64,000 nt of DNA, taken from assembly GCF_000189635.1 (NCBI RefSeq), contig NW_002476413.1:186001-250000 (forward strand). Reading direction: 5' to 3'. Within the stretch, counting starts at the first letter, position 1; every line of letters starts with the position of its first letter. The notes below the pieces were generated by a model. The model was not told the DNA's origin and made no database searches. It was given only the letters and a program-made list of their open reading frames with translations. Shown in pieces: positions 1 through 64,000 of the stretch. The translations under genes and the position numbers were made by a program. Source of the stretch: Tetrahymena thermophila SB210. Taxonomy: Eukaryota; Ciliophora; Oligohymenophorea; Hymenostomatida; Tetrahymenidae.

Positions 1-305
1 TTTGGTAGCTTTCTATGTTATTAATTCACAATTACAGCATCAAAATGCCCTCCATCTATTTTACCTGTAAAAAGCAATCTAATTTGCTAAGAAGTTGAAT
101 TATAAAACTTCTTACCTTCATGCTTAAAAACTTCACTAGGTTTTTCTAAGTCTACACAGTCACGGTAAAGAGTAATAGATTGCTTAAGATATTCTGCCGT
201 TATTTTTATGATTGGATATGTTGCAAATTGGCCATTCGTCTTAATTAATTTGCTAATTTCTTATTATTGATCTATTGGAATAAATTGGAATTATTTTTTT
301 GACAT
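1..305 (-). CDS. Partial OTU-like cysteine protease fragment (runs off left edge)
   Basis: Read with the ciliate code, an uninterrupted frame runs from an ATG at 305-303 to the window edge (101 codons plus 2 nt). The peptide has TNGQFATYPIIKITAEYL, then QIRLLF, then GGHFDAV. OTU-family deubiquitinases have a late segment with a small-residue/aromatic stretch followed by a catalytic His in an HYD/HFD-type motif, and this matches that second half. The catalytic Cys half should lie upstream but no matching exon is visible in the AT-rich DNA above 305. This may therefore be a truncated relic, a gene with a missed 5' exon, or part of a transposon-borne OTU gene of the kind common in Tetrahymena. 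Family call moderate, completeness unknown. Confidence 0.5.
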
Positions 306-385
306 AAACTAACAAAAATTTATGTCACTTTATGTCTTCGCACTTTTATGTTTATGTTAAAATTATGTCACATATTCGAAACCCC

Positions 386-425
<40 letters not shown>

Positions 426-520
426 GTAGATAATGTGATTTTTATTGAATAAATAACTAATAAAAACAGTAAATTTAATCATAGAAAAAAATAATTAAAT
501 TGAGGAGACAATTCTTTCTT
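306..520. other. Intergenic, degenerate TTTATGT repeats
   Basis: No coding signal. Between about 318 and 375 the motif TTTATGT(C) recurs four or five times in degenerate tandem form, just 5' of the OTU-like frame. The rest is AT-rich and includes the trinucleotide tract listed separately. Confidence 0.5.
386..426. repeat. (TAA)n trinucleotide microsatellite
   Basis: About thirteen uninterrupted TAA/AAT units followed by TAG TAG. Pure simple repeat with no associated gene. Confidence 0.95.
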
Positions 521-1450
521 CCAATCAAATTACACCTTAATTACTTTCAGGTTTTTTATTCTTTTTCTTCTCATAAAATGTAAAATTTAAAATAATAATA
601 TTTCAATTTAAAAAATATATTAAATGAAAATAGTATTGAGCTATGTTAGAACAAATCTTTAAACATATTACTAATAACTTTTTGCCTCTAATCCAATTCT
701 TTGCAGCAGTAAAACTACATAAATTTAGTTATCCTATTTGAAAACATTTTTAATGTACGAAGTGAATACTTAATAAATTAAGGAAGTTAAAGCAGTCTGT
801 CAAAAAATGATGTAGAATTTAACAAGTATTTGTAGGGTCTTTAAAGAAACAATTATACAGTGCAAAATAAATTGAATGCAACTCAAAGAGTCAAATAGTA
901 TTTTGAACTTATAAATGCAAATCAGTAACTTATTTTGTGATAGAAAAGAGTTCGTAATACATTTTTTAAAAATTAATTAAAACAATAAAATGAAATTTTG
1001 CTATTAAAATTATAAAAAATTTTCAAAATATCATTTTAAAAATTGCCTATTTTATAAAAAAAACTCTTCTTTACTAAATTTTATGAAATTAAAATTCTAG
1101 TTTTTTTTATTTTATTTTATTATTTTATTTATTTTAAAATTAAAAGGAGGGAGCAGGATAATAGAAAAGATCATCTAGAAATTAATTTTTTGAAATAAAA
1201 TAATTATTGGTGCCAAAGTATTATTTATTTTAATCAACTATTAATAATTCTATCCTACTTAATGGTGTAGTAATACTTCTAAACTTTGTTATCATCTTAC
1301 ACTAATAAATGCAGATTTAAATAAATTCTCTTAATATTTATTTTTAACCTTACGCTAGTGCCAGTTATGATACTATCGTTTATAGTTTTATTCTTACAAT
1401 TAAATATGTAATAGTAATCATTTAAAAACTATCAAAATATTTAATTTAAT
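521..1450 (+). pseudogene. Orphan N-terminal module of the REJ/GPS receptor family (relic)
   Basis: This matches exons 1-4 of the four intact receptor genes, in order. A CCAATCAAAT element lies at 521-530. A signal-peptide remnant has lost its ATG through a deletion after the promoter element. The exon-2 remnant is near 630-710, the exon-3 remnant near 755-950, and the exon-4 remnant near 1145-1411, ending in the same TAT|GTAATA donor. Decay is clear: the exon-3 acceptor CAG is now TAC and its first conserved Cys codon is TAC. No cysteine-rich exon follows; the sequence instead runs into the propeller relic. It is a truncated duplicate, not a working gene. Confidence 0.75.
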
Positions 1451-1539
1451 ATTTTCAATTAATCGATTAGAGGGAATCACAAATAAAAAAATGTTCACTG
1501 TTATCATTATTATATCAGTATAAAGATGAAATATGAATT

Positions 1540-2482
1540 TAGTAAATTTATTTTTTGTTAGTTAAAGAGTTCTATTATCTCAACAATGGTCAGATGTTAT
1601 TTAAAATTTTGCTTTGTTTTATAAAAATCCTTTATCTTCTAGGTTTTCTAGTTTACACTATTTTTAAAGAAAAGGTTTATTTCTACCTTATATTATCTTA
1701 CCATAAAATTTGTGTTATCATAAATTCAAATTATAAAGGTTTCCAAATCTTGTAATTTAGGGTTCTATACAAAACTATTACATTTGATTTTAAAGTAAAT
1801 TTCATTCAATAAGGAAGTTAGTTCACAGAAGATCATAGTTTATCACATTCAAGTTAAAAAATCTTCTTAAAAGTGAGCATTAAACATTCTCAATTTTTTT
1901 AAAAGCTTGTTCCAAATGAATATCAAAAACTATAATTAATTGATTCTCCTAAATTTGGTTTAAAAATAAAAGGTGTTGATTCAGCAATTACATAAAAATC
2001 AGCGATTAGGACATTAAAAATTAGTCAATATGGAAACTTATTTTAACTTAAAACCAATAGTTGGCTTTTTTCCAATTTAAATAATCTCAAGAGAAGCTTT
2101 TTTATTAATTGAATTTGAGTTTTTATATTTTTGGTGTAAATTAGGATGTGAGGAGAGCTAAGAAATTTTTGGTCATTTTCATTTTTCTTTTGGAACAGTT
2201 TTTAAGTCATTGAAGTACCAACCATTTTTTTATCTTAACTAAATTTAAGATTAGATTACAGTATTTTGTTTAAGGAATTAAATTGAATAAATTAAACGAT
2301 CGTCATAAATTAATCGAATGAAATGAGATCTTTGAGAAATGATAATAAATAGGAAAAGATATTAGTTGTTTAAATTTGGATTAACTTTTAATAAATTTAG
2401 AATTAAATTCCATTTATATAGTACGAATTGCCCTCACCCTTTGATAATCAAATAGAGAGAATAATCAAATGATCTTATCCAC
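1540..2482 (-). pseudogene. Internally deleted relic of the propeller/cadherin gene
   Basis: Positions 1540 to about 2270 align with 11140-11910, the C-terminal coding part of the intact minus-strand gene at 10979-16153. Positions 2356-2482 align with 15090-15215, in its propeller. The roughly 3 kb between these two parts in the intact gene is missing here. Many substitutions and indels break the frame. Immediately beyond it, about 2500-2830 aligns with 16540-16830, the DNA upstream of the intact gene. The whole is a shrunken copy of gene plus upstream flank. Confidence 0.75.
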
Positions 2483-3187
2483 TCTTTAGATCTGACCAAA
2501 TTAAATTAAACCTTGAATTGAAATATTTCTACTATTTAATTAAATCAGTAAAAGCATTTGAAGACAAATAATATAAAATATAATGACAAGAAAAATATGG
2601 TATTTTAAAAAACATATAATAGCTTATCAAATAATATAAATAACTTAAGAATGCTTTTAATTATTATAAGCTTAAAATAAGCTAATAAATTACATATTAT
2701 TTAATTTGTAACAAAAATCGTGACTTTAGTTTGTAAAGGTGTTTAGAGCTGGGGCTAAGAAGTGGAAAAAGTGCTTTTTTTTAATTAAAATTAATTACAT
2801 GAAAAACTAACATTTTTTGAATTTTTAATGAACAAATTTTTTGTGAGCCCTGGGTTTTTAGGGCTTGAAATTAATTATTTTCGTAGGTTATCGATAGAGG
2901 AGATTCCCAAAATATAATTTGTTTGATTGTAATTACTTAGTTTCTAACTCAAAAAGAGACTAATAGTTTGAGTTAATTTATGGATTTGCATGCAATTTAT
3001 CTTAAAATGGTAGATCTTTCATTTCGCTCAAATTTATATAAAAGTAAATAACCAAGGTGTTTATGCTGTTTTTTCTATCAATTAAATTGTACTTTTCTAA
3101 CTATTTCTATTTAAATAGCTAATTTTTGTGATAAACTGAAATTAATAAAAAGTAAAAAATCAAATTAAATAACTTGAAATTAATAAT
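2483..3187. other. Intergenic: copied flank and 5' flank of receptor gene 1
   Basis: The left part to about 2830 is a decayed copy of 16540-16830. A 6-bp inverted repeat AGCCCT...AGGGCT lies at 2846-2865, and a similar run occurs near 57077. From about 3060 the sequence aligns with the DNA just upstream of the other receptor genes, with a degraded form of their CCAATCAAAT element (ATCAATTAAAT near 3077). No gene is seen. Confidence 0.55.
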
Positions 3188-6100
3188 ATGGTAAAAGATA
3201 AATTCTCATTTTTCATACTTCTTATTCTCTTAAAACGTAAATTTAAAAATAAAAATATTTGCAATTTAAGAATATAATAAATAAAATAGTATTAAGTTAC
3301 GTTATAACTAAAACTTAAGAAGATTGTTCTAGTATTTTATCCAAAAGATCATTTGTTTCTAGCAGTAAAACTTAAAAAGAGCAGTTTTTTTATTTAAAAT
3401 ATGTTTTTTAATTCAGGAAGTGAATGCCTAATAAATTAAGGTCCTCCAAGCAGTCCATCAAATAATGATGTAGAATTTTCATAGAATTTGTAGGGTCTTT
3501 AAAGTAACCCTTGCATAGGAGTAAAATAAATTGTATGCAACTCAAAAAGCGAATTAGTACTTTCAACTGACAATTGCAAATCAGATACTAATTTTGCGAT
3601 ACAAAAGTCATCGTAATAAATTTGTTAAAAATGAATGAAAGCAATAAAATATTTTGAAATTAGAATCCTACTCTTATAGAATTTTATGAATTTATTTATT
3701 TTAAAATTTAAAATTAAAAGGAGCAAGTTAATACAAAAGATCTATCTAGAAATAAACTATTTGGTAGAATCTGGTTAAAGTTTCACTGCCAATAGTATTT
3801 ATTAAGTCAATTCTTAGCCATTCTAAAATAGTGGCTAATTTGATTTATATTGTGGATCAAATTACTTTCATCTTACATAAATAAATGCTGATATAAACTC
3901 ATATAGTCTTAGCATTTCATTTAAACCTTACCCAAGTTAAAGTTATAACACTGCCGTTTATGGGTTTATTCTTGCAATATAATATGTAATAATAATCAAT
4001 TTAAAAAAAACTATCAAAATATTTAATTTAATGTTTTCAATTAATTAATTAGAGGGGAATCACATGTAAAAAAAAAATGTTAATAATAAATTGTTTAATT
4101 TTTTTCATGAACCTTTTATTTAAATCCATAAATATAAATAATAATTACCTTCCTCCTCCTTATTAATTTAAAAATAAATAATCATTCTTAAAATAAATTT
4201 ATTTAAATAGCTGTTTATGATTTTCTTAGTTTATCATATTTTAAATTAAAAAATTTTAATATATTTACAAAATAAACTACACTTCTAATGACAAATAAGT
4301 TTTTGATTATTCTAATCATATTTTTTTATATTTTAAAGTGCCCTGATTCATGTGTTTCATGTAATGACAGTGGATGTACATAATGCTCACCAGGCTATAC
4401 TTTATCTAATGGTACTTGTAGTGTATCGTGCGATATTTCTTGTTCCACTTGCTCAGGACCTGGAGTAAATTAATGCACTATATGTAACAATAATTATTAT
4501 ATATCTGATAAAAATAATTATTGCGTTTCTTCATGTGATTCGAATTAATATATTGATTCAACTTCTCCACAAAAATATTGCAGGTCTTGCGTAAATAATT
4601 GTTAGACTTGTACCAACTCAAATAGCTGTTAAAAATGCTTAACTAGCTACTATTATACTGGTTATTCATGTGCCCCTTGCGATAACACTTGCTATAGTTG
4701 CTCAGGTCCTGGAAAAAACTAATGCATTAAATGCTAATATAATTATTATATTTCTGAGAAATTAAATAATTATTGTGACCCAAATTGCGACTTAACTTCA
4801 GGCTAATTTATAGATTATTCAAACCCTGATCAAAAATATTGTAAAAAGTGTATTAGTAATTGTTAGACTTGCACCAACTCAAATAGCTGTTAAAAATGCT
4901 TAACTAGCTACTACTATACTGGTAGTTCATGTGCCCCTTGCGATAACACTTGCTATAGCTGCTCAGGTCCTGCAAAAAACTAATGCATTAAATGCTAAAA
5001 TAATTATTATATTTCTGAAAAATTAAATAATTATTGTGACCCAAATTGCGACTTAACTTCAGGCTAATTTATAGATTATTCAAACCCTGATCAAAAATAT
5101 TGTAAAAATTGTATTAGTAATTGTAAGAGTTGTAATAATAATACTAGCTGTACAACATGCATAGACAATTATTATGTTTCTGGTAATACTTGCTCTCCTT
5201 GTGACAATTCTTGTAAGTATTGTTAAGGGCCTGGAGTTAATTAATGCATTGTTTGTAGATAATCTGGATATTTTATTTAACCTGATAATAATAATACATG
5301 TGTTCAATCTTGTGATCAAAATAATGGCTATTATATTGATAAATTAGTTAATCGTTAATAGTGGTACTGCAAAAAGTGCCTCTTATCATGTAAAACTTGC
5401 TCAAATGGAAATAGTTGTAGTACATGCTTTGATTAAAACTTTTTAGATTCTTCGAACTAATGTTAGCCTTGCCACTCATCATGCCAAACTTGTAATGGTA
5501 CATAAAATACAAATTGTATAATTTGTAAATCTGGTTTACACATGTAACTCAGCACAAATTTATGTGTCCAATAATGTGATTCAAATGAATTTTTGAATGC
5601 ATTATCATAATGCTAAAAATGTGATAACTCTTGTAAAACTTGTGATGGCTCCTCGCCAAACAATTGCAAAAGTTGTTATTCAAGTTTTTACCTTTATAAT
5701 AAAAGCTGTGTTCCTGTATGTCCAAACGGCTACTCGCTAAATACTAACACTCTTGCTTGTGAACCTTGCTAAGATAAATTAAGCTGTAATAACTGCTATA
5801 ACACTTGCTAATTATGTACTTTAGCATAAATTTAAACTCAGAAATGTAACACATGTTATACCGAAACAAGAAGATTAGATCCAAATAATAACTGCACTTG
5901 CTTAAATCCAAAAGACAAAAGAAATTTATTTTACTAATGCAGTTATTAAAATATAGCCGTCTTATATGCCAGTTTAAGTGAAAGTATTCCTTAGTTAATT
6001 ATTGATTTTGGCTCACCATTAAAGTCAATAGTAAGTTCACCAAATTAACTCTGCAAGTAGGTGTTTGAAGATTAAACATTTGCTTTGCTAGGATCGGATT

Positions 6101-9100
6101 GTTCATGCTCAATTACTGATAGCTAATTTATTGTCACTTTGAGTAATTATTTATATATTTTTCCAAAATAAATTTTAATGTATTTATTTAATTTATAATA
6201 TTTAGCCAACTCTTCTAGTATTATGGAGAATAATCTTATATATTTCAAATCTGGAATCTTGCAGTTTTAGGATTATAATGTTTTTATAGACACATTTTAT
6301 AGAAATATAGTTTACTAAAATAAGACTGATAATCCTTTACTATAATTTCAAAGTAATTTTATAGAAAATACATGTAATCCTGTAATGGTTACTCTAAGTG
6401 ATTTAAAGAATGATGCAGGTAGAGGTTTTTTTAATTTAACATGGTCATTGGAGGAAATAACTGGAATTACAAGAGATGAGTAGATCTAAAGCATCAATTA
6501 AATAATGAAAACAGCAAGTTAAAATTTGAATAGAACATTAATCATAGACCCTTCAAACTTACCTCCTAATCAAAATATTACTATAAAATTTAGCTTTTTA
6601 CTAAAAGTAAACAGAACTGGCTAACAGACGTTTAAAATATTTTACAGAAAAGAAAAAATCATCAGGATAAATTATCAGCAATCGATTTATCCACCTATAT
6701 ATAGGTATCGTATTTATTATTAGTATAATTCTAAGGTTATTTTTATAAATTAGGTACAAGAGCTTGAGTTTCTACTTTTAGTTTTACATTGAAGCATGTG
6801 AGTTTGGAAATAGTACATATTTTAATGAGCCAACTGATCTTAAAATAGTTTCTCCTTAGCTAACTTAAATAGAGCAAAATATTAAAAACTATAATGAATC
6901 TAGTTTTTAATTAGACATACCTCCTTACACATTTTAATCGAATTAAACATTTAATACTAGTGTAATCCATTTTTTATTTTATTTTAATTTAAATTAATAA
7001 GAGTTTTCTCCTACTAAATTAAATTTATTTTAGGATATGAATAAATTAATCATTCCAAATTATTCTTATTTTTATTCTAAAATACTTTATTATTGTAGGC
7101 CCTTTTTTATTAACACCAAAATTTTTATTTTGGAAAATTTTATTTTCCTAAGATAAATTTTTTTAAATCAAAATTTAAAAAAAAAAACCAAATGTTTAAT
7201 ATTAAATTAAATACAAATATATAAATATATTTTAAATTCCACATCCTTTTTAAGATAGATAATATAAGTAAAAAAATTTTATTTTCGAACAATAATAAAG
7301 TTTTTAAATTTTGTACTTTTTGATTTGAGTGATTAAATTTTTTCTTAAAAAATTAAAAATTAATTATTTTAATAAAAATTTAGATAATTTTAAATCTTAC
7401 ATCTGATAACAGGATCAGTTCTATAAAAAATATATCTATTGATGTACTCATTTCGAATTTATATTTGTCTATAGTTGGAGGATCTAATTTTATTGTTAGT
7501 TATCAAAAATAATTTGATTTGGTATCAGAATTTAGAGATTATGAAGTTCAAGATCAAACTTCCCTTTTAGGTGTTACTTTTACCTGGTAGTGCAAGAGTT
7601 TATCAAGTGAAGATCGCATTTGCTATGACTACAATCATCAAATAGTTTAAATAAATCAAGGGATAAGCTCAATCTCTTTCCCTGAAAGAAACTTCCAGCC
7701 CTATAGCATCATAGTTTTAACAATAGAAGGATAAAAAGAAAAAAGGTCAGCTAATTTTACAGCCACTTGTATTTTTACAGAATTAGATATTCCTCCATTA
7801 ATTGTTTTATAACCCCCACAGCAATAAAATCAGAAAATAAATTTAAATTAAGATCTTAACTTTGTTATTCAATACGGTTCCAATATTTCTTCGGATATTT
7901 TATCATATGCTGGAGCTTTGTTGTATAAAAATAAAATAGTTGGAGCCATAAAATTTGATTACTACTAGGTAAAATTTAGAATATGGAGCTATTTTTAAAA
8001 TATAGATCCTTCCATTCCAACAGTTTAAGTACGTTTTTCAGTTTACAATCCATCTTATGTCATGCCAAGTTTAGCAACAATTACCCTTTTAATTAACATT
8101 CCTCCTAAAAATTGCATTCTTTCTATAAGTCCAAACCAAGGAGTAGCACTCTAAACAATTTTTTCTATCAAGTTCTCAAATTGTGTTGATGAAGACTCTC
8201 CTTTAACTTACTAGTTCTTTTACTATAATAACCAAGCTGATTACGAACTAGAACTAGATTCCCCTTGGAATATTTCAAGAAGATTAATAAAAGATTAAAC
8301 AACTAGCTATGTGATGAACACTACTCTACCTTAAGGAAGCTTAGTGATAATGAGCCAAGTAATGGACTCTTAACTTGGAATTTCTAATAGCACTTTAACT
8401 ATTCAAGTTAATGGACAAAATGAAACAGAAGATAATTATTATTAACTTGTGGACTAACTTATAAAATAAGCCTAATAAAATTCTCAATCATTTAATGACT
8501 AAATAGTTTCTTTGAGTATTATTGGAGAAGATTTAAGCAAAAACAAACAATTTTAGGCCTCTCAGAAAATCAATGATCTGAAAGCTTAACTCATATCGAA
8601 TTTGTAGGAAAAATCATTTTAATTACCCTAATTTTCTCTTCTATCAACTTATGCAAATAAAGTAATTGCATAACTGCAGTAAACTCTCACAGATTCAAAA
8701 GAGAATTAGAAAGACTCAATTTACAACCAACTGCAAAAGATCATATAACATACATTATTAAGTATATAATATAACAACGCAAGTTCACTTTAATAAAATA
8801 ATGATATTTATATGCAAAATCTGATTGATTCTTTTAAAATTTTAAATTCCACAGTCAATTAAGGTAGCTCAATGCTGGATTTTGAACATTATAACAATAT
8901 ATCTTTCCAGATAGGAAGTATACTTTCTAACAGCACACTCCCGAATCAAGGGTCACTCATATTAGATGGTAATCTATCTTCTTTACTGTCTGACACAATA
9001 ACTCAAAAAAATATATATAGATATGCACTACCATTTAATGACTCAGATTCTTAAAATTCTACAAATTAATTCAACATAGTTAGAAACACATATGCATTAA

Positions 9101-10626
9101 ATATTTATGAAAAAACAACTAAATTTCAAGAATATGTGAAGTAATATGAGAATATTAGCTCGAATTTTTAATATTCAAAAAACAAAGTAATAACTACTAC
9201 AATAAACAGTACAAGTTCTTAAAATTTATTGAATGATTCTAGAGTTGCTTATTAATTTAATAATGCAGTTTCTAGCAAAAAATATAACATGACTTGTTTA
9301 TAATAAAATGATGTCAAATGGTCTAAGAATGATTGCAGTATCTTAAAATAATAGTAAAATAACTTCAAGTGCTTGTGTTAATCATAATCTCCTACAACAA
9401 TTATTGAAGACATAGATGACATGTTTTTAAAAAATAAAAATCTAGATACAGTATTAGGAGAATAAGGAATATTAAACATACTGAAATTTAAAGAGTTCTA
9501 CTTATATGCATCCTTTTGGGTTCTCTCAACTTTTACTGCACTTGAAATTTTTTTGCTTATTTTAGGAAAATACTTAGATCGTAAAACAAGATAAAAAATT
9601 ATCTCATAGGTTTTTCCAGATAAGTTAATTAGTCAATAGATTAAAGATTAAGAATTTTTAGATTAAGCTGACATATAAACTTTCCCGAAAATATAATTAG
9701 TGAATGAAGACTAGCAACCTAAGGTAGAGCCATTTACTCCACCTTAAATTAATAAGCAATATCCAAGTTTAATTCTATAGAATGGTCAGTCTTAAAAATC
9801 TCCAAAACAAATATAGTCTATTTAGCCAAGTGAAAGAAATTAAATGGTGCCTTATGCAAGACGTAAAAGGACTAAGTTTTTGCATTTATAAACATAAGAA
9901 AAATTCCCAGAGAGTAGTTCAAATAACTTATCTTAAAACCGAATATAGGATAATTAACTTTAAATTTTTAAATAACGAAGTATCTTTGATTAAGATGAAA
10001 ATCCTTAACAGTCGATTTAAATAACTTCATAAAATGAAACAAAAGAAATTTAAGATTCCCATATAAAATAACAGTAATAAATTGCATTTGAAAAGGCTTC
10101 TTGCTTCAAAAAGATAGCAATTTTTCATTAATTCTTGAGTATTTTTTATCTTTATGATGAAATAATTTCAAGACCTACTCGATTCACTCTGTTTTATATA
10201 AAGAATATTCATACTTTATCAATTTCCTTACTATTTTCTTAATACAAGCATATTATTTAGTAAGTAATAATTGCTTTAATTAACAGCTTAGTTATAGGTT
10301 TAAGTACTTTTTTTATTTAATTCACATACAAAAAAGGTAAGTTTGGAAAAATAATATCTGTCATTTTTTAAATTGGACTCTGTTTGGTTTATCTTTATAT
10401 AATATTGGCAATATCTAGTGGAAAATCTGTGAGTGAATCAAATGAATTCATGATGATTTTCATCTTATCAATGTCAGCAGATTTAATATTTATGTAAGTA
10501 ATCACATCTTCTTTCATGAGTCTATTAGTCAAGAAACACTTTAAAAATATATTACAATATAGCTTTTATGGAAAATTATTTAATCTTTTTCAACTAAAAT
10601 AAGTAATTGAAATGATAGATATTTGA
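3188..10626 (+). CDS. Receptor paralogue 1: Cys-rich/REJ/GPS protein with polycystin-1-like membrane region
   Basis: Eight exons: 3188-3236, 3290-3364, 3417-3612, 3721-3985, 4339-6142, 6206-6704, 6754-6961, 7384-10626; 2112 residues, all phases consistent. Order: signal peptide (1-17); N-terminal domain of unknown family (18-195); CxxC-rich furin-like repeats (196 to about 716); REJ-like region with FTWQC near 1098 and PPKNCILSISPNQG near 1272; GPS-like motif C1670, W1678, C1683, C1695, C1697; helix 1 (about 1735-1760); Gln/Ser-rich linker; FHQFLSIF...RPTRFTLFYIK (from about 1945) and four further helices ending near 2080. REJ plus GPS plus this membrane layout is the plan of polycystin-1/PKDREJ proteins, here without PLAT and channel parts. 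Probably a surface receptor; ligand unknown. Only this copy also has an ATG (4288) just before exon 5, but exons 1-4 are conserved in all four. Introns 4 and 7 are 353 and 422 nt. Confidence 0.82.
4669..5190 (+). repeat. Two tandem 261-bp (87-codon) Cys-repeat units in paralogue 1
   Basis: Units start at the TGT of CAPCDNTCYSCSGPG at 4669 and 4930. The variant CSPCDNSCKYC follows at 5191 at the same 261-bp spacing. Each unit carries two CxxC-rich modules. Unit number differs between paralogues (2, 4, 1, 1). Confidence 0.9.
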
Positions 10627-10978
10627 TTGTATTTTAAATTTAACTCTTCATTTAAACTTGTAATCTTAATTATTTTTTGATATCAGTTTAAAATTAACTT
10701 TTATTTCTATTTAAAATTTAAAAAATAATTTATACCATAAAATATACAAATAAAAAAATCAAATTTTGTAATACTAAATGTTTAAATTTGATATTTAAAA
10801 AAATTCGAACAAACTAAGTACATAAATTAGAGCAGATGATTTATAAAGAAAGAAAGTTAGTACATATAATTTATTAAACAAATATTACAAATTATTATTT
10901 AAATTTCAAAAAAATTACTTAATTTTAAAATTATCTGTGACAAAATATAAACGAATTAATAAATTATTAGGAAAAATT
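10627..10978. other. Intergenic between convergent genes
   Basis: About 350 bp of AT-rich DNA with T- and A-runs between the stop of receptor paralogue 1 and the stop of the minus-strand propeller gene. It must hold both 3' ends. No ORF, RNA or repeat is recognised. Confidence 0.6.
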
Positions 10979-13900
10979 TCACTTTTGTTTTGCTTTAAAT
11001 TATATTGTTTTTATATATTAAATTTCTGGTTAATCTTCATTTTCTTTCATCATTAACATAAGATTAGTAAATTGAGATTCTGATTTAATTATACTTTATT
11101 GTTTAGGTGAATTAATATTATCATTATTACACGAGTAAAAAGATGAAAGCTGATTTTACTGCATTTAACTTTTGTAAATTAAAGAGTTCTATTATGTCAA
11201 AGGTAAGATGTTATTTAAAATTTTACTTTTATTTTATTAAAAATCTTCATCTTCTAGATTTTCTAATTTACATAATGTTTAAGGAAAAGGTTCATTTGAT
11301 TTTAATATTTCTACCTCAAATTATCTTATGATAAAATTTGTGTTATCATAAATTCTAATAATAAATGTTTCCACATCTTGTAATTTAGGGGTCCCATATA
11401 AAACTATCGCATTTGATTTTAGAGTAAATTTCATCCAAGATGGAAGTTGCTAGTTCACAGAAGATCCATAGTTCATCACATCCAAGTTAAAAAATCTTCT
11501 TAAAAGTGAGCATTAAAGATTCTCAACTTTTTTAAAAGCTTGAACTGAATGAATGTCAAAAAAATTCTAATGGATTGATTCTCCTAAGCTTGGTTTAAAA
11601 ATAGAAGGTGTCGATTCAGCAATTCCATAACAATCAGCGATTAGTAAATTAAAAATTAGTCTATATGGAAATTTATTTTAACTTAAAACCAGGAGTTGGC
11701 TTTTTTCCAATTTAAAGAAGCTCAAGAGAAGCTCTCTCATTAATTTGATTTGATTTTTTATATTTTCAGTTTAAATTTAAATGTGAGGAAAGCTAAGAAG
11801 TTTTTAGTCGTTATCATTTTCTTCTGGAATAGTTTTTAAGTACTTGAAATACCAACCATTTTTTACATCTTAGCTAAATTATGATTCAATTATAGCAGAT
11901 TGTTTAAGGAATTAATAAATTTAATCAAGTAAAGGATGGCTCTTTATTAAAGTTCTTGAGATAAGACCTTTGAGGCATTGGTATAGCCTTGAACTAGAAT
12001 CAACTAGTTCAGGTATTACAGACTTTATAGAAATAACTTGATTTAAGTGTTTTATAGAAATATCCATTTCAGTCATAAGTTTAATAATGAGCTTCATTTA
12101 TATTTAACCTTATTCATTTATAAAATTTTAAGCAATAAAATTTCTCTGTTCATCAACTTTAAAATTTTTATTATTTAAATCATTTTTTATATTTGATTGA
12201 TTTTAATTATCTTCTTCATCCAATTTGCTTTCTAAATATTTCTAAAACAAAGTTTTGTTTTCTTTTACATCAGTGTTTTAAATTATTTTTTTGATATTTT
12301 TTAAAATTTTCATGATTTTTTATTCTTTTAAAAGTAAAGATTTTTAAACAGAATTATATTTGTTTTCTCCTTCTTTCTCTTAATGATTTTTTGAAAATAT
12401 TGAGTTGATGGATTCTTCAATGAATAATTCTTCTCTAAATTCAAGATTAGTATTATTTTCTTAGATTTATGAAACTAGATTAATTTATTTCACATTTTTT
12501 GAAAAATTATTTTTTTCTTTATTAATTTAATTTTTTTAAGCGGCTAAAAAATCTTGTAACTACTCCTTATATTTACTTAAATTTATTTTTTTTATAAATT
12601 CTTTATAAAAAAGTATAGCTTTCATGTTTTCATCAGACATTATTGTTATTTTTTTGTAATATTATTGAAAGACCTCTACTTTTTCTCTTGAATATAAATT
12701 ATTTTTATTCAGTGTAAAATTGAAGAAGTAACTACGATATTTATACAGCCCAAAAATAGTCAAAATTGGTCCGAATATTTTAATTAATGAACTTAAAACA
12801 TATTGAAATGGAATATTATAAATATAGATATTAAAAGTATCTGATATTATTGTATAACCATCTGTAGCTTCTATTTTTATTGTAACTATAGATCTGTATT
12901 ATCCTACAGGAACACTGCCAAAGAATCTTAGAGAATTGCTTGATTGTTAAATCCAAGCTCCAGAAACGGCATCACAATAATCATCACCGCATTTAAATTA
13001 AACAGAGTAATTAATTATATTTGTATCAGGATTAATAAATGTATCTGAGCTAAACTCAAAAGCTAGATTTTCAGTAATGCCAACTTAACCATTTTGATAA
13101 AGTTAATTAAATTGTTATTGTAAAGTCTTATTTTAATTTAATTTGATAGGTTACTTAAGAATTATGAATGATTAAGCTTAGCTTAATTAAAAAGAACTTT
13201 GAATATCATAATTGACCCCATCACTTATGATTGCTTGAAATTCTATCTAATCATCTGTCAATAAATTATCTTGTTTAAAAAATAAAATCCGCTTTTCAAA
13301 AACATGATTGATATTTATAATATCTCCTTCTAGTTTTAGTCTAGTTTAAAAATTAGATATTTAAGCAATAACACCATCATAAGAAATACTAACAAATTTG
13401 CCTTATCCCTTTGGCACTTCAATATAAATTTGAATATCATTTTAAATAGAAAATATAAAATATTTCTACATTTACTGATTTAAATTTTATTATGAGTATT
13501 CTGGAACTGCTTGAGGAGTTTTAAAGAATCTCAAAGAATTAACAACATTAAATAAAATAGGATTGTAACATACAGATTCTTTTAATATTCTTTTTACTTT
13601 GTCTAAAATAGCCTAATTTCCATTCATGGTGGAATCTTAAAATCTAAAATCTTAATTACTATCAAAATTACTTGTTACTAGTAAATTCTCTTAATTTAAA
13701 ATACCCATTACACGAAGTTATTTATAAATTTGTAAACTCATTTCAGATGATATTTAGATTCCATCATCTATAAATACTTATTAGGAAAAAGAATTTTGTG
13801 TTATTGGAAACTTATGTTCTAATATAATAGTATTTAACTGAGGAACAGAGGCGTCGTTTCCAAGAGCATCTTTAACTGATCTAATATTTATACTATCTAG

Positions 13901-16153
13901 TTGAGAATTAAAGCTAATCCAATAAGGTAAATTTACTATTTGATAATTTTAATAAAAATATACATTCGTTAATTTTGCTCCGTTCTTAGGATAAATTTGA
14001 TAAAATTAAAATTAAAAGGTCTATCCTATCAAAAGCGTTTAGTTATATTACTGTTTTAAGTAAGAAATTTAATTTGTTTGCTATCCCTAGACCAAAAATA
14101 TCTCTGTATGCACTTAAATCTAATTGCTAATAGGAATAGTAGTAATACCTACTGTATTCGTTAACATTGCAATTTGTTCGTTTTAATTAACGCAACTAGA
14201 CAACCCATTTTAATCCCCATTCATAAATTTAGAGATAATTTTTAGACTATTTAGGTCTCTAATATCAACCAATGTTAAAAAACCTACAATATTACTTGTA
14301 ACTAATAAAAATTTATCTGAGTATAATGGTGTTATTTGCATTGTTGTTCCATCTAACTGAATTCTACTTATGAATTTTATTTCTGGCAAATAACTCAAAT
14401 CGATTATACCGATGCCTTTAGGTCCTTCACAAGCAAATGCATATTTTAAATCTTGAGATTGTATGATACAAAATCCACCGTTTGTTTTTAGATATTTAGC
14501 TATTTATAACTCATATTTATTTCCTATTGAAAGAGCTAAAAATCCATCATTTCTTGATGCGCACAAAATAAACTTGTTGTCTTATGAAAAGATAAGCTCT
14601 ACAACTTAGTTGCTTATTTGAAGACTAGAAAGGACTTATAAATTTAGAAGACCTTTTGAAGAATCAACTAAAAAAACAGTTGTGTATGCTGCTATTCCTA
14701 TTAACTTTTTATTGTGGTTATATCTGATCCCTTCCATTACAATATTAGGATTATTTCCATTGAGAGAAAACACTGGTTACAATTTTTAACTAGAAGAAAT
14801 TTAATTCATTTAATATACAAAAAGGAGGATGCCTTTATTATCTCCTGGTGTAATAATATATCCGCTCTCTTCATCTATAATAGCTGATTCTGTATAATAG
14901 ATGTTTTGTGGTACTACCTATTATAAAAGTTGCATATTATTTGGATTACCTTTCAAATCAAAAATAAACAATCCATCTTTATCAAAACTTCCAATGAAGA
15001 ATTTGTCATTCTGAGTTATGTAGCAGCGCCAACGATACATCGCTGTTCCTATTACAGTTTAATTTGCTTGAATTGTGTTAAAAAGATTAGGATATTCGTT
15101 GTTTAAATTTGGAGTAACTTTTTAATAGATTTACAATTAAATTCCATTTATATAGTACAAGAAACCTTCATCCTTTGATAATCTAATAGAGAAAGAGTAA
15201 CCTGGTGATCTTATCCACTAAAATAGCTTAGGATATTTACTTTGATTTCTTTTGCTGATGTCAAAAATAAATATTCCTAATTATTAAGCACCAATTAAAA
15301 TAAAGTTTTAATCATCTGTTAATCTTATTTCATTTAAAGTAGGAGATTGATTTAACGGCCACCAAGCCTTAACATCAAAGTCAAATTAAGAAACTACAGT
15401 GCCATCTTTTATAGAATCTAAGTTTATGAAATTAGCAATATATAAACCACTCCATGAATCTATAGCATAAATATACTAATCGTTAGTCAATACAATGTTT
15501 TAAAATCCATAATCTGCAGGAGTTGTAAATATTTTTTCAAGACTTAGCATATTATTCTATTAGAGCTAAAATCTTACAGCTATTAAATTTATGTTTGCTA
15601 AAAATAAATAGGAATTTTTAGCGTAAACAATATAAAAAGGGACCATTTATACATCAATCTATCCAATAATTTTCATTTAACTCCTAGAGAATATGTCATA
15701 AATAACTAAGATATTATTGGAAGTACCAGCTGCCCATTTATCATTATTAAATAAGAAAAGCGAAGTGATACTTTAGCCAAAATTAGAGTTGTCAGAGCAA
15801 ATATAGTTTAAAGTATAACTTGGCTAAGTGTTTAACTAAAACATAGAAATTCTACCTTGATATTAGAAAAACAAATATTATCCATCACTAGTGACTGATA
15901 ACAAATCAACTTCACCTTTATCCTTGACTTATAGTAGAACCTTAAAGGAAGTTTGATCAAGAATAGCAATACCATCTTAACCATTAGCTAAAAAGAGTAA
16001 ACCTAATTTATCACAAACAACAAGCTACTGGATTGTGTTTTCTATAGATTAAATGCTACTAACATAGTAAGGTGAAGGTGAAAATATTTAATTTATTTGC
16101 TAGCTTAGATACAAATAAGGAAAAAGCAATAATATAAAGGTAATTTCTTTCAT
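10979..16153 (-). CDS. Beta-propeller (LVIVD-type) / cadherin-like transmembrane protein
   Basis: Single open frame from ATG 16153 to TGA 10979, 1724 residues, no intron needed. It begins with a signal peptide (KEITFILLLFPYLYLS). Residues about 20-690 are repeated propeller blades with motifs such as ILVIYDI, GIFIFDIS, GLFIFDLKG, GIGIIDLS and LTLVDIRD, as in LVIVD or surface-layer-type propellers. Cadherin-like (CADG) segments follow: LPYWISFNSQ near 743, and AWIQ...LRFFGSVP...IKIEATDGYT near 1066-1105. A membrane helix (about 1113-1145) is followed by a Lys/Asn/Gln-rich tail and, near 1566, another CADG-like block LPSWMKF...LYGTP. Probably a surface adhesion or scaffold protein; partner unknown. 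Convergent with receptor paralogue 1, and a deleted relic of it lies at 1.5-2.5 kb. Confidence 0.85.
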
Positions 16154-17644
16154 TTATATTATGATTTATCTTTTGATTAATTTTTTGTTTCTTCTTAAAG
16201 TTTTCTTTATGATTCTTAGAAAGGTACTATTATTGATAAATTAAAAATAAAAAACAACTTACATATGTAAAAATATTGTTTACAATTAGTATTTTTGATT
16301 AATTTGATTAAAATAAAATATCTTGAAATACAGTATGATTTTTATCAATTTTAGATTTTTTAAAAGGGCTTTTGGTGGTTGATTAAAACTTGAATTAAAA
16401 AAAACTATATGACGTTCTTGAAAAATAAAATTAGAAGAAAGATTTCATCTCAATATATTTTAATAGGACATTAACAATAAATATTATACTGTAATGATGA
16501 ATGATATAAAAATTAAGATTGTAACATATAAGGTTAGAACTTAATTTAATTTTTCCTAATGCTAAAATACAGGAATGAATTAAACAAGTAAAGGAATAAG
16601 AGATAAATAGTATAAAATATGATGGCAATAAAAATAATATGCATTTTAACAAATAGAGCATAAAAATAATAGAAAAATTTAAGAATGCTTCTTATTATTA
16701 TAAGCGATAAAATGAACTAATTAAATACCTACTTTTTAGTTCATAAGAAGAATAAATATATAGACTAGTGTTTGTATAAGTAATTAGAGCTTGGGTTAAG
16801 AAGTGGGAAAAAAAATGCTTTTTTCTGATTAAAGTTAAAAAACAGTCAAAAAGAAAAATTAAAAATTTCCTTTTTTTAAAAAATATCAAAGAATTAGTGT
16901 ATTGATTACTTTAATTAATTTTATTAATTATTTAGATGATAAATATTTTAATAGTATTTTATTTGTTTAAAAAACACTAGAATTCCAAATTATTTAGCAA
17001 ATCATAACCGACTACCTCATCAAACTTTAAATATTTTAAGCAGGAAATTATTTTAAATAAAGCGAAATTTAATGTAAAATAATTTACTTTTATATTAATT
17101 TGTATAAATGAATTGATACAATTGAAATATTATTTAATTTTGTAATGTTTCTTTTGTATTAAATAAAAGTGACAAACTATTTTATATAATTTTGTAGATT
17201 GATAGAGTGAGTACTATTTCATAAACAGTTTTCTGACTTAAAAGCGTCTAAAATTTTTTACATAAAAATTTAATGCAAAAATGAAAAATTAATTAAAAGA
17301 AGTTTTTATTTTTTCCATCCTGATTTTTTCATTTTTCACAAAGTATTTTTCAACTATTTATGCTTTTTTAAATAATTAATTTTTTATTTAATTAAAAATA
17401 CATATCATTTGCATGATTCAAAGTCATTTTTTTTTATCTGTTAGGTTAAAAAAACTTTTGTAAAAAAAATGACTAAGACTATTAAAATAGAGTTTCTTTT
17501 ATTTATTAAAAATTGATGTTGTTTAATTTAGCTTAATGATTTAATTCATCTAATATTATCTATCAAATATTTATTATAAAAATAATGCAATCTTTATAAA
17601 AAAATCTGAAATACTAATATTTGTGCATTTGAATGATCACTTAC
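16154..17644. other. Intergenic upstream of the propeller gene
   Basis: AT-rich. Positions 16540-16830 have a decayed copy at 2500-2830. Positions 17360-17590 share sequence with 20900-21060 (TCATTTGCA...ATCTGTTA...), the DNA downstream of the second relic of an unidentified gene. No intact gene is seen; two short minus-strand standard-code ORFs here have no family features. Confidence 0.55.
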
Positions 17645-17980
17645 CATGCCAAGATAGGCTTTTTCCAAGATAGCTATATTTTAGACCACAGTATAGATTA
17701 TAAAAGATTAATAGCAACTTAATTTTTTTATTTCTTATATAATTGATCTAGTTTAATCTAAATCTTAAGCTTTTAAGTATTCAACCAATCTCTATTTTAG
17801 TGAAAATCTTCTTGAGTATAACATCTCATATGATTTTACTTATCTGATAAAAATCTTTTCTTCATAATTTTGACTTTCTGTATTAATTAATATATAGGTA
17901 TCCTTATCTCCACTATTTAATCATCCTTATTTTTCCAATTTTTATTCTTCTACATTTAATTTAGTTTTATCAATTTTCAT
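17645..17980 (-). pseudogene. Relic exon of an unidentified gene (copy 1)
   Basis: From ATG 17980 a frame of 112 codons runs to ATG|GTAAGT at 17645, ending in a good splice donor. It contains a protein-like helical stretch: KSYEMLYSRRFSLKQRLVEY, then DQTRSIIQEIKKLSCYQSF. One in-frame TGA at 17923-17921 breaks it and no second exon follows. A diverged copy with a longer 3' part lies at 21176-21775. The family is not recognised. Confidence 0.5.
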
Positions 17981-18879
17981 GTAATTGTAAAGTTGAAAAT
18001 ATATTTTTTATGTTTCATTATAAATTTTAAGTTGAAAAATTATTTTAATTGATAAGTTTTATGCAGTTTTAAGACAATCAAGTCTAAAAAGTATTAGTTT
18101 TATTAGCGAAAAGCCAAAAAAACAGAAATTTTTTAACCATGACTATGAGACATAAAAACTAATATAAAAATAAACTAAAATATGGAATTAATAAAATTAC
18201 TAACATCAAATAAAGATTCCCTCACCCAAAAATTAAAGCTATTATTGATATTTTATTTTAGTAAGAAAATAGATCGATTTCTTAATTAAAAATTTTGTAT
18301 TGAATAATTATATATTACTAATCCTGAAATTTCATTTAATTTTAAGGATTATTTTAAGTAATTTTATTAATTTTTTTTAATAAATTTATTTTACCTTATT
18401 TTTTTTTAGTTTAAAATCTTAAACTTGTAATCTTAATTAAATATATATTTTTTATTCATTCATTTTGAATGAAAATTAATTTAAAAAATTTATCTAATTA
18501 AAAATAAATAGTAAAAGTCAATAAATATAATAGCTTAAAAGTCTAAAAAATACTTAAAAACAAAAATATTTTGTTTTTCTTATTAAAAAATATTAATAAT
18601 GTTAATAAATTTATTTTAACAATAAAGTATATATAAAAAATCAAAACCAATAAAAAAACTTCTTATTTTAAAAATTATATAGATATTTAACTATTCATCT
18701 AATGCAGTTTTTTTTAATTTTTGTGTATCATTATTTTTTGAATATGCAATGAGCTAATAGCAATTGTTTATTTTTTGAATTTAAAAATATTTATTAGATT
18801 TTTGAATTTAAAGAAAAGTGCTTTTCAAATAAATAATTAAAAAGCTTCGGCCTTTTATTAAATGATAGATAGTTTGTTC
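17981..18879. other. AT-rich intergenic DNA
   Basis: About 900 bp of very AT-rich sequence with long A/T runs. No coding frame, RNA or repeat shared with the rest of the window is recognised. Confidence 0.5.
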
Positions 18880-20203
18880 TGTTACAAACAAATTAAATTA
18901 AGACTACCTAACATTCAATATATTTTTTTTAGATTTTTTATATTTGAATTCACCTAAATGTAATGAATTATATAAATTTTATTATAAATAGACTCATGTT
19001 TTTAAAATTTAATTATTTCCTTACATTTTATTCCATATTCTAATGAATTTATATCTTAATAAATGTTGGTTATTTAAGGTTTTAAAAATATTATTCATAT
19101 TTATTTTTGAAAATAAAGATAAATTACTAAACATTTGAAATAATTATATAGTTTTAATGAATGCAATATCTATTTTTAAACCTAATAAAGGAGAGTTATT
19201 AAATAAATATAAAACCCAATAATTTAATTATGATATATAACTCTTTAAATATATTATAGATTAAACATATTTGAAATAATTAATTTCTCATGAAAATATT
19301 AAAAATTTACTGAGTAAATGTAGCTAAAAATATTTAGTATTAAATCGATTAGCTTATCTCTTAAATATATTAACAAAAATATTAACTAACAGTAAATATA
19401 AATGTAATATTACCAATGTTAATCAAAGCTAGAACAGAACTATTATAATTACTGTCTGTAATTTCAAAATTTAAATTAACACCTGCTGTTTTTAAGCATG
19501 AATGCATAAATAAGCAACAATTCCATTAAAAGAAATATCTTTATTATTTAGATCATAAAACAAAATCATTAAAATTAGTTAATTACTATCCATTAGTAAA
19601 TAAGAAGTAAATTAAAAACAATAAATATCAGTAAAATAAAACACTCTAAAAAATGAATTTTATTTTTGTTAGGTGAGTATATTTTATTCATATTTCGAAT
19701 AAAACAAAAAATTAATTAATTTTACTTCATTTCAATAAATTTATGCTTTATTTACTTATTTTTATTAAAAAATATCGAAATATGTTGATATTATTTAGAT
19801 AGATGTTTTATTTAAATATTAAATATTTTAAAAGGTTAAAGATATTTTTTATTCTATAATACAATTTTTAAAAAGAAGTTCCAAATTAATGGATTTACTT
19901 GTCACTTACCTTAACTTTATCAAAATTAATATTTCACTTTTACAAAAAGTTAAGTAGGTCAAAACTTTCTTTTAATTATCAGAAATCATCATTATCAAAA
20001 ATTATGTGGTTTTTTTGAATAAATAACTAGTTAAAAAAGTAAATTTTATAAAAAAAGGAAATAATTAAAATATGCAGTTTGTTTATCCTACCAATCAAAT
20101 TGCATCTTAATTACTTAATTTAATGTATAAATGAATTTTCTCACAATTTCTTTTTAAATAACTAAAGTTACTGAAACTAAAATTATAATCTAAAATTAAT
20201 TTT
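18880..20203 (+). repeat. Duplicated 5' flank in front of orphan module 2
   Basis: This aligns along its length with the DNA upstream of receptor paralogues 3 (about 32110-33525) and 4 (about 41500-42990), starting at a shared run GACTACCTA and ending in the CCAATCAAAT element at 20091-20100. No coding frame. It shows that the duplicated unit includes about 1.3 kb of upstream DNA. Confidence 0.7.
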
Positions 20204-20737
20204 CTGCTTAAAGATAAAATCCCATTTTTCATACTTCTTCTTCTCATAAAGTGTAAACTTAGAAATAAAAATATTTTCAATTAAAGAAATATATTAAATG
20301 CAATAGTTTTAAGTTATGTTAGAACTGATCTTTAAACAGATTGCTCTTAACTTTTAGTCTCTAAGTCATTTTTTTCCAGCAGTAAAATTACATAAATTTA
20401 GATCTCATATTTAAAATAAATTTTTTTGATGCAGGAAGTGAATGCTTAATAAATTAAGGTGGTCCCAGCAATCTAACAAACAACGATGCAGAATTTGCAG
20501 GGTATTTAAAGTAACAATTGTATAGGCGCAAAATAAATTCAATGCAAATCAGATAATAAGATAGTGCTTTCAACTAACAATTGCAAATCAGATACTACTT
20601 TTGTGATAAAAAAAAGTTCGTAATAATTTTGCTAAAAATTAATTAAAACAATTAAATGAATCTCTCCTTTTTCTAAAATTTATGAAATAAGAATCCTAAT
20701 TTTTTAATATTTTTTGTATTTTATTTATTATATATAT
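20204..20737 (+). pseudogene. Orphan N-terminal module 2 of the receptor family (exons 1-3 only)
   Basis: The signal-peptide exon starts CTGCTTAAAGAT where paralogue 2 has ATGCTTAAAGAT, so the start codon is lost. Exon 2 (TTAAGTTATGTTAGAAC) and exon 3 (AGTGAATGC...) follow; exon 3 is shortened and has lost codons. Exon 4 is absent because homology stops at 20737, where a direct repeat begins. It is a truncated, inactive copy. Confidence 0.75.
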
Positions 20738-20800
20738 AGTACCCTAAGGTACTGCCTTTTTCAAGGCTACATACACGAATACTAATAAGATTTGTAATTA
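20738..20800. repeat. Direct repeat, left copy (bounds a 1-kb insert)
   Basis: The sequence AGTACCCTAAGGTACT (a near-palindrome) then GCCTTTTTCAAGGCTACATA is repeated with few changes at 21793-21851 in the same orientation. Receptor-family homology stops exactly before it. Confidence 0.75.
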
Positions 20801-21175
20801 TAATGTTATAAATTTGTTTTAAAAAGCTAGTCTAAAAAATTAATCGCCAGGCCACACTTTTCCTCTTATATATTATGTGTTTTTTAAATAAATATTATTT
20901 TAATTAATTATAATAATACCACTCATTTGCAAGACTCAATATCATTTTTGTTATCTGTTAAGCTAAATAATTTTTAATAAATAATTGATTAGACTTTGTT
21001 TCATTTAATTATCAAAAATTGATGTCATAATTTAATTTATTTATGCTGTTTTATTGCAAACATTTTTTATTAAAAGAATGCATTTGTTTTAAAAAATCAG
21101 AGGTGTTTTTTATTGGTCTATTTTTAAAATATCTATAAATTAAAAAATGATTTATTATTAATTTTATTTAGTTTT
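20801..21175. other. Left part of insert, downstream of relic copy 2
   Basis: AT-rich. Positions 20900-21060 align with 17360-17590. No gene is seen. It lies between the left direct repeat and the 3' end of the unidentified relic gene. Confidence 0.5.
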
Positions 21176-21775
21176 TCACTCATTTATTTCAATTATATCT
21201 AAATTTTTGACGTCTTCTTTAGGTTTTTATTCAAGTCTTTCAGATTTAATCCCTTAAAATGGAGTTGATATTGATGCTTTTCTTATATTTTGTCTTCTTC
21301 CTTTTCATTTTGTTCTCTTGAGATTTAAAAGATTGTAATCTTTGTTATTATGATAAAATTATTCTTAATTGATAGCGATTAAATCTAAATCCGCTCTCTT
21401 CTTGTTTTGCATTTTTCTTCTATGTCATATACTATTCTTGTACTACAATTGTTTGCTTATCTGTTTTTCTTTATTTTCTAAAATTAATATTACTTTTGAA
21501 TTAAATTATTCTACAAAATAATTTTGTGATAGTAAAAAGTAACTCATCTATTCTCTTCACTTGTCATGTTTCTATTGACTTTTTATAAGATAGGTATATT
21601 TTAGACCATATTCTAAATTATTAAAGATTCATAGGAACTTAATTGTTTTATATATTATATAATTAATCTAGCTTAACCTAAATCTTCTGTTTTTTAAGTT
21701 TTTCAGCTAATCTTTATTTTAGTTAAAAACTTCTTGAATATTTCTTCTCATATGATTTTACTGATCTGGAAAAAA
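21176..21775 (-). pseudogene. Relic of an unidentified gene (copy 2)
   Basis: Minus-strand coding traces: KSYEKKYSRSFQLKQRLAEK, then after a frameshift EDLGQARLIIQYIKQLSSYE and QNIPIL, matching copy 1 at 17645-17980. Further on, ESGFRFNRYQLRIILSQQQR and a C-terminal RKASISTPFQGIKSERLEQ ending at a TGA at 21178-21176 lie in different frames. At least two frame changes make it a pseudogene. Basic and Gln-rich; family unknown. Confidence 0.5.
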
Positions 21776-21792
21776 GCATTTTATTTATGCAC

Positions 21793-21851
21793 AGAACCCT
21801 AGGGTACTACCTTTTCAAGGCTACATACAAGAATAATAACAAGTTTCAATT
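21793..21851. repeat. Direct repeat, right copy
   Basis: Same orientation as 20738-20800: AACCCTAGGGTACTACCTTT, then CAAGGCTACATACAAGAATA. Immediately after it the receptor-type 5' flank begins, so the pair brackets a foreign segment. Confidence 0.75.
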
Positions 21852-22874
21852 ATTTATTAAAAGAGCAGCAAAAGCATTTAGTTTAAAGTTGATTATTTTA
21901 GCTCTTAAATATATTAATAAAAATATAAAATTAAATCAAATTTAGATATAATATTACCAATATTAATGAAAGAAGAACTTTTATATTTACTGTCTATATT
22001 TTTAAAATTGCAAATTACGCTTGCGGTTATTAAACACAAAAGAGAGAGTAGCAACTCCATAAATTGAAATATCTTTATTATTAAGATCATTTAATACAAC
22101 CCTTAAAATTAGGTAATTAATTATTACCCACTAGTTAGAGGAAAAAAAAATAACACTAAAAAAATTAATTATATTTTAGTTAGGTGGGGAGGTTTATTCA
22201 TATTCTATAACAATTTATATCTAAATTAATTGAATTTAATTTCAATAAACTTATGCTTAGCCAAATGATTTATTTACATATTTATTATTTAAAAAAAATA
22301 CACAAAATAGCCATAAAAAAACATAGGAATATTTTGATATGAAATATATTTTTTATAAACTATAAAAAAACTTTAATAGGCTAAAGAAATATTTTATTTC
22401 TATTATAACATTTTTAAAAAGTAGCTTGAAATTGATGGGTTTACTTGTGATTTATTTACCTTAAAATAACCAAAACTAATATTTTACTCCAATAAAATAC
22501 TAATAAAAAAAGTAGATTAGTCAAAACTTTCTTTTTGTTTCAGAAATTATCTTAATACTAAATATTGTGGTTTTTTTTGAATAAATCACTAGTTAAAAAA
22601 AGTAAATATAAAAACAGAAAGAAAATAATTAAATAGGCTGTTTTTGTTTTCAGCAATCAAATTACACGAAATTATTTAATTTTATGAATAAATGCCTTTT
22701 TCCACTCCAGTTTAAAGTACTAATCAATTTTAATAATAAATAATATCCAAATATATCAAAACAGTAAGGATTGACTCATCCTTAATTAGAAATTAATTCC
22801 TCCCAATTCACTAAAATTAATAAAAAATAACAAATAAAAAAATTTACTAAATTATAAAATCTCGAATAAAGAAT
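21852..22874 (+). repeat. Duplicated 5' flank of receptor paralogue 2
   Basis: This aligns with about 19300-20203, 32570-33525 and 41930-42990. Compared with those it is truncated on the left by the insert. It contains GCAATCAAAT at 22653-22662, the paralogue-2 form of the shared promoter-proximal element. No coding frame. Confidence 0.65.
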
Positions 22875-25800
22875 ATGCTTAAAGATAAAGTACCATTTTT
22901 CATACTTTTTCTTCTCATCTTGAAATGTAAACTTAAAAATAAAATTTTTTTTAATTTAAGAATTATATAAATGAAAATAGCATTAAGTTATGTTAGAACC
23001 AATACTTAAACAGATTGCTAATAACTTTTAGCCTAATAGTCATTTGTTTCCAGCAGTAAAATTCAAAAATCTTAGCGCTCCTTTTTATAATATACATTTT
23101 TTTAATTCAGGAAGTGAATGCTTAATAAATTAAGGTAGTCCCAACAATCTAAATAACAATGATTAAGAATTCGCCAATAATTTGAAAGGTCTTTAAAATA
23201 ACAATTGTATAGGCGCAAAATAAATTATATGTAAATCTAAAACGGAATATGTACTTTCAACAGACAATTGCAAATCAGATACTATTTTTGTGATACAAAA
23301 GAGTTCGTAATTATATTTTTAAAAATTAATTACAATAGTAATATGAATCTCTCATTCATTTTTCTAAATTTTCTGAAATAGGAATTTTATTTTTTTAAAA
23401 TAAATCTTATAATATTATTTATTTTAAAATTAAAAGGAGCAAATTAATACAAAAGATCTATCTATAAATTAATTTTTTGATAGAATCTAAAGAAATTGTA
23501 GCAGCCACAAGTACTTATACAGTTAATTCTTAATCATTCCCTCCTAGTGGCTAATTTTTATAATGGTGTGATAATGCTTCTTAATTTTACTATCATCTTA
23601 CAGAAATAAAAGCAGATATAAACTCAAATAATCTGAACATTTAGTTTAAAGCGTATGAAGGCTCGAAAAGCTATAATACTATTGTTTATGGTTTTGTTCT
23701 TGCAATAGCATATGTAATAATTTCATTTAAATAAAAAGAAAAATATTTAATAAGTCATCAGTATTTAATCTCCTTATTTAACATTATTTTCATCAAATCA
23801 AAACATTAATTAATTTTTTCTTCTATATAATTTAAATATGTTAGTTCTAAATAGGCTTAAAAAAAGAATAAATGAACATAAAATATTTTTTTATTTTGAA
23901 ATTTTCACACAAAACTCAGAAAAAAGATAAATTTACAATTAATAACAATTTATCATTAATAATTAAAATTAAAATAAATTTTTTTATTAATTTTAAATTT
24001 TATATAAATTTAAAAAAAATATATTTAATATTTTCTAATTGATAAATTGTTTTATAATTTTCATTACAAAGAAGTTTTTAAATTATTTTAATTTTATTTC
24101 ATTATATTTTTAGTGCCCTGACTTTTGTGATTAATGTGATAATAGTGGATGTACAAAATGCTCATCTGGCTATAATTTATCTAATGGTATTTGTAATGGT
24201 TGCGATGATACTTGTTTAACTTGCTCAGGACCTGGAAAAAATTAATGTATTACATGCAAAAATAATTATTATATATCTGATAAAAATAATTATTGTGTTT
24301 CATCCTGTGATTCGAATTAATATATTGATTCAACTTCTCCACAAAAATATTGCAGGTCTTGCATGAGTAATTGTTAGGCTTGCACCTACTCAAATAACTG
24401 TTAAGCATGCTATATAAGCTACTACTATACTGGTAGTTAATGTGCTCCTTGTGATAATACTTGCTATAGCTGCTCAGGTCCTGGAAAAAATTAATGCACT
24501 AAGTGCTAAAATAATTATTATATTTCTGAGAAATTAAATAATTATTGTGACCCAAATTGCGACATAAATTAAGCATAATTTATAGATTCTTCAAACCCTA
24601 ATCAAAAATACTGTAGAAAGTGTATTACTAATTGTAAGAATTGTATTAATAATACTAGCTGTACGACATGCATTGATAGTTATTATCCTTCTGGTAGTTC
24701 ATGTGCTCCTTGTGATAATACTTGCTATAGCTGCTCAGGTCCTGGAAAAAATTAATGCACTAAGTGCTAAAATAATTATTATATTTCTGAGAAATTAAAT
24801 AATTATTGTGACCCAAATTGTGACTTAACTTAAGGTTAATTTATAGATTCCTCAAACCCTAATCAAAAATACTGTAGGAAGTGTATTAATAATTGTAACA
24901 ATTGTACTAATAATACTAGCTGTACTAAATGCATAGATAGTTATTATATTTCTGGTAATACTTGTGCTCCTTGTGATAATACTTGCTATAGCTGTACAGG
25001 TCCTGGAAAAAATTAATGCACTAAATGCTAAAATAATTATTATATTTCTGAGAAATTAAATAATTATTGTGACCCAAATTGTGACTTAAATTAAGGTTAA
25101 TTTGTAGATTAGTCAAACCCTGATCAGAAATACTGTAAAAAGTGTATTAGTAATTGTAAGAATTGTAATAATAATACTAGCTGTACTAAATGCATTGATA
25201 ATTATTATCTTTCTGGTAATACTTGTGCTCCTTGTGATAATACTTGCTATAGCTGTACAGGTCCTGGAAAAAATTAATGCACTAAATGCTAAAATAATTA
25301 TTATATTTCTGAGAAATTAAATAATTATTGTGAACCAAATTGCGACTTAGATTAAGGCTAATTTGTAGATTAGTCAAACCCTGATTAGAAATACTGTAAA
25401 AAGTGTATTACTAATTGTAAGAATTGCATTAATAATACTAGCTGCACGACATGCATAGATAATTATTATGTTTCTGGTAATACGTGCTCTCCTTGTGACA
25501 ATTCTTGTAAGTAATGTTCAGGGCCTGGGGTTAATTAATGCATTATCTGTAGATAATCTGCATATCTTATTTAACCTGATAATAACAATACATGTGTTCA
25601 ATCTTGTGATCAAGACAATGGTTATTATATTGATAAATTAACTAATCCTTTACAGTGGTACTGTAGAAAGTGCCTCTCATCATGCAAAACTTGCTTAAAT
25701 GGAAATAGTTGCAGCACATGTTTTGATTAAAACTTTTTAAATTCTTCGAACTAATGTCAGCCATGTGACTCAACATGCCAAACTTGTAACGGTCCATAAA

Positions 25801-28800
25801 ATACAAATTGTATGATTTGTAAATCTGGTTTACATATGTAACTCAGCACAAGTTTATGCGTCCAATCATGTGATTCGAATGAGTTTTTGAATGCATTATC
25901 GCAATGCTAAAAATGTGATAACTCTTGTAAAACTTGTGATGGCTCCTCATCCAGTAATTGCAAAAGCTGCTATTCAAATTATTACCTTTATAATAAAAGC
26001 TGTGTTCCTGTATGTCCAAATGGTTACTCGCTAAATACTAACACTCTTGCTTGTGAACCTTGCTAAGATAAATTAAGTTGTAATAATTGCTATAACACTT
26101 GTTAATTATGTACGTTAGGATAAATTTAGTCTCAAAAATGTAATACATGTTATAGTGAAACAAGAAGATTAGATTCAAATAATAATTGCGTTTGCTTAAA
26201 TCCTAAAGACTAAAGAAATTTATTTTACTAATGCAGTTATTAAAACATAGCTGTCTTATATGCCAGTTTAAGTGAAAGCACTCCTAAATTAATAATTGAT
26301 TTTGGCTCGCCATTAAAGTAAATAGTAAGTTCACCAAATTAATTATGCAAATAGGTATTTGAAGATTAAACATTTGCTTTGCTAGGATCTGATTGTACAT
26401 GTTAAATTACTGATAACTAAATTATTGTGTCTTTGAGTAATTATATAATTTTCAAAATAAATTTTTAATGTATTTATTTAATTTAAAATATCTAGCTAAC
26501 TCTTCTAGTATTATGGAGAATAATCTTCTTAATTTTAAATCTGACATTTTGCAGTTTTAAGATTATAATGTTTTTATAGACACGTTTTATAGAAATATAG
26601 TTTTCTAAAATAAGACTGATAATCCTATATTATAATTTCAAAATAATTTCATAGAAAACACATGCAATCCCGTAATTATCTCTCTAAGTGAATTAAAGAA
26701 TGATGCGGGTAGAGGTTTTTTTAATATAACATGGTCAATTGAGGAAATAACTGGTATTACAAGAGAAGATTAGATCTAAAGCCTTAATCAAATAATGAAA
26801 ACAGCAAGCTCTAATTTGAATAGAACATTAATCATAGAACCCTCAAACTTACCTCCTAATTAAAATATAACTATAAAATTTAGCTTTTTACTAAAAGTGA
26901 ACAAAACTGGTTAACAAACTTTTAAAATATTTTACAGAAAAGAAAAAATCATCAGGATACATTATCAACAATCGATTTATCCACCAATCTATAGGTATTG
27001 TATTTATATTTGATAGAATTCTAAGGTTATTTTTAAAAATTAGGTATAAGAGCTTAAGTTTCTACTTTTAGTTTTATATTGAAGCATGTGAGTTTGGAAA
27101 TAATACATATTTTAATGAACCAACTGATCTTAAAATAGTATCTCCTTAGCTAACTTAAATAGAGCAAAATATTAAAAACTATAATTAATCTAGTTTTTAA
27201 TTAGACATACCTCCTTACTCATTACCATCAAATTAAACTTTTAATATGAGCGTAATCAATTTTATATTTTAAAATAAATTAAAAAGAGTTTTGTTTCTAA
27301 ATTCAATAGATTTTAGAATTTTGATCATAATTCCAATCGGGATTTTTATTGATCTTTTTCTAATATAATTTTAATACGTAGATTCTTCTTAATTAAATTC
27401 AAATTTTTTTGGAAAATAATTTAATTCAACTAACAAAATTAATGATAAATTTTAAAAAAATGTAGATGATAATTAAAAAATAAATTAATTTACTTAATGT
27501 TATATGATAAAACAAAAATAACAACTTTCTCTAAATATTTCTTCTGTGATAAATTGTAATAGCAATTTGCAATACTAAAAAATAATCATCTCTATTTATA
27601 AGCAATGATTGAAATTATATTCAGAAATAAACATAATTAAATTAAAGAGTATGTAGAGATAAAAAATATAATTCCTCCTTATATTTTGATAAATTAGATG
27701 AAAAATAGTATGACATCAAATTTTGATTAAATTATAGCAAACATTTAAAAATTCTTTTATTTAAATTCATAACAATCAATTTTTAGCAAAATATATTTTA
27801 AATTCCAGATCTTTTTTCAAATAAATTTAATATAAAATTTTGGTTTTCAAACAATAATTATGATTGCTTTTAAAGTTTTTAATATTTGATCAAAATGATT
27901 AAAATTAAATATTCAAAAAATTCTTAAAAAATGAAAAATTAATTTACTTTTTAATAAAAATTTAGATGATTTTAAACCTTACCTCGGATAATAGAATAAG
28001 TTCTATTAAAAATATATCAATTGATGTACTCATTTCGAATTTGTAGTTGTCTATAGCTGGAGGATCTAATTTTATAGTTAGTTATCAAAAATAATTTGAT
28101 TTGGTATCAGAATTTAGAGATTATGAAATTCAAGATCAAACTTCTCTAATTGGTGTTACTTTTAATTGGTAGTGCAAGAGTTTATCAAGTGATGATCACA
28201 TTTGTTATGATTATAATCATCAAAAAGTTTAACTAAAACAAGGGATAAGTTCAATCTCTTTCCCTGAAAGAAATTTCCAGCCATATAGCATCATTGTGCT
28301 AACTATAGATGGATAAAAAGAAAAAAGGTCAGCTAGTTTTTCAGCCACTTGTATTTTTACAGAAGTAGATATTCCTCCATTAACTGTTTTATCTCCTTCT
28401 CAACAGTAAAATCAGAAAATAAATCTAAATTAAGAGCTTGACTTCATTATTAAATACGACTCAAATGTTTCTTCAGATATATTATCTTATGCTGGGGCTT
28501 TGTTGTATAAAAATAAAATAGTTGGAGCCATAAAATTTGATTACTTCTAAGTAAAATTTAGAATATGGAACTACTTTTAAAATATCGATCCTTCTGTCAC
28601 AACGGTTTAAGTACGTTTTTCTGTTTACAATCCATCTTATGTCATGCCAAGTTTAGCAACAATTAGCCTTTTAATTAACACACCTCCTAAAAATTGCATT
28701 CTTTCAATAACTCCAAACCAAGGAGTAGCTCTCAAAACAATTTTTTCTATTTAGTTCTCAAATTGTGTGGATGAAGACTCTCCATTAACTTACTAATTCT

Positions 28801-31205
28801 TTTACTATAATAACCAAGTAGATTATGAACAAGAACTAGATTCACCTTGGAATATTTCAAGAAGATTAATAAAAGATTAAACAACTAGCTATGTGATGAA
28901 TACTACTCTACCTTAAGGAAACTTAGTTATAATGAGCCAAGTGATGGATTCTTAACTAGGTGTTACTAATAGCACTTTAACTGTTCAAGTAAGTGAATAA
29001 AATGAAACAGAAGATAATTATTATTAACTAGTGGACTAACTTATAAAATAAGCTCAGTAAAATTCTTAATCATATAATGATTAAGTAGTTTCTTTGAGTA
29101 TTATTGGAGAAGATTTAAGCAAAAGTAAACAATTTTAGACATCCTAAAAAATCAATGATATGAAAGCTTAACTCATATCGAATTTGTAGGAAAAATCATT
29201 TTAATTACCCTAATTTTCTCTTCTATCAACTTATGCAAATAAAGTAATTGCATAATTGCAATAAACTCTCACAGATTCAAAAGAGAATTAGAAAAGCTCA
29301 ATTTATAACCAATTACTCAAAATTATAAAAAACACATAGTCAAGCATATAAAATAACAATTCAAGCTCACTTTAGCAAAATAATGATTATCAAATTCAAA
29401 ATCTGATTGATTCTTTTAAAATTTTAAATTCTACAGTCAATTAACGTAGCTCAATGATAGATTTTGAACATTATAATAACATATCGTTCCAGATAGGAAA
29501 TATACTTTCTAACAGCACACTTCCTAATCAAGGGTCACTCATATTAGAAGGTAATTTATCTTCTATACTGTCTGACACAATAACTCAAAAAAATATATAT
29601 AGATATGCACTACCATTTAATGACTCGGATTCTTAAAATTCTACAAACTAATTTAACATAGTTAGAAACACATATTCAATAAATATTTATGAAAACACAC
29701 CTAACTTTCAAGAATATGTCAAGTAATATGAGAATATTAGTTAGAATTTTTAGTATTCAAAAAATAAAGTAATAGCTACTACAATAAACAGTACAGGTTC
29801 TAAAAGTTTAATAAATAATTCGAGAGTGGCATTTTAATTTAATAATGCAATTTCTAGTACAAAATATAACATGACTTGTTTATAATAAAAGGATGTCAAA
29901 TGGTCTAAGAAAGATTGTAGTATCTTAAAATCAGATGATAATAACTTCTTATGCTTGTGTAAATCATAGTCTCCTACAACTATTATTGAAGATATAGATG
30001 ACATGTTTTTATAGAATAAAAACTTAGATACAGTACTGGGAGAATAAGGTATATTAAATATACTGAAATTTAAATAGTTCTACTTGTATGCATCCTTTTG
30101 GGTTCTCTCAACTTTTACTGCACTTGAAATTTTTTTGCTGATTTTAGGAAGATACTTAGATCGAAAAACAAGAAATAGAATGGTTTCATATGTTTTTCCA
30201 GAAATAGAAATTAATAAATAAAATGATTAGGAATTGTAAGAATAAGCTCACATATAATCTTTCCCGAAAATATAATTAGAAAAAGAAGACTAGAAACCTA
30301 AGGTATCACCACCTACTCCTCCTTAAACTAATTAGCGTATTCCAAATTTAATTTTATAGAAAAATGAGTCTTCAAAATCTTCTTAAGAAGTATAGTCTAC
30401 TTAATAAAGCTAAATAACTTAATAAGTGCCTTATGCTAGACGTAAAAGGTAAAAGTTTTAGATTTTTTAAGCTTAAGAAAAATTACAACTGAATAGTATA
30501 AATACCTTATCTTAAAACAGAGAAGAGGGTAATTAACTTTAAGTTTATAAATAGCCCAGTACACTTGATTCAGAAGAAAATCGTTTACGATCTATTTAAA
30601 TAACATCATAAAATATAATAAATGGAATTTAAGTTTCCCATTTAAAAGAAAAGTAATAAATGGCTTTTGAAAAGGCTTCTTTCTTCAAAAGAATGGCAAT
30701 TTTTCATTAATTTTTGGGAATATTTTTTCTTTATGATGAAAAAATTTCAAGACCTACTCGATTCACTCTGTTTTATATCAAGAATATTCATACTTTATCA
30801 ATTTCGTTGCTGTTCTCCTAATATAAACATATTATTTAGCTAGTCATAATTGCCTTAATTAACAGTATAGTTTTAAGTTTAAGTACTTTTTTCATTTAAT
30901 TCACATACAAAAGAGGCATGTTTGGAAAATTGATATCTGTCATTTTTTAAATTGGGCTATGTTTGATCTATCTCTACATAATATTGGCAATAACTAGTGG
31001 AAAATCTGTAAGTGAGTCAAATGAATTCATGATGATTTTCATCTTATCAATGTTAGCTGATTTGGTATTTACTTAGTTAATGATATCTTATTTCATAAGT
31101 ATCTTAGTCAGAAAACATTTTGAAAATAAATCAGAAAATAAATTTTTTGAAAAATTATTTCATTTTCTTCAACTAAAATAAGTTATTGAAATGATAGATG
31201 TTTGA
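22875..31205 (+). CDS. Receptor paralogue 2: Cys-rich/REJ/GPS membrane protein, longest copy
   Basis: Exons 22875-22926, 22981-23055, 23111-23306, 23437-23713, 24114-26436, 26496-26994, 27044-27251, 27966-31205; 2289 residues. It is about 180 residues longer than paralogue 1 mainly because exon 5 has four 87-codon Cys-repeat units. The exon-4/5 junction reads GFVLAIAY|CPDFCDQC. There is no ATG in the position where paralogue 1 has its internal ATG (here ATT), so translation must start in the signal-peptide exon (MLKDKVPFFILFLLIL). The GPS-like motif is TCLQQKDVKWSKKDC...CLCKSQSP. Intron 7 is 714 nt, about 290 nt longer than in its sisters; intron 4 is 400 nt; introns 5 and 6 are 59 and 49 nt. 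No in-frame TGA was found, so it appears functional. Confidence 0.82.
24441..25484 (+). repeat. Four tandem 261-bp Cys-repeat units in paralogue 2
   Basis: Unit starts at 24441, 24702, 24963 and 25224, with the terminal variant (CSPCDNSCK) at 25485. Spacing is exactly 261 bp throughout. Units are nearly identical, including silent sites, which points to recent expansion or conversion. Confidence 0.92.
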
Positions 31206-31429
31206 TCAAATTTTAAATCCAATGTTAAAATTTAACTTTTCATTCAAACTCGTATAATTTTTTTATATTTGGCATTATCTTTTAAATTACTTTAATTACT
31301 ATTTTAAATATAAAATATTTAAAATAATTTATGTCATAAATTAAATATATTAATTTTTTTAATTCAAAAATTTTTTAATTTGACAGGGATTGCATTAATA
31401 TTGCAAGTTTGGACAATATAATATTGCAT
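31206..31429. other. 3' flank of receptor paralogue 2
   Basis: AT-rich DNA after the stop codon. No coding signal. Confidence 0.5.
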
Positions 31430-31620
31430 ATATTTCTTCCTTCCTTCATTTACTTCATTTTAATTTCTATAAAAATCTAAAGATTTATTTAAATTTACAT
31501 TTTATTTGTACAAGTTCTTTCTTTATATTATTTATAAATATATGATATCAAAAATATCTGAAATGAAATATCATCTAAATTTTAATATATAAGTACCATA
31601 AATCAAAAAAGTATTTATTA
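31430..31620 (-). pseudogene. DUF4246 5'-end relic, copy a (internally deleted)
   Basis: Matches the first codons and upstream DNA of the DUF4246 gene at 50773-52251 (the ATTTCTATAAAAATCTAAAG block and following), with the codons between this block and the start codon shortened by about 35 nt. It directly precedes copy b, in tandem. Only the N-terminal codons plus 5' flank are present. Confidence 0.6.
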
Positions 31621-31664
31621 TAAAAAACTTTAAATTTTTAAACTTGTTTTTGAAAACTTTTGCA

Positions 31665-31960
31665 TTTATTTCTTCCTTCCTTCCTTAATTTATTTCATTT
31701 TCATTTCTATAAAAATCTAAAGATTTATTTTAAATTTTATCTATATAGTCGTTTTTGTAATTGCTAAACATTTTATTTGTAAAAGTTTTTTCTTTATATT
31801 ATATATTAATTTATGATATCAAAAATATCAGACACAAAATATCATCTAAATTTTAATATATAGACACAATAAATCAAATTTAAAAACATACACTAAACCA
31901 TAAGAGTAAAATTTAATAAAATAGATTTAATTAATTTCTAATAGAGTAATCAGATACAAC
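31665..31960 (-). pseudogene. DUF4246 5'-end relic, copy b
   Basis: The minus strand encodes a start resembling the intact gene: NDYIDKIQNKSLDFYRNENE against NDYIYKIYNKSLDLYRYGNE of 50773-52251. The flanking 31790-31960 aligns with 52545-52700, the DNA upstream of that gene. After about 35 codons homology ends. It is a transplanted 5' fragment lying over 10 kb from the intact family. Confidence 0.7.
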
Positions 31961-33525
31961 AATAAATAAATATTAAAAATATTATCATTAAAAATAAATA
32001 TAAAACATATATTGATATAATACCGTTTATAATTTAATATACTAGTTATTTTTTGAATAAAAATTAAAAAGCTGCATTCTTCTGTTTAGAGACAGTATAT
32101 TGGTATGGTATATAAAAACAAACAAAAATTAAGACTACCTAGTTTTCAATATTAATAATATTATATTAGCTGTTTATAAATGAATAAAATAAGATACAAT
32201 GAATGATATAAATTTTATTTTAAAATGACTTTTTTAAAATAATTTAATTACTTCATTCTATTTTATATGAAATTTGAATAAATTAATAACTTAATATATT
32301 TGGTTATTTAAGGTTTTACAAATATTAAACTTATTTTTTTAGAAAATAAAAATAAACTAATTATACATTTGAAATAAATAAATAATTTTATGGAAGGAAA
32401 TATCCATTTTTAAACATAATAGGCCAAAGCTATATTAAAAAAAAACTTAATATTATAGCTATTGAATATACCAATTTCAATATATCATATATTAAACATA
32501 TATTAATAGTTAATTTTTCATGCTGAGCAAATTTAAAATTTAAATTTAACTTGTAAATGAAGCTAAAAATATTTAGTATTAAGTTCATTGGTTTAAAGCT
32601 CTCAAACGTATTAATAAAAAATATAAATTAACAGTGGTCAATTTCAATTAATTAAAGCTAGAATTGTTACGATTACTGTTTATAATTTAAAAAGCGTAAA
32701 TAACGTCAGTAGTTATTAAACATAAATGAGAGAGCAGCAACTCCATAAATTAAAAAATCTTGATTTTTGAGATTTTAAGATTGGATCATAAAAATGAAGT
32801 AATTACAATCATAAGTAAATATGAAGTATATTTAAAATAATAAAATGAGCAACAAAAATACACTTAAAAACTAATTTAATTTTTGTTTGGTGAGCATACT
32901 TTTTTCATATCTCATGTAAATATACAAATTTATATTTTTATCTAAAAATTAATTTAACTCCATATTGATAAAGTTATGTTTAGCAAAATGCTTTTTTGCT
33001 TATTAAATATTAAAAATTATACACAAAATAACCATAAAAAACTATAGAAATATTTTAATATTATATAGAAAAAAAATAAAAATATAATAAATTTAAAAGG
33101 TTAAAAATATTTTTTATTTATATAATAAAATTTTAAAAAAGTAACCCAAAATTGATAGATTTACTTTTCACTTACCTTAAATTATAAAAATTAATACTAT
33201 AATCTAATAAAATACCATTAAAAAAATTAAGCAGGACCTTAACATTATTTTTATTTTACAGGAATCATAATAATATCAAAAATATTTTGGTTTTTATTAA
33301 ATAAATTACTAGTTAAAAACAGTAAATTAAATCATAGAAAGAAAATAATTAAATTGTGTAGACAGTTTTTTCTACCAATCAAATTGCACCTCAATTACTT
33401 AATTTTATGAGTAAATAAATTTTTATCACAATTTCTATTTAAATAGATAATGTTAGTGAAAAGCTAAAATTGATAAAAACAATAAATAAAAACTTTACTA
33501 AATTATATAATCACAAATTAAGAAT
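31961..33525 (+). repeat. Duplicated 5' flank of receptor paralogue 3
   Basis: From about 32110 (GACTACCTAG near 32134) it aligns with 18880-20203 and 41500-42990. It ends in the CCAATCAAAT element (33375-33384) about 150 bp before the start codon. No coding frame. Confidence 0.7.
33375..33384 (+). promoter_or_regulatory. Conserved CCAATCAAAT element, paralogue 3
   Basis: The same block, CCAATCAAATT followed by (A/G)CACCTNAATTACTT, stands upstream of paralogues 2 (22653), 3 and 4 (42755) and both orphan modules (521, 20091). It resembles a CCAAT box by sequence only. It could instead simply be duplicated DNA. Confidence 0.35.
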
Positions 33526-36500
33526 ATGGTAAAAGAAAAAATCACATTTTTCATTCTTTTTCTTCTCATAAAATGTAAACCTTAAAATTAAAATATTTTC
33601 AATTTAAGAAATATATTACATAAAAATAGTAATAAGCTATGTTAGAACTAATACTTAAACAGATTGCTCTTAGCTTTTAGCCTCTAAGTCATTTATCTCT
33701 AGCAGTAAAATTAAATAAGTTTAGATCTCCTATTTAAAATAAATTTTTTTAATGCAGGAAGTGAATGCTTAATAAATTAAGGTAGTCCTAACAGTCTAAC
33801 AAACAATCCAGAATTTACCCAGAATTTGTAGGGCCTTTAAAATAATAATTGTATAGGCGCAAAATAAATTCAATGCAACTCAAATAGTGAAATAGTACTT
33901 TCAACTGACAATTGCAAATCTGATACTACTTTTGTGATACAAAAGGGTTCGTAATAAGATTGTTAAAAATTAATTAAAACAATAAAATGAAATTTAGCTT
34001 TTAAAAATATTGAGAGATTTTCACAATATTCGTTGAAAAAATGGCCTTTTTTATCAAATACTCTTTTTTTCTAATTTTTTAGAAATAAAAATCCTACTTT
34101 TATAAAAATTTTATGATTTTATTTATTTTAAAATCAAAAGGAGCCGAATAATATAAAAGATCTTTCTATAAGTTAATTTTTTGATAGAATCTAGTAAAGT
34201 TGTAGATGCCACGAGTACTTATTCAGTCAACTCTTAATAATTCTTTATTAGTGGTTAATTTCAATAATGGTGTAGTAATACTTCTAAACTTTATTACCGT
34301 ATTACAGAAATAAGTGCAGATATAAACTAAGATTCTCTTAACATAGCATTCTAACCTTACAATAGTGCCAGCTATAGTACTGTCGTTTATGGCTTTATTC
34401 TTGCAATATAATATGTAATAATAATCTTTAAAAAAAACAATTAAAATATTTAATTTAATGTTTTCAATTAATTGATTGGCATGTAAAAAAATTAAATCAT
34501 CATTATTATTTAATTTATAAAATTTTCATTGATATTTATTTAATGATGATTTTTTTATTGAAAAACTTTATCTTTTTAAATTAATTTTAGATTTAAAAAC
34601 TTAACCAATCAAAATATAATTTTGCAATTAAAACACGAAATTAATTTATTTCATGTTTAATTAAATACCATATATTCTCTTTTATTAAGTCCTTTTAAAA
34701 AAATAAATATATTACTGCGTTAAAGCCACATTTTTAAAAAAAAAATAATAGTCTTATTTCAAGAACATTTTATCAAATTGTACTAACTTATAGTATATAT
34801 AGTCTTTTTATTATAATTTACTTAATTTTAAATTAAAATCTTTTTCATTTTTAATAGTAATTTTCATTTAAATTTTTTAAAGCAAATATATTATTTACTT
34901 TAAGAGTAAATTTTTTTTATTTAAACATATAAAAAAAATTTAATCTACTATCCTTAGATTTTATCTAAAATATTTCATAAAATAGTCATTCCCTTCCCCA
35001 GCCTTATCTATGAAATAAATTTAGATTAACAAATCCATTAAAATAAATTTATTTAAATCAATGTTTGTGATTTATGTAATAATAAATTTTTATATTTTAC
35101 ATTAAAAATTTAAATATTTTTAGAGAATAAATTATAATTTTAAAAACAAATAAGTTTTTTTGATTATTTTAATTTTATTTTATTATATTTTAAAGTGTCC
35201 TGATTTTTGTGATTCATGCAATAATAGCGGATGTACAAAATGCTCATCAGGATATCTTTTATCAAATGGTATTTGTAATGCCTGTGATGCTACTTGTTCA
35301 ACTTGCTCAGGAACTGGAAAAAATTAATGTATTACATGTAAAAATAATTATTATATATCTGATAAAAATAATTATTGTGTTTCATCCTGTGATTCGAATT
35401 AATATATTGATTCAACTTCTCCACAAAAATATTGTAGGTCTTGCATAAGTAATTGCTAGACTTGCACCAACTCAAATAGCTGTCAAACATGCTTAACTAG
35501 CTACTATTATACTGGCAATTCATGTGCCCCTTGTGATAACACTTGCTATAGCTGCTCAGGTTCTGGAAAAAATTAATGCATTAAATGCTAAAATAATTAT
35601 TATATTTCTGAGAAATTAAATAATTATTGCGACCCAAATTGTGACTTAGCTTAAGGCTAATTTATAGATTAGTCTAACCCTAACCAAAAATACTGTAAAA
35701 ATTGTATTAGTAATTGTAAGAGTTGTATTAATAATACTAGCTGTACGACATGTATAGATAATTATTATGTTTCTGGTAATACTTGCTCTCCTTGTGACAA
35801 TTCTTGTAAGTAGTGTTTAGGGCCTGGGGTTAATTAATGTACTATCTGTAGATAATCTGGATATTTTATTTAACCTGATAATAACAATACATGTGTTCAA
35901 TCTTGTGATCAAAATAATGGCTATTATATTGATAAATTAGTTAATCGTGCATAGTGGTACTGTAAAAAGTGCCTCTTATCATGCAAAACTTGCTCAAATG
36001 GAAATAGTTGTAGCACATGCTTTGATTAAAACTTTTTAGATTCTTCGAACTAATGTCAGCCTTGCCATTCATCATGCCAAACTTGTAATGGTACATAAAA
36101 TACAAATTGTATGATTTGTAAATCTGGTTTACACATGTAACTCAGCACAAGTTTATGTGTCCAATCATGTGATTCAAATGAATTTTTGAATGCATTATCA
36201 TAATGCTAAAAATGTGATAACTCTTGTAAAACTTGTGATGGTTCTTCATCAAACAATTGCAAAAGCTGCTATTCAAATTTTTACCTTTTTAATAAAAGTT
36301 GTGTCCCTGTATGTCCAAATGGTTACTCACTAAATACTAATACTCTTGCTTGCGAACCTTGCTAAGATAAGTTAAGCTGTAATAACTGTTATAAGACTTG
36401 CCAATTATGTACTTTAGGATAAATTTAATCTCAACAATGCAATACATGTTATAGCGAAACAAGAAGATTAGATTCAAATAATAAGTGCATTTGCTAAAAT

Positions 36501-39500
36501 CCTAAAGACAAAAGAGATTTATTTTACTAATGCAGTTATTAAAATATAGCTGTCTTATATGCCAGTTTAAGTGAAAGTATTCCTTAATTAATTATTGATT
36601 TTGGCTCACCATTAAAGTAGATAGTAAGTTCACCAAATTAATTATGCAAGCAGGTATTTGAAGATTAAACATTTGCTTTGATAGGATCTGATTGTACTTG
36701 TTCAATTACTGATAGCTAATTTATTGTTACTTTGAGTAATTAATTATATATTTTTCCAAAATAAATTTTGATTAATTTTTTTAATTTAAAATATTTAGCC
36801 AACTCTTCTAGTATAATGGAGAATAATCTTATAAATTTCAAATCTGGTATCTTGCAGTTTTAGGATTATAATGTTTTTATAGACACATTTTATAGAAATG
36901 TAGTTTACTAAAATAAGACTGATAATCCTATATTATAATTTCAAAATAATTTCATAGAAAACACATGTAACCCAGTAATAATCTCTCTAAATGAATTAAA
37001 GAATGATGCAGGTAGAGGTTTTTTTAATTTAACATGGTCATTGGAGGAAATAACTGGTATTACAAGAGACTATTAGATCTAAAGCCTCAATCAAATAATG
37101 AAAACAGCAAGTTCAAATTTGAATAGAACATTAATCATAGACCCCTCAAACTTACCTCCTAATCAAAATATCACTATAAAATTTAGCTATTTACTAAAAG
37201 TGAACAAAACTGGCTAACAAACTTTTAAAATATTTTACAGAAAGGAAAAAATCATCAGGATAAATTATCAGCAATCAATTTATCCACCAATCTATAGGTA
37301 TAATATTTACTTTTAATAGTATTCTTAGGTTATTTTTATAAATTAGGTACAAGAGCTTGAGTTTCTACTTTTAGTTTTACATTGAAGCATGTGAGTTTGG
37401 AATTAATACATATTTTAATGAGCCAACTGATCTTAAAATAGTTTCTCCTTAGCTAGCTTAAATAGAGCAAAATATTAAAAACTATAATTAATCTAGTTTT
37501 TAATTAGACATACCTCCTTACTCATTACCATCAAATTAAACTTTTAATATGAGCGTAATCTATTTTATATTTTCAAATAAATTATAAAAAGTTTTGTCTT
37601 ACCAAATTAGATTTATTTTAGAATTTGGATTGATAATCCCAAATTATTTTATTTTTATTGATCTTATTCTAAAATACTTTTAATACTGTAGATTCATCTT
37701 AATTAAATTCATAAAATTTTTTGGAAAATAATTTACTTCAACAAATAATTATTTTTAAAAAAATTGAAAAGGGGATAATGTAAATTTATAAGAATGAATA
37801 TTTTGCAAAATATATTTAAAATTCAAAATCTTTTTTAAGTTAAATTTAAATATTAAATTTTTATTTTCTAACAATAAAAATGATTTAAAAGTTTTAATAT
37901 TTTATTTAGATGGATAAAATTTATCTTTAATTCATATAACTCATAAAAAAATTTACTATTCTAATTAATATTTAGATGGTTTTAAATCTTACTTCGGATA
38001 ACAGCATTAGTTCTATAAAAAATATATCTATTGATGTACTCATTTCGAATTTATATTTGTCTATAGCTGGAGGATCTAATTTTATAGTTAGTTATCAAAA
38101 ATAATTTGATTTGGTATCAGAGTTTAGAGATTATGAAGTTCAAGATCAAACTTCCCTTTTAGGTGTCACTTTTACCTGGTAGTGCAAGAGTTTATCAACT
38201 GACGATCACATTTGCTATGATTACAATCATGAAAAAGTATAAATAAAGCAAGGGATAAGTTCAATCTCTTTCCCTGAAAGAAATTTCCAGCCCTATACCA
38301 TAATAGTATTAATGATAGACGGATAAAAAGAAAAAAGGTCAGCTAATTTTTCAGCCACTTGTATTTTTACAGAATTAGATATTCCTCCATTAACTGTTTT
38401 ATCTCCATCACAACAGTAAAATCAGAAAATAAATCTGAATTAAGAGCTTAATTTTATTATTCAATATGATTCAAACATTTCTTCAGATATATTATCGTAT
38501 GCTGGAGCTTTGTTGTATAAAAATAAAATAGTTGGAGCCATAAAATTTGATTACTTCTAAGTAAAATTTAGGATATGGAACTACTTTTAAAATATCGATC
38601 CTTCTGTTCCAACAGTTTAAGTGCGTTTTTCTGTTTACAATCCATCTTATGTCATGCCAAGTTTAGCAACAATTAGCCTTTTAATTAACACACCTCCTAA
38701 AAATTGCATTCTTTCAATAACTCCAAACCAAGGAGTAGCTCTCTAAACAATTTTTTCTATCAAATTCTCAGATTGTGTTGATGAAGACTCTCCATTAACT
38801 TACTAATTCTTTTACTATAATAGCCAAGCTGATTATGAATAAGAACTAGATTCGCCTTGGAATATTTCAAGAAGATAAATAAAAGATTAAGCAACTAGCT
38901 ATGTGATGAACACTACTCTACCTTAAGGAAGCTTAGTTATAATGAGTCAAGTAATGGATTCTTAACTTGGAATTACTAATAGCACTTAAATTGTTCAAGT
39001 CAGTGGGCAAAATGAAACAGAAGATAATTATTTTTAACTTGTGGACTAACTTTTAAAGTCAGCTTTGTAAAATTCTCAATCATACAATGATTAAATAGTT
39101 TCTTTGAGTATCATTGGAGAAGATTTAAGCAAGAACAAACAATTTTAGACATCCTAGAAAATCAATGATCTGAAAGCTTAACTCATATCGAATTTGTAGG
39201 AAAAATCATTTTAATTACCCTAATTTTCTCTTCTATCAACTTATGCAAATAAAGTAATTGCATAATTACAATAAACTCTCACAGATTCAAAAGAGGATTA
39301 GAAAAGCTCAATTTATAACCAACTACAGAAAATCATAAAAAACACATAATTAAGTATAACAAATAATAATTCAAGCTCACTTTAGCAAAATAATGATATT
39401 CATACGCAAAATCTGATTGATTCTTTTAAAATTTTAAATTCTACAGTCAATTAAGGTAGCTCAATGCTAGATTTTGAACATTATAATAATATATCATTCT

Positions 39501-41218
39501 AGATAGGAAATATGCTTTCTAACAGCACACTTCCTAATCAAGGGTCACTCATATTAGAAGGTAATCTATCTTCTATACTGTCTGACACAATAACTCAAAA
39601 AAATATATATAGATATGCACTACCATTTAATGACTCAGATTCTTAAAATTCGACAAATTAATTTAATATCGTTAGAAATACATATTAATAAAATATTTAT
39701 GAAAACACAACAAATTTTCAAGAATACGTGAAGCAATATTAGAATATTAGTTCGAATTTTTAGTATTCAAAGAACAAAGTAATAACTACTACAATAAACA
39801 GTACAGGCTCTAAAAGTTTAATTAATAATTCGAGAGTGGCATTTTAATTTAATAATGCAGTTTCTAGCAAAAAATATAACATGACTTGTTTGTAATAAAA
39901 TGATGTCAAATGGTCTAAGAAAGATTGCAGTATCTTGAAATCAGATGATAATAACTTCTTGTGCTTGTGTATATCATAGTCTCCTACAACTATTATTGAA
40001 GATATAGATGATATGTTTTTATAGAATAAAAACTTAGATACAGTACTGGGAGAATAAGGAATATTAAATATACTGAAATTTAAACAATTCTACTTGTATG
40101 CATCCTTTTGGGTACTCTCAACTTTTACTGCACTTGAAATTTTTTTGCTTATTTTAGGAAAATACTTAGATCGCAAAACAAGAAAAAAAATAATGTCATA
40201 AGTTTGTCCAGAGGAGTAAATTAATTAACATTCAAAAGATTAAGAATCCTAAGAATAAGCTCATATATAAGCTCTCCCAAAAATATAATTAGTAAACGAA
40301 GACTAACAACCTAAGGTATCACCACCTACTCCACCTTAAGCCAATTAACCTATACTAGGATTATATTAATAGAATGGTGAATTTTCAAAATCTCCAAAAG
40401 AAATATAATCTACATAATCTAGTTAAAGAACTTAATAAGTGCTTTATGCAAGACGTAAAAGAGCTAAATTTTAGCAATTATAAGTTTAAGAAAAATAGCC
40501 ACAGGGCAGTTTAAATAGCTTATCTTAAAACCGAATATTTGATAATTAACTTTAAATTTTTAAATAGCCAAGTACCTTAGATTAAGATGAAAATCATTTA
40601 CACTCTATCTAAATAATCTCATAAAATGAAATAAAAGAAGTTTAAGACCCCCATATAAAAGGAAAGTAATAAAATGCTTTTGAAAAAATTTCTTGCTTTA
40701 AAAGGATAGCAATGTTTCATCAATTCTTGAGTATTTTTTATCTTTATGATGAAAAAATTTCAAGACCTACTCGGTTCACTCTGTTTTATATAAAGAATAT
40801 TCATACTTTATCAATTTCCTTACTGTTCTCCTAATATAAACATATTGTTTAGCTAATAATAATTGCTTTAATAAACAGTTTAGTTTTAGGTGTTAGTACT
40901 TTATTTATTTAATTCACATATAAAAGAGGCAGGTTTGGAAAATTTATATCTGTCGTTTTTTAAATTGGACTATGTTTGATTTATCTTTACATAATATTGG
41001 CAATATCTAGTGGAAAATCTGTAGGTGAGTCAAATGAATTCATGATGATTTTTATCTTATCAATATCAGTAGATTTGATATTTACTTAGGTAATCATATC
41101 TTCTTTCATGAGTCTCTTAGTCAAGAACCATTTTAAAAATATATTATAAAATAACTTTTTTGAAAAATTATTTAATTTTTTGTAACTAAAATAAATAATT
41201 GAAATGATAGATATTTGA
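33526..41218 (+). CDS. Receptor paralogue 3: Cys-rich/REJ/GPS membrane protein
   Basis: Exons 33526-33574, 33630-33704, 33758-33950, 34141-34414, 35196-36735, 36799-37297, 37347-37554, 37976-41218; 2026 residues. It has one 87-codon Cys unit. Exons 6, 7 and 8 have exactly the lengths seen in paralogue 1 (499, 208, 3243 nt). Where paralogue 1 has its internal ATG this copy reads AAA, followed by a 2-nt insertion and an in-frame TGA. That region can only be intron here, which supports the signal-peptide exon MVKEKITFFILFLLIK as the true start. Exon 4/5 joins as GFILAIQY|CPDFCDSC. The GPS-like motif is TCLQQNDVKWSKKDC...CLCISQSP. Intron 4 is the longest of the family (781 nt) and intron 5 (63 nt) contains TGA, confirming it as an intron. 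Confidence 0.83.
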
Positions 41219-42990
41219 TTGAATTTAAAATTGAATATTATAAATTTAACTCTTCATTAAAACTTGTAATGTTTATTTATATTTGTTATGAGTTTAAAAT
41301 TAACTTTAATTTCTATTTTGAATTTTAAATATTTAAAACTATTTATTTTTTGAATTAAAAACATAAATATTTTTAATACAAAAATGTTTAAATTTGATAT
41401 AAAATCTAAAATAATTTATTTTAAATTTTTGTATTTAAATCAAAATACTTTTATAATATAAAATTTAAAAGTTTCTACCTTTTAGATTGATTTGGTATAT
41501 AAAAGAAAATAAAAATGAGGACTACCTAACTTTCAATATAAATACGATTGCATTAGTTAATTATATATCAATAAAATAAAATGTAATGAATTTTATATTG
41601 TAAAATGACTCTTTTTTTAAGTAATTTAATTATTTCATTATATTTTATTTGGTATTCTTATAGATAAATTTCTAACATATTTTGGTTATTTAAGGTTTTA
41701 AAAATATTAAACATATTATTTTAAGAAAATAAAAATAAATTTACTATAAATTTGAAATAAATATACTATTTTAAAGAAGGCAAATTCCATTTTTAAACTT
41801 AATAAATAAAAGCTATTAAAAAAAAGCTTAATATTATAATTATGAAATATCATTCTTTCGGTATATTATTGATTAATTATATTTGAAATGTTAATTTTTC
41901 TAGATAAATAAATTAATAGTTTAAATTTAGTTTGTAAATGTAGCTAAAAATAGTTATTATTAAATTCATTAGCTTCCAGCTGTTTAATATATTAATAAAA
42001 AACTAAATTAACAATAGCCAATTAAATGTAATACTTTTAATAATAACTCAAGCTAGAACTATTATAATTACTGAATATCATTTAAAAATTGTAAATAACG
42101 CCAATATTAATTAAAATTAAATGCGCAGCAACTCCATTCTTCATTTTTAAATTAAGATAATAAGATTTAATCATAAAAATGTATGAAATAATTACTATCC
42201 ATCCATAAATAAGTAAGAAGTATATTTAAAATAATAAAAACGAACACAATAATATAAATTACAGAACTAATTTAATTTTTGTTTTACGGACACATTTTTT
42301 AAATATCTCAAGATAAATATATAAATTTATATTTTTATCTTAAAATTAATTTAACTTTATGTCAATAAACTTTTATTTAACCCAATGCTCAATGCTTTTT
42401 TGCCTATTTGGCTATTATACACAATAGTCATAAAAAAATATAGAAATATTTTAATACTCTCTTGATATTTTAAAAAGAATAATAAATTTCAAAGGTTAGG
42501 GTATTTTTTATTTATAAAATTTTAAAAAAGTAACACAAAATTGAGGGATTTACTTCTCGCTTGCCTTAAAATTATCAAAATTAATACTTTACCCTAATAA
42601 AATACGATAGAAAGGAAATAAACATAATTTTTATTTTACTGAAATCATAATAATCAAAAATATTTTGGTTTTTTTTTGATTAATAACTAGTTAAAAACAG
42701 TAAATTTAATCATAGAAAGAAAATAATTAAACTGTGTAGAGATAGTTTTTTCCACCAATCAAATTACACCTCAATTACTTAATTTTATGAGCCAATTTAT
42801 TTTCTTCATGATTCATGCTTAAAAAACATTAGACATACAAGTATATTTATAGATTCTAAAATAATTAAGAGATAAATAAAGAAATAAACAAAGTCAATAA
42901 TTTAAATAGCTAAAGTTAGTAAAAACAAAAATTGATATAAAAACAATAAATAAACAAATTTACATAATTTTATAATCTCAAATTAAGAAT
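41219..42990 (+). repeat. Spacer with duplicated 5' flank of receptor paralogue 4
   Basis: The first 280 bp are plain AT-rich 3' flank. From about 41500 it aligns with 32110-33525 and 18880-20203. An extra stretch of about 100 bp (42790-42895) after the CCAATCAAAT element at 42755-42764 is not seen in the other copies. No coding frame. Confidence 0.7.
42755..42764 (+). promoter_or_regulatory. Conserved CCAATCAAAT element, paralogue 4
   Basis: Same element as before paralogue 3, 236 bp before the start codon. Sequence conservation only; function is inferred. Confidence 0.35.
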
Positions 42991-45900
42991 ATGGCAAAAG
43001 ATAAATTCACATTTTTCATTCTTTTTCTTCTCATAAAATGTAAACTTTAAGATAAAAATATTTCAATTTAAAAGAAACATATTATATAAAAATAGTATTA
43101 AGCTATGTTAGAACTGGTACTCTAACAGATTGCAATTAACTTTTGACCAATAAGGCATTTGATATAAGCAGTAAAACTTAATTATTTTAGATCTCATGTT
43201 TAAAATACATTTTTTTGATGCAGGAAGTGAATGCATAATAAATTAAGGTGCTCCAAGCAGTCAAACAAATAATGAAGATGAATTTAACCAGAATTTATCT
43301 GGTCTTTAAAGAAATGATTGCATAGGCGCAAAATAAATTCTATGCAGCTCTCAAACTATGACAGTACTTTCAACTAATAGTTGCAAATCAAATACTCTTT
43401 TTACGATACAACCGAATTTGTAATCAGTTTGTTAAAAATAAATTAAAACAATAAAATGAAATTTTGATTTCAAAATTATATTAAAACTTCCATAATATCA
43501 ATTGAAAAAATAAATTACCTTTTTATATAAAAAAAGTCTCATTTTTCTAAATTTTGTTTGAGAATAAATATCTATCTTACTTTATTTAGGATTATATGAT
43601 TTTATTTATTTTAAAAATAAAAGGAGTAGAGTTGTATAAAAGATTTATCTATAAGCTACTTTTGTGATAGAATCTAAATATCCTGCTGATGCCACCAGTA
43701 CTTATATAGTCAATGATTAACCATTCTCACCTAGTGGCGCCTTTTAATTATATTGTAGTCCTAATTATTTTTCCCATATGAGAGAAATAAATGCAAATAT
43801 AAATTCTAGTTCTCTTACCATTTCATTTGTACCTTATACAGGTGCTATTTATAATGCTTTTGTTAGTGGCATTCTCCTTGCAGTTTAATATGTAATAATA
43901 ATCATTTAAAAAACCACCAAATTATTTTATTTAATGTTTTGAATTAATCTAATAGAGGGAATCATACGCAAAATAGTTAACTTATTATAAATTATTTAAT
44001 TTTTAATTAAATAAATATTTATGAAAATAATCTTTAAAAATTTATTCACCATCTTAATAAATTCATCATATTCAAGAGCAACTTAAAAAACAGTGCTGAA
44101 GTATATATAGTCTTTTTATTTAATTTATCTAGTTTTAAATATAAATTTGTTTTATCTTTTAACAATATTTATTTTTTTAAACTTAATATTTAAATTAAAA
44201 ATAATTTTTTAAATTTAAACATATTATAAAAATTAAATTATTATACTAATATTCAATCTAAAATATTTCATAAAACAATTATTCCTTTCCCATCCTCATC
44301 TATTAAATCAATTAAAGAATAAATAAGCATGTTTAAAATAAATTTATTTAAATTATTGTTTATGATTTTGCTTATTATAACATTTTAAACATCATTTTTT
44401 AATTAAAAAAATATTTTTTGAGATAAAGAAGTTTTTGATTATTTTAACTTTATTTTATTATATTTTAAAGTGTCCTAATTTTTGTTTATCATGTGATAAT
44501 AGTGGATGTCTAAAATGCTCACCAGGATATAATTTGTATAATGGTATTTGTAATACCTGCGATAGTACTTGTTTAACTTGCTCAGGATCTGGAAATAATT
44601 AATGTACTACATGCAAAGATAATAATTATTATTTATCTGATAAATATAATTATTGTGTTTCATCCTGTGATTCAGATTAATATATTGATTTGACTTCTTC
44701 ATAAAAATATTGTAGGTCTTGCATGAGTAAATGTTAGACTTGCACCAACTCAAATGGCTGTTAAAAATGCTTAACTGGCTACTATTATACTGGTAATTCA
44801 TGTGCTCCTTGTGATAATACTTGTAATAGCTGCTCAGGTCCTGGAAAAGACTAATGCACTATATGCTAAAGTAATTAATATATTTCTGAAAATTTAAATA
44901 ATTACTGTGACCCAAATTGCGACTTAACTTAAGGCTAATTTATAGATTAGTCTAACCCTGATCAAAAATACTGTAAAAAGTGTGTTAGTAATTGTAAAAC
45001 TTGCAGTAATTATACTAATTGTACGACATGTATGGATTATTATTATGTTTCTGGTAATACTTGTTCTCCTTGTGACAATTCTTGTAAGTAATGTTCAGGA
45101 CCTGGAGTTAATTAATGCACTGTTTGTAGATAATCTGCATATTTTATTTAACCTGATAATAATAATATATGTGTTTAATCTTGTGATCAAAATAATGGCT
45201 ATTATGTTGATAAAAAAACTAGTCGTGTGCAATGGTACTGTAGAAAGTGTATCTAATCATGTAAAATTTGCTCAGATGGAAATAGTTGTAGTACATGCTT
45301 TGATTAAAACTTTTTAGATTCTTCGAACTTATGTCAACCTTGTGATTCAACATGCCAAACTTGTAATGGCACAAAAAATACAAATTGTATAATTTGTAGA
45401 TCTGGTTTACACATGTAACTCAGCACAAATTTATGTGTCTAAAATTGTGATTCAAATGAATTTTTGAATTCACTATCATAATGCTAAAAATGTGATAACT
45501 CTTGTAAAACTTGTGATGGCTCTTCATCAAACAATTGCAAAAGCTGCTATTCGAATTTTTACCTTTTTAATTAAAGTTGTGTCCCTCTTTGCCCAAATGG
45601 TTATTCTCTAAATACTAACACTTTTGCTTGTGAACCTTGCTAAGATAAATTAAGCTGTAATAACTGCTATAACACTTGCTAATTATGTACTCTAGGATAA
45701 ATTTAATCTCAATAATGCAATACTTGTTATATCGAAACAATGAAATTAGATTCAAATAAAAAGTGTGTTTGCCTAAATCCAAAAGACAATAGAAATTTAT
45801 TTTACTAATGCAGTTATTAAAACATAGCTGTCTTAAATGCCAGCTTAAGTGAAAGCATTCCTTAATTAATTATTGATTTTGGCTCACCAATAAAGCAGAT

Positions 45901-48900
45901 AGTAAGTACTCCAAATTAATTATGCAAGTAGGTATTTGAGGATTAAACTTTTGCTTTGCTAGGATCTGATTGTACATGTACAATTACCGATAGTTAATTT
46001 ATAGTGTCTTTGAGTAATTATATTATTCTTTAAAAAAAATTAATTTTTAATGTTTTTATTTATTTTAAAATATATAGCCAACTCTTCGAGTATTATTGAG
46101 AATAATCTTATAAATTTCAAACCTGGAATCTTGCAGTTTTAGGATTATAATGTTTTTATAGACACATTTTATAGAAATGTAGTTTACTAAAATAAGACTG
46201 ATAATCCTATCCTATAATTTCAAAATAATTTCATAGAAAACACATGTAATCCTGTAATTATCTCTCTAATTGAGTTAAAGAATGACGCAGGCAGAGGTTT
46301 TTTTAATTTAACATGGTCATTAGAGGAAATGACTGGAATTATAAGAGATGATTAGATCTAAAGCATTAATCAAATAATGAGAACAGCAAGCTTAAATTTA
46401 AATAGGATTTTAATTTTAGACCCCTCAAACCTACCTCCTAATCAAAATATTAGAATAAAATTTAGCTATTTACTAAAAGTCAACAAAGCTGGTTAACAAA
46501 TGTTTAAAATATTTTACAAAAAACAAAAGATAATTAGGATAAATTATTAGCAATCAATTTATCCACCAATCTATAGGTATATATTTAGTTTTAATAAAAT
46601 GTTAATGTTATTTTTATAAATTAGGTACAAGAGCTTGAGTTTCTACTTTTAGTTTTACATTGAAGCATGTGAATTTGGAAACAATACATATTTTAATGAG
46701 CCAACTGATTTATAAATAGTTTCTCCTTAGCTAACTTAAATAGAGCAAAATATTAAAAGCTATAATTAATCTAGTTTTTAATTGGACATACCTCCTTACT
46801 CATTACCATCAAATAAAACTTTTAATATGAGCGTAATCTATTTTATATTTTCAAATAAATTAAAAAGAGTTTTGATCTGCTAAATTAAATTTATTTTAGA
46901 ATTTGTATTCGAAATCCCAAATCATTTTTATTTTTAATTACTCTTATTCTAAAATATTTTTAATATTGTAGTTTCTTTTTTATTAACACCAAAAATTATT
47001 TTGGAAAATAATTTAAACAAACTCACTATTATTGCAAAAAAATTTGAAAAATAGATAACTTAAATTTATAAGAATGAACATTTTATAAATTATATTTTAA
47101 ATTTGATATCCTTTTTATGATTAATTTAAATGTTAAATTTTTTTCAAAAAAATAAAAATAATTTTATCTTTTAATTAGATTTCTCTTAGAATTAAAATAT
47201 TTACTATTCTTAAAAAAATTTAGCTGATTTTAAATCTTACATCTGATAACAGCATAAGCTCTACAAAAAATATATCGATTGATGTACTCATTTCGAATTT
47301 ATATTTGTCTATAGTTGGAGGATCTAATTTTATAGTTAGTTATCAAAAATAATTTGATTTGGTATCAGATTTTAGAGATTATGAAGTTCAAGATCAAACT
47401 TCCCTTTTAGGTGTCACTTTTACATGGCAGTGCAAGAGTTTATCAACTGATGATCACATTTGCTATGATTACAATCATGAAAAAGTTTAAATAAATCAAG
47501 GAATAAGTTCAATCTCTTTCCCTGAAAGAAATTTCTAGCCCTATAGCATCATAGTGTTAACGATAGACGGATAAAAAAAATAAAGGTCAGCTAATTTTTC
47601 AGCCACTTGTATTTTTACAGAATTAGATATTCCTCCATTAACTGTTTTATCTCCACCACAGCAGTAAAATCAGAAAATAAATCTGAATCAAGATCTTAAC
47701 TTTGTTATTCAATACGACTCCACCATCTCTTCAGATATTTTATCATATGCTGGAGCTTTGTTGTATAAAAATAAAATTGTTGGAGCCATAAAATTTGATT
47801 ACTATTAGGTAAAATTTAGAATATGGAACTACTTTTAAAATATAGATCCTTCTGTTCCAACTGTTTAAGTACGTTTTTCTGTTTACAACCCATCTTATGT
47901 TATGCCAAGCTTATCAACAATTAGTCTTTTAATTAATCTTCCTCCTAAAAATTGCATTCTTTCTATAAGTCCAAACCAAGGAGTAGCTCTCTAGACAATT
48001 TTTTCTATTTAATTCTCAAATTGTGTTGATGAAGATTCTCCATTAACTTACTAGTTCTTTTACTATAATAGTCAAGCTGATTTTGAACAAGAAAGAGATT
48101 CACCTTGGAATATTTCAAGAAGATAAATAAAAGATTAAACAACTAGCTATGTGATGAACACTACTCTACCTCAAGGAAGTTTAGTTATAATGAGCCAAGT
48201 AATGGATTCTTAACTTGGAATTACTAATAGCACTTAAATTATTCAAGTTAGTGGACTAAATGAAACAGAAGATAATTATTATTAACTTGTGGACTAACTT
48301 ATAAAGTAAGCTTTATAAAATTCTCAATCATACAATGACTAAATAGTTTCTTTGAGTATTATTGGAGAAGATTTAAGCAAAAACATACAATTTTAGGATT
48401 CTTAGAAAATCAATGATCTTAAAGCATAATTAATTTAGAATTTGTAGGAAAAATCATTTTAATTACCCTAATTTTCTCTTCTATCAACTTATGCAAATAA
48501 AGTAATTGCATAATTACAGTAAACACTCATGACTTCAAAAGAAAATTAGAAAAGCTCAATTTATAATCAACTACAAAGAATCATAAAAAACACATAATCA
48601 AGTATATAAAATAACAACGCAAGCTCACTTTAACAAAATAATGACATCCATATGCAAAATCTGATAGATTCTTTTAAAATTTTAAATTCCACAGTCAATT
48701 AAGGTAGCTCTATGTTAGATTTTGAACATTATAACAATATATCTTTCCAAATAGGAAATATGCTTTCTAACAGCACACTTCCGAATTAAGGGTAACTTAT
48801 ATTAGAAGGTAATCTATCTACAATACTTTCTGACACAATAACTCAAAAAAATATAGATAGATATGCACTACCATATAATGACTCAGATTCTTAAAATTAG

Positions 48901-50454
48901 ACAAATCAATTTAATATAGTTAGAAACACATATTAATAAAATATTTATGAAAACACAACAAATTTTCAAGAATATGTGAAGCAATATGAGAATATTAGTT
49001 CGAATTTTTAGTATTCAAAGAATAAAGTAATAACTACTACAATAAATAGTACAGGCTCTAAAAGCTTAATGAATTATTCCAGAGTGACATACTTATTTAA
49101 TAATGCAGTTTCTAACAAAAAATATAATATGACTTGCTTATAATAAAATGATGTAAAATGGTCTAAAAAAGATTGCAGTATCTTAAAATTAGATGATAAT
49201 AACTTCATGTGCTTGTGTAAATCATAGTCTCCTACAACTATTATTGAAGATATAGATGACATGTTTTAATAGAATAAAAACTTAGATACAGTATTAGGAG
49301 AATAAGGAGTATTAAACATACTAAAATTTAAAGAGTTCTACTTGTATGCATCCTTTTGGATTCTCTTAACTTTTACTGCGCTTGAAATTTTTTTGCTTAT
49401 TTTAGGAAAATACTTAGATCGCAAAACAAGAAAAAAAATTATGTCATAAATTTATCCAGAAGAGTAAATTAATTAACAATAAAAAGATTAAGAACACTAA
49501 GAATAAGCTCTCCCAAAAATAGAATTAGAGAACGAAGATTAATAACCTAAGGTATCACCATCTACTCCACCTTAAGAAAATTAGCGTATTCCAAGTTTAT
49601 TTTTACAAATTGAAGAGCTTTCAAAATCTCCAAAAGAAATATAGTCTTGCTAATCAAGTTAAAAAACTTAAAAAGCGCTTTTTGTTAGACGTTAAAAGGC
49701 TAAGTTTTAGCAATTATAAGTTTAAGAAAAATAGCCACAGGGTAGTTTAAATAGCTTATCTTAAAACCAAATTGTTGATAATTAACTTTAAATTTTTAAA
49801 TAGCCAAGTACATTTGATTAAGATGAAAATCATTAACACTCTATCTAAAAAATATCATAAAATGAAATAAAAGAAATTTAAGATCACCACTTAAAAGCAA
49901 AGCAATAAATCGTTTTTGAAAAAGTTTCTTTCTTCAATAGGATAGTAATTTTTCATCAATTCTTGAGTATTTTTTATCTTTATGATGAAAAAATTTCAAG
50001 ATCTACTAGGTTCACTCTGTTTTATATAAAGAATATTCATACTTTATCAATTTCCTTACTGTTCTCCTAATATAAACATATTGCTTAGCTAATCATAATT
50101 GCCTTAATTAACAGTTTAATTTTGGGCTTAAGTACTTTTTTTATTTAATTGACATACAAAAGAGGTAAGTTTGGAAAATATATATCTGTAGTTTTTTAAA
50201 TTGGACTAAGTTTGATTTATCTTTACATAATATTGGCAATATCGAGCGGAAAATCTGTAAGCGAGTCAAATGAATTCATGATGATATTCATCTTATCAAT
50301 ATCAGTAGATTTAATATTTACTTAGGTAATTATATCTTCTTTCATGAGTCTCTTAGTAATGAAACATTTTAAAAATATACAAAAAAATAATTTTTTTGAA
50401 AAACTATTTAATCTTTTTCAACTAAATTAAGTAATTGAAATGATAGATATTTGA
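42991..50454 (+). CDS. Receptor paralogue 4: Cys-rich/REJ/GPS membrane protein
   Basis: Exons 42991-43039, 43096-43170, 43224-43419, 43624-43891, 44471-46013, 46078-46576, 46625-46832, 47224-50454; 2022 residues, the shortest copy. Start MAKDKFTFFILFLLIK. It has one 87-codon Cys unit. The exon-4/5 junction is GILLAVQY|CPNFCLSC; the position of paralogue 1's internal ATG is GAG. The GPS-like motif is TCLQQNDVKWSKKDC...CLCKSQSP. The Q-rich linker between helix 1 and the distal helices is a few codons shorter than in paralogues 1 and 3. Introns: 56, 53, 204, 579, 64, 48 and 391 nt. The most diverged copy in exon 4. It ends convergently with the DUF4246 cluster. Confidence 0.82.
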
Positions 50455-50772
50455 ATGAATTTAAAATTTAATATTATAAATTTAATTCTTCATTAAAACT
50501 TGTAATATTCGTTTATATTCGATATCAATTTAAAATTAACTATAATTTCTATTTTAAATTTAAAATATTTAAAATCATTTATGTTGTAAATTAAGTACAT
50601 TAATTTATTTTAATAATAAAAATGTTTAAATTTGATTTTAATGTTAAATAATTAAAATTTTTAATATAAAAATTTTTTAAAAAAAACTCAAATAATTAAA
50701 AAACCACATAATATAATAAATTTAAAAATATTTTATTATGTGATAAATAAGTTGAATTTAATATTTTTTCAA
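50455..50772. other. Intergenic between convergent receptor 4 and DUF4246 cluster
   Basis: About 320 bp, AT-rich. It must contain two 3' ends. Nothing else is recognised. Confidence 0.6.
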
Positions 50773-52251
50773 TCAATGTTCACAATAATCAAAAGATTAG
50801 GCTTCTGTCTGCTTGTTTTTAGATCTTTCATACATATCTTTCATTCTGTATTCTTTTATAACTTCAATTGGCTTTGTGAATTCGACATCGTTAACAGTAA
50901 AAGGTTAATCTTCATGATTAACTATGAAAAAGGCTATTATCTTTCTTTTGAGAGGCTAGTCAGTCATGTTTTTGATCCCCTTTACTTTGTGGATATTTTA
51001 GTTAGGGAAAATAATCATTAAATTTTCCTTTATTTCAAGAGAACCTAATGGAATAAGTTTATAAGGATCGCATAAATATTCATAGTGAGGACAATACTAA
51101 TGAGCACCTTATTCTTGTGAATTAGTAGGAGTTGGAAAATCATCTGAGCGAGGAGTTCTTTTAAATTTAAGCTTTCCTTTAGTTAAATTTTCATCTTATT
51201 CAATGACATAAAGGCAAGTGTAAAGAATGTTATCAGATGAATACCCTTCAACATGCCATTGACCTGAATAAGTGCTGTTAGGAGCTATTTCCATTTCGCT
51301 TATCTTGACTATAGCATGAATCTTTTAAGAGAAATCAACTTTAGACTTAATATCATAAATTTCCGAAAACTAAGATTCAGAGTAATCATGCATGAGATTA
51401 TAATGTAAAGTTTTGAAATAGTTATGAGTTTCTTGTAGAGGTTTTGAGAAATAAGTCAATAAATGGCCTAATTCTTCTTTTAATTTGACCACATCAGCAC
51501 ATTATTCAAGAGGATGAAATAATTTGCCTTGAACTTCATACATATTATTCTTTTCAGAGTATGAGAAGACTGCAGGTAACCACAAAAAATTAGAGAATGA
51601 AGTTTTAGATTCTTTTCCCCATTGGTCATATCCATTATTTTTTCTCATTCTCTTAAAATAAGCCTCGATTTCACTACTTTTAGGAGAACTTGTGTAGTCT
51701 TTGTGGTATGGCTATAGAGATTGATGAATAATATTCCTAATTTTAACTATATCAGCTGTATTATATTATTTTTCTATTTTTTGTTTGTATTAGTACCATT
51801 TTTTTTTTTCCTAAGCTTTTATTTCTTTGTCAACAATATCTTTAATTTCACCACTAATACTATTGACATTAGGGTGATAATCAACAATGTTATTCTTAAC
51901 TTGATAATCCATAATTTAATCGATAATACTTTGGAGTTATTCTCTTCTTTCATAAGCAATATAATTCTACTGCTAAGTTAATGCTTTGTTTTCACTATCA
52001 GAATGTTCTTCAAATATATAAACATCATGTGCTTTCAGCTATTTAAGATTTTGATAGATAGATTTACAATATTTCTTTGCTTCATTTTCACATTTGTAAT
52101 CTATTCTATCCCACTTATTGTAATTTTTAGAATCCCCAAACTCAATGCTGTCTAAATTTCTTTCTTTATTTATTTCATTTCCATATCTATAAAGATCTAA
52201 AGATTTATTATAAATCTTATAAATATAGTCGTTTTTGTCAATGTTAAGCAT
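50773..52251 (-). CDS. DUF4246 family protein, paralogue 1
   Basis: ATG 52251 to TGA 50773, 492 residues, no intron. The middle and C-terminal parts match the DUF4246 family known from fungi and ciliates: QWHVEGYSSDNILYTCLYVI, then KFKRTPRSDD, QYCPHYEY, and FPNQNIHKV...KRKIIAFF. H333 and E335 of WHVEG, the later His of NQNIHK and the following Arg are spaced like the metal and 2-oxoglutarate ligands of Fe(II) oxygenases. That activity is inference; the family has no assigned reaction that I know. No signal peptide or membrane helix. First of four tandem minus-strand copies; fragments of its 5' end lie at 31.4-32.0 kb. Confidence 0.87.
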
Positions 52252-52953
52252 TTTATTTTAAAAAGATATTTCTTAATATTTTATGAAAATTAATAATACC
52301 AATTTTTCTGATTATTAAAAATTAAATTTCTGATAATTAATTAAGATTTTCTGATTGGAGGGAAATTTATTTGGTCAACTTTATTATCAATAAATTTTAT
52401 GTATTATTTATATATCTATAAAAGCTCAATAGCAATTAACTCTACTTTCTATTGAATTCATAATTTTATTTTAGCACTTTAAGGATATGCTCACAAATTA
52501 TTTCTAAATTGTTAAAATTTATTTTTGCTTTTCGTTTATTATAAACTTAGTTTTTATATGCAGTAAATATCAGAAATAGAATCTTATCTAAATATTAATA
52601 CAAAAGGTACCATAAGTCATAATCAAAGAACAGAGATTAAACTATAAGAGTAAAATTCAAAAAATTGATTTAATTTCAACCAAAGTAATCAATAAAGTTA
52701 TGGATCTTAAAAATAGATACACCAAAAATAAAAATAATAAAATTTAAATAAATTTCAGTTAAGAGAAAAATATTTTAGTTATGGCTAATAAAATTAAAAA
52801 TTTTTCATCAAAGTTAAACTTTCTCACCATTTTTTTTAACAGTTGGTTTAATTAGATGTATCCTTAACTATTAAATGAATACATAAATTTTTCTTACAAT
52901 AAAAATATAAATTAATTTATCAGATTTAATTATTAATATTTAATTAAGATATA
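52252..52953. other. Intergenic between DUF4246 paralogues 1 and 2
   Basis: AT-rich; upstream DNA of paralogue 1. Positions 52545-52700 have a copy at 31790-31960. No gene is seen. Confidence 0.6.
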
Positions 52954-54444
52954 TCAATGTTCACAATAATTGAAAGATTGAGCCTCTGTTTGCTTGTTTT
53001 TAGATCTTTCATACATATCCCTCAATCTGTAGTCTTTAATAACTTCAATTGACTTTATGAATTCAACATCATTAACAGTAAAAGGTTAATCTTCATGATT
53101 AACTACAAAGAATGCAATAATTTTTCTCTTGAGAGGTTTGTCGGTAACATTCTTGATACCCTTTACTTTGTGTATGTTTTAGTTAGGGAAAATTATCATC
53201 AAGTTTTCTTTAATATCAAGAGAGCCTAAAGGAATAACTTTATCAGGATCACACAAATATTCATAGTTAGGACAATACTAGTGAGCACATTATTCCTGTT
53301 CATAAGGATCTCCAGGAACATCGTCTGAGCGGGGAGTTCTTTTAAATTTAAGCTTTCCATCAACAAGATTTTCATCATGTTCAATTACATAAAGACAAGT
53401 GTAAAGAATGTTATCTGAAGAAAAGCCTTCAACATGCCATTAACCAGAGTAAGTGCTATTAGGTGCAATTTCCATTTCGCTTATTTTGACAATAGCATGA
53501 ATCTTTTGAGAAAAATCAACTTTAGATTTTACATCTTAAATTGAATTACCATCATCAAAATCAGAGTAGTCATGCATAAGTTTATAGTGCAATTATTTGA
53601 AATGATCGTGAGTTTCTTGTAGAGGTTTTGAGAAATAAGTCAATAAATATCCTAATTCTTGCTTAAGTTCAGCTAAATCAGGGCACTATTCAAGAGGATG
53701 GAACAGCTTGCCTTGAACTTCATACATTTAATTCTTTTCAGAGAATTCAAAAACAGCGGGTAGCCATAAAAACTCAGAAAACGAAGTTTTAGAATCTTTA
53801 CCCCATTGATCATATCCGTTGTTTTGTCTCATTCTCTTGAAATAAGCCTGAATTTCACCCTGCTTAGGAGAATTTGTGTAGTCCTTGTGGTATGGTTAAA
53901 GAGATTGATGGATTATGTTTCTAACCTTCACAATATCAGCAGTATTTTACTATTTTTCTTCTTTTTGCTTGTGACCCCACCATTTATTTTTTTATTAAGC
54001 TGTCATTTCTTTGTCAACAAGTTCTTTGATTTCGCCGCTTATAGTATTAATATTAGGATGATAATCAACCAAATTATTCTTATCTTGATAAGCCATGATA
54101 GCATTAATAGCCTTTTGAAGCTTTTGTTTTCTTTCGTAGTCAATATATTTTTCATTATGAGTGAGTATTTTATTTTATAAATCAAAATTTTATTCAAATA
54201 TGAAAACATCACATGCCTTCTGCGTTTTAAGATCTTGGTAGACAGACTTGCAGTATTATTTTGCCTCGTTCTGACATTTGTAGTTGAGTCTTTCCCAAAT
54301 ATCATCTTCGTTTGCTTCTTCTTGGTTATCTGCATCTTAGTTATTTTTATTTCTACTGTGATAGCTTTCATCTTTGAATTAGTGAAGATCAATAGATTTA
54401 CTATAAATCTTACTTATGTAATTGTTGTTATCAATATTAAGCAT
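52954..54444 (-). CDS. DUF4246 family protein, paralogue 2
   Basis: ATG 54444 to TGA 52954, 496 residues. Starts MLNIDNNNYISKIYSKSID like its sisters, then an acidic/Asn-rich variable stretch (about 25-50) and KCQNEAKQYCKSVYQ. Core: EFLWLPAVFEF, then WHVEG with H337 and E339, FPNQNIHKV with H425, and R440 in LKRK. These residues are candidate iron and 2-oxoglutarate ligands. The C-terminus RDMYERSKNKQTEAQ...NYCEH is almost invariant in the cluster. A long antisense frame at 53806-54180 and a same-strand shifted frame at 54039-54392 are shadows of this gene. Confidence 0.88.
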
Positions 54445-55052
54445 TGGTTTCTGATATCAAATTTTTGAGTTTTATGTTTTTGAATTTATTTATAAGAAGA
54501 AATCTTATTTTTATTTGCATTATATAAATATGGATATTCTGATAAATGATATCGATTTCATAAATTGGAGGGAAAAACAAATTCATGCATCAATCTAAAT
54601 TTAATTACATTGTATGGATAAGATTTATATAAATGTAATATAATAAATATTTAAATATAGCTTTTATTTTTCCATTAAAAAAATTAAAAATAGATTGTTA
54701 GCACATTAAATAAAAAGTGATTGAACTTCTTTTTTTCAAAAAGATACAACAAATTTTTATGTTATTTCTTTCTTTTTTTAATTAGGAAAATAAAGTTAGC
54801 AAAAGTAATAGAAGAAACAATAAATTTAATATCTTACTTTTATATTAAATAAATATGTTTTTTATCAAACTTAATTTTGTAATATTTTTTGAAATTAATT
54901 CTTCAAAAAAAAAAACTAAAGTTCATAAAAATTATTTTCCAGCAAATATTTTTTATTTAGTTTAAAAAAGTTTTTAAATAATAAAAAAAATAGTATATAT
55001 ATATATAAAAACACATTTAAAAAATTATTGAAATGTTTATTAAAGGCAAGGT
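54445..55052. other. Intergenic between DUF4246 paralogues 2 and 3
   Basis: AT-rich. Positions 54487-54640 (containing GGAGGGAAAAACAAATTCAT) are repeated at about 57857-57930 and 57950-58100, so the paralogue's upstream DNA has been copied locally. No gene is seen. Confidence 0.6.
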
Positions 55053-56519
55053 TCAATGTTCGCAATAGTTGAATGATTAAGCCTCAGTTTACTTATTTAG
55101 AGATCTCTCATACATATCTCTAAGTCTATATTCCTTTATGAACTATAAAGGTTTTGTGAACTCTACGTCATTAATTGTGAAAGGCTAGTCTTCATGATTA
55201 ACCACAAAAAATACAACAATTTTTCTTTTAAGTGGTTTATCTGTTACATTCTTGATTCCCTTTACTTTGTGGATATTTTGGTTTGGGAAAATAATCATCA
55301 AATTTTCTTTGATGTCAAGTGAACCTAAAGGAATTAATTTATGAGGATCACATAAATACTCATAGCTAGGACAATATTAATGAGCAGACTAACTTTATTC
55401 TCCTCCACAAGGATCATCATCTGAGTGAGGAGTTCTTTTGAATTTCAGTTTTCCATCAACTAGATTTTCATCATGCTCTATTACATATAGACATGTATAG
55501 AGGATGTTATCTGATGAAAAACCTTCTACATGCCATTAACCAGAGTAAGTACTGTTAGGAGCTATTTCAATTTCACTTATTTTAACAATAGCGTGTACTT
55601 TTTCAGAGAAATTAACCTCGCTTTTATTATCTAATATCTTGATTCTTTTGTAATTGTATTAATTTGAAATCTTGTAATCTATCTCTTAAAAATGATCATG
55701 TGTCTATTGAAGAGGTGTAGAGAAATAAGTCATTAAATGATTTAATTCTAATTTGAGTTCATTAAGATCAGGGCATTTCTCTAAAGGGTCAAATAATTTA
55801 CCTTCAATTTCATACATTTTTTTTTATTAAGAGTATTTGAAAACAGCAGGAAGCCATAGAAACTCGGACAAAGAAGCTTTATATTATTTTCCCCATTGAT
55901 CAATTCCTTGATACTCTTTAATTTCTTTAAAATAGTCTTCAATTTATTTACTCTTATCAGATTTAATAAAATCCTTATGGTAAGGCTATAGGGATTGGTG
56001 AATAATGTTTCTAATCTTGACAATATCTGCAGTGTTTTATTATTTTTTTTCTTTTTTATATGGATAGTAATTGTTTTTCTAATTTTTCATTTCATTATCC
56101 ACTAACTCTTTGATTTATCCACTTAGAGAATTTATATTTGGATGGTAGTCAATTAGATTATTTTGCTCTTAGAAAAGCATTATCTTGTTTATAGCTTTTA
56201 AAAGATTGTCTTTTCTTTCATATATGATATAATTTTCTTTATGAGTCAACAATTTATTAGTTATTTAAGGATTTTATTCAAAAATATATACATCATTAGC
56301 TTTTTATAATTTTATTTCCTTGTAAACAGATTTACAATATTATTTAGATTCATTTTAGAATTTATAGTGTCTTCTTTAGCATTTGTCATCCTCTTATTCT
56401 TCATTTGATTCTTCTTAGCTGTCCTAACTATCGGATTCACCTTCTTCAAGTAATTCAGTGAGATCAGCTGATTTTCCATAAATTTTGTTAATATAGTTAT
56501 TATTATCGATGTTAAGCAT
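55053..56519 (-). CDS. DUF4246 family protein, paralogue 3
   Basis: ATG 56519 to TGA 55053, 488 residues. Same architecture as the neighbours; WHVEG histidine at 330. The N-terminal variable stretch is richer in Glu, Asp and Ser (ELLEEGESDSQDSQEESNEE). The segment after the WHVEG block reads CGGEQSQSAHQYCPSYEY, a small local difference. With paralogue 4 it forms the closer pair (shared KKKMYEIEGK... type stretches), suggesting one later duplication. No introns; no in-frame TGA. Confidence 0.87.
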
Positions 56520-57208
56520 TTTAGGATTATAATTTATTTTTTATTTATTTAATTATTGTATTAAAAAAAATTCTTAATTTATTATTTAATATTTAAACTT
56601 TTGCTAAAATCTGATTAATTTGACAAATTTTTTTTAGAGGGAAAAAAATCACTAATGAATTTTTAATCATTTATTTGTAATTTAATAATAAATTGAAAAA
56701 ATATTATGAGAAATCAAAATAATTTACAATAAATTGCAAAAATCAATTAAAAGCTTATATGATCTCAAATTTAATCAATAATGGTATATCTATCTCTCTT
56801 ATTATTTATTACATATTCTTTTTAATAATTGTATACTTTAAGTAATTTAAGATCAAATAAGGTAATTTTTAATAAATTCATTTTTACTGATAAATTCTAA
56901 ATGAAATTTAAGCGGGACAAATAAAATAAGTATTTATAAAAATTTAGATCAAATCAGCAAACAATTAATTTTTAAATAAAGATATTTTCATGCTTTTTTG
57001 ATTATAATACTTCAGAATATATAAGATATACATACTATGATTTATTTATATTTTGCTGCAAAAAAATAAATTTTGAGCCCTGGTTTTTAGATATTTGTAT
57101 AAATATTTTTAAAAATTACTATTTTAATTTAGATTCACAATAGTCGGAGTAAATGCATTATTTCTTTAATTTAAGAAATAAAGATTTATACATATTCCAC
57201 ATTTTACT
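56520..57208. other. Intergenic upstream of DUF4246 paralogue 3
   Basis: AT-rich. A run TTTTGAGCCCTGGTTTTTAG near 57073 resembles the hairpin region at 2840-2865. No coding frame. Confidence 0.5.
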
Positions 57209-57840
57209 TCAATTAAATTTAAACCCAGAATGTTTAGTGTATTAATAAATATATATTTGTTATAGCGTAAACGAATATTGTAAAAGCAAGTTTCCGTTTT
57301 TAGGTCTTGGATAGAGGATATCTTAAAGATAATTCTGAATAAACTCTTCGAAATCTGAATCATCACTCGTTTATTCAAGGCTATTCCTTTTTGATTAAGC
57401 TGTAAAAGGCTTAAAATTATCTATAAAATACATTAATCTTTGTTGATAGCTTTAAACACTTAAATCATGACAAAATGCTTATAAAGTCTAGAAAACTTTA
57501 GTTTAGCTATTATCTACTAATTATTTTTCATAAATATAATAATCACATACTTATTTTTAAGAAAATATATTAAATGTATTTCCTTCAGATAACCTTAAGT
57601 TGCTTCTATATTCTATAAATAAAGTTTACTCTTAAGCTACTTTGGTTAGATCTTAAAATTATTTTACATACCTCAATAGATAGTTTCTCATCATTCAATA
57701 ATTCAATATAATACTTCCTTCACCAATCAGAATCTCTTAAAATGTTTATATTCTTTTATATTTCTTAATCTCGAATATCAGTTTAACTTTGTTGTTAGTT
57801 CTATATTAAAAGATTTTTACATACTTCAGTCTAAATTTAA
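57209..57840 (-). pseudogene. Relic of an unidentified gene
   Basis: A protein-like frame ends at TGA 57211-57209: CDYYIYEKQLVDNSQ, RLMYFIDNFKPFTAQSKRNS, then SDDSDFEEFIQNYLQDILYP. Upstream, after a possible small intron (GTATGT near 57710), a segment RKYYIELLNDEKLSIE is preceded by INILRDSDW, with an in-frame TGA between them (57723-57721). No ATG begins the frame cleanly. Best read as a broken gene; family not recognised. Confidence 0.4.
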
Positions 57841-58352
57841 CTACATTTTATTTATGGAAAAACAAATTCATGCATCATTCTAAATTTAATTTCATTTTAT
57901 GGCTAAGATTTATATAATGCAGCTTAACAAAAATTTAAATATTTTTTAAATTTATTTAAAAGAAGAAATCTTATTTTTATTTGCATTATTTAAATATGGA
58001 TAATCTGATAAATTATATTTCATAAATAGGTGGGAAAAACAAATTCATACGTTAGTCTAAATTTAATTACATTTAATGGCTAAATTTTATAAATGTGGCT
58101 TAACAAAAATTATAGACATCTTGTTGGCGCATAAAATAAAAACTGAATGAATTTATTTTTTTTCAAAAAGAAACAAACAAATTTGTCAAATTTATTGAAA
58201 TAAATTCATCATAAAAAAAAACTAGAGTTCTTAAAAATAGTTTTAAAGTGAATACATTTTTATTTAATTTTATAAGAAAAATTAAAAGCTATAAAAAGCA
58301 AGAATAAACATACATTAAAAAATATTATTGAAAGGTTTATTAAAGGTAAGGT
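57841..58352. repeat. Two copies of DUF4246 upstream DNA
   Basis: Positions 57857-57930 and 58031-58100 both repeat the block found at 54572-54640 (GGAAAAACAAATTCATGCAT and on). The second copy also carries the preceding AGAAGAAATCTTATTTTTAT block. No coding frame. They mark unequal exchange within the cluster. Confidence 0.65.
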
Positions 58353-59846
58353 TCAATGCTCACAATAATCGAATGACTGAGCCTCAGTTTACTTATTTAG
58401 AGATCTTTCATACATATCTCTAAGTCTATATTCCTTTATAAACTCTAGAGGCTTTGTGAACTCTACGTCGTTAATTGTGTAAGGCTAATCTTTATGATTA
58501 ACCACAAAAAATACAACAATTTTTCTTTTAAGTGGTTTATCTGTTACATTCTTGATTCCCTTTACTTTGTGGATATTTTGGTTTGGGAAAATAATCATCA
58601 AATTTTCTTTGATATCGAGAGAACCTAAAGGAATTAATTTATGAGGATCACATAAATGGTTATAGCTAGGACAGTATTAATGGGCACTTTACATTTAACT
58701 TCCTCCACAAGGATCATCATCTGAGCGAGGAGTTCTTTTAAATTTAAGTTTTCCATCTACTAGGTTTTCATCATGCTCTATTACATATAAACATGTATAG
58801 AGGATGTTATCTGATGAAAAACCTTCTACATGCCATTTACCTGAGTAAGTGCTTTTAGGAGCTATTTCAATTTCACTTATTTTAACGATAGCATGAATTT
58901 ATTGAGAGAAATTGACTTTACTTTTATTATCTAATATCTTTATTCTATCGTAATTGAATTCGTTTGAAATCTTGTATTCCAATTTTTTAAAATAGTCATG
59001 TGTCTATTGAAGAGGTGTTGAGAAATAAGTCATTAAATGATTTAATTCTAATTTGAGTTCATCAATATCAGGGCATTTCTCTAAAAGATTAAATAATTTT
59101 CCTTCAATTTCGTACATTTTTTTTTTTTTAGAGTATTTGAAAACAGCAGGGAGCCATAGAAATTCGGATTAAGAAGTCTTATATTATTTTCCCCACTGAT
59201 CAATTCCTTGATACTCTTTAATTTCTTTAAAATAGGCTTCAATTTATTTGCTCTGATCAGATTTAATGTAATCCTTATGGTAAGGCTAAAGGGATTGGTG
59301 AATAATGTTTCTAACCTTCACAATATCTGCAGTGTTTTATTATTATTATTCTTTTTCTTCATCTTCTTCTTATGGATAGTAATTGGTTTTCCTATTTTTC
59401 ATTTTTTCTTATACAAGCTCTTTGATTTATCCACTTATAGAATTTATATTTGGATGGTAATCAATTAGGTTATTTTGCTCTTAGAAAAGCATAATTTTGT
59501 TTATAGCTTTTAAAAGATTATCTTTTCTTTCATATATGATGTAATTTTCTTTATGAGTCAGCAATTTATGATTTATTTTTTAAGGATTTTATTCAAAAAT
59601 GTATACATCGTTAGCTTTTTATAATTTTATATCTTCATATACAGATTTACAATATTATTTAGATTCATTTTAGAATTTATAGTGTCTTCTTTCCCATTTG
59701 TCATCCTCTTATTCTTCATTTGATTCTTCTTAACTGTTCTAATTATCTGATTATTTGTCCTGATAACCATATTCTTGTTAATAAGTAAGATCAGCTGATT
59801 TGCGATAAATTTTGTCAATATAACGATTCTTATCGAGGTTAAGCAT
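58353..59846 (-). CDS. DUF4246 family protein, paralogue 4
   Basis: ATG 59846 to TGA 58353, 497 residues. WHVEG histidine at 339; FPNQNIHKV and LKRK conserved. The N-terminal variable stretch contains Tyr, Asp and Gln (around residues 25-45). A run of 13 A on the coding strand (SKKKKMYEIE) is in frame but is a spot for length errors. The outermost copy, separated from the tRNA by 370 bp. As with its sisters no targeting signal is visible, so a soluble cytosolic or nuclear enzyme-like protein is likely. Confidence 0.87.
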
Positions 59847-60216
59847 TTTAGAATTACAAATTATCTTTTGTTTATTTAATTATTATATAAAAGGAAAATA
59901 CATAATTTATGATCTAATATTTAAATCATTCCCAGAATCTGATCAATTTTGACAAAAATTTTTAGAGGGAAACAAGTCACTAATGAATTTATAATTATTT
60001 ATTTGTAATTTAGTAATAAAATAAAAATATTATGAGCAATCAAAGTGAATTACAATAAATTGCAAGAATAAACTGATTTTTTTTTGCATTACTTATTCTT
60101 ACCATTGACAAATAAATTTGAAAAATGTTAAATTTAATAATTTATTTAAGTATCTTAATAATTTCCGATTAATTATTAACCAAAATCTTATAAAATGAAA
60201 AGTATATGTTAACGAA
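59847..60216. other. Intergenic between DUF4246 paralogue 4 and tRNA-Tyr
   Basis: 370 bp, AT-rich, upstream of both genes (divergent). Similar to the DNA upstream of paralogue 3 (GAGGGAAA...CACTAATGAATTT). No gene is seen. Confidence 0.6.
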
Positions 60217-60300
60217 CCGAACTTAGCTCAGTTGGAAGAGCATCGGACTGTAAAGTTTGTAGTCATCCGGTGGTCCCCGGTTCGAACCCGGGAGTTCGGA
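60217..60300 (+). tRNA. tRNA-Tyr: tRNA-Tyr(GUA) with 11-nt intron
   Basis: Acceptor stem CCGAACT/AGTTCGG pairs 7 of 7, with discriminator A at 60300. D-arm GCTC...GAGC at 60226-60241. Anticodon stem TCGGA/TCCGG (one T-G pair), anticodon GTA at 60250-60252, intron 60254-60264 after position 37 (the usual eukaryotic site), variable loop TGGTC, T-arm CCCGG TTCGAAC CCGGG. Internal A and B boxes are present. Nuclear tRNA-Tyr genes commonly carry such an intron. It decodes UAC and UAU; the ciliate UAA/UAG glutamine codons are read by other tRNAs. Confidence 0.95.
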
Positions 60301-60309
60301 TTTTTTTTT
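60301..60309 (+). terminator. RNA polymerase III T-run terminator
   Basis: Nine T directly after the discriminator base of tRNA-Tyr, the standard Pol III stop. Confidence 0.85.
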
Positions 60310-60582
60310 AAAAATTTATATAATGACAATTTTTTTATTTTTTGAATTTATAAATTATTAAAATATCCAATTATTAAATAAAATCGAAATAATATGTAAT
60401 GGTTTAATTTTTAAATGAATGTCTAGTTTTGATGAATAGACTAATTAAATATAACTTATTTCTAATTCATAGAAAAAGTTTGATATATTTAATTTGTTTT
60501 AATTGTAATAGTAAGAAAATTTAATTTTATATGATAAGTACTAAAATATTATATACAAAATACACAAAAAACAACTACATAT
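60310..60582. other. Intergenic between tRNA-Tyr and NOM1 (3' ends)
   Basis: AT-rich, 270 bp, no feature. Confidence 0.5.
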
Positions 60583-63539
60583 TCAATCGTCCAATTTATC
60601 TATTTTAGGTTATATTTTTAGTTTTTTTACTGTATATTTAACAGCATCTTTAAGGGAATCGTTGTCTTTTTCTTTGCTTGTTAAAATAGATTTCCAATAG
60701 TAATTTTTTAAAAATTCTTTAAATCCTTCTACGAAAACGAAATTTTCTTCTCTAGCTATTGCTTTGTTAATTTATATGTCTAAATCTTCTTGAGATATCC
60801 TATTAATATTTTATTTAATATAAACTAAAAATAAGAAAAAAAGAATTACTTTTTGAAGAAATTGCCTAAGAATATCTTGAGGAAGATTATTGTTTACTCA
60901 GAGAGGTTTTCTAAATCAAAGAATTTGAGAGCAGTAATTCCTAAGCTCTTGGAAGAGCATAAAAGAGCTGCGTATTTAGCTAAATTGTTGATTTTTCTTA
61001 TTTCAGCTCTTTCTATTGTTTTAAATTAATCCCACAAGGCATATTAAAAGCTGAATTTTATTTTTGGGTTGATTTCAATTAATTTTTGAGTTAAATGAGA
61101 GTAGAAAGGATTGAATTTCTTTTCTTAGGCACAGCATTAAATAACAACAACAGCAACTTCTTAGCTTGATTTCTTAACTACTTTTAGCTTCAATATTCTT
61201 TAAGCTGCATCGACATAATCTTCAGAGCTCATTACTAGCATGAAAATTCTTTTACGGGTATCTGTGGTCATTCTACACTTAATTGCCAATTATTCAAGTT
61301 TTCTTTTAGTTTCTTCTGTTAGATGACTAAATTCACTATCTCTATTTTCAAAATCCTCATTTCCATCCTCACCTTTGTCGTTCAAATCTTGTCTGTAAGC
61401 TCCAGTTTCAAAATAGGAATACCATCTAGGAGTATCTCTCTTTGAGTTGAAAGCAAATTTAAAATCAACAGGGAATGTTCTCTTAGTTAATTTCATTCTT
61501 TATTTTATTTGTAGTAATTTTTTTAAAAATTGAAAGTTAAAATAAATTTAATTTAGTTAATTAGTTGATGATAATTTCTGAATTACTTTTGAATGATGTT
61601 CTTCTTTAACCAGTTAATAAAGAAATTTAATCTTTGCACAGGATCAGTTTTAAGTTTTTTATTGAGACGAATATCATTTAAAGTAAGCATAACAAATTCA
61701 ATTTTTTTAGGAACTTGTTTGCCTTGAGCTTTCAATTGATTTGAATATTCATCGACTTTAGCTTTAGTATTGTCAATAATATTCTTGAGAATTTGTGGAT
61801 TATCTTGTCTTATTTTAGCTCCAACATGTTAAACAAGGATTAAAAGAGCCTCAATAGTTCTTTAATTAATATTCTAAAGTAAGTGCTCCAAGTAACCAGA
61901 AATGAAATCAATACTAACATCATCAAATATATAAAAGTAAGAGAAAACAATAGTAATATTTCTTAATTTATTAAAGAGAGAATCTTCATGAATTGAATCT
62001 TCTTCCAATTCAGATTGTAAGGCATCTTTATTTTAGATAATTTCTTAGTAAAGATTTAAGAGAGATTTCATAATAGGTCCAAAGCCTTCATTATCATAGA
62101 TTTAGTGAATAGCACTAACAACTACAGTGTTACTGGCCATTATGTGTTGCATAACCTTAACAGGTTCGATAGTGGTTTTCATAAAAATATCAGCTAAAAT
62201 AGGTGTGACTAAATTCTTGGCATTTGATTAGAAATTATCTAGCTATAAATTAACAAAAAATTATTATTAAAAGAACAACGAATTTTTATAGTAATAAATA
62301 ATATTTGTTGAGTTATCTATTGTAAAAAAATATTCTAAAATATTTAAAAATGATAGTTACAATTTCTTTAAAGATAATATCAATGTTAGTTTCTGAAAGT
62401 CTATTGTAGCCCTGGATGATTGATTTTCTGATTAAGTTCTTTTTCTCAAAATCTTTTTTTTCCATTTCCACTAAAATTCTTTGTCTTTCCTTTTCTTCTT
62501 CAGTCATTCCTTATTCTTTCTTTTATTACTTCTCTAATTTCCACTTTTCTATTTCAGAGAGCTCCTTCTTTTCCTCCTTAGTATTTTTATTCTAATCTTT
62601 TTGATTTCCTTTTTAAGATTATTCTTTTTCTTTGCTTGCAACAGAATTTGCACTGCTTCCTTTTAAAATAGATTTGATTTCCTTTTTTTCAGGTTTTAAT
62701 TCTTCATTTTTTTCTTCAACATATTCATATTCGTCTTCATCTTCATCTTCAATATCATCATAATAACTTTCTTCTTCTTCATCATCATCTTCTAAATCAT
62801 CACCATTTTCATCTTCCATATTTTCATCATCATCTTCTTCTTCGACATCTTATTCTTCATCATCATCTTCGACATCCTATTCTTCATCCTCTTCCTCTTC
62901 TTCCATTTCATCTTCTTCTAAATCACTCAACTCTTCATCTTCTTCTTCAATATCATTATTACTTTCTTCAGTGAATCCTTCTTGATCAGGGTTATCATCA
63001 TCATCCTCTGGTAAAGATTTATTAGGACCATTTACTAATGAAATTGGAGCATTACTTTCCTCAACTAACTCTTTAACTTCAGCATCCTCAAGAATACCTT
63101 CTTCTTAAAAGAAAGGCTTGTATTATTTAACATCAGTTTTAATTGTAGTTGAAATATTATCTAAAAAGCTAAATAAATCATCTTCCCAACCATCAAGTTT
63201 TAACTCTTTGCTAAACCTTTTTTCTCCAGTTTTACCCTTTTTTTTACCCAATAATTTTTCAAAATATTTAATTTCCTCATCATCCATCTTGATTTTCTCT
63301 TCTAGTTATCTCTTCTCTCTTTCTTATCTTTACTTTTCAATTTGTTCGAGTTTCTTTCTCTTTAATTCTTCCTTTTCCTCTTGAGTTTACTATTATGATT
63401 TAAAATCCTTCTTATTCAATTCTTAGATCCTCTTTATTTGTTGCTCTTCTTATTCTTTTTATATCTTATCCATCATTATCTACTTCTTCTAATCTTTAGT
63501 TGAAGAGAAGAAAGTTTACTTTTTTTACTTCTTCTCCAT
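60583..63539 (-). CDS. NOM1: Nucleolar MIF4G-domain protein, NOM1/SGD1 family
   Basis: Four exons on the minus strand: 63539-62361, 62242-61587, 61497-60850, 60799-60583; 899 residues, all phases consistent (introns 118, 89 and 50 nt). N-terminus: Lys/Glu/Gln-rich coiled coil (1-100), then a long Asp/Glu tract (about 180-285) typical of nucleolar proteins. MIF4G repeat region about 370-610 (IRKSIIQGYNRLSETNIDI..., LVTPILADIFMK). MA3 domain from about 687: MTTDTRKRIFMLVMSSEDYV, CCAQEKKFNPFYSHLTQK, FSFQYALWDQF; these are hallmarks of NOM1 and yeast Sgd1. The family works in 40S ribosomal subunit maturation with an eIF4A-type helicase (DDX48/Fal1). The short tail ends KIQPKIDKLDD. A frame through intron 2 reaches a TGA, so splicing is required. 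Confidence 0.92.
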
Positions 63540-64000
63540 TTTTTTTATTTTCCTATTTTATTTTCTATTAAAAACTGAAAATTTCTGGTCTACTCCTTTT
63601 AACATATCAGCATGATGAGTATCTTCGATTTCCCTAATTTTTATACATATTTAAACTTTTTAGTTTGTTGATGAAAGTTGTAATCAATAAAGCTTTACTC
63701 AGTCTCTTTGTTTTAAACTTATTATTTTTTTCCTTGTTTAGCGTTTTTATTAAATTTCATTTCTGATAAGTTGTTTTGATTGCAAAATATCTACTTTGTT
63801 TATTTATTAAAATTAATGATTAAACTCAATACACAAATAAATATATTTTTTACTTCTATTTACTAATAATTTGTAATTATTATTTCAATGCTTATTTTTA
63901 TCCGAAACTACATTTAACAATTAAATATATATAAGGAATCTATATAAACCAAAGATAGCAAAAGATATTTTAAAAGATCTACTAAAAACTAACAATACAA
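63540..64000. other. Upstream region of NOM1
   Basis: 460 bp, AT-rich, 5' to the minus-strand NOM1 start. It should contain its promoter, but no motif is identifiable. No other gene is seen to the window edge. Confidence 0.6.

Follow-up and report, generated by a model that had tools for sequence, protein, structure and literature searches.

Four neighbouring genes of Tetrahymena thermophila very probably belong to a receptor family that expanded in ciliates and is the counterpart of the human kidney-disease protein polycystin-1 (PKD1) up to the end of its fifth membrane helix (TM5), with neither a PLAT domain nor a fused channel. Like members of the PKD1 family, they combine a REJ region, a GAIN domain with a GPS, TM1, a cytoplasmic insertion and TM2-TM5; unlike polycystin-1, they lack PLAT in the loop, the channel helices and the HLT/S tripeptide, and they carry Cys-rich repeats at the N-terminus. 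The domain order, the absence of PLAT and channel from these genes, the size of the family and purifying selection were established computationally. The genes lie in a window of 64,000 nucleotides (C134:186001-250000), and the genome searched comprised 101 Mb in 445 contigs. A cytochrome c1 fragment encoded in this genome agrees with that of PDB 7tgh, a T. thermophila structure, at 159 of 160 aligned residues. A sequence-only reading had proposed polycystin-1-like proteins without PLAT or channel at this place, and our results support it: REJ matched with high significance, GPS matched many family members though weakly in each, and the predicted fold of the C-terminal helices was not unlike that of polycystin-1.

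Under the standard genetic code no open frame of 250 codons was found within the window, and long open frames appear with code 6 (TAA/TAG=Q). Read in this code, the range 3188..50454 holds the four-gene tandem family that the sequence-only reading had placed there. All four genes lie on the + strand and have seven exons in common, of which exons 2-6 are alignable and conserved throughout. Homologous signal-peptide-like starts (M-x-K-[DE]-K...FFIL) at 3188, 22875, 33526 and 42991 bear out the shared signal peptide noted earlier, and relative to paralogue 1 the last exons of paralogues 2-4 have identities of 81, 85 and 83%. The gene finder returned good inner exons but fused neighbouring genes into one, and gene ends were therefore taken from other evidence such as the open-frame list. 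Between paralogues 1 and 2 lies a single frame of ~1,820 codons (10979-16444, -), which towards its end weakly matches an Ig-like family (He_PIG; E 0.0047, not reaching the cut-off). The receptor cluster is immediately followed by four DUF4246 frames in tandem (50773-59942, -; Pfam E 2e-17 to 6e-20). ARAGORN assigned no amino acid to an 84-nt tRNA gene (60217-60300, +; Rfam 57.5 bits) and reported an anticodon of four letters, gtaa; a frame encoding an MA3 domain (60228-61643) lies on the other strand, and the tRNA gene overlaps its end. A low-complexity CATCTT-type repeat array occupies 62716-62956.

Table. Features of the receptor cluster, in window positions.
Feature	Position	Strand	Remarks
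5' relic of a further copy	761..1404	+	exon 2 with in-frame stop; exon 3 frameshifted
Paralogue 1	3188..10626	+	~2,110 aa by the count of the sequence-only reading
Paralogue 1, exons	~3188-3236, 3417-3611, 3746-3984, 4339-6142, 6206-6606, 6782-6961, ~7384-10626	+	first exon: signal peptide MVKDKFSFFILLILL; fourth: Cys-rich
Paralogue 1, Cys-rich exon	4339..6142	+	furin/growth-factor-receptor-like; 91 Cys in 601 aa; holds near-identical 261-bp tandem units
261-bp tandem units	4596-5233 and 24441-25507		87-96% match within gene; copy number differs between adjacent paralogues
Paralogue 1, REJ	7375..8487	+	PF02010, 171 bits, E 4e-50
Paralogue 1, GAIN-like domain	8428..9408	+	helical part, then strands
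Paralogue 1, degenerate GPS	9295..9378	+	CLQQNDVKWSKNDCSILKQQQNNFKCLC; no HLT/S behind
Paralogue 1, TM1	9508..9612	+	model residues 389-423
Paralogue 1, Q-rich loop	9622..10023	+	model residues 427-560; pLDDT <50 almost throughout; fast-evolving
Paralogue 1, TM2-TM5	10171..10545	+	model helices 610-630, 637-663, 666-691, 696-734; starts at RPTRF motif
Second 5' relic	20434..20620	+	exon 2, frameshifted; adjoining sequence without match to other exons (E up to 0.01)
Paralogue 2	22875..31205	+	layout as paralogue 1; Cys-rich exon 24114-26436
Paralogue 2, REJ	27939..29069	+	PF02010, E 6.2e-49
Paralogue 2, degenerate GPS	29877..29960	+	
Paralogue 3	33526..41218	+	layout as paralogue 1
Paralogue 3, REJ	37964..39079	+	PF02010, E 8.8e-50
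Paralogue 3, degenerate GPS	39887..39970	+	
Paralogue 4	42991..50454	+	layout as paralogue 1
Paralogue 4, REJ	47218..48327	+	PF02010, E 4.1e-48
Paralogue 4, degenerate GPS	49135..49218	+	

The family extends far beyond the window and has about a hundred members in the genome. The REJ profile marks at least 74 places, and TM2-5 queries returned 107 matches (E up to 0.01) and 102 matches (E up to 1), some of which are two pieces of one gene. For reading, we fetched 40 of the 74 REJ places together with eight TM2-5 places at which REJ had not matched (L055-L062). The R..RF motif precedes TM2 in all 40 REJ places, and the GPS pattern is present in 39, the exception (L051) having Met for Trp; the frame reaches its usual end behind TM5 in 38, with L036 and L042 breaking near TM4, and L018 is broken further upstream. 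The eight remaining members show GPS, TM1, loop and TM2-5 followed by a stop (across two frames in L058), and Pfam REJ was absent from their scanned frames, which for L058 and L060 may not cover the whole region. Profile A2 holds 31 of 44 references and A5 37 of 51, the latter leaving out L061, which lay outside the distance limit and whose GPS was seen by eye; A4 (18) and A6 (23) were picked for variety, and A3 left out six of the 40 as broken or near-duplicate (L017, L018, L019, L030, L036, L042). On contigs C408 and C410, REJ matches of identical score (100.3 bits), one in the former and two in the latter, suggest recent duplication or duplicate assembly.

The Cys-rich repeats reported earlier were confirmed, the exon concerned being free of stops and 15% Cys in all four window genes. 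The Pfam scan of this exon covered paralogue 1 alone, where it matched VSP (4.9e-27) and GF_recep_IV (3.8e-7). The exons of genes 1-4 are 601, 774, 513 and 514 residues long, differences that fit about one (gene 1) and about three (gene 2) extra units of 87 residues relative to genes 3 and 4; Tandem Repeats Finder recovered this 261-bp unit in gene 1 (87-96% match) and in gene 2 (93%). The change in copy number probably reflects unequal exchange in the ectodomain. The REJ-like region was likewise recognized by profile search, with scores of 164-171 bits in the four last exons against a Pfam cut-off of 25 (E 4e-48 to 4e-50). No PKD or lectin domain was detected by Pfam in the stretches of the window genes that were scanned.

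Our models and profiles place a GAIN domain with a GPS ahead of TM1, the GPS being weak in each single member. The predicted model of gene 1 shows a GAIN fold, computed as nearest to the solved folds of adhesion GPCRs. The GPS-like motif of the earlier reading held as a pattern: C-W-C-CxC occurs in all four window genes, and its four Cys are invariant across the 37 aligned members of A5. When the four last exons were scanned whole, Pfam GPS had no match at E up to 10, but within the aligned set 17 of the 37 members matched it at E up to 1, as against 3 of 37 for the family that came next. Because the best single E-value of this set is that of SHLD1_C (4.8e-4, three members) and not that of GPS (9.5e-4), the argument rests on the member count rather than on one score. 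When run against the PDB, the A5 GPS profile picked adhesion-GPCR chains in six of seven matches (best E 0.018), and of the 12 rows returned by the longer profile A3, five were latrophilin GAIN/GPS, the first at E 0.15.

His-Leu-Thr/Ser is the canonical GPS cleavage tripeptide, and the GPS of adhesion GPCRs is usually cleaved. HLT/S occurs in none of the 37 aligned members; the residues behind CxC read xSQSPTT in the four window genes and mostly xxQxPTT elsewhere, and some members of the distant group have a TPDVTS-like sequence there. The GAIN domain is thus probably uncleaved. The nearest approach to the tripeptide is His-Tyr-Thr-Ser, kept behind the CxC of L058 (C327) alone among the 37, and this member may have stayed closest to an ancestor that could be cleaved.

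The nearest solved folds and the chains picked by the GPS profile would also fit an adhesion-GPCR-like receptor minus two helices. The GAIN fold with GPS is indeed common to both; adhesion GPCRs, however, have seven helices of another fold, whereas both of our models show five membrane helices, and Pfam 7tm_2 had no match in the four window last exons or in eight distant frames. We regard this reading as extremely unlikely. According to passages of PMC11697300, GAIN domains occur only in adhesion GPCRs and PKD1-type proteins.

Five probable helices had been proposed, and the model of gene 1 agrees: its first helix is followed by a disordered loop and then by four more helices. The loop, which is of low confidence or disordered in both models, occupies the place of PLAT in polycystin-1, and the alignment of TM2-TM5 of the gene 1 model with polycystin-1 extends to residue 3624. 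Both models, which come from distant subfamilies, singled out polycystin-1 across the whole of TM1-TM5, the second with a gap from 12.1 to 5.2, which supports a polycystin-1-like predicted fold of TM1-TM5. The link to polycystin-1 rests on this fold; by sequence it is weak. TM2-5 profiles A2 and A4 found no polycystin match in the PDB, and the hhalign score of the family profile against polycystin-1 TM2-3 (13.4) was not above shuffles (best of 60 in three kinds 19.8, 16.2 and 18.6; reversed sequence 16.6). In a gapless per-segment register scan over a 667-residue polycystin-1 stretch, with 200 shuffles per segment, the own partner ranked first for TM1 (score reached by 61/200 shuffles), TM3 (4/200) and TM5 (0/200), whereas TM4 (71/200) and the segment made up of TM2 and the motif before it (157/200) were placed on a wrong partner. 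The resemblance claimed earlier stood for the predicted fold in both models and was weak for the sequence, in which three of five segments fell on the right partner. The HQFLSIF...RPTRF motif before helix 2 had been offered as a sign of homology; with hhalign over TM2-3 not above shuffles and the motif misplaced in the register scan, it is not supported as stand-alone evidence.

The lack of a significant match to the polycystin-1 helices in the PDB and hhalign searches would fit a generic five-helix bundle of independent origin beneath a REJ-GAIN ectodomain, with a convergent match to polycystin-1, and helical bundles may score high by chance. Such convergence is nevertheless improbable: the two distant-subfamily models agree on polycystin-1 over all five helices, with the gap seen in the second; the order REJ-GAIN-TM1-insertion-TM2-5 is that of polycystin-1; and the profiles of TM1, TM3 and TM5 rank their own partners first, though many shuffles reach the TM1 score.

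PLAT and channel are absent from the window genes, as the earlier reading had it. A stop codon lies behind TM5 in all four, neither Pfam PLAT nor PKD_channel matched their last exons (E up to 10), and PLAT was also missing from eight distant frames. A genome-wide PLAT search, run without a positive control, gave 0 matches, from which we claim no genome-wide absence. The PKD_channel profile had six matches in the genome, all elsewhere than the window receptor genes; read by eye, L009 is mucolipin-type channel-like, L010 PKD2-like, L011, L012 and L014 voltage-gated-like, and L013 unclassified. Because 352 bases separate the gene 1 stop from the opposite-strand long frame at 10979, and ~320 bases the gene 4 stop from the opposite-strand frame at 50773 (a DUF4246 gene), there is little room for hidden channel exons behind these two genes only; the gaps behind genes 2 and 3 before the next gene are ~2.3 and ~1.8 kb.

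A fifth tandem copy (L033, C134:176969 onwards) ends ~5.8 kb upstream of the window and groups in the tree with the four window genes (100/100). Inside this group gene 1 joins L033 (98/96) and gene 3 joins gene 4 (100/98), the branch joining gene 2 being weaker (87/67). Computed over the 10 pairs of these five copies, dN/dS was 0.13-0.23 for REJ, 0.15-0.39 for GAIN, 0.24-0.38 for TM2-5 and 0.37-1.02 for the loop, which makes REJ the most strongly conserved among the longer segments; TM1 gave 0 to 1.11 over 27 codons, too short to judge. The loop in place of PLAT drifts, and the ectodomain core and TM2-5 are kept. Purifying selection on the last exon thus suggests that the genes are maintained.

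Variable surface-coat antigens, similar to Giardia VSPs or ciliate immobilisation antigens and using their helices only as an anchor, would account for the VSP match of the Cys-rich exon, for repeat numbers that differ between tandem copies and for about a hundred copies. A Giardia VSP consists of a Cys-rich ectodomain with CxxC motifs, anchored by one C-terminal helix; the Cys-rich part matches, but REJ, GAIN and five helices follow here. An anchor needs neither a conserved five-helix bundle nor a GAIN domain, and the purifying selection on TM2-5 together with the conservation of REJ makes this reading very improbable.

In the sea urchin, REJ proteins span the membrane up to 11 times, and PLAT and channel may be present or lacking; most of SpREJ1-10 contain REJ and GPS, and SpREJ1-4 are sperm plasma-membrane proteins (PMC1934368). 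Among the channel-less ones SpREJ7 has six TM, SpREJ2 two, SpREJ1/8/9 one and SpREJ10 none, whereas the accessible portions of that paper describe none with exactly TM1-5 and no PLAT, and there are ten genes as against about a hundred (PMC1934368). The Ectocarpus protein Esi0130_0068 (1427 aa, male-gamete specific) has REJ, GPS and 6 or 7 predicted TM, with positive selection in and beside REJ and a polycystin-channel match reported inside the REJ part; the sections at hand describe one gene, and its helices are not compared there with polycystin-1 (PMC4700764). Tetrahymena MTA, MTB and MRC1 are described as very large membrane proteins that have a Cys-rich GFR domain and five TM helices; the likeness is one of description, and the available text names neither REJ nor GPS for them (PMC10901506, PMC3608545). 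No recognisable head-to-head pair of the MTA/MTB kind was found among the family matches of two TM2-5 genome searches. A search of the open-licence literature found no paper on a ciliate REJ family, and 'GAIN domain' and Tetrahymena co-occurred there only as a proteome-list mention. A 2012 paper on the GAIN domain is said to mention Tetrahymena. By term search, 'REJ' and 'GPS' are absent from the ciliate GPCR survey PMC9960496, and 'REJ' and 'polycystin' from PMC12029339.

From this architecture we infer a receptor role for the polycystin-1-like family. The Cys-rich repeats and REJ would form a recognition ectodomain that binds a ligand or a partner cell; with its cleavage tripeptide missing, the uncleaved GAIN domain would act as one piece and hand binding or tension on to TM1; and the five-helix module may then change shape, or hold or gate a separate channel subunit in trans. 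The first of these putative steps draw on the anatomy, and the channel step on polycystin-1, where module and channel form one chain. The variety in repeat number and about a hundred paralogues suggest recognition at the cell surface, for instance in mating or in the sensing of prey or neighbours.

A bolder and rather doubtful proposal is that GAIN and the five-helix module might be an old free-standing receptor class, from which polycystin-1 would have arisen by PLAT insertion and fusion of a TRPP-type channel behind TM5; ciliates would have kept and expanded the unfused, uncleavable form, acting in trans with a separate channel, and MRC1, MTA and MTB would belong to the class. If this were true, self/non-self recognition in Tetrahymena and egg-jelly and kidney sensing would share one receptor machine. 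The family is of the known REJ/GAIN/polycystin-1 kind but offers an unusually clean split of receptor from channel: what TM1-5 do independently of the channel is difficult to study in human polycystin-1, in which the two are fused, and a genetically tractable ciliate appears to use this module alone, in about a hundred copies. The family is also relevant to the question whether polycystin-1 arose when two older proteins were fused, and its genes are candidates for a part in ciliate surface recognition.
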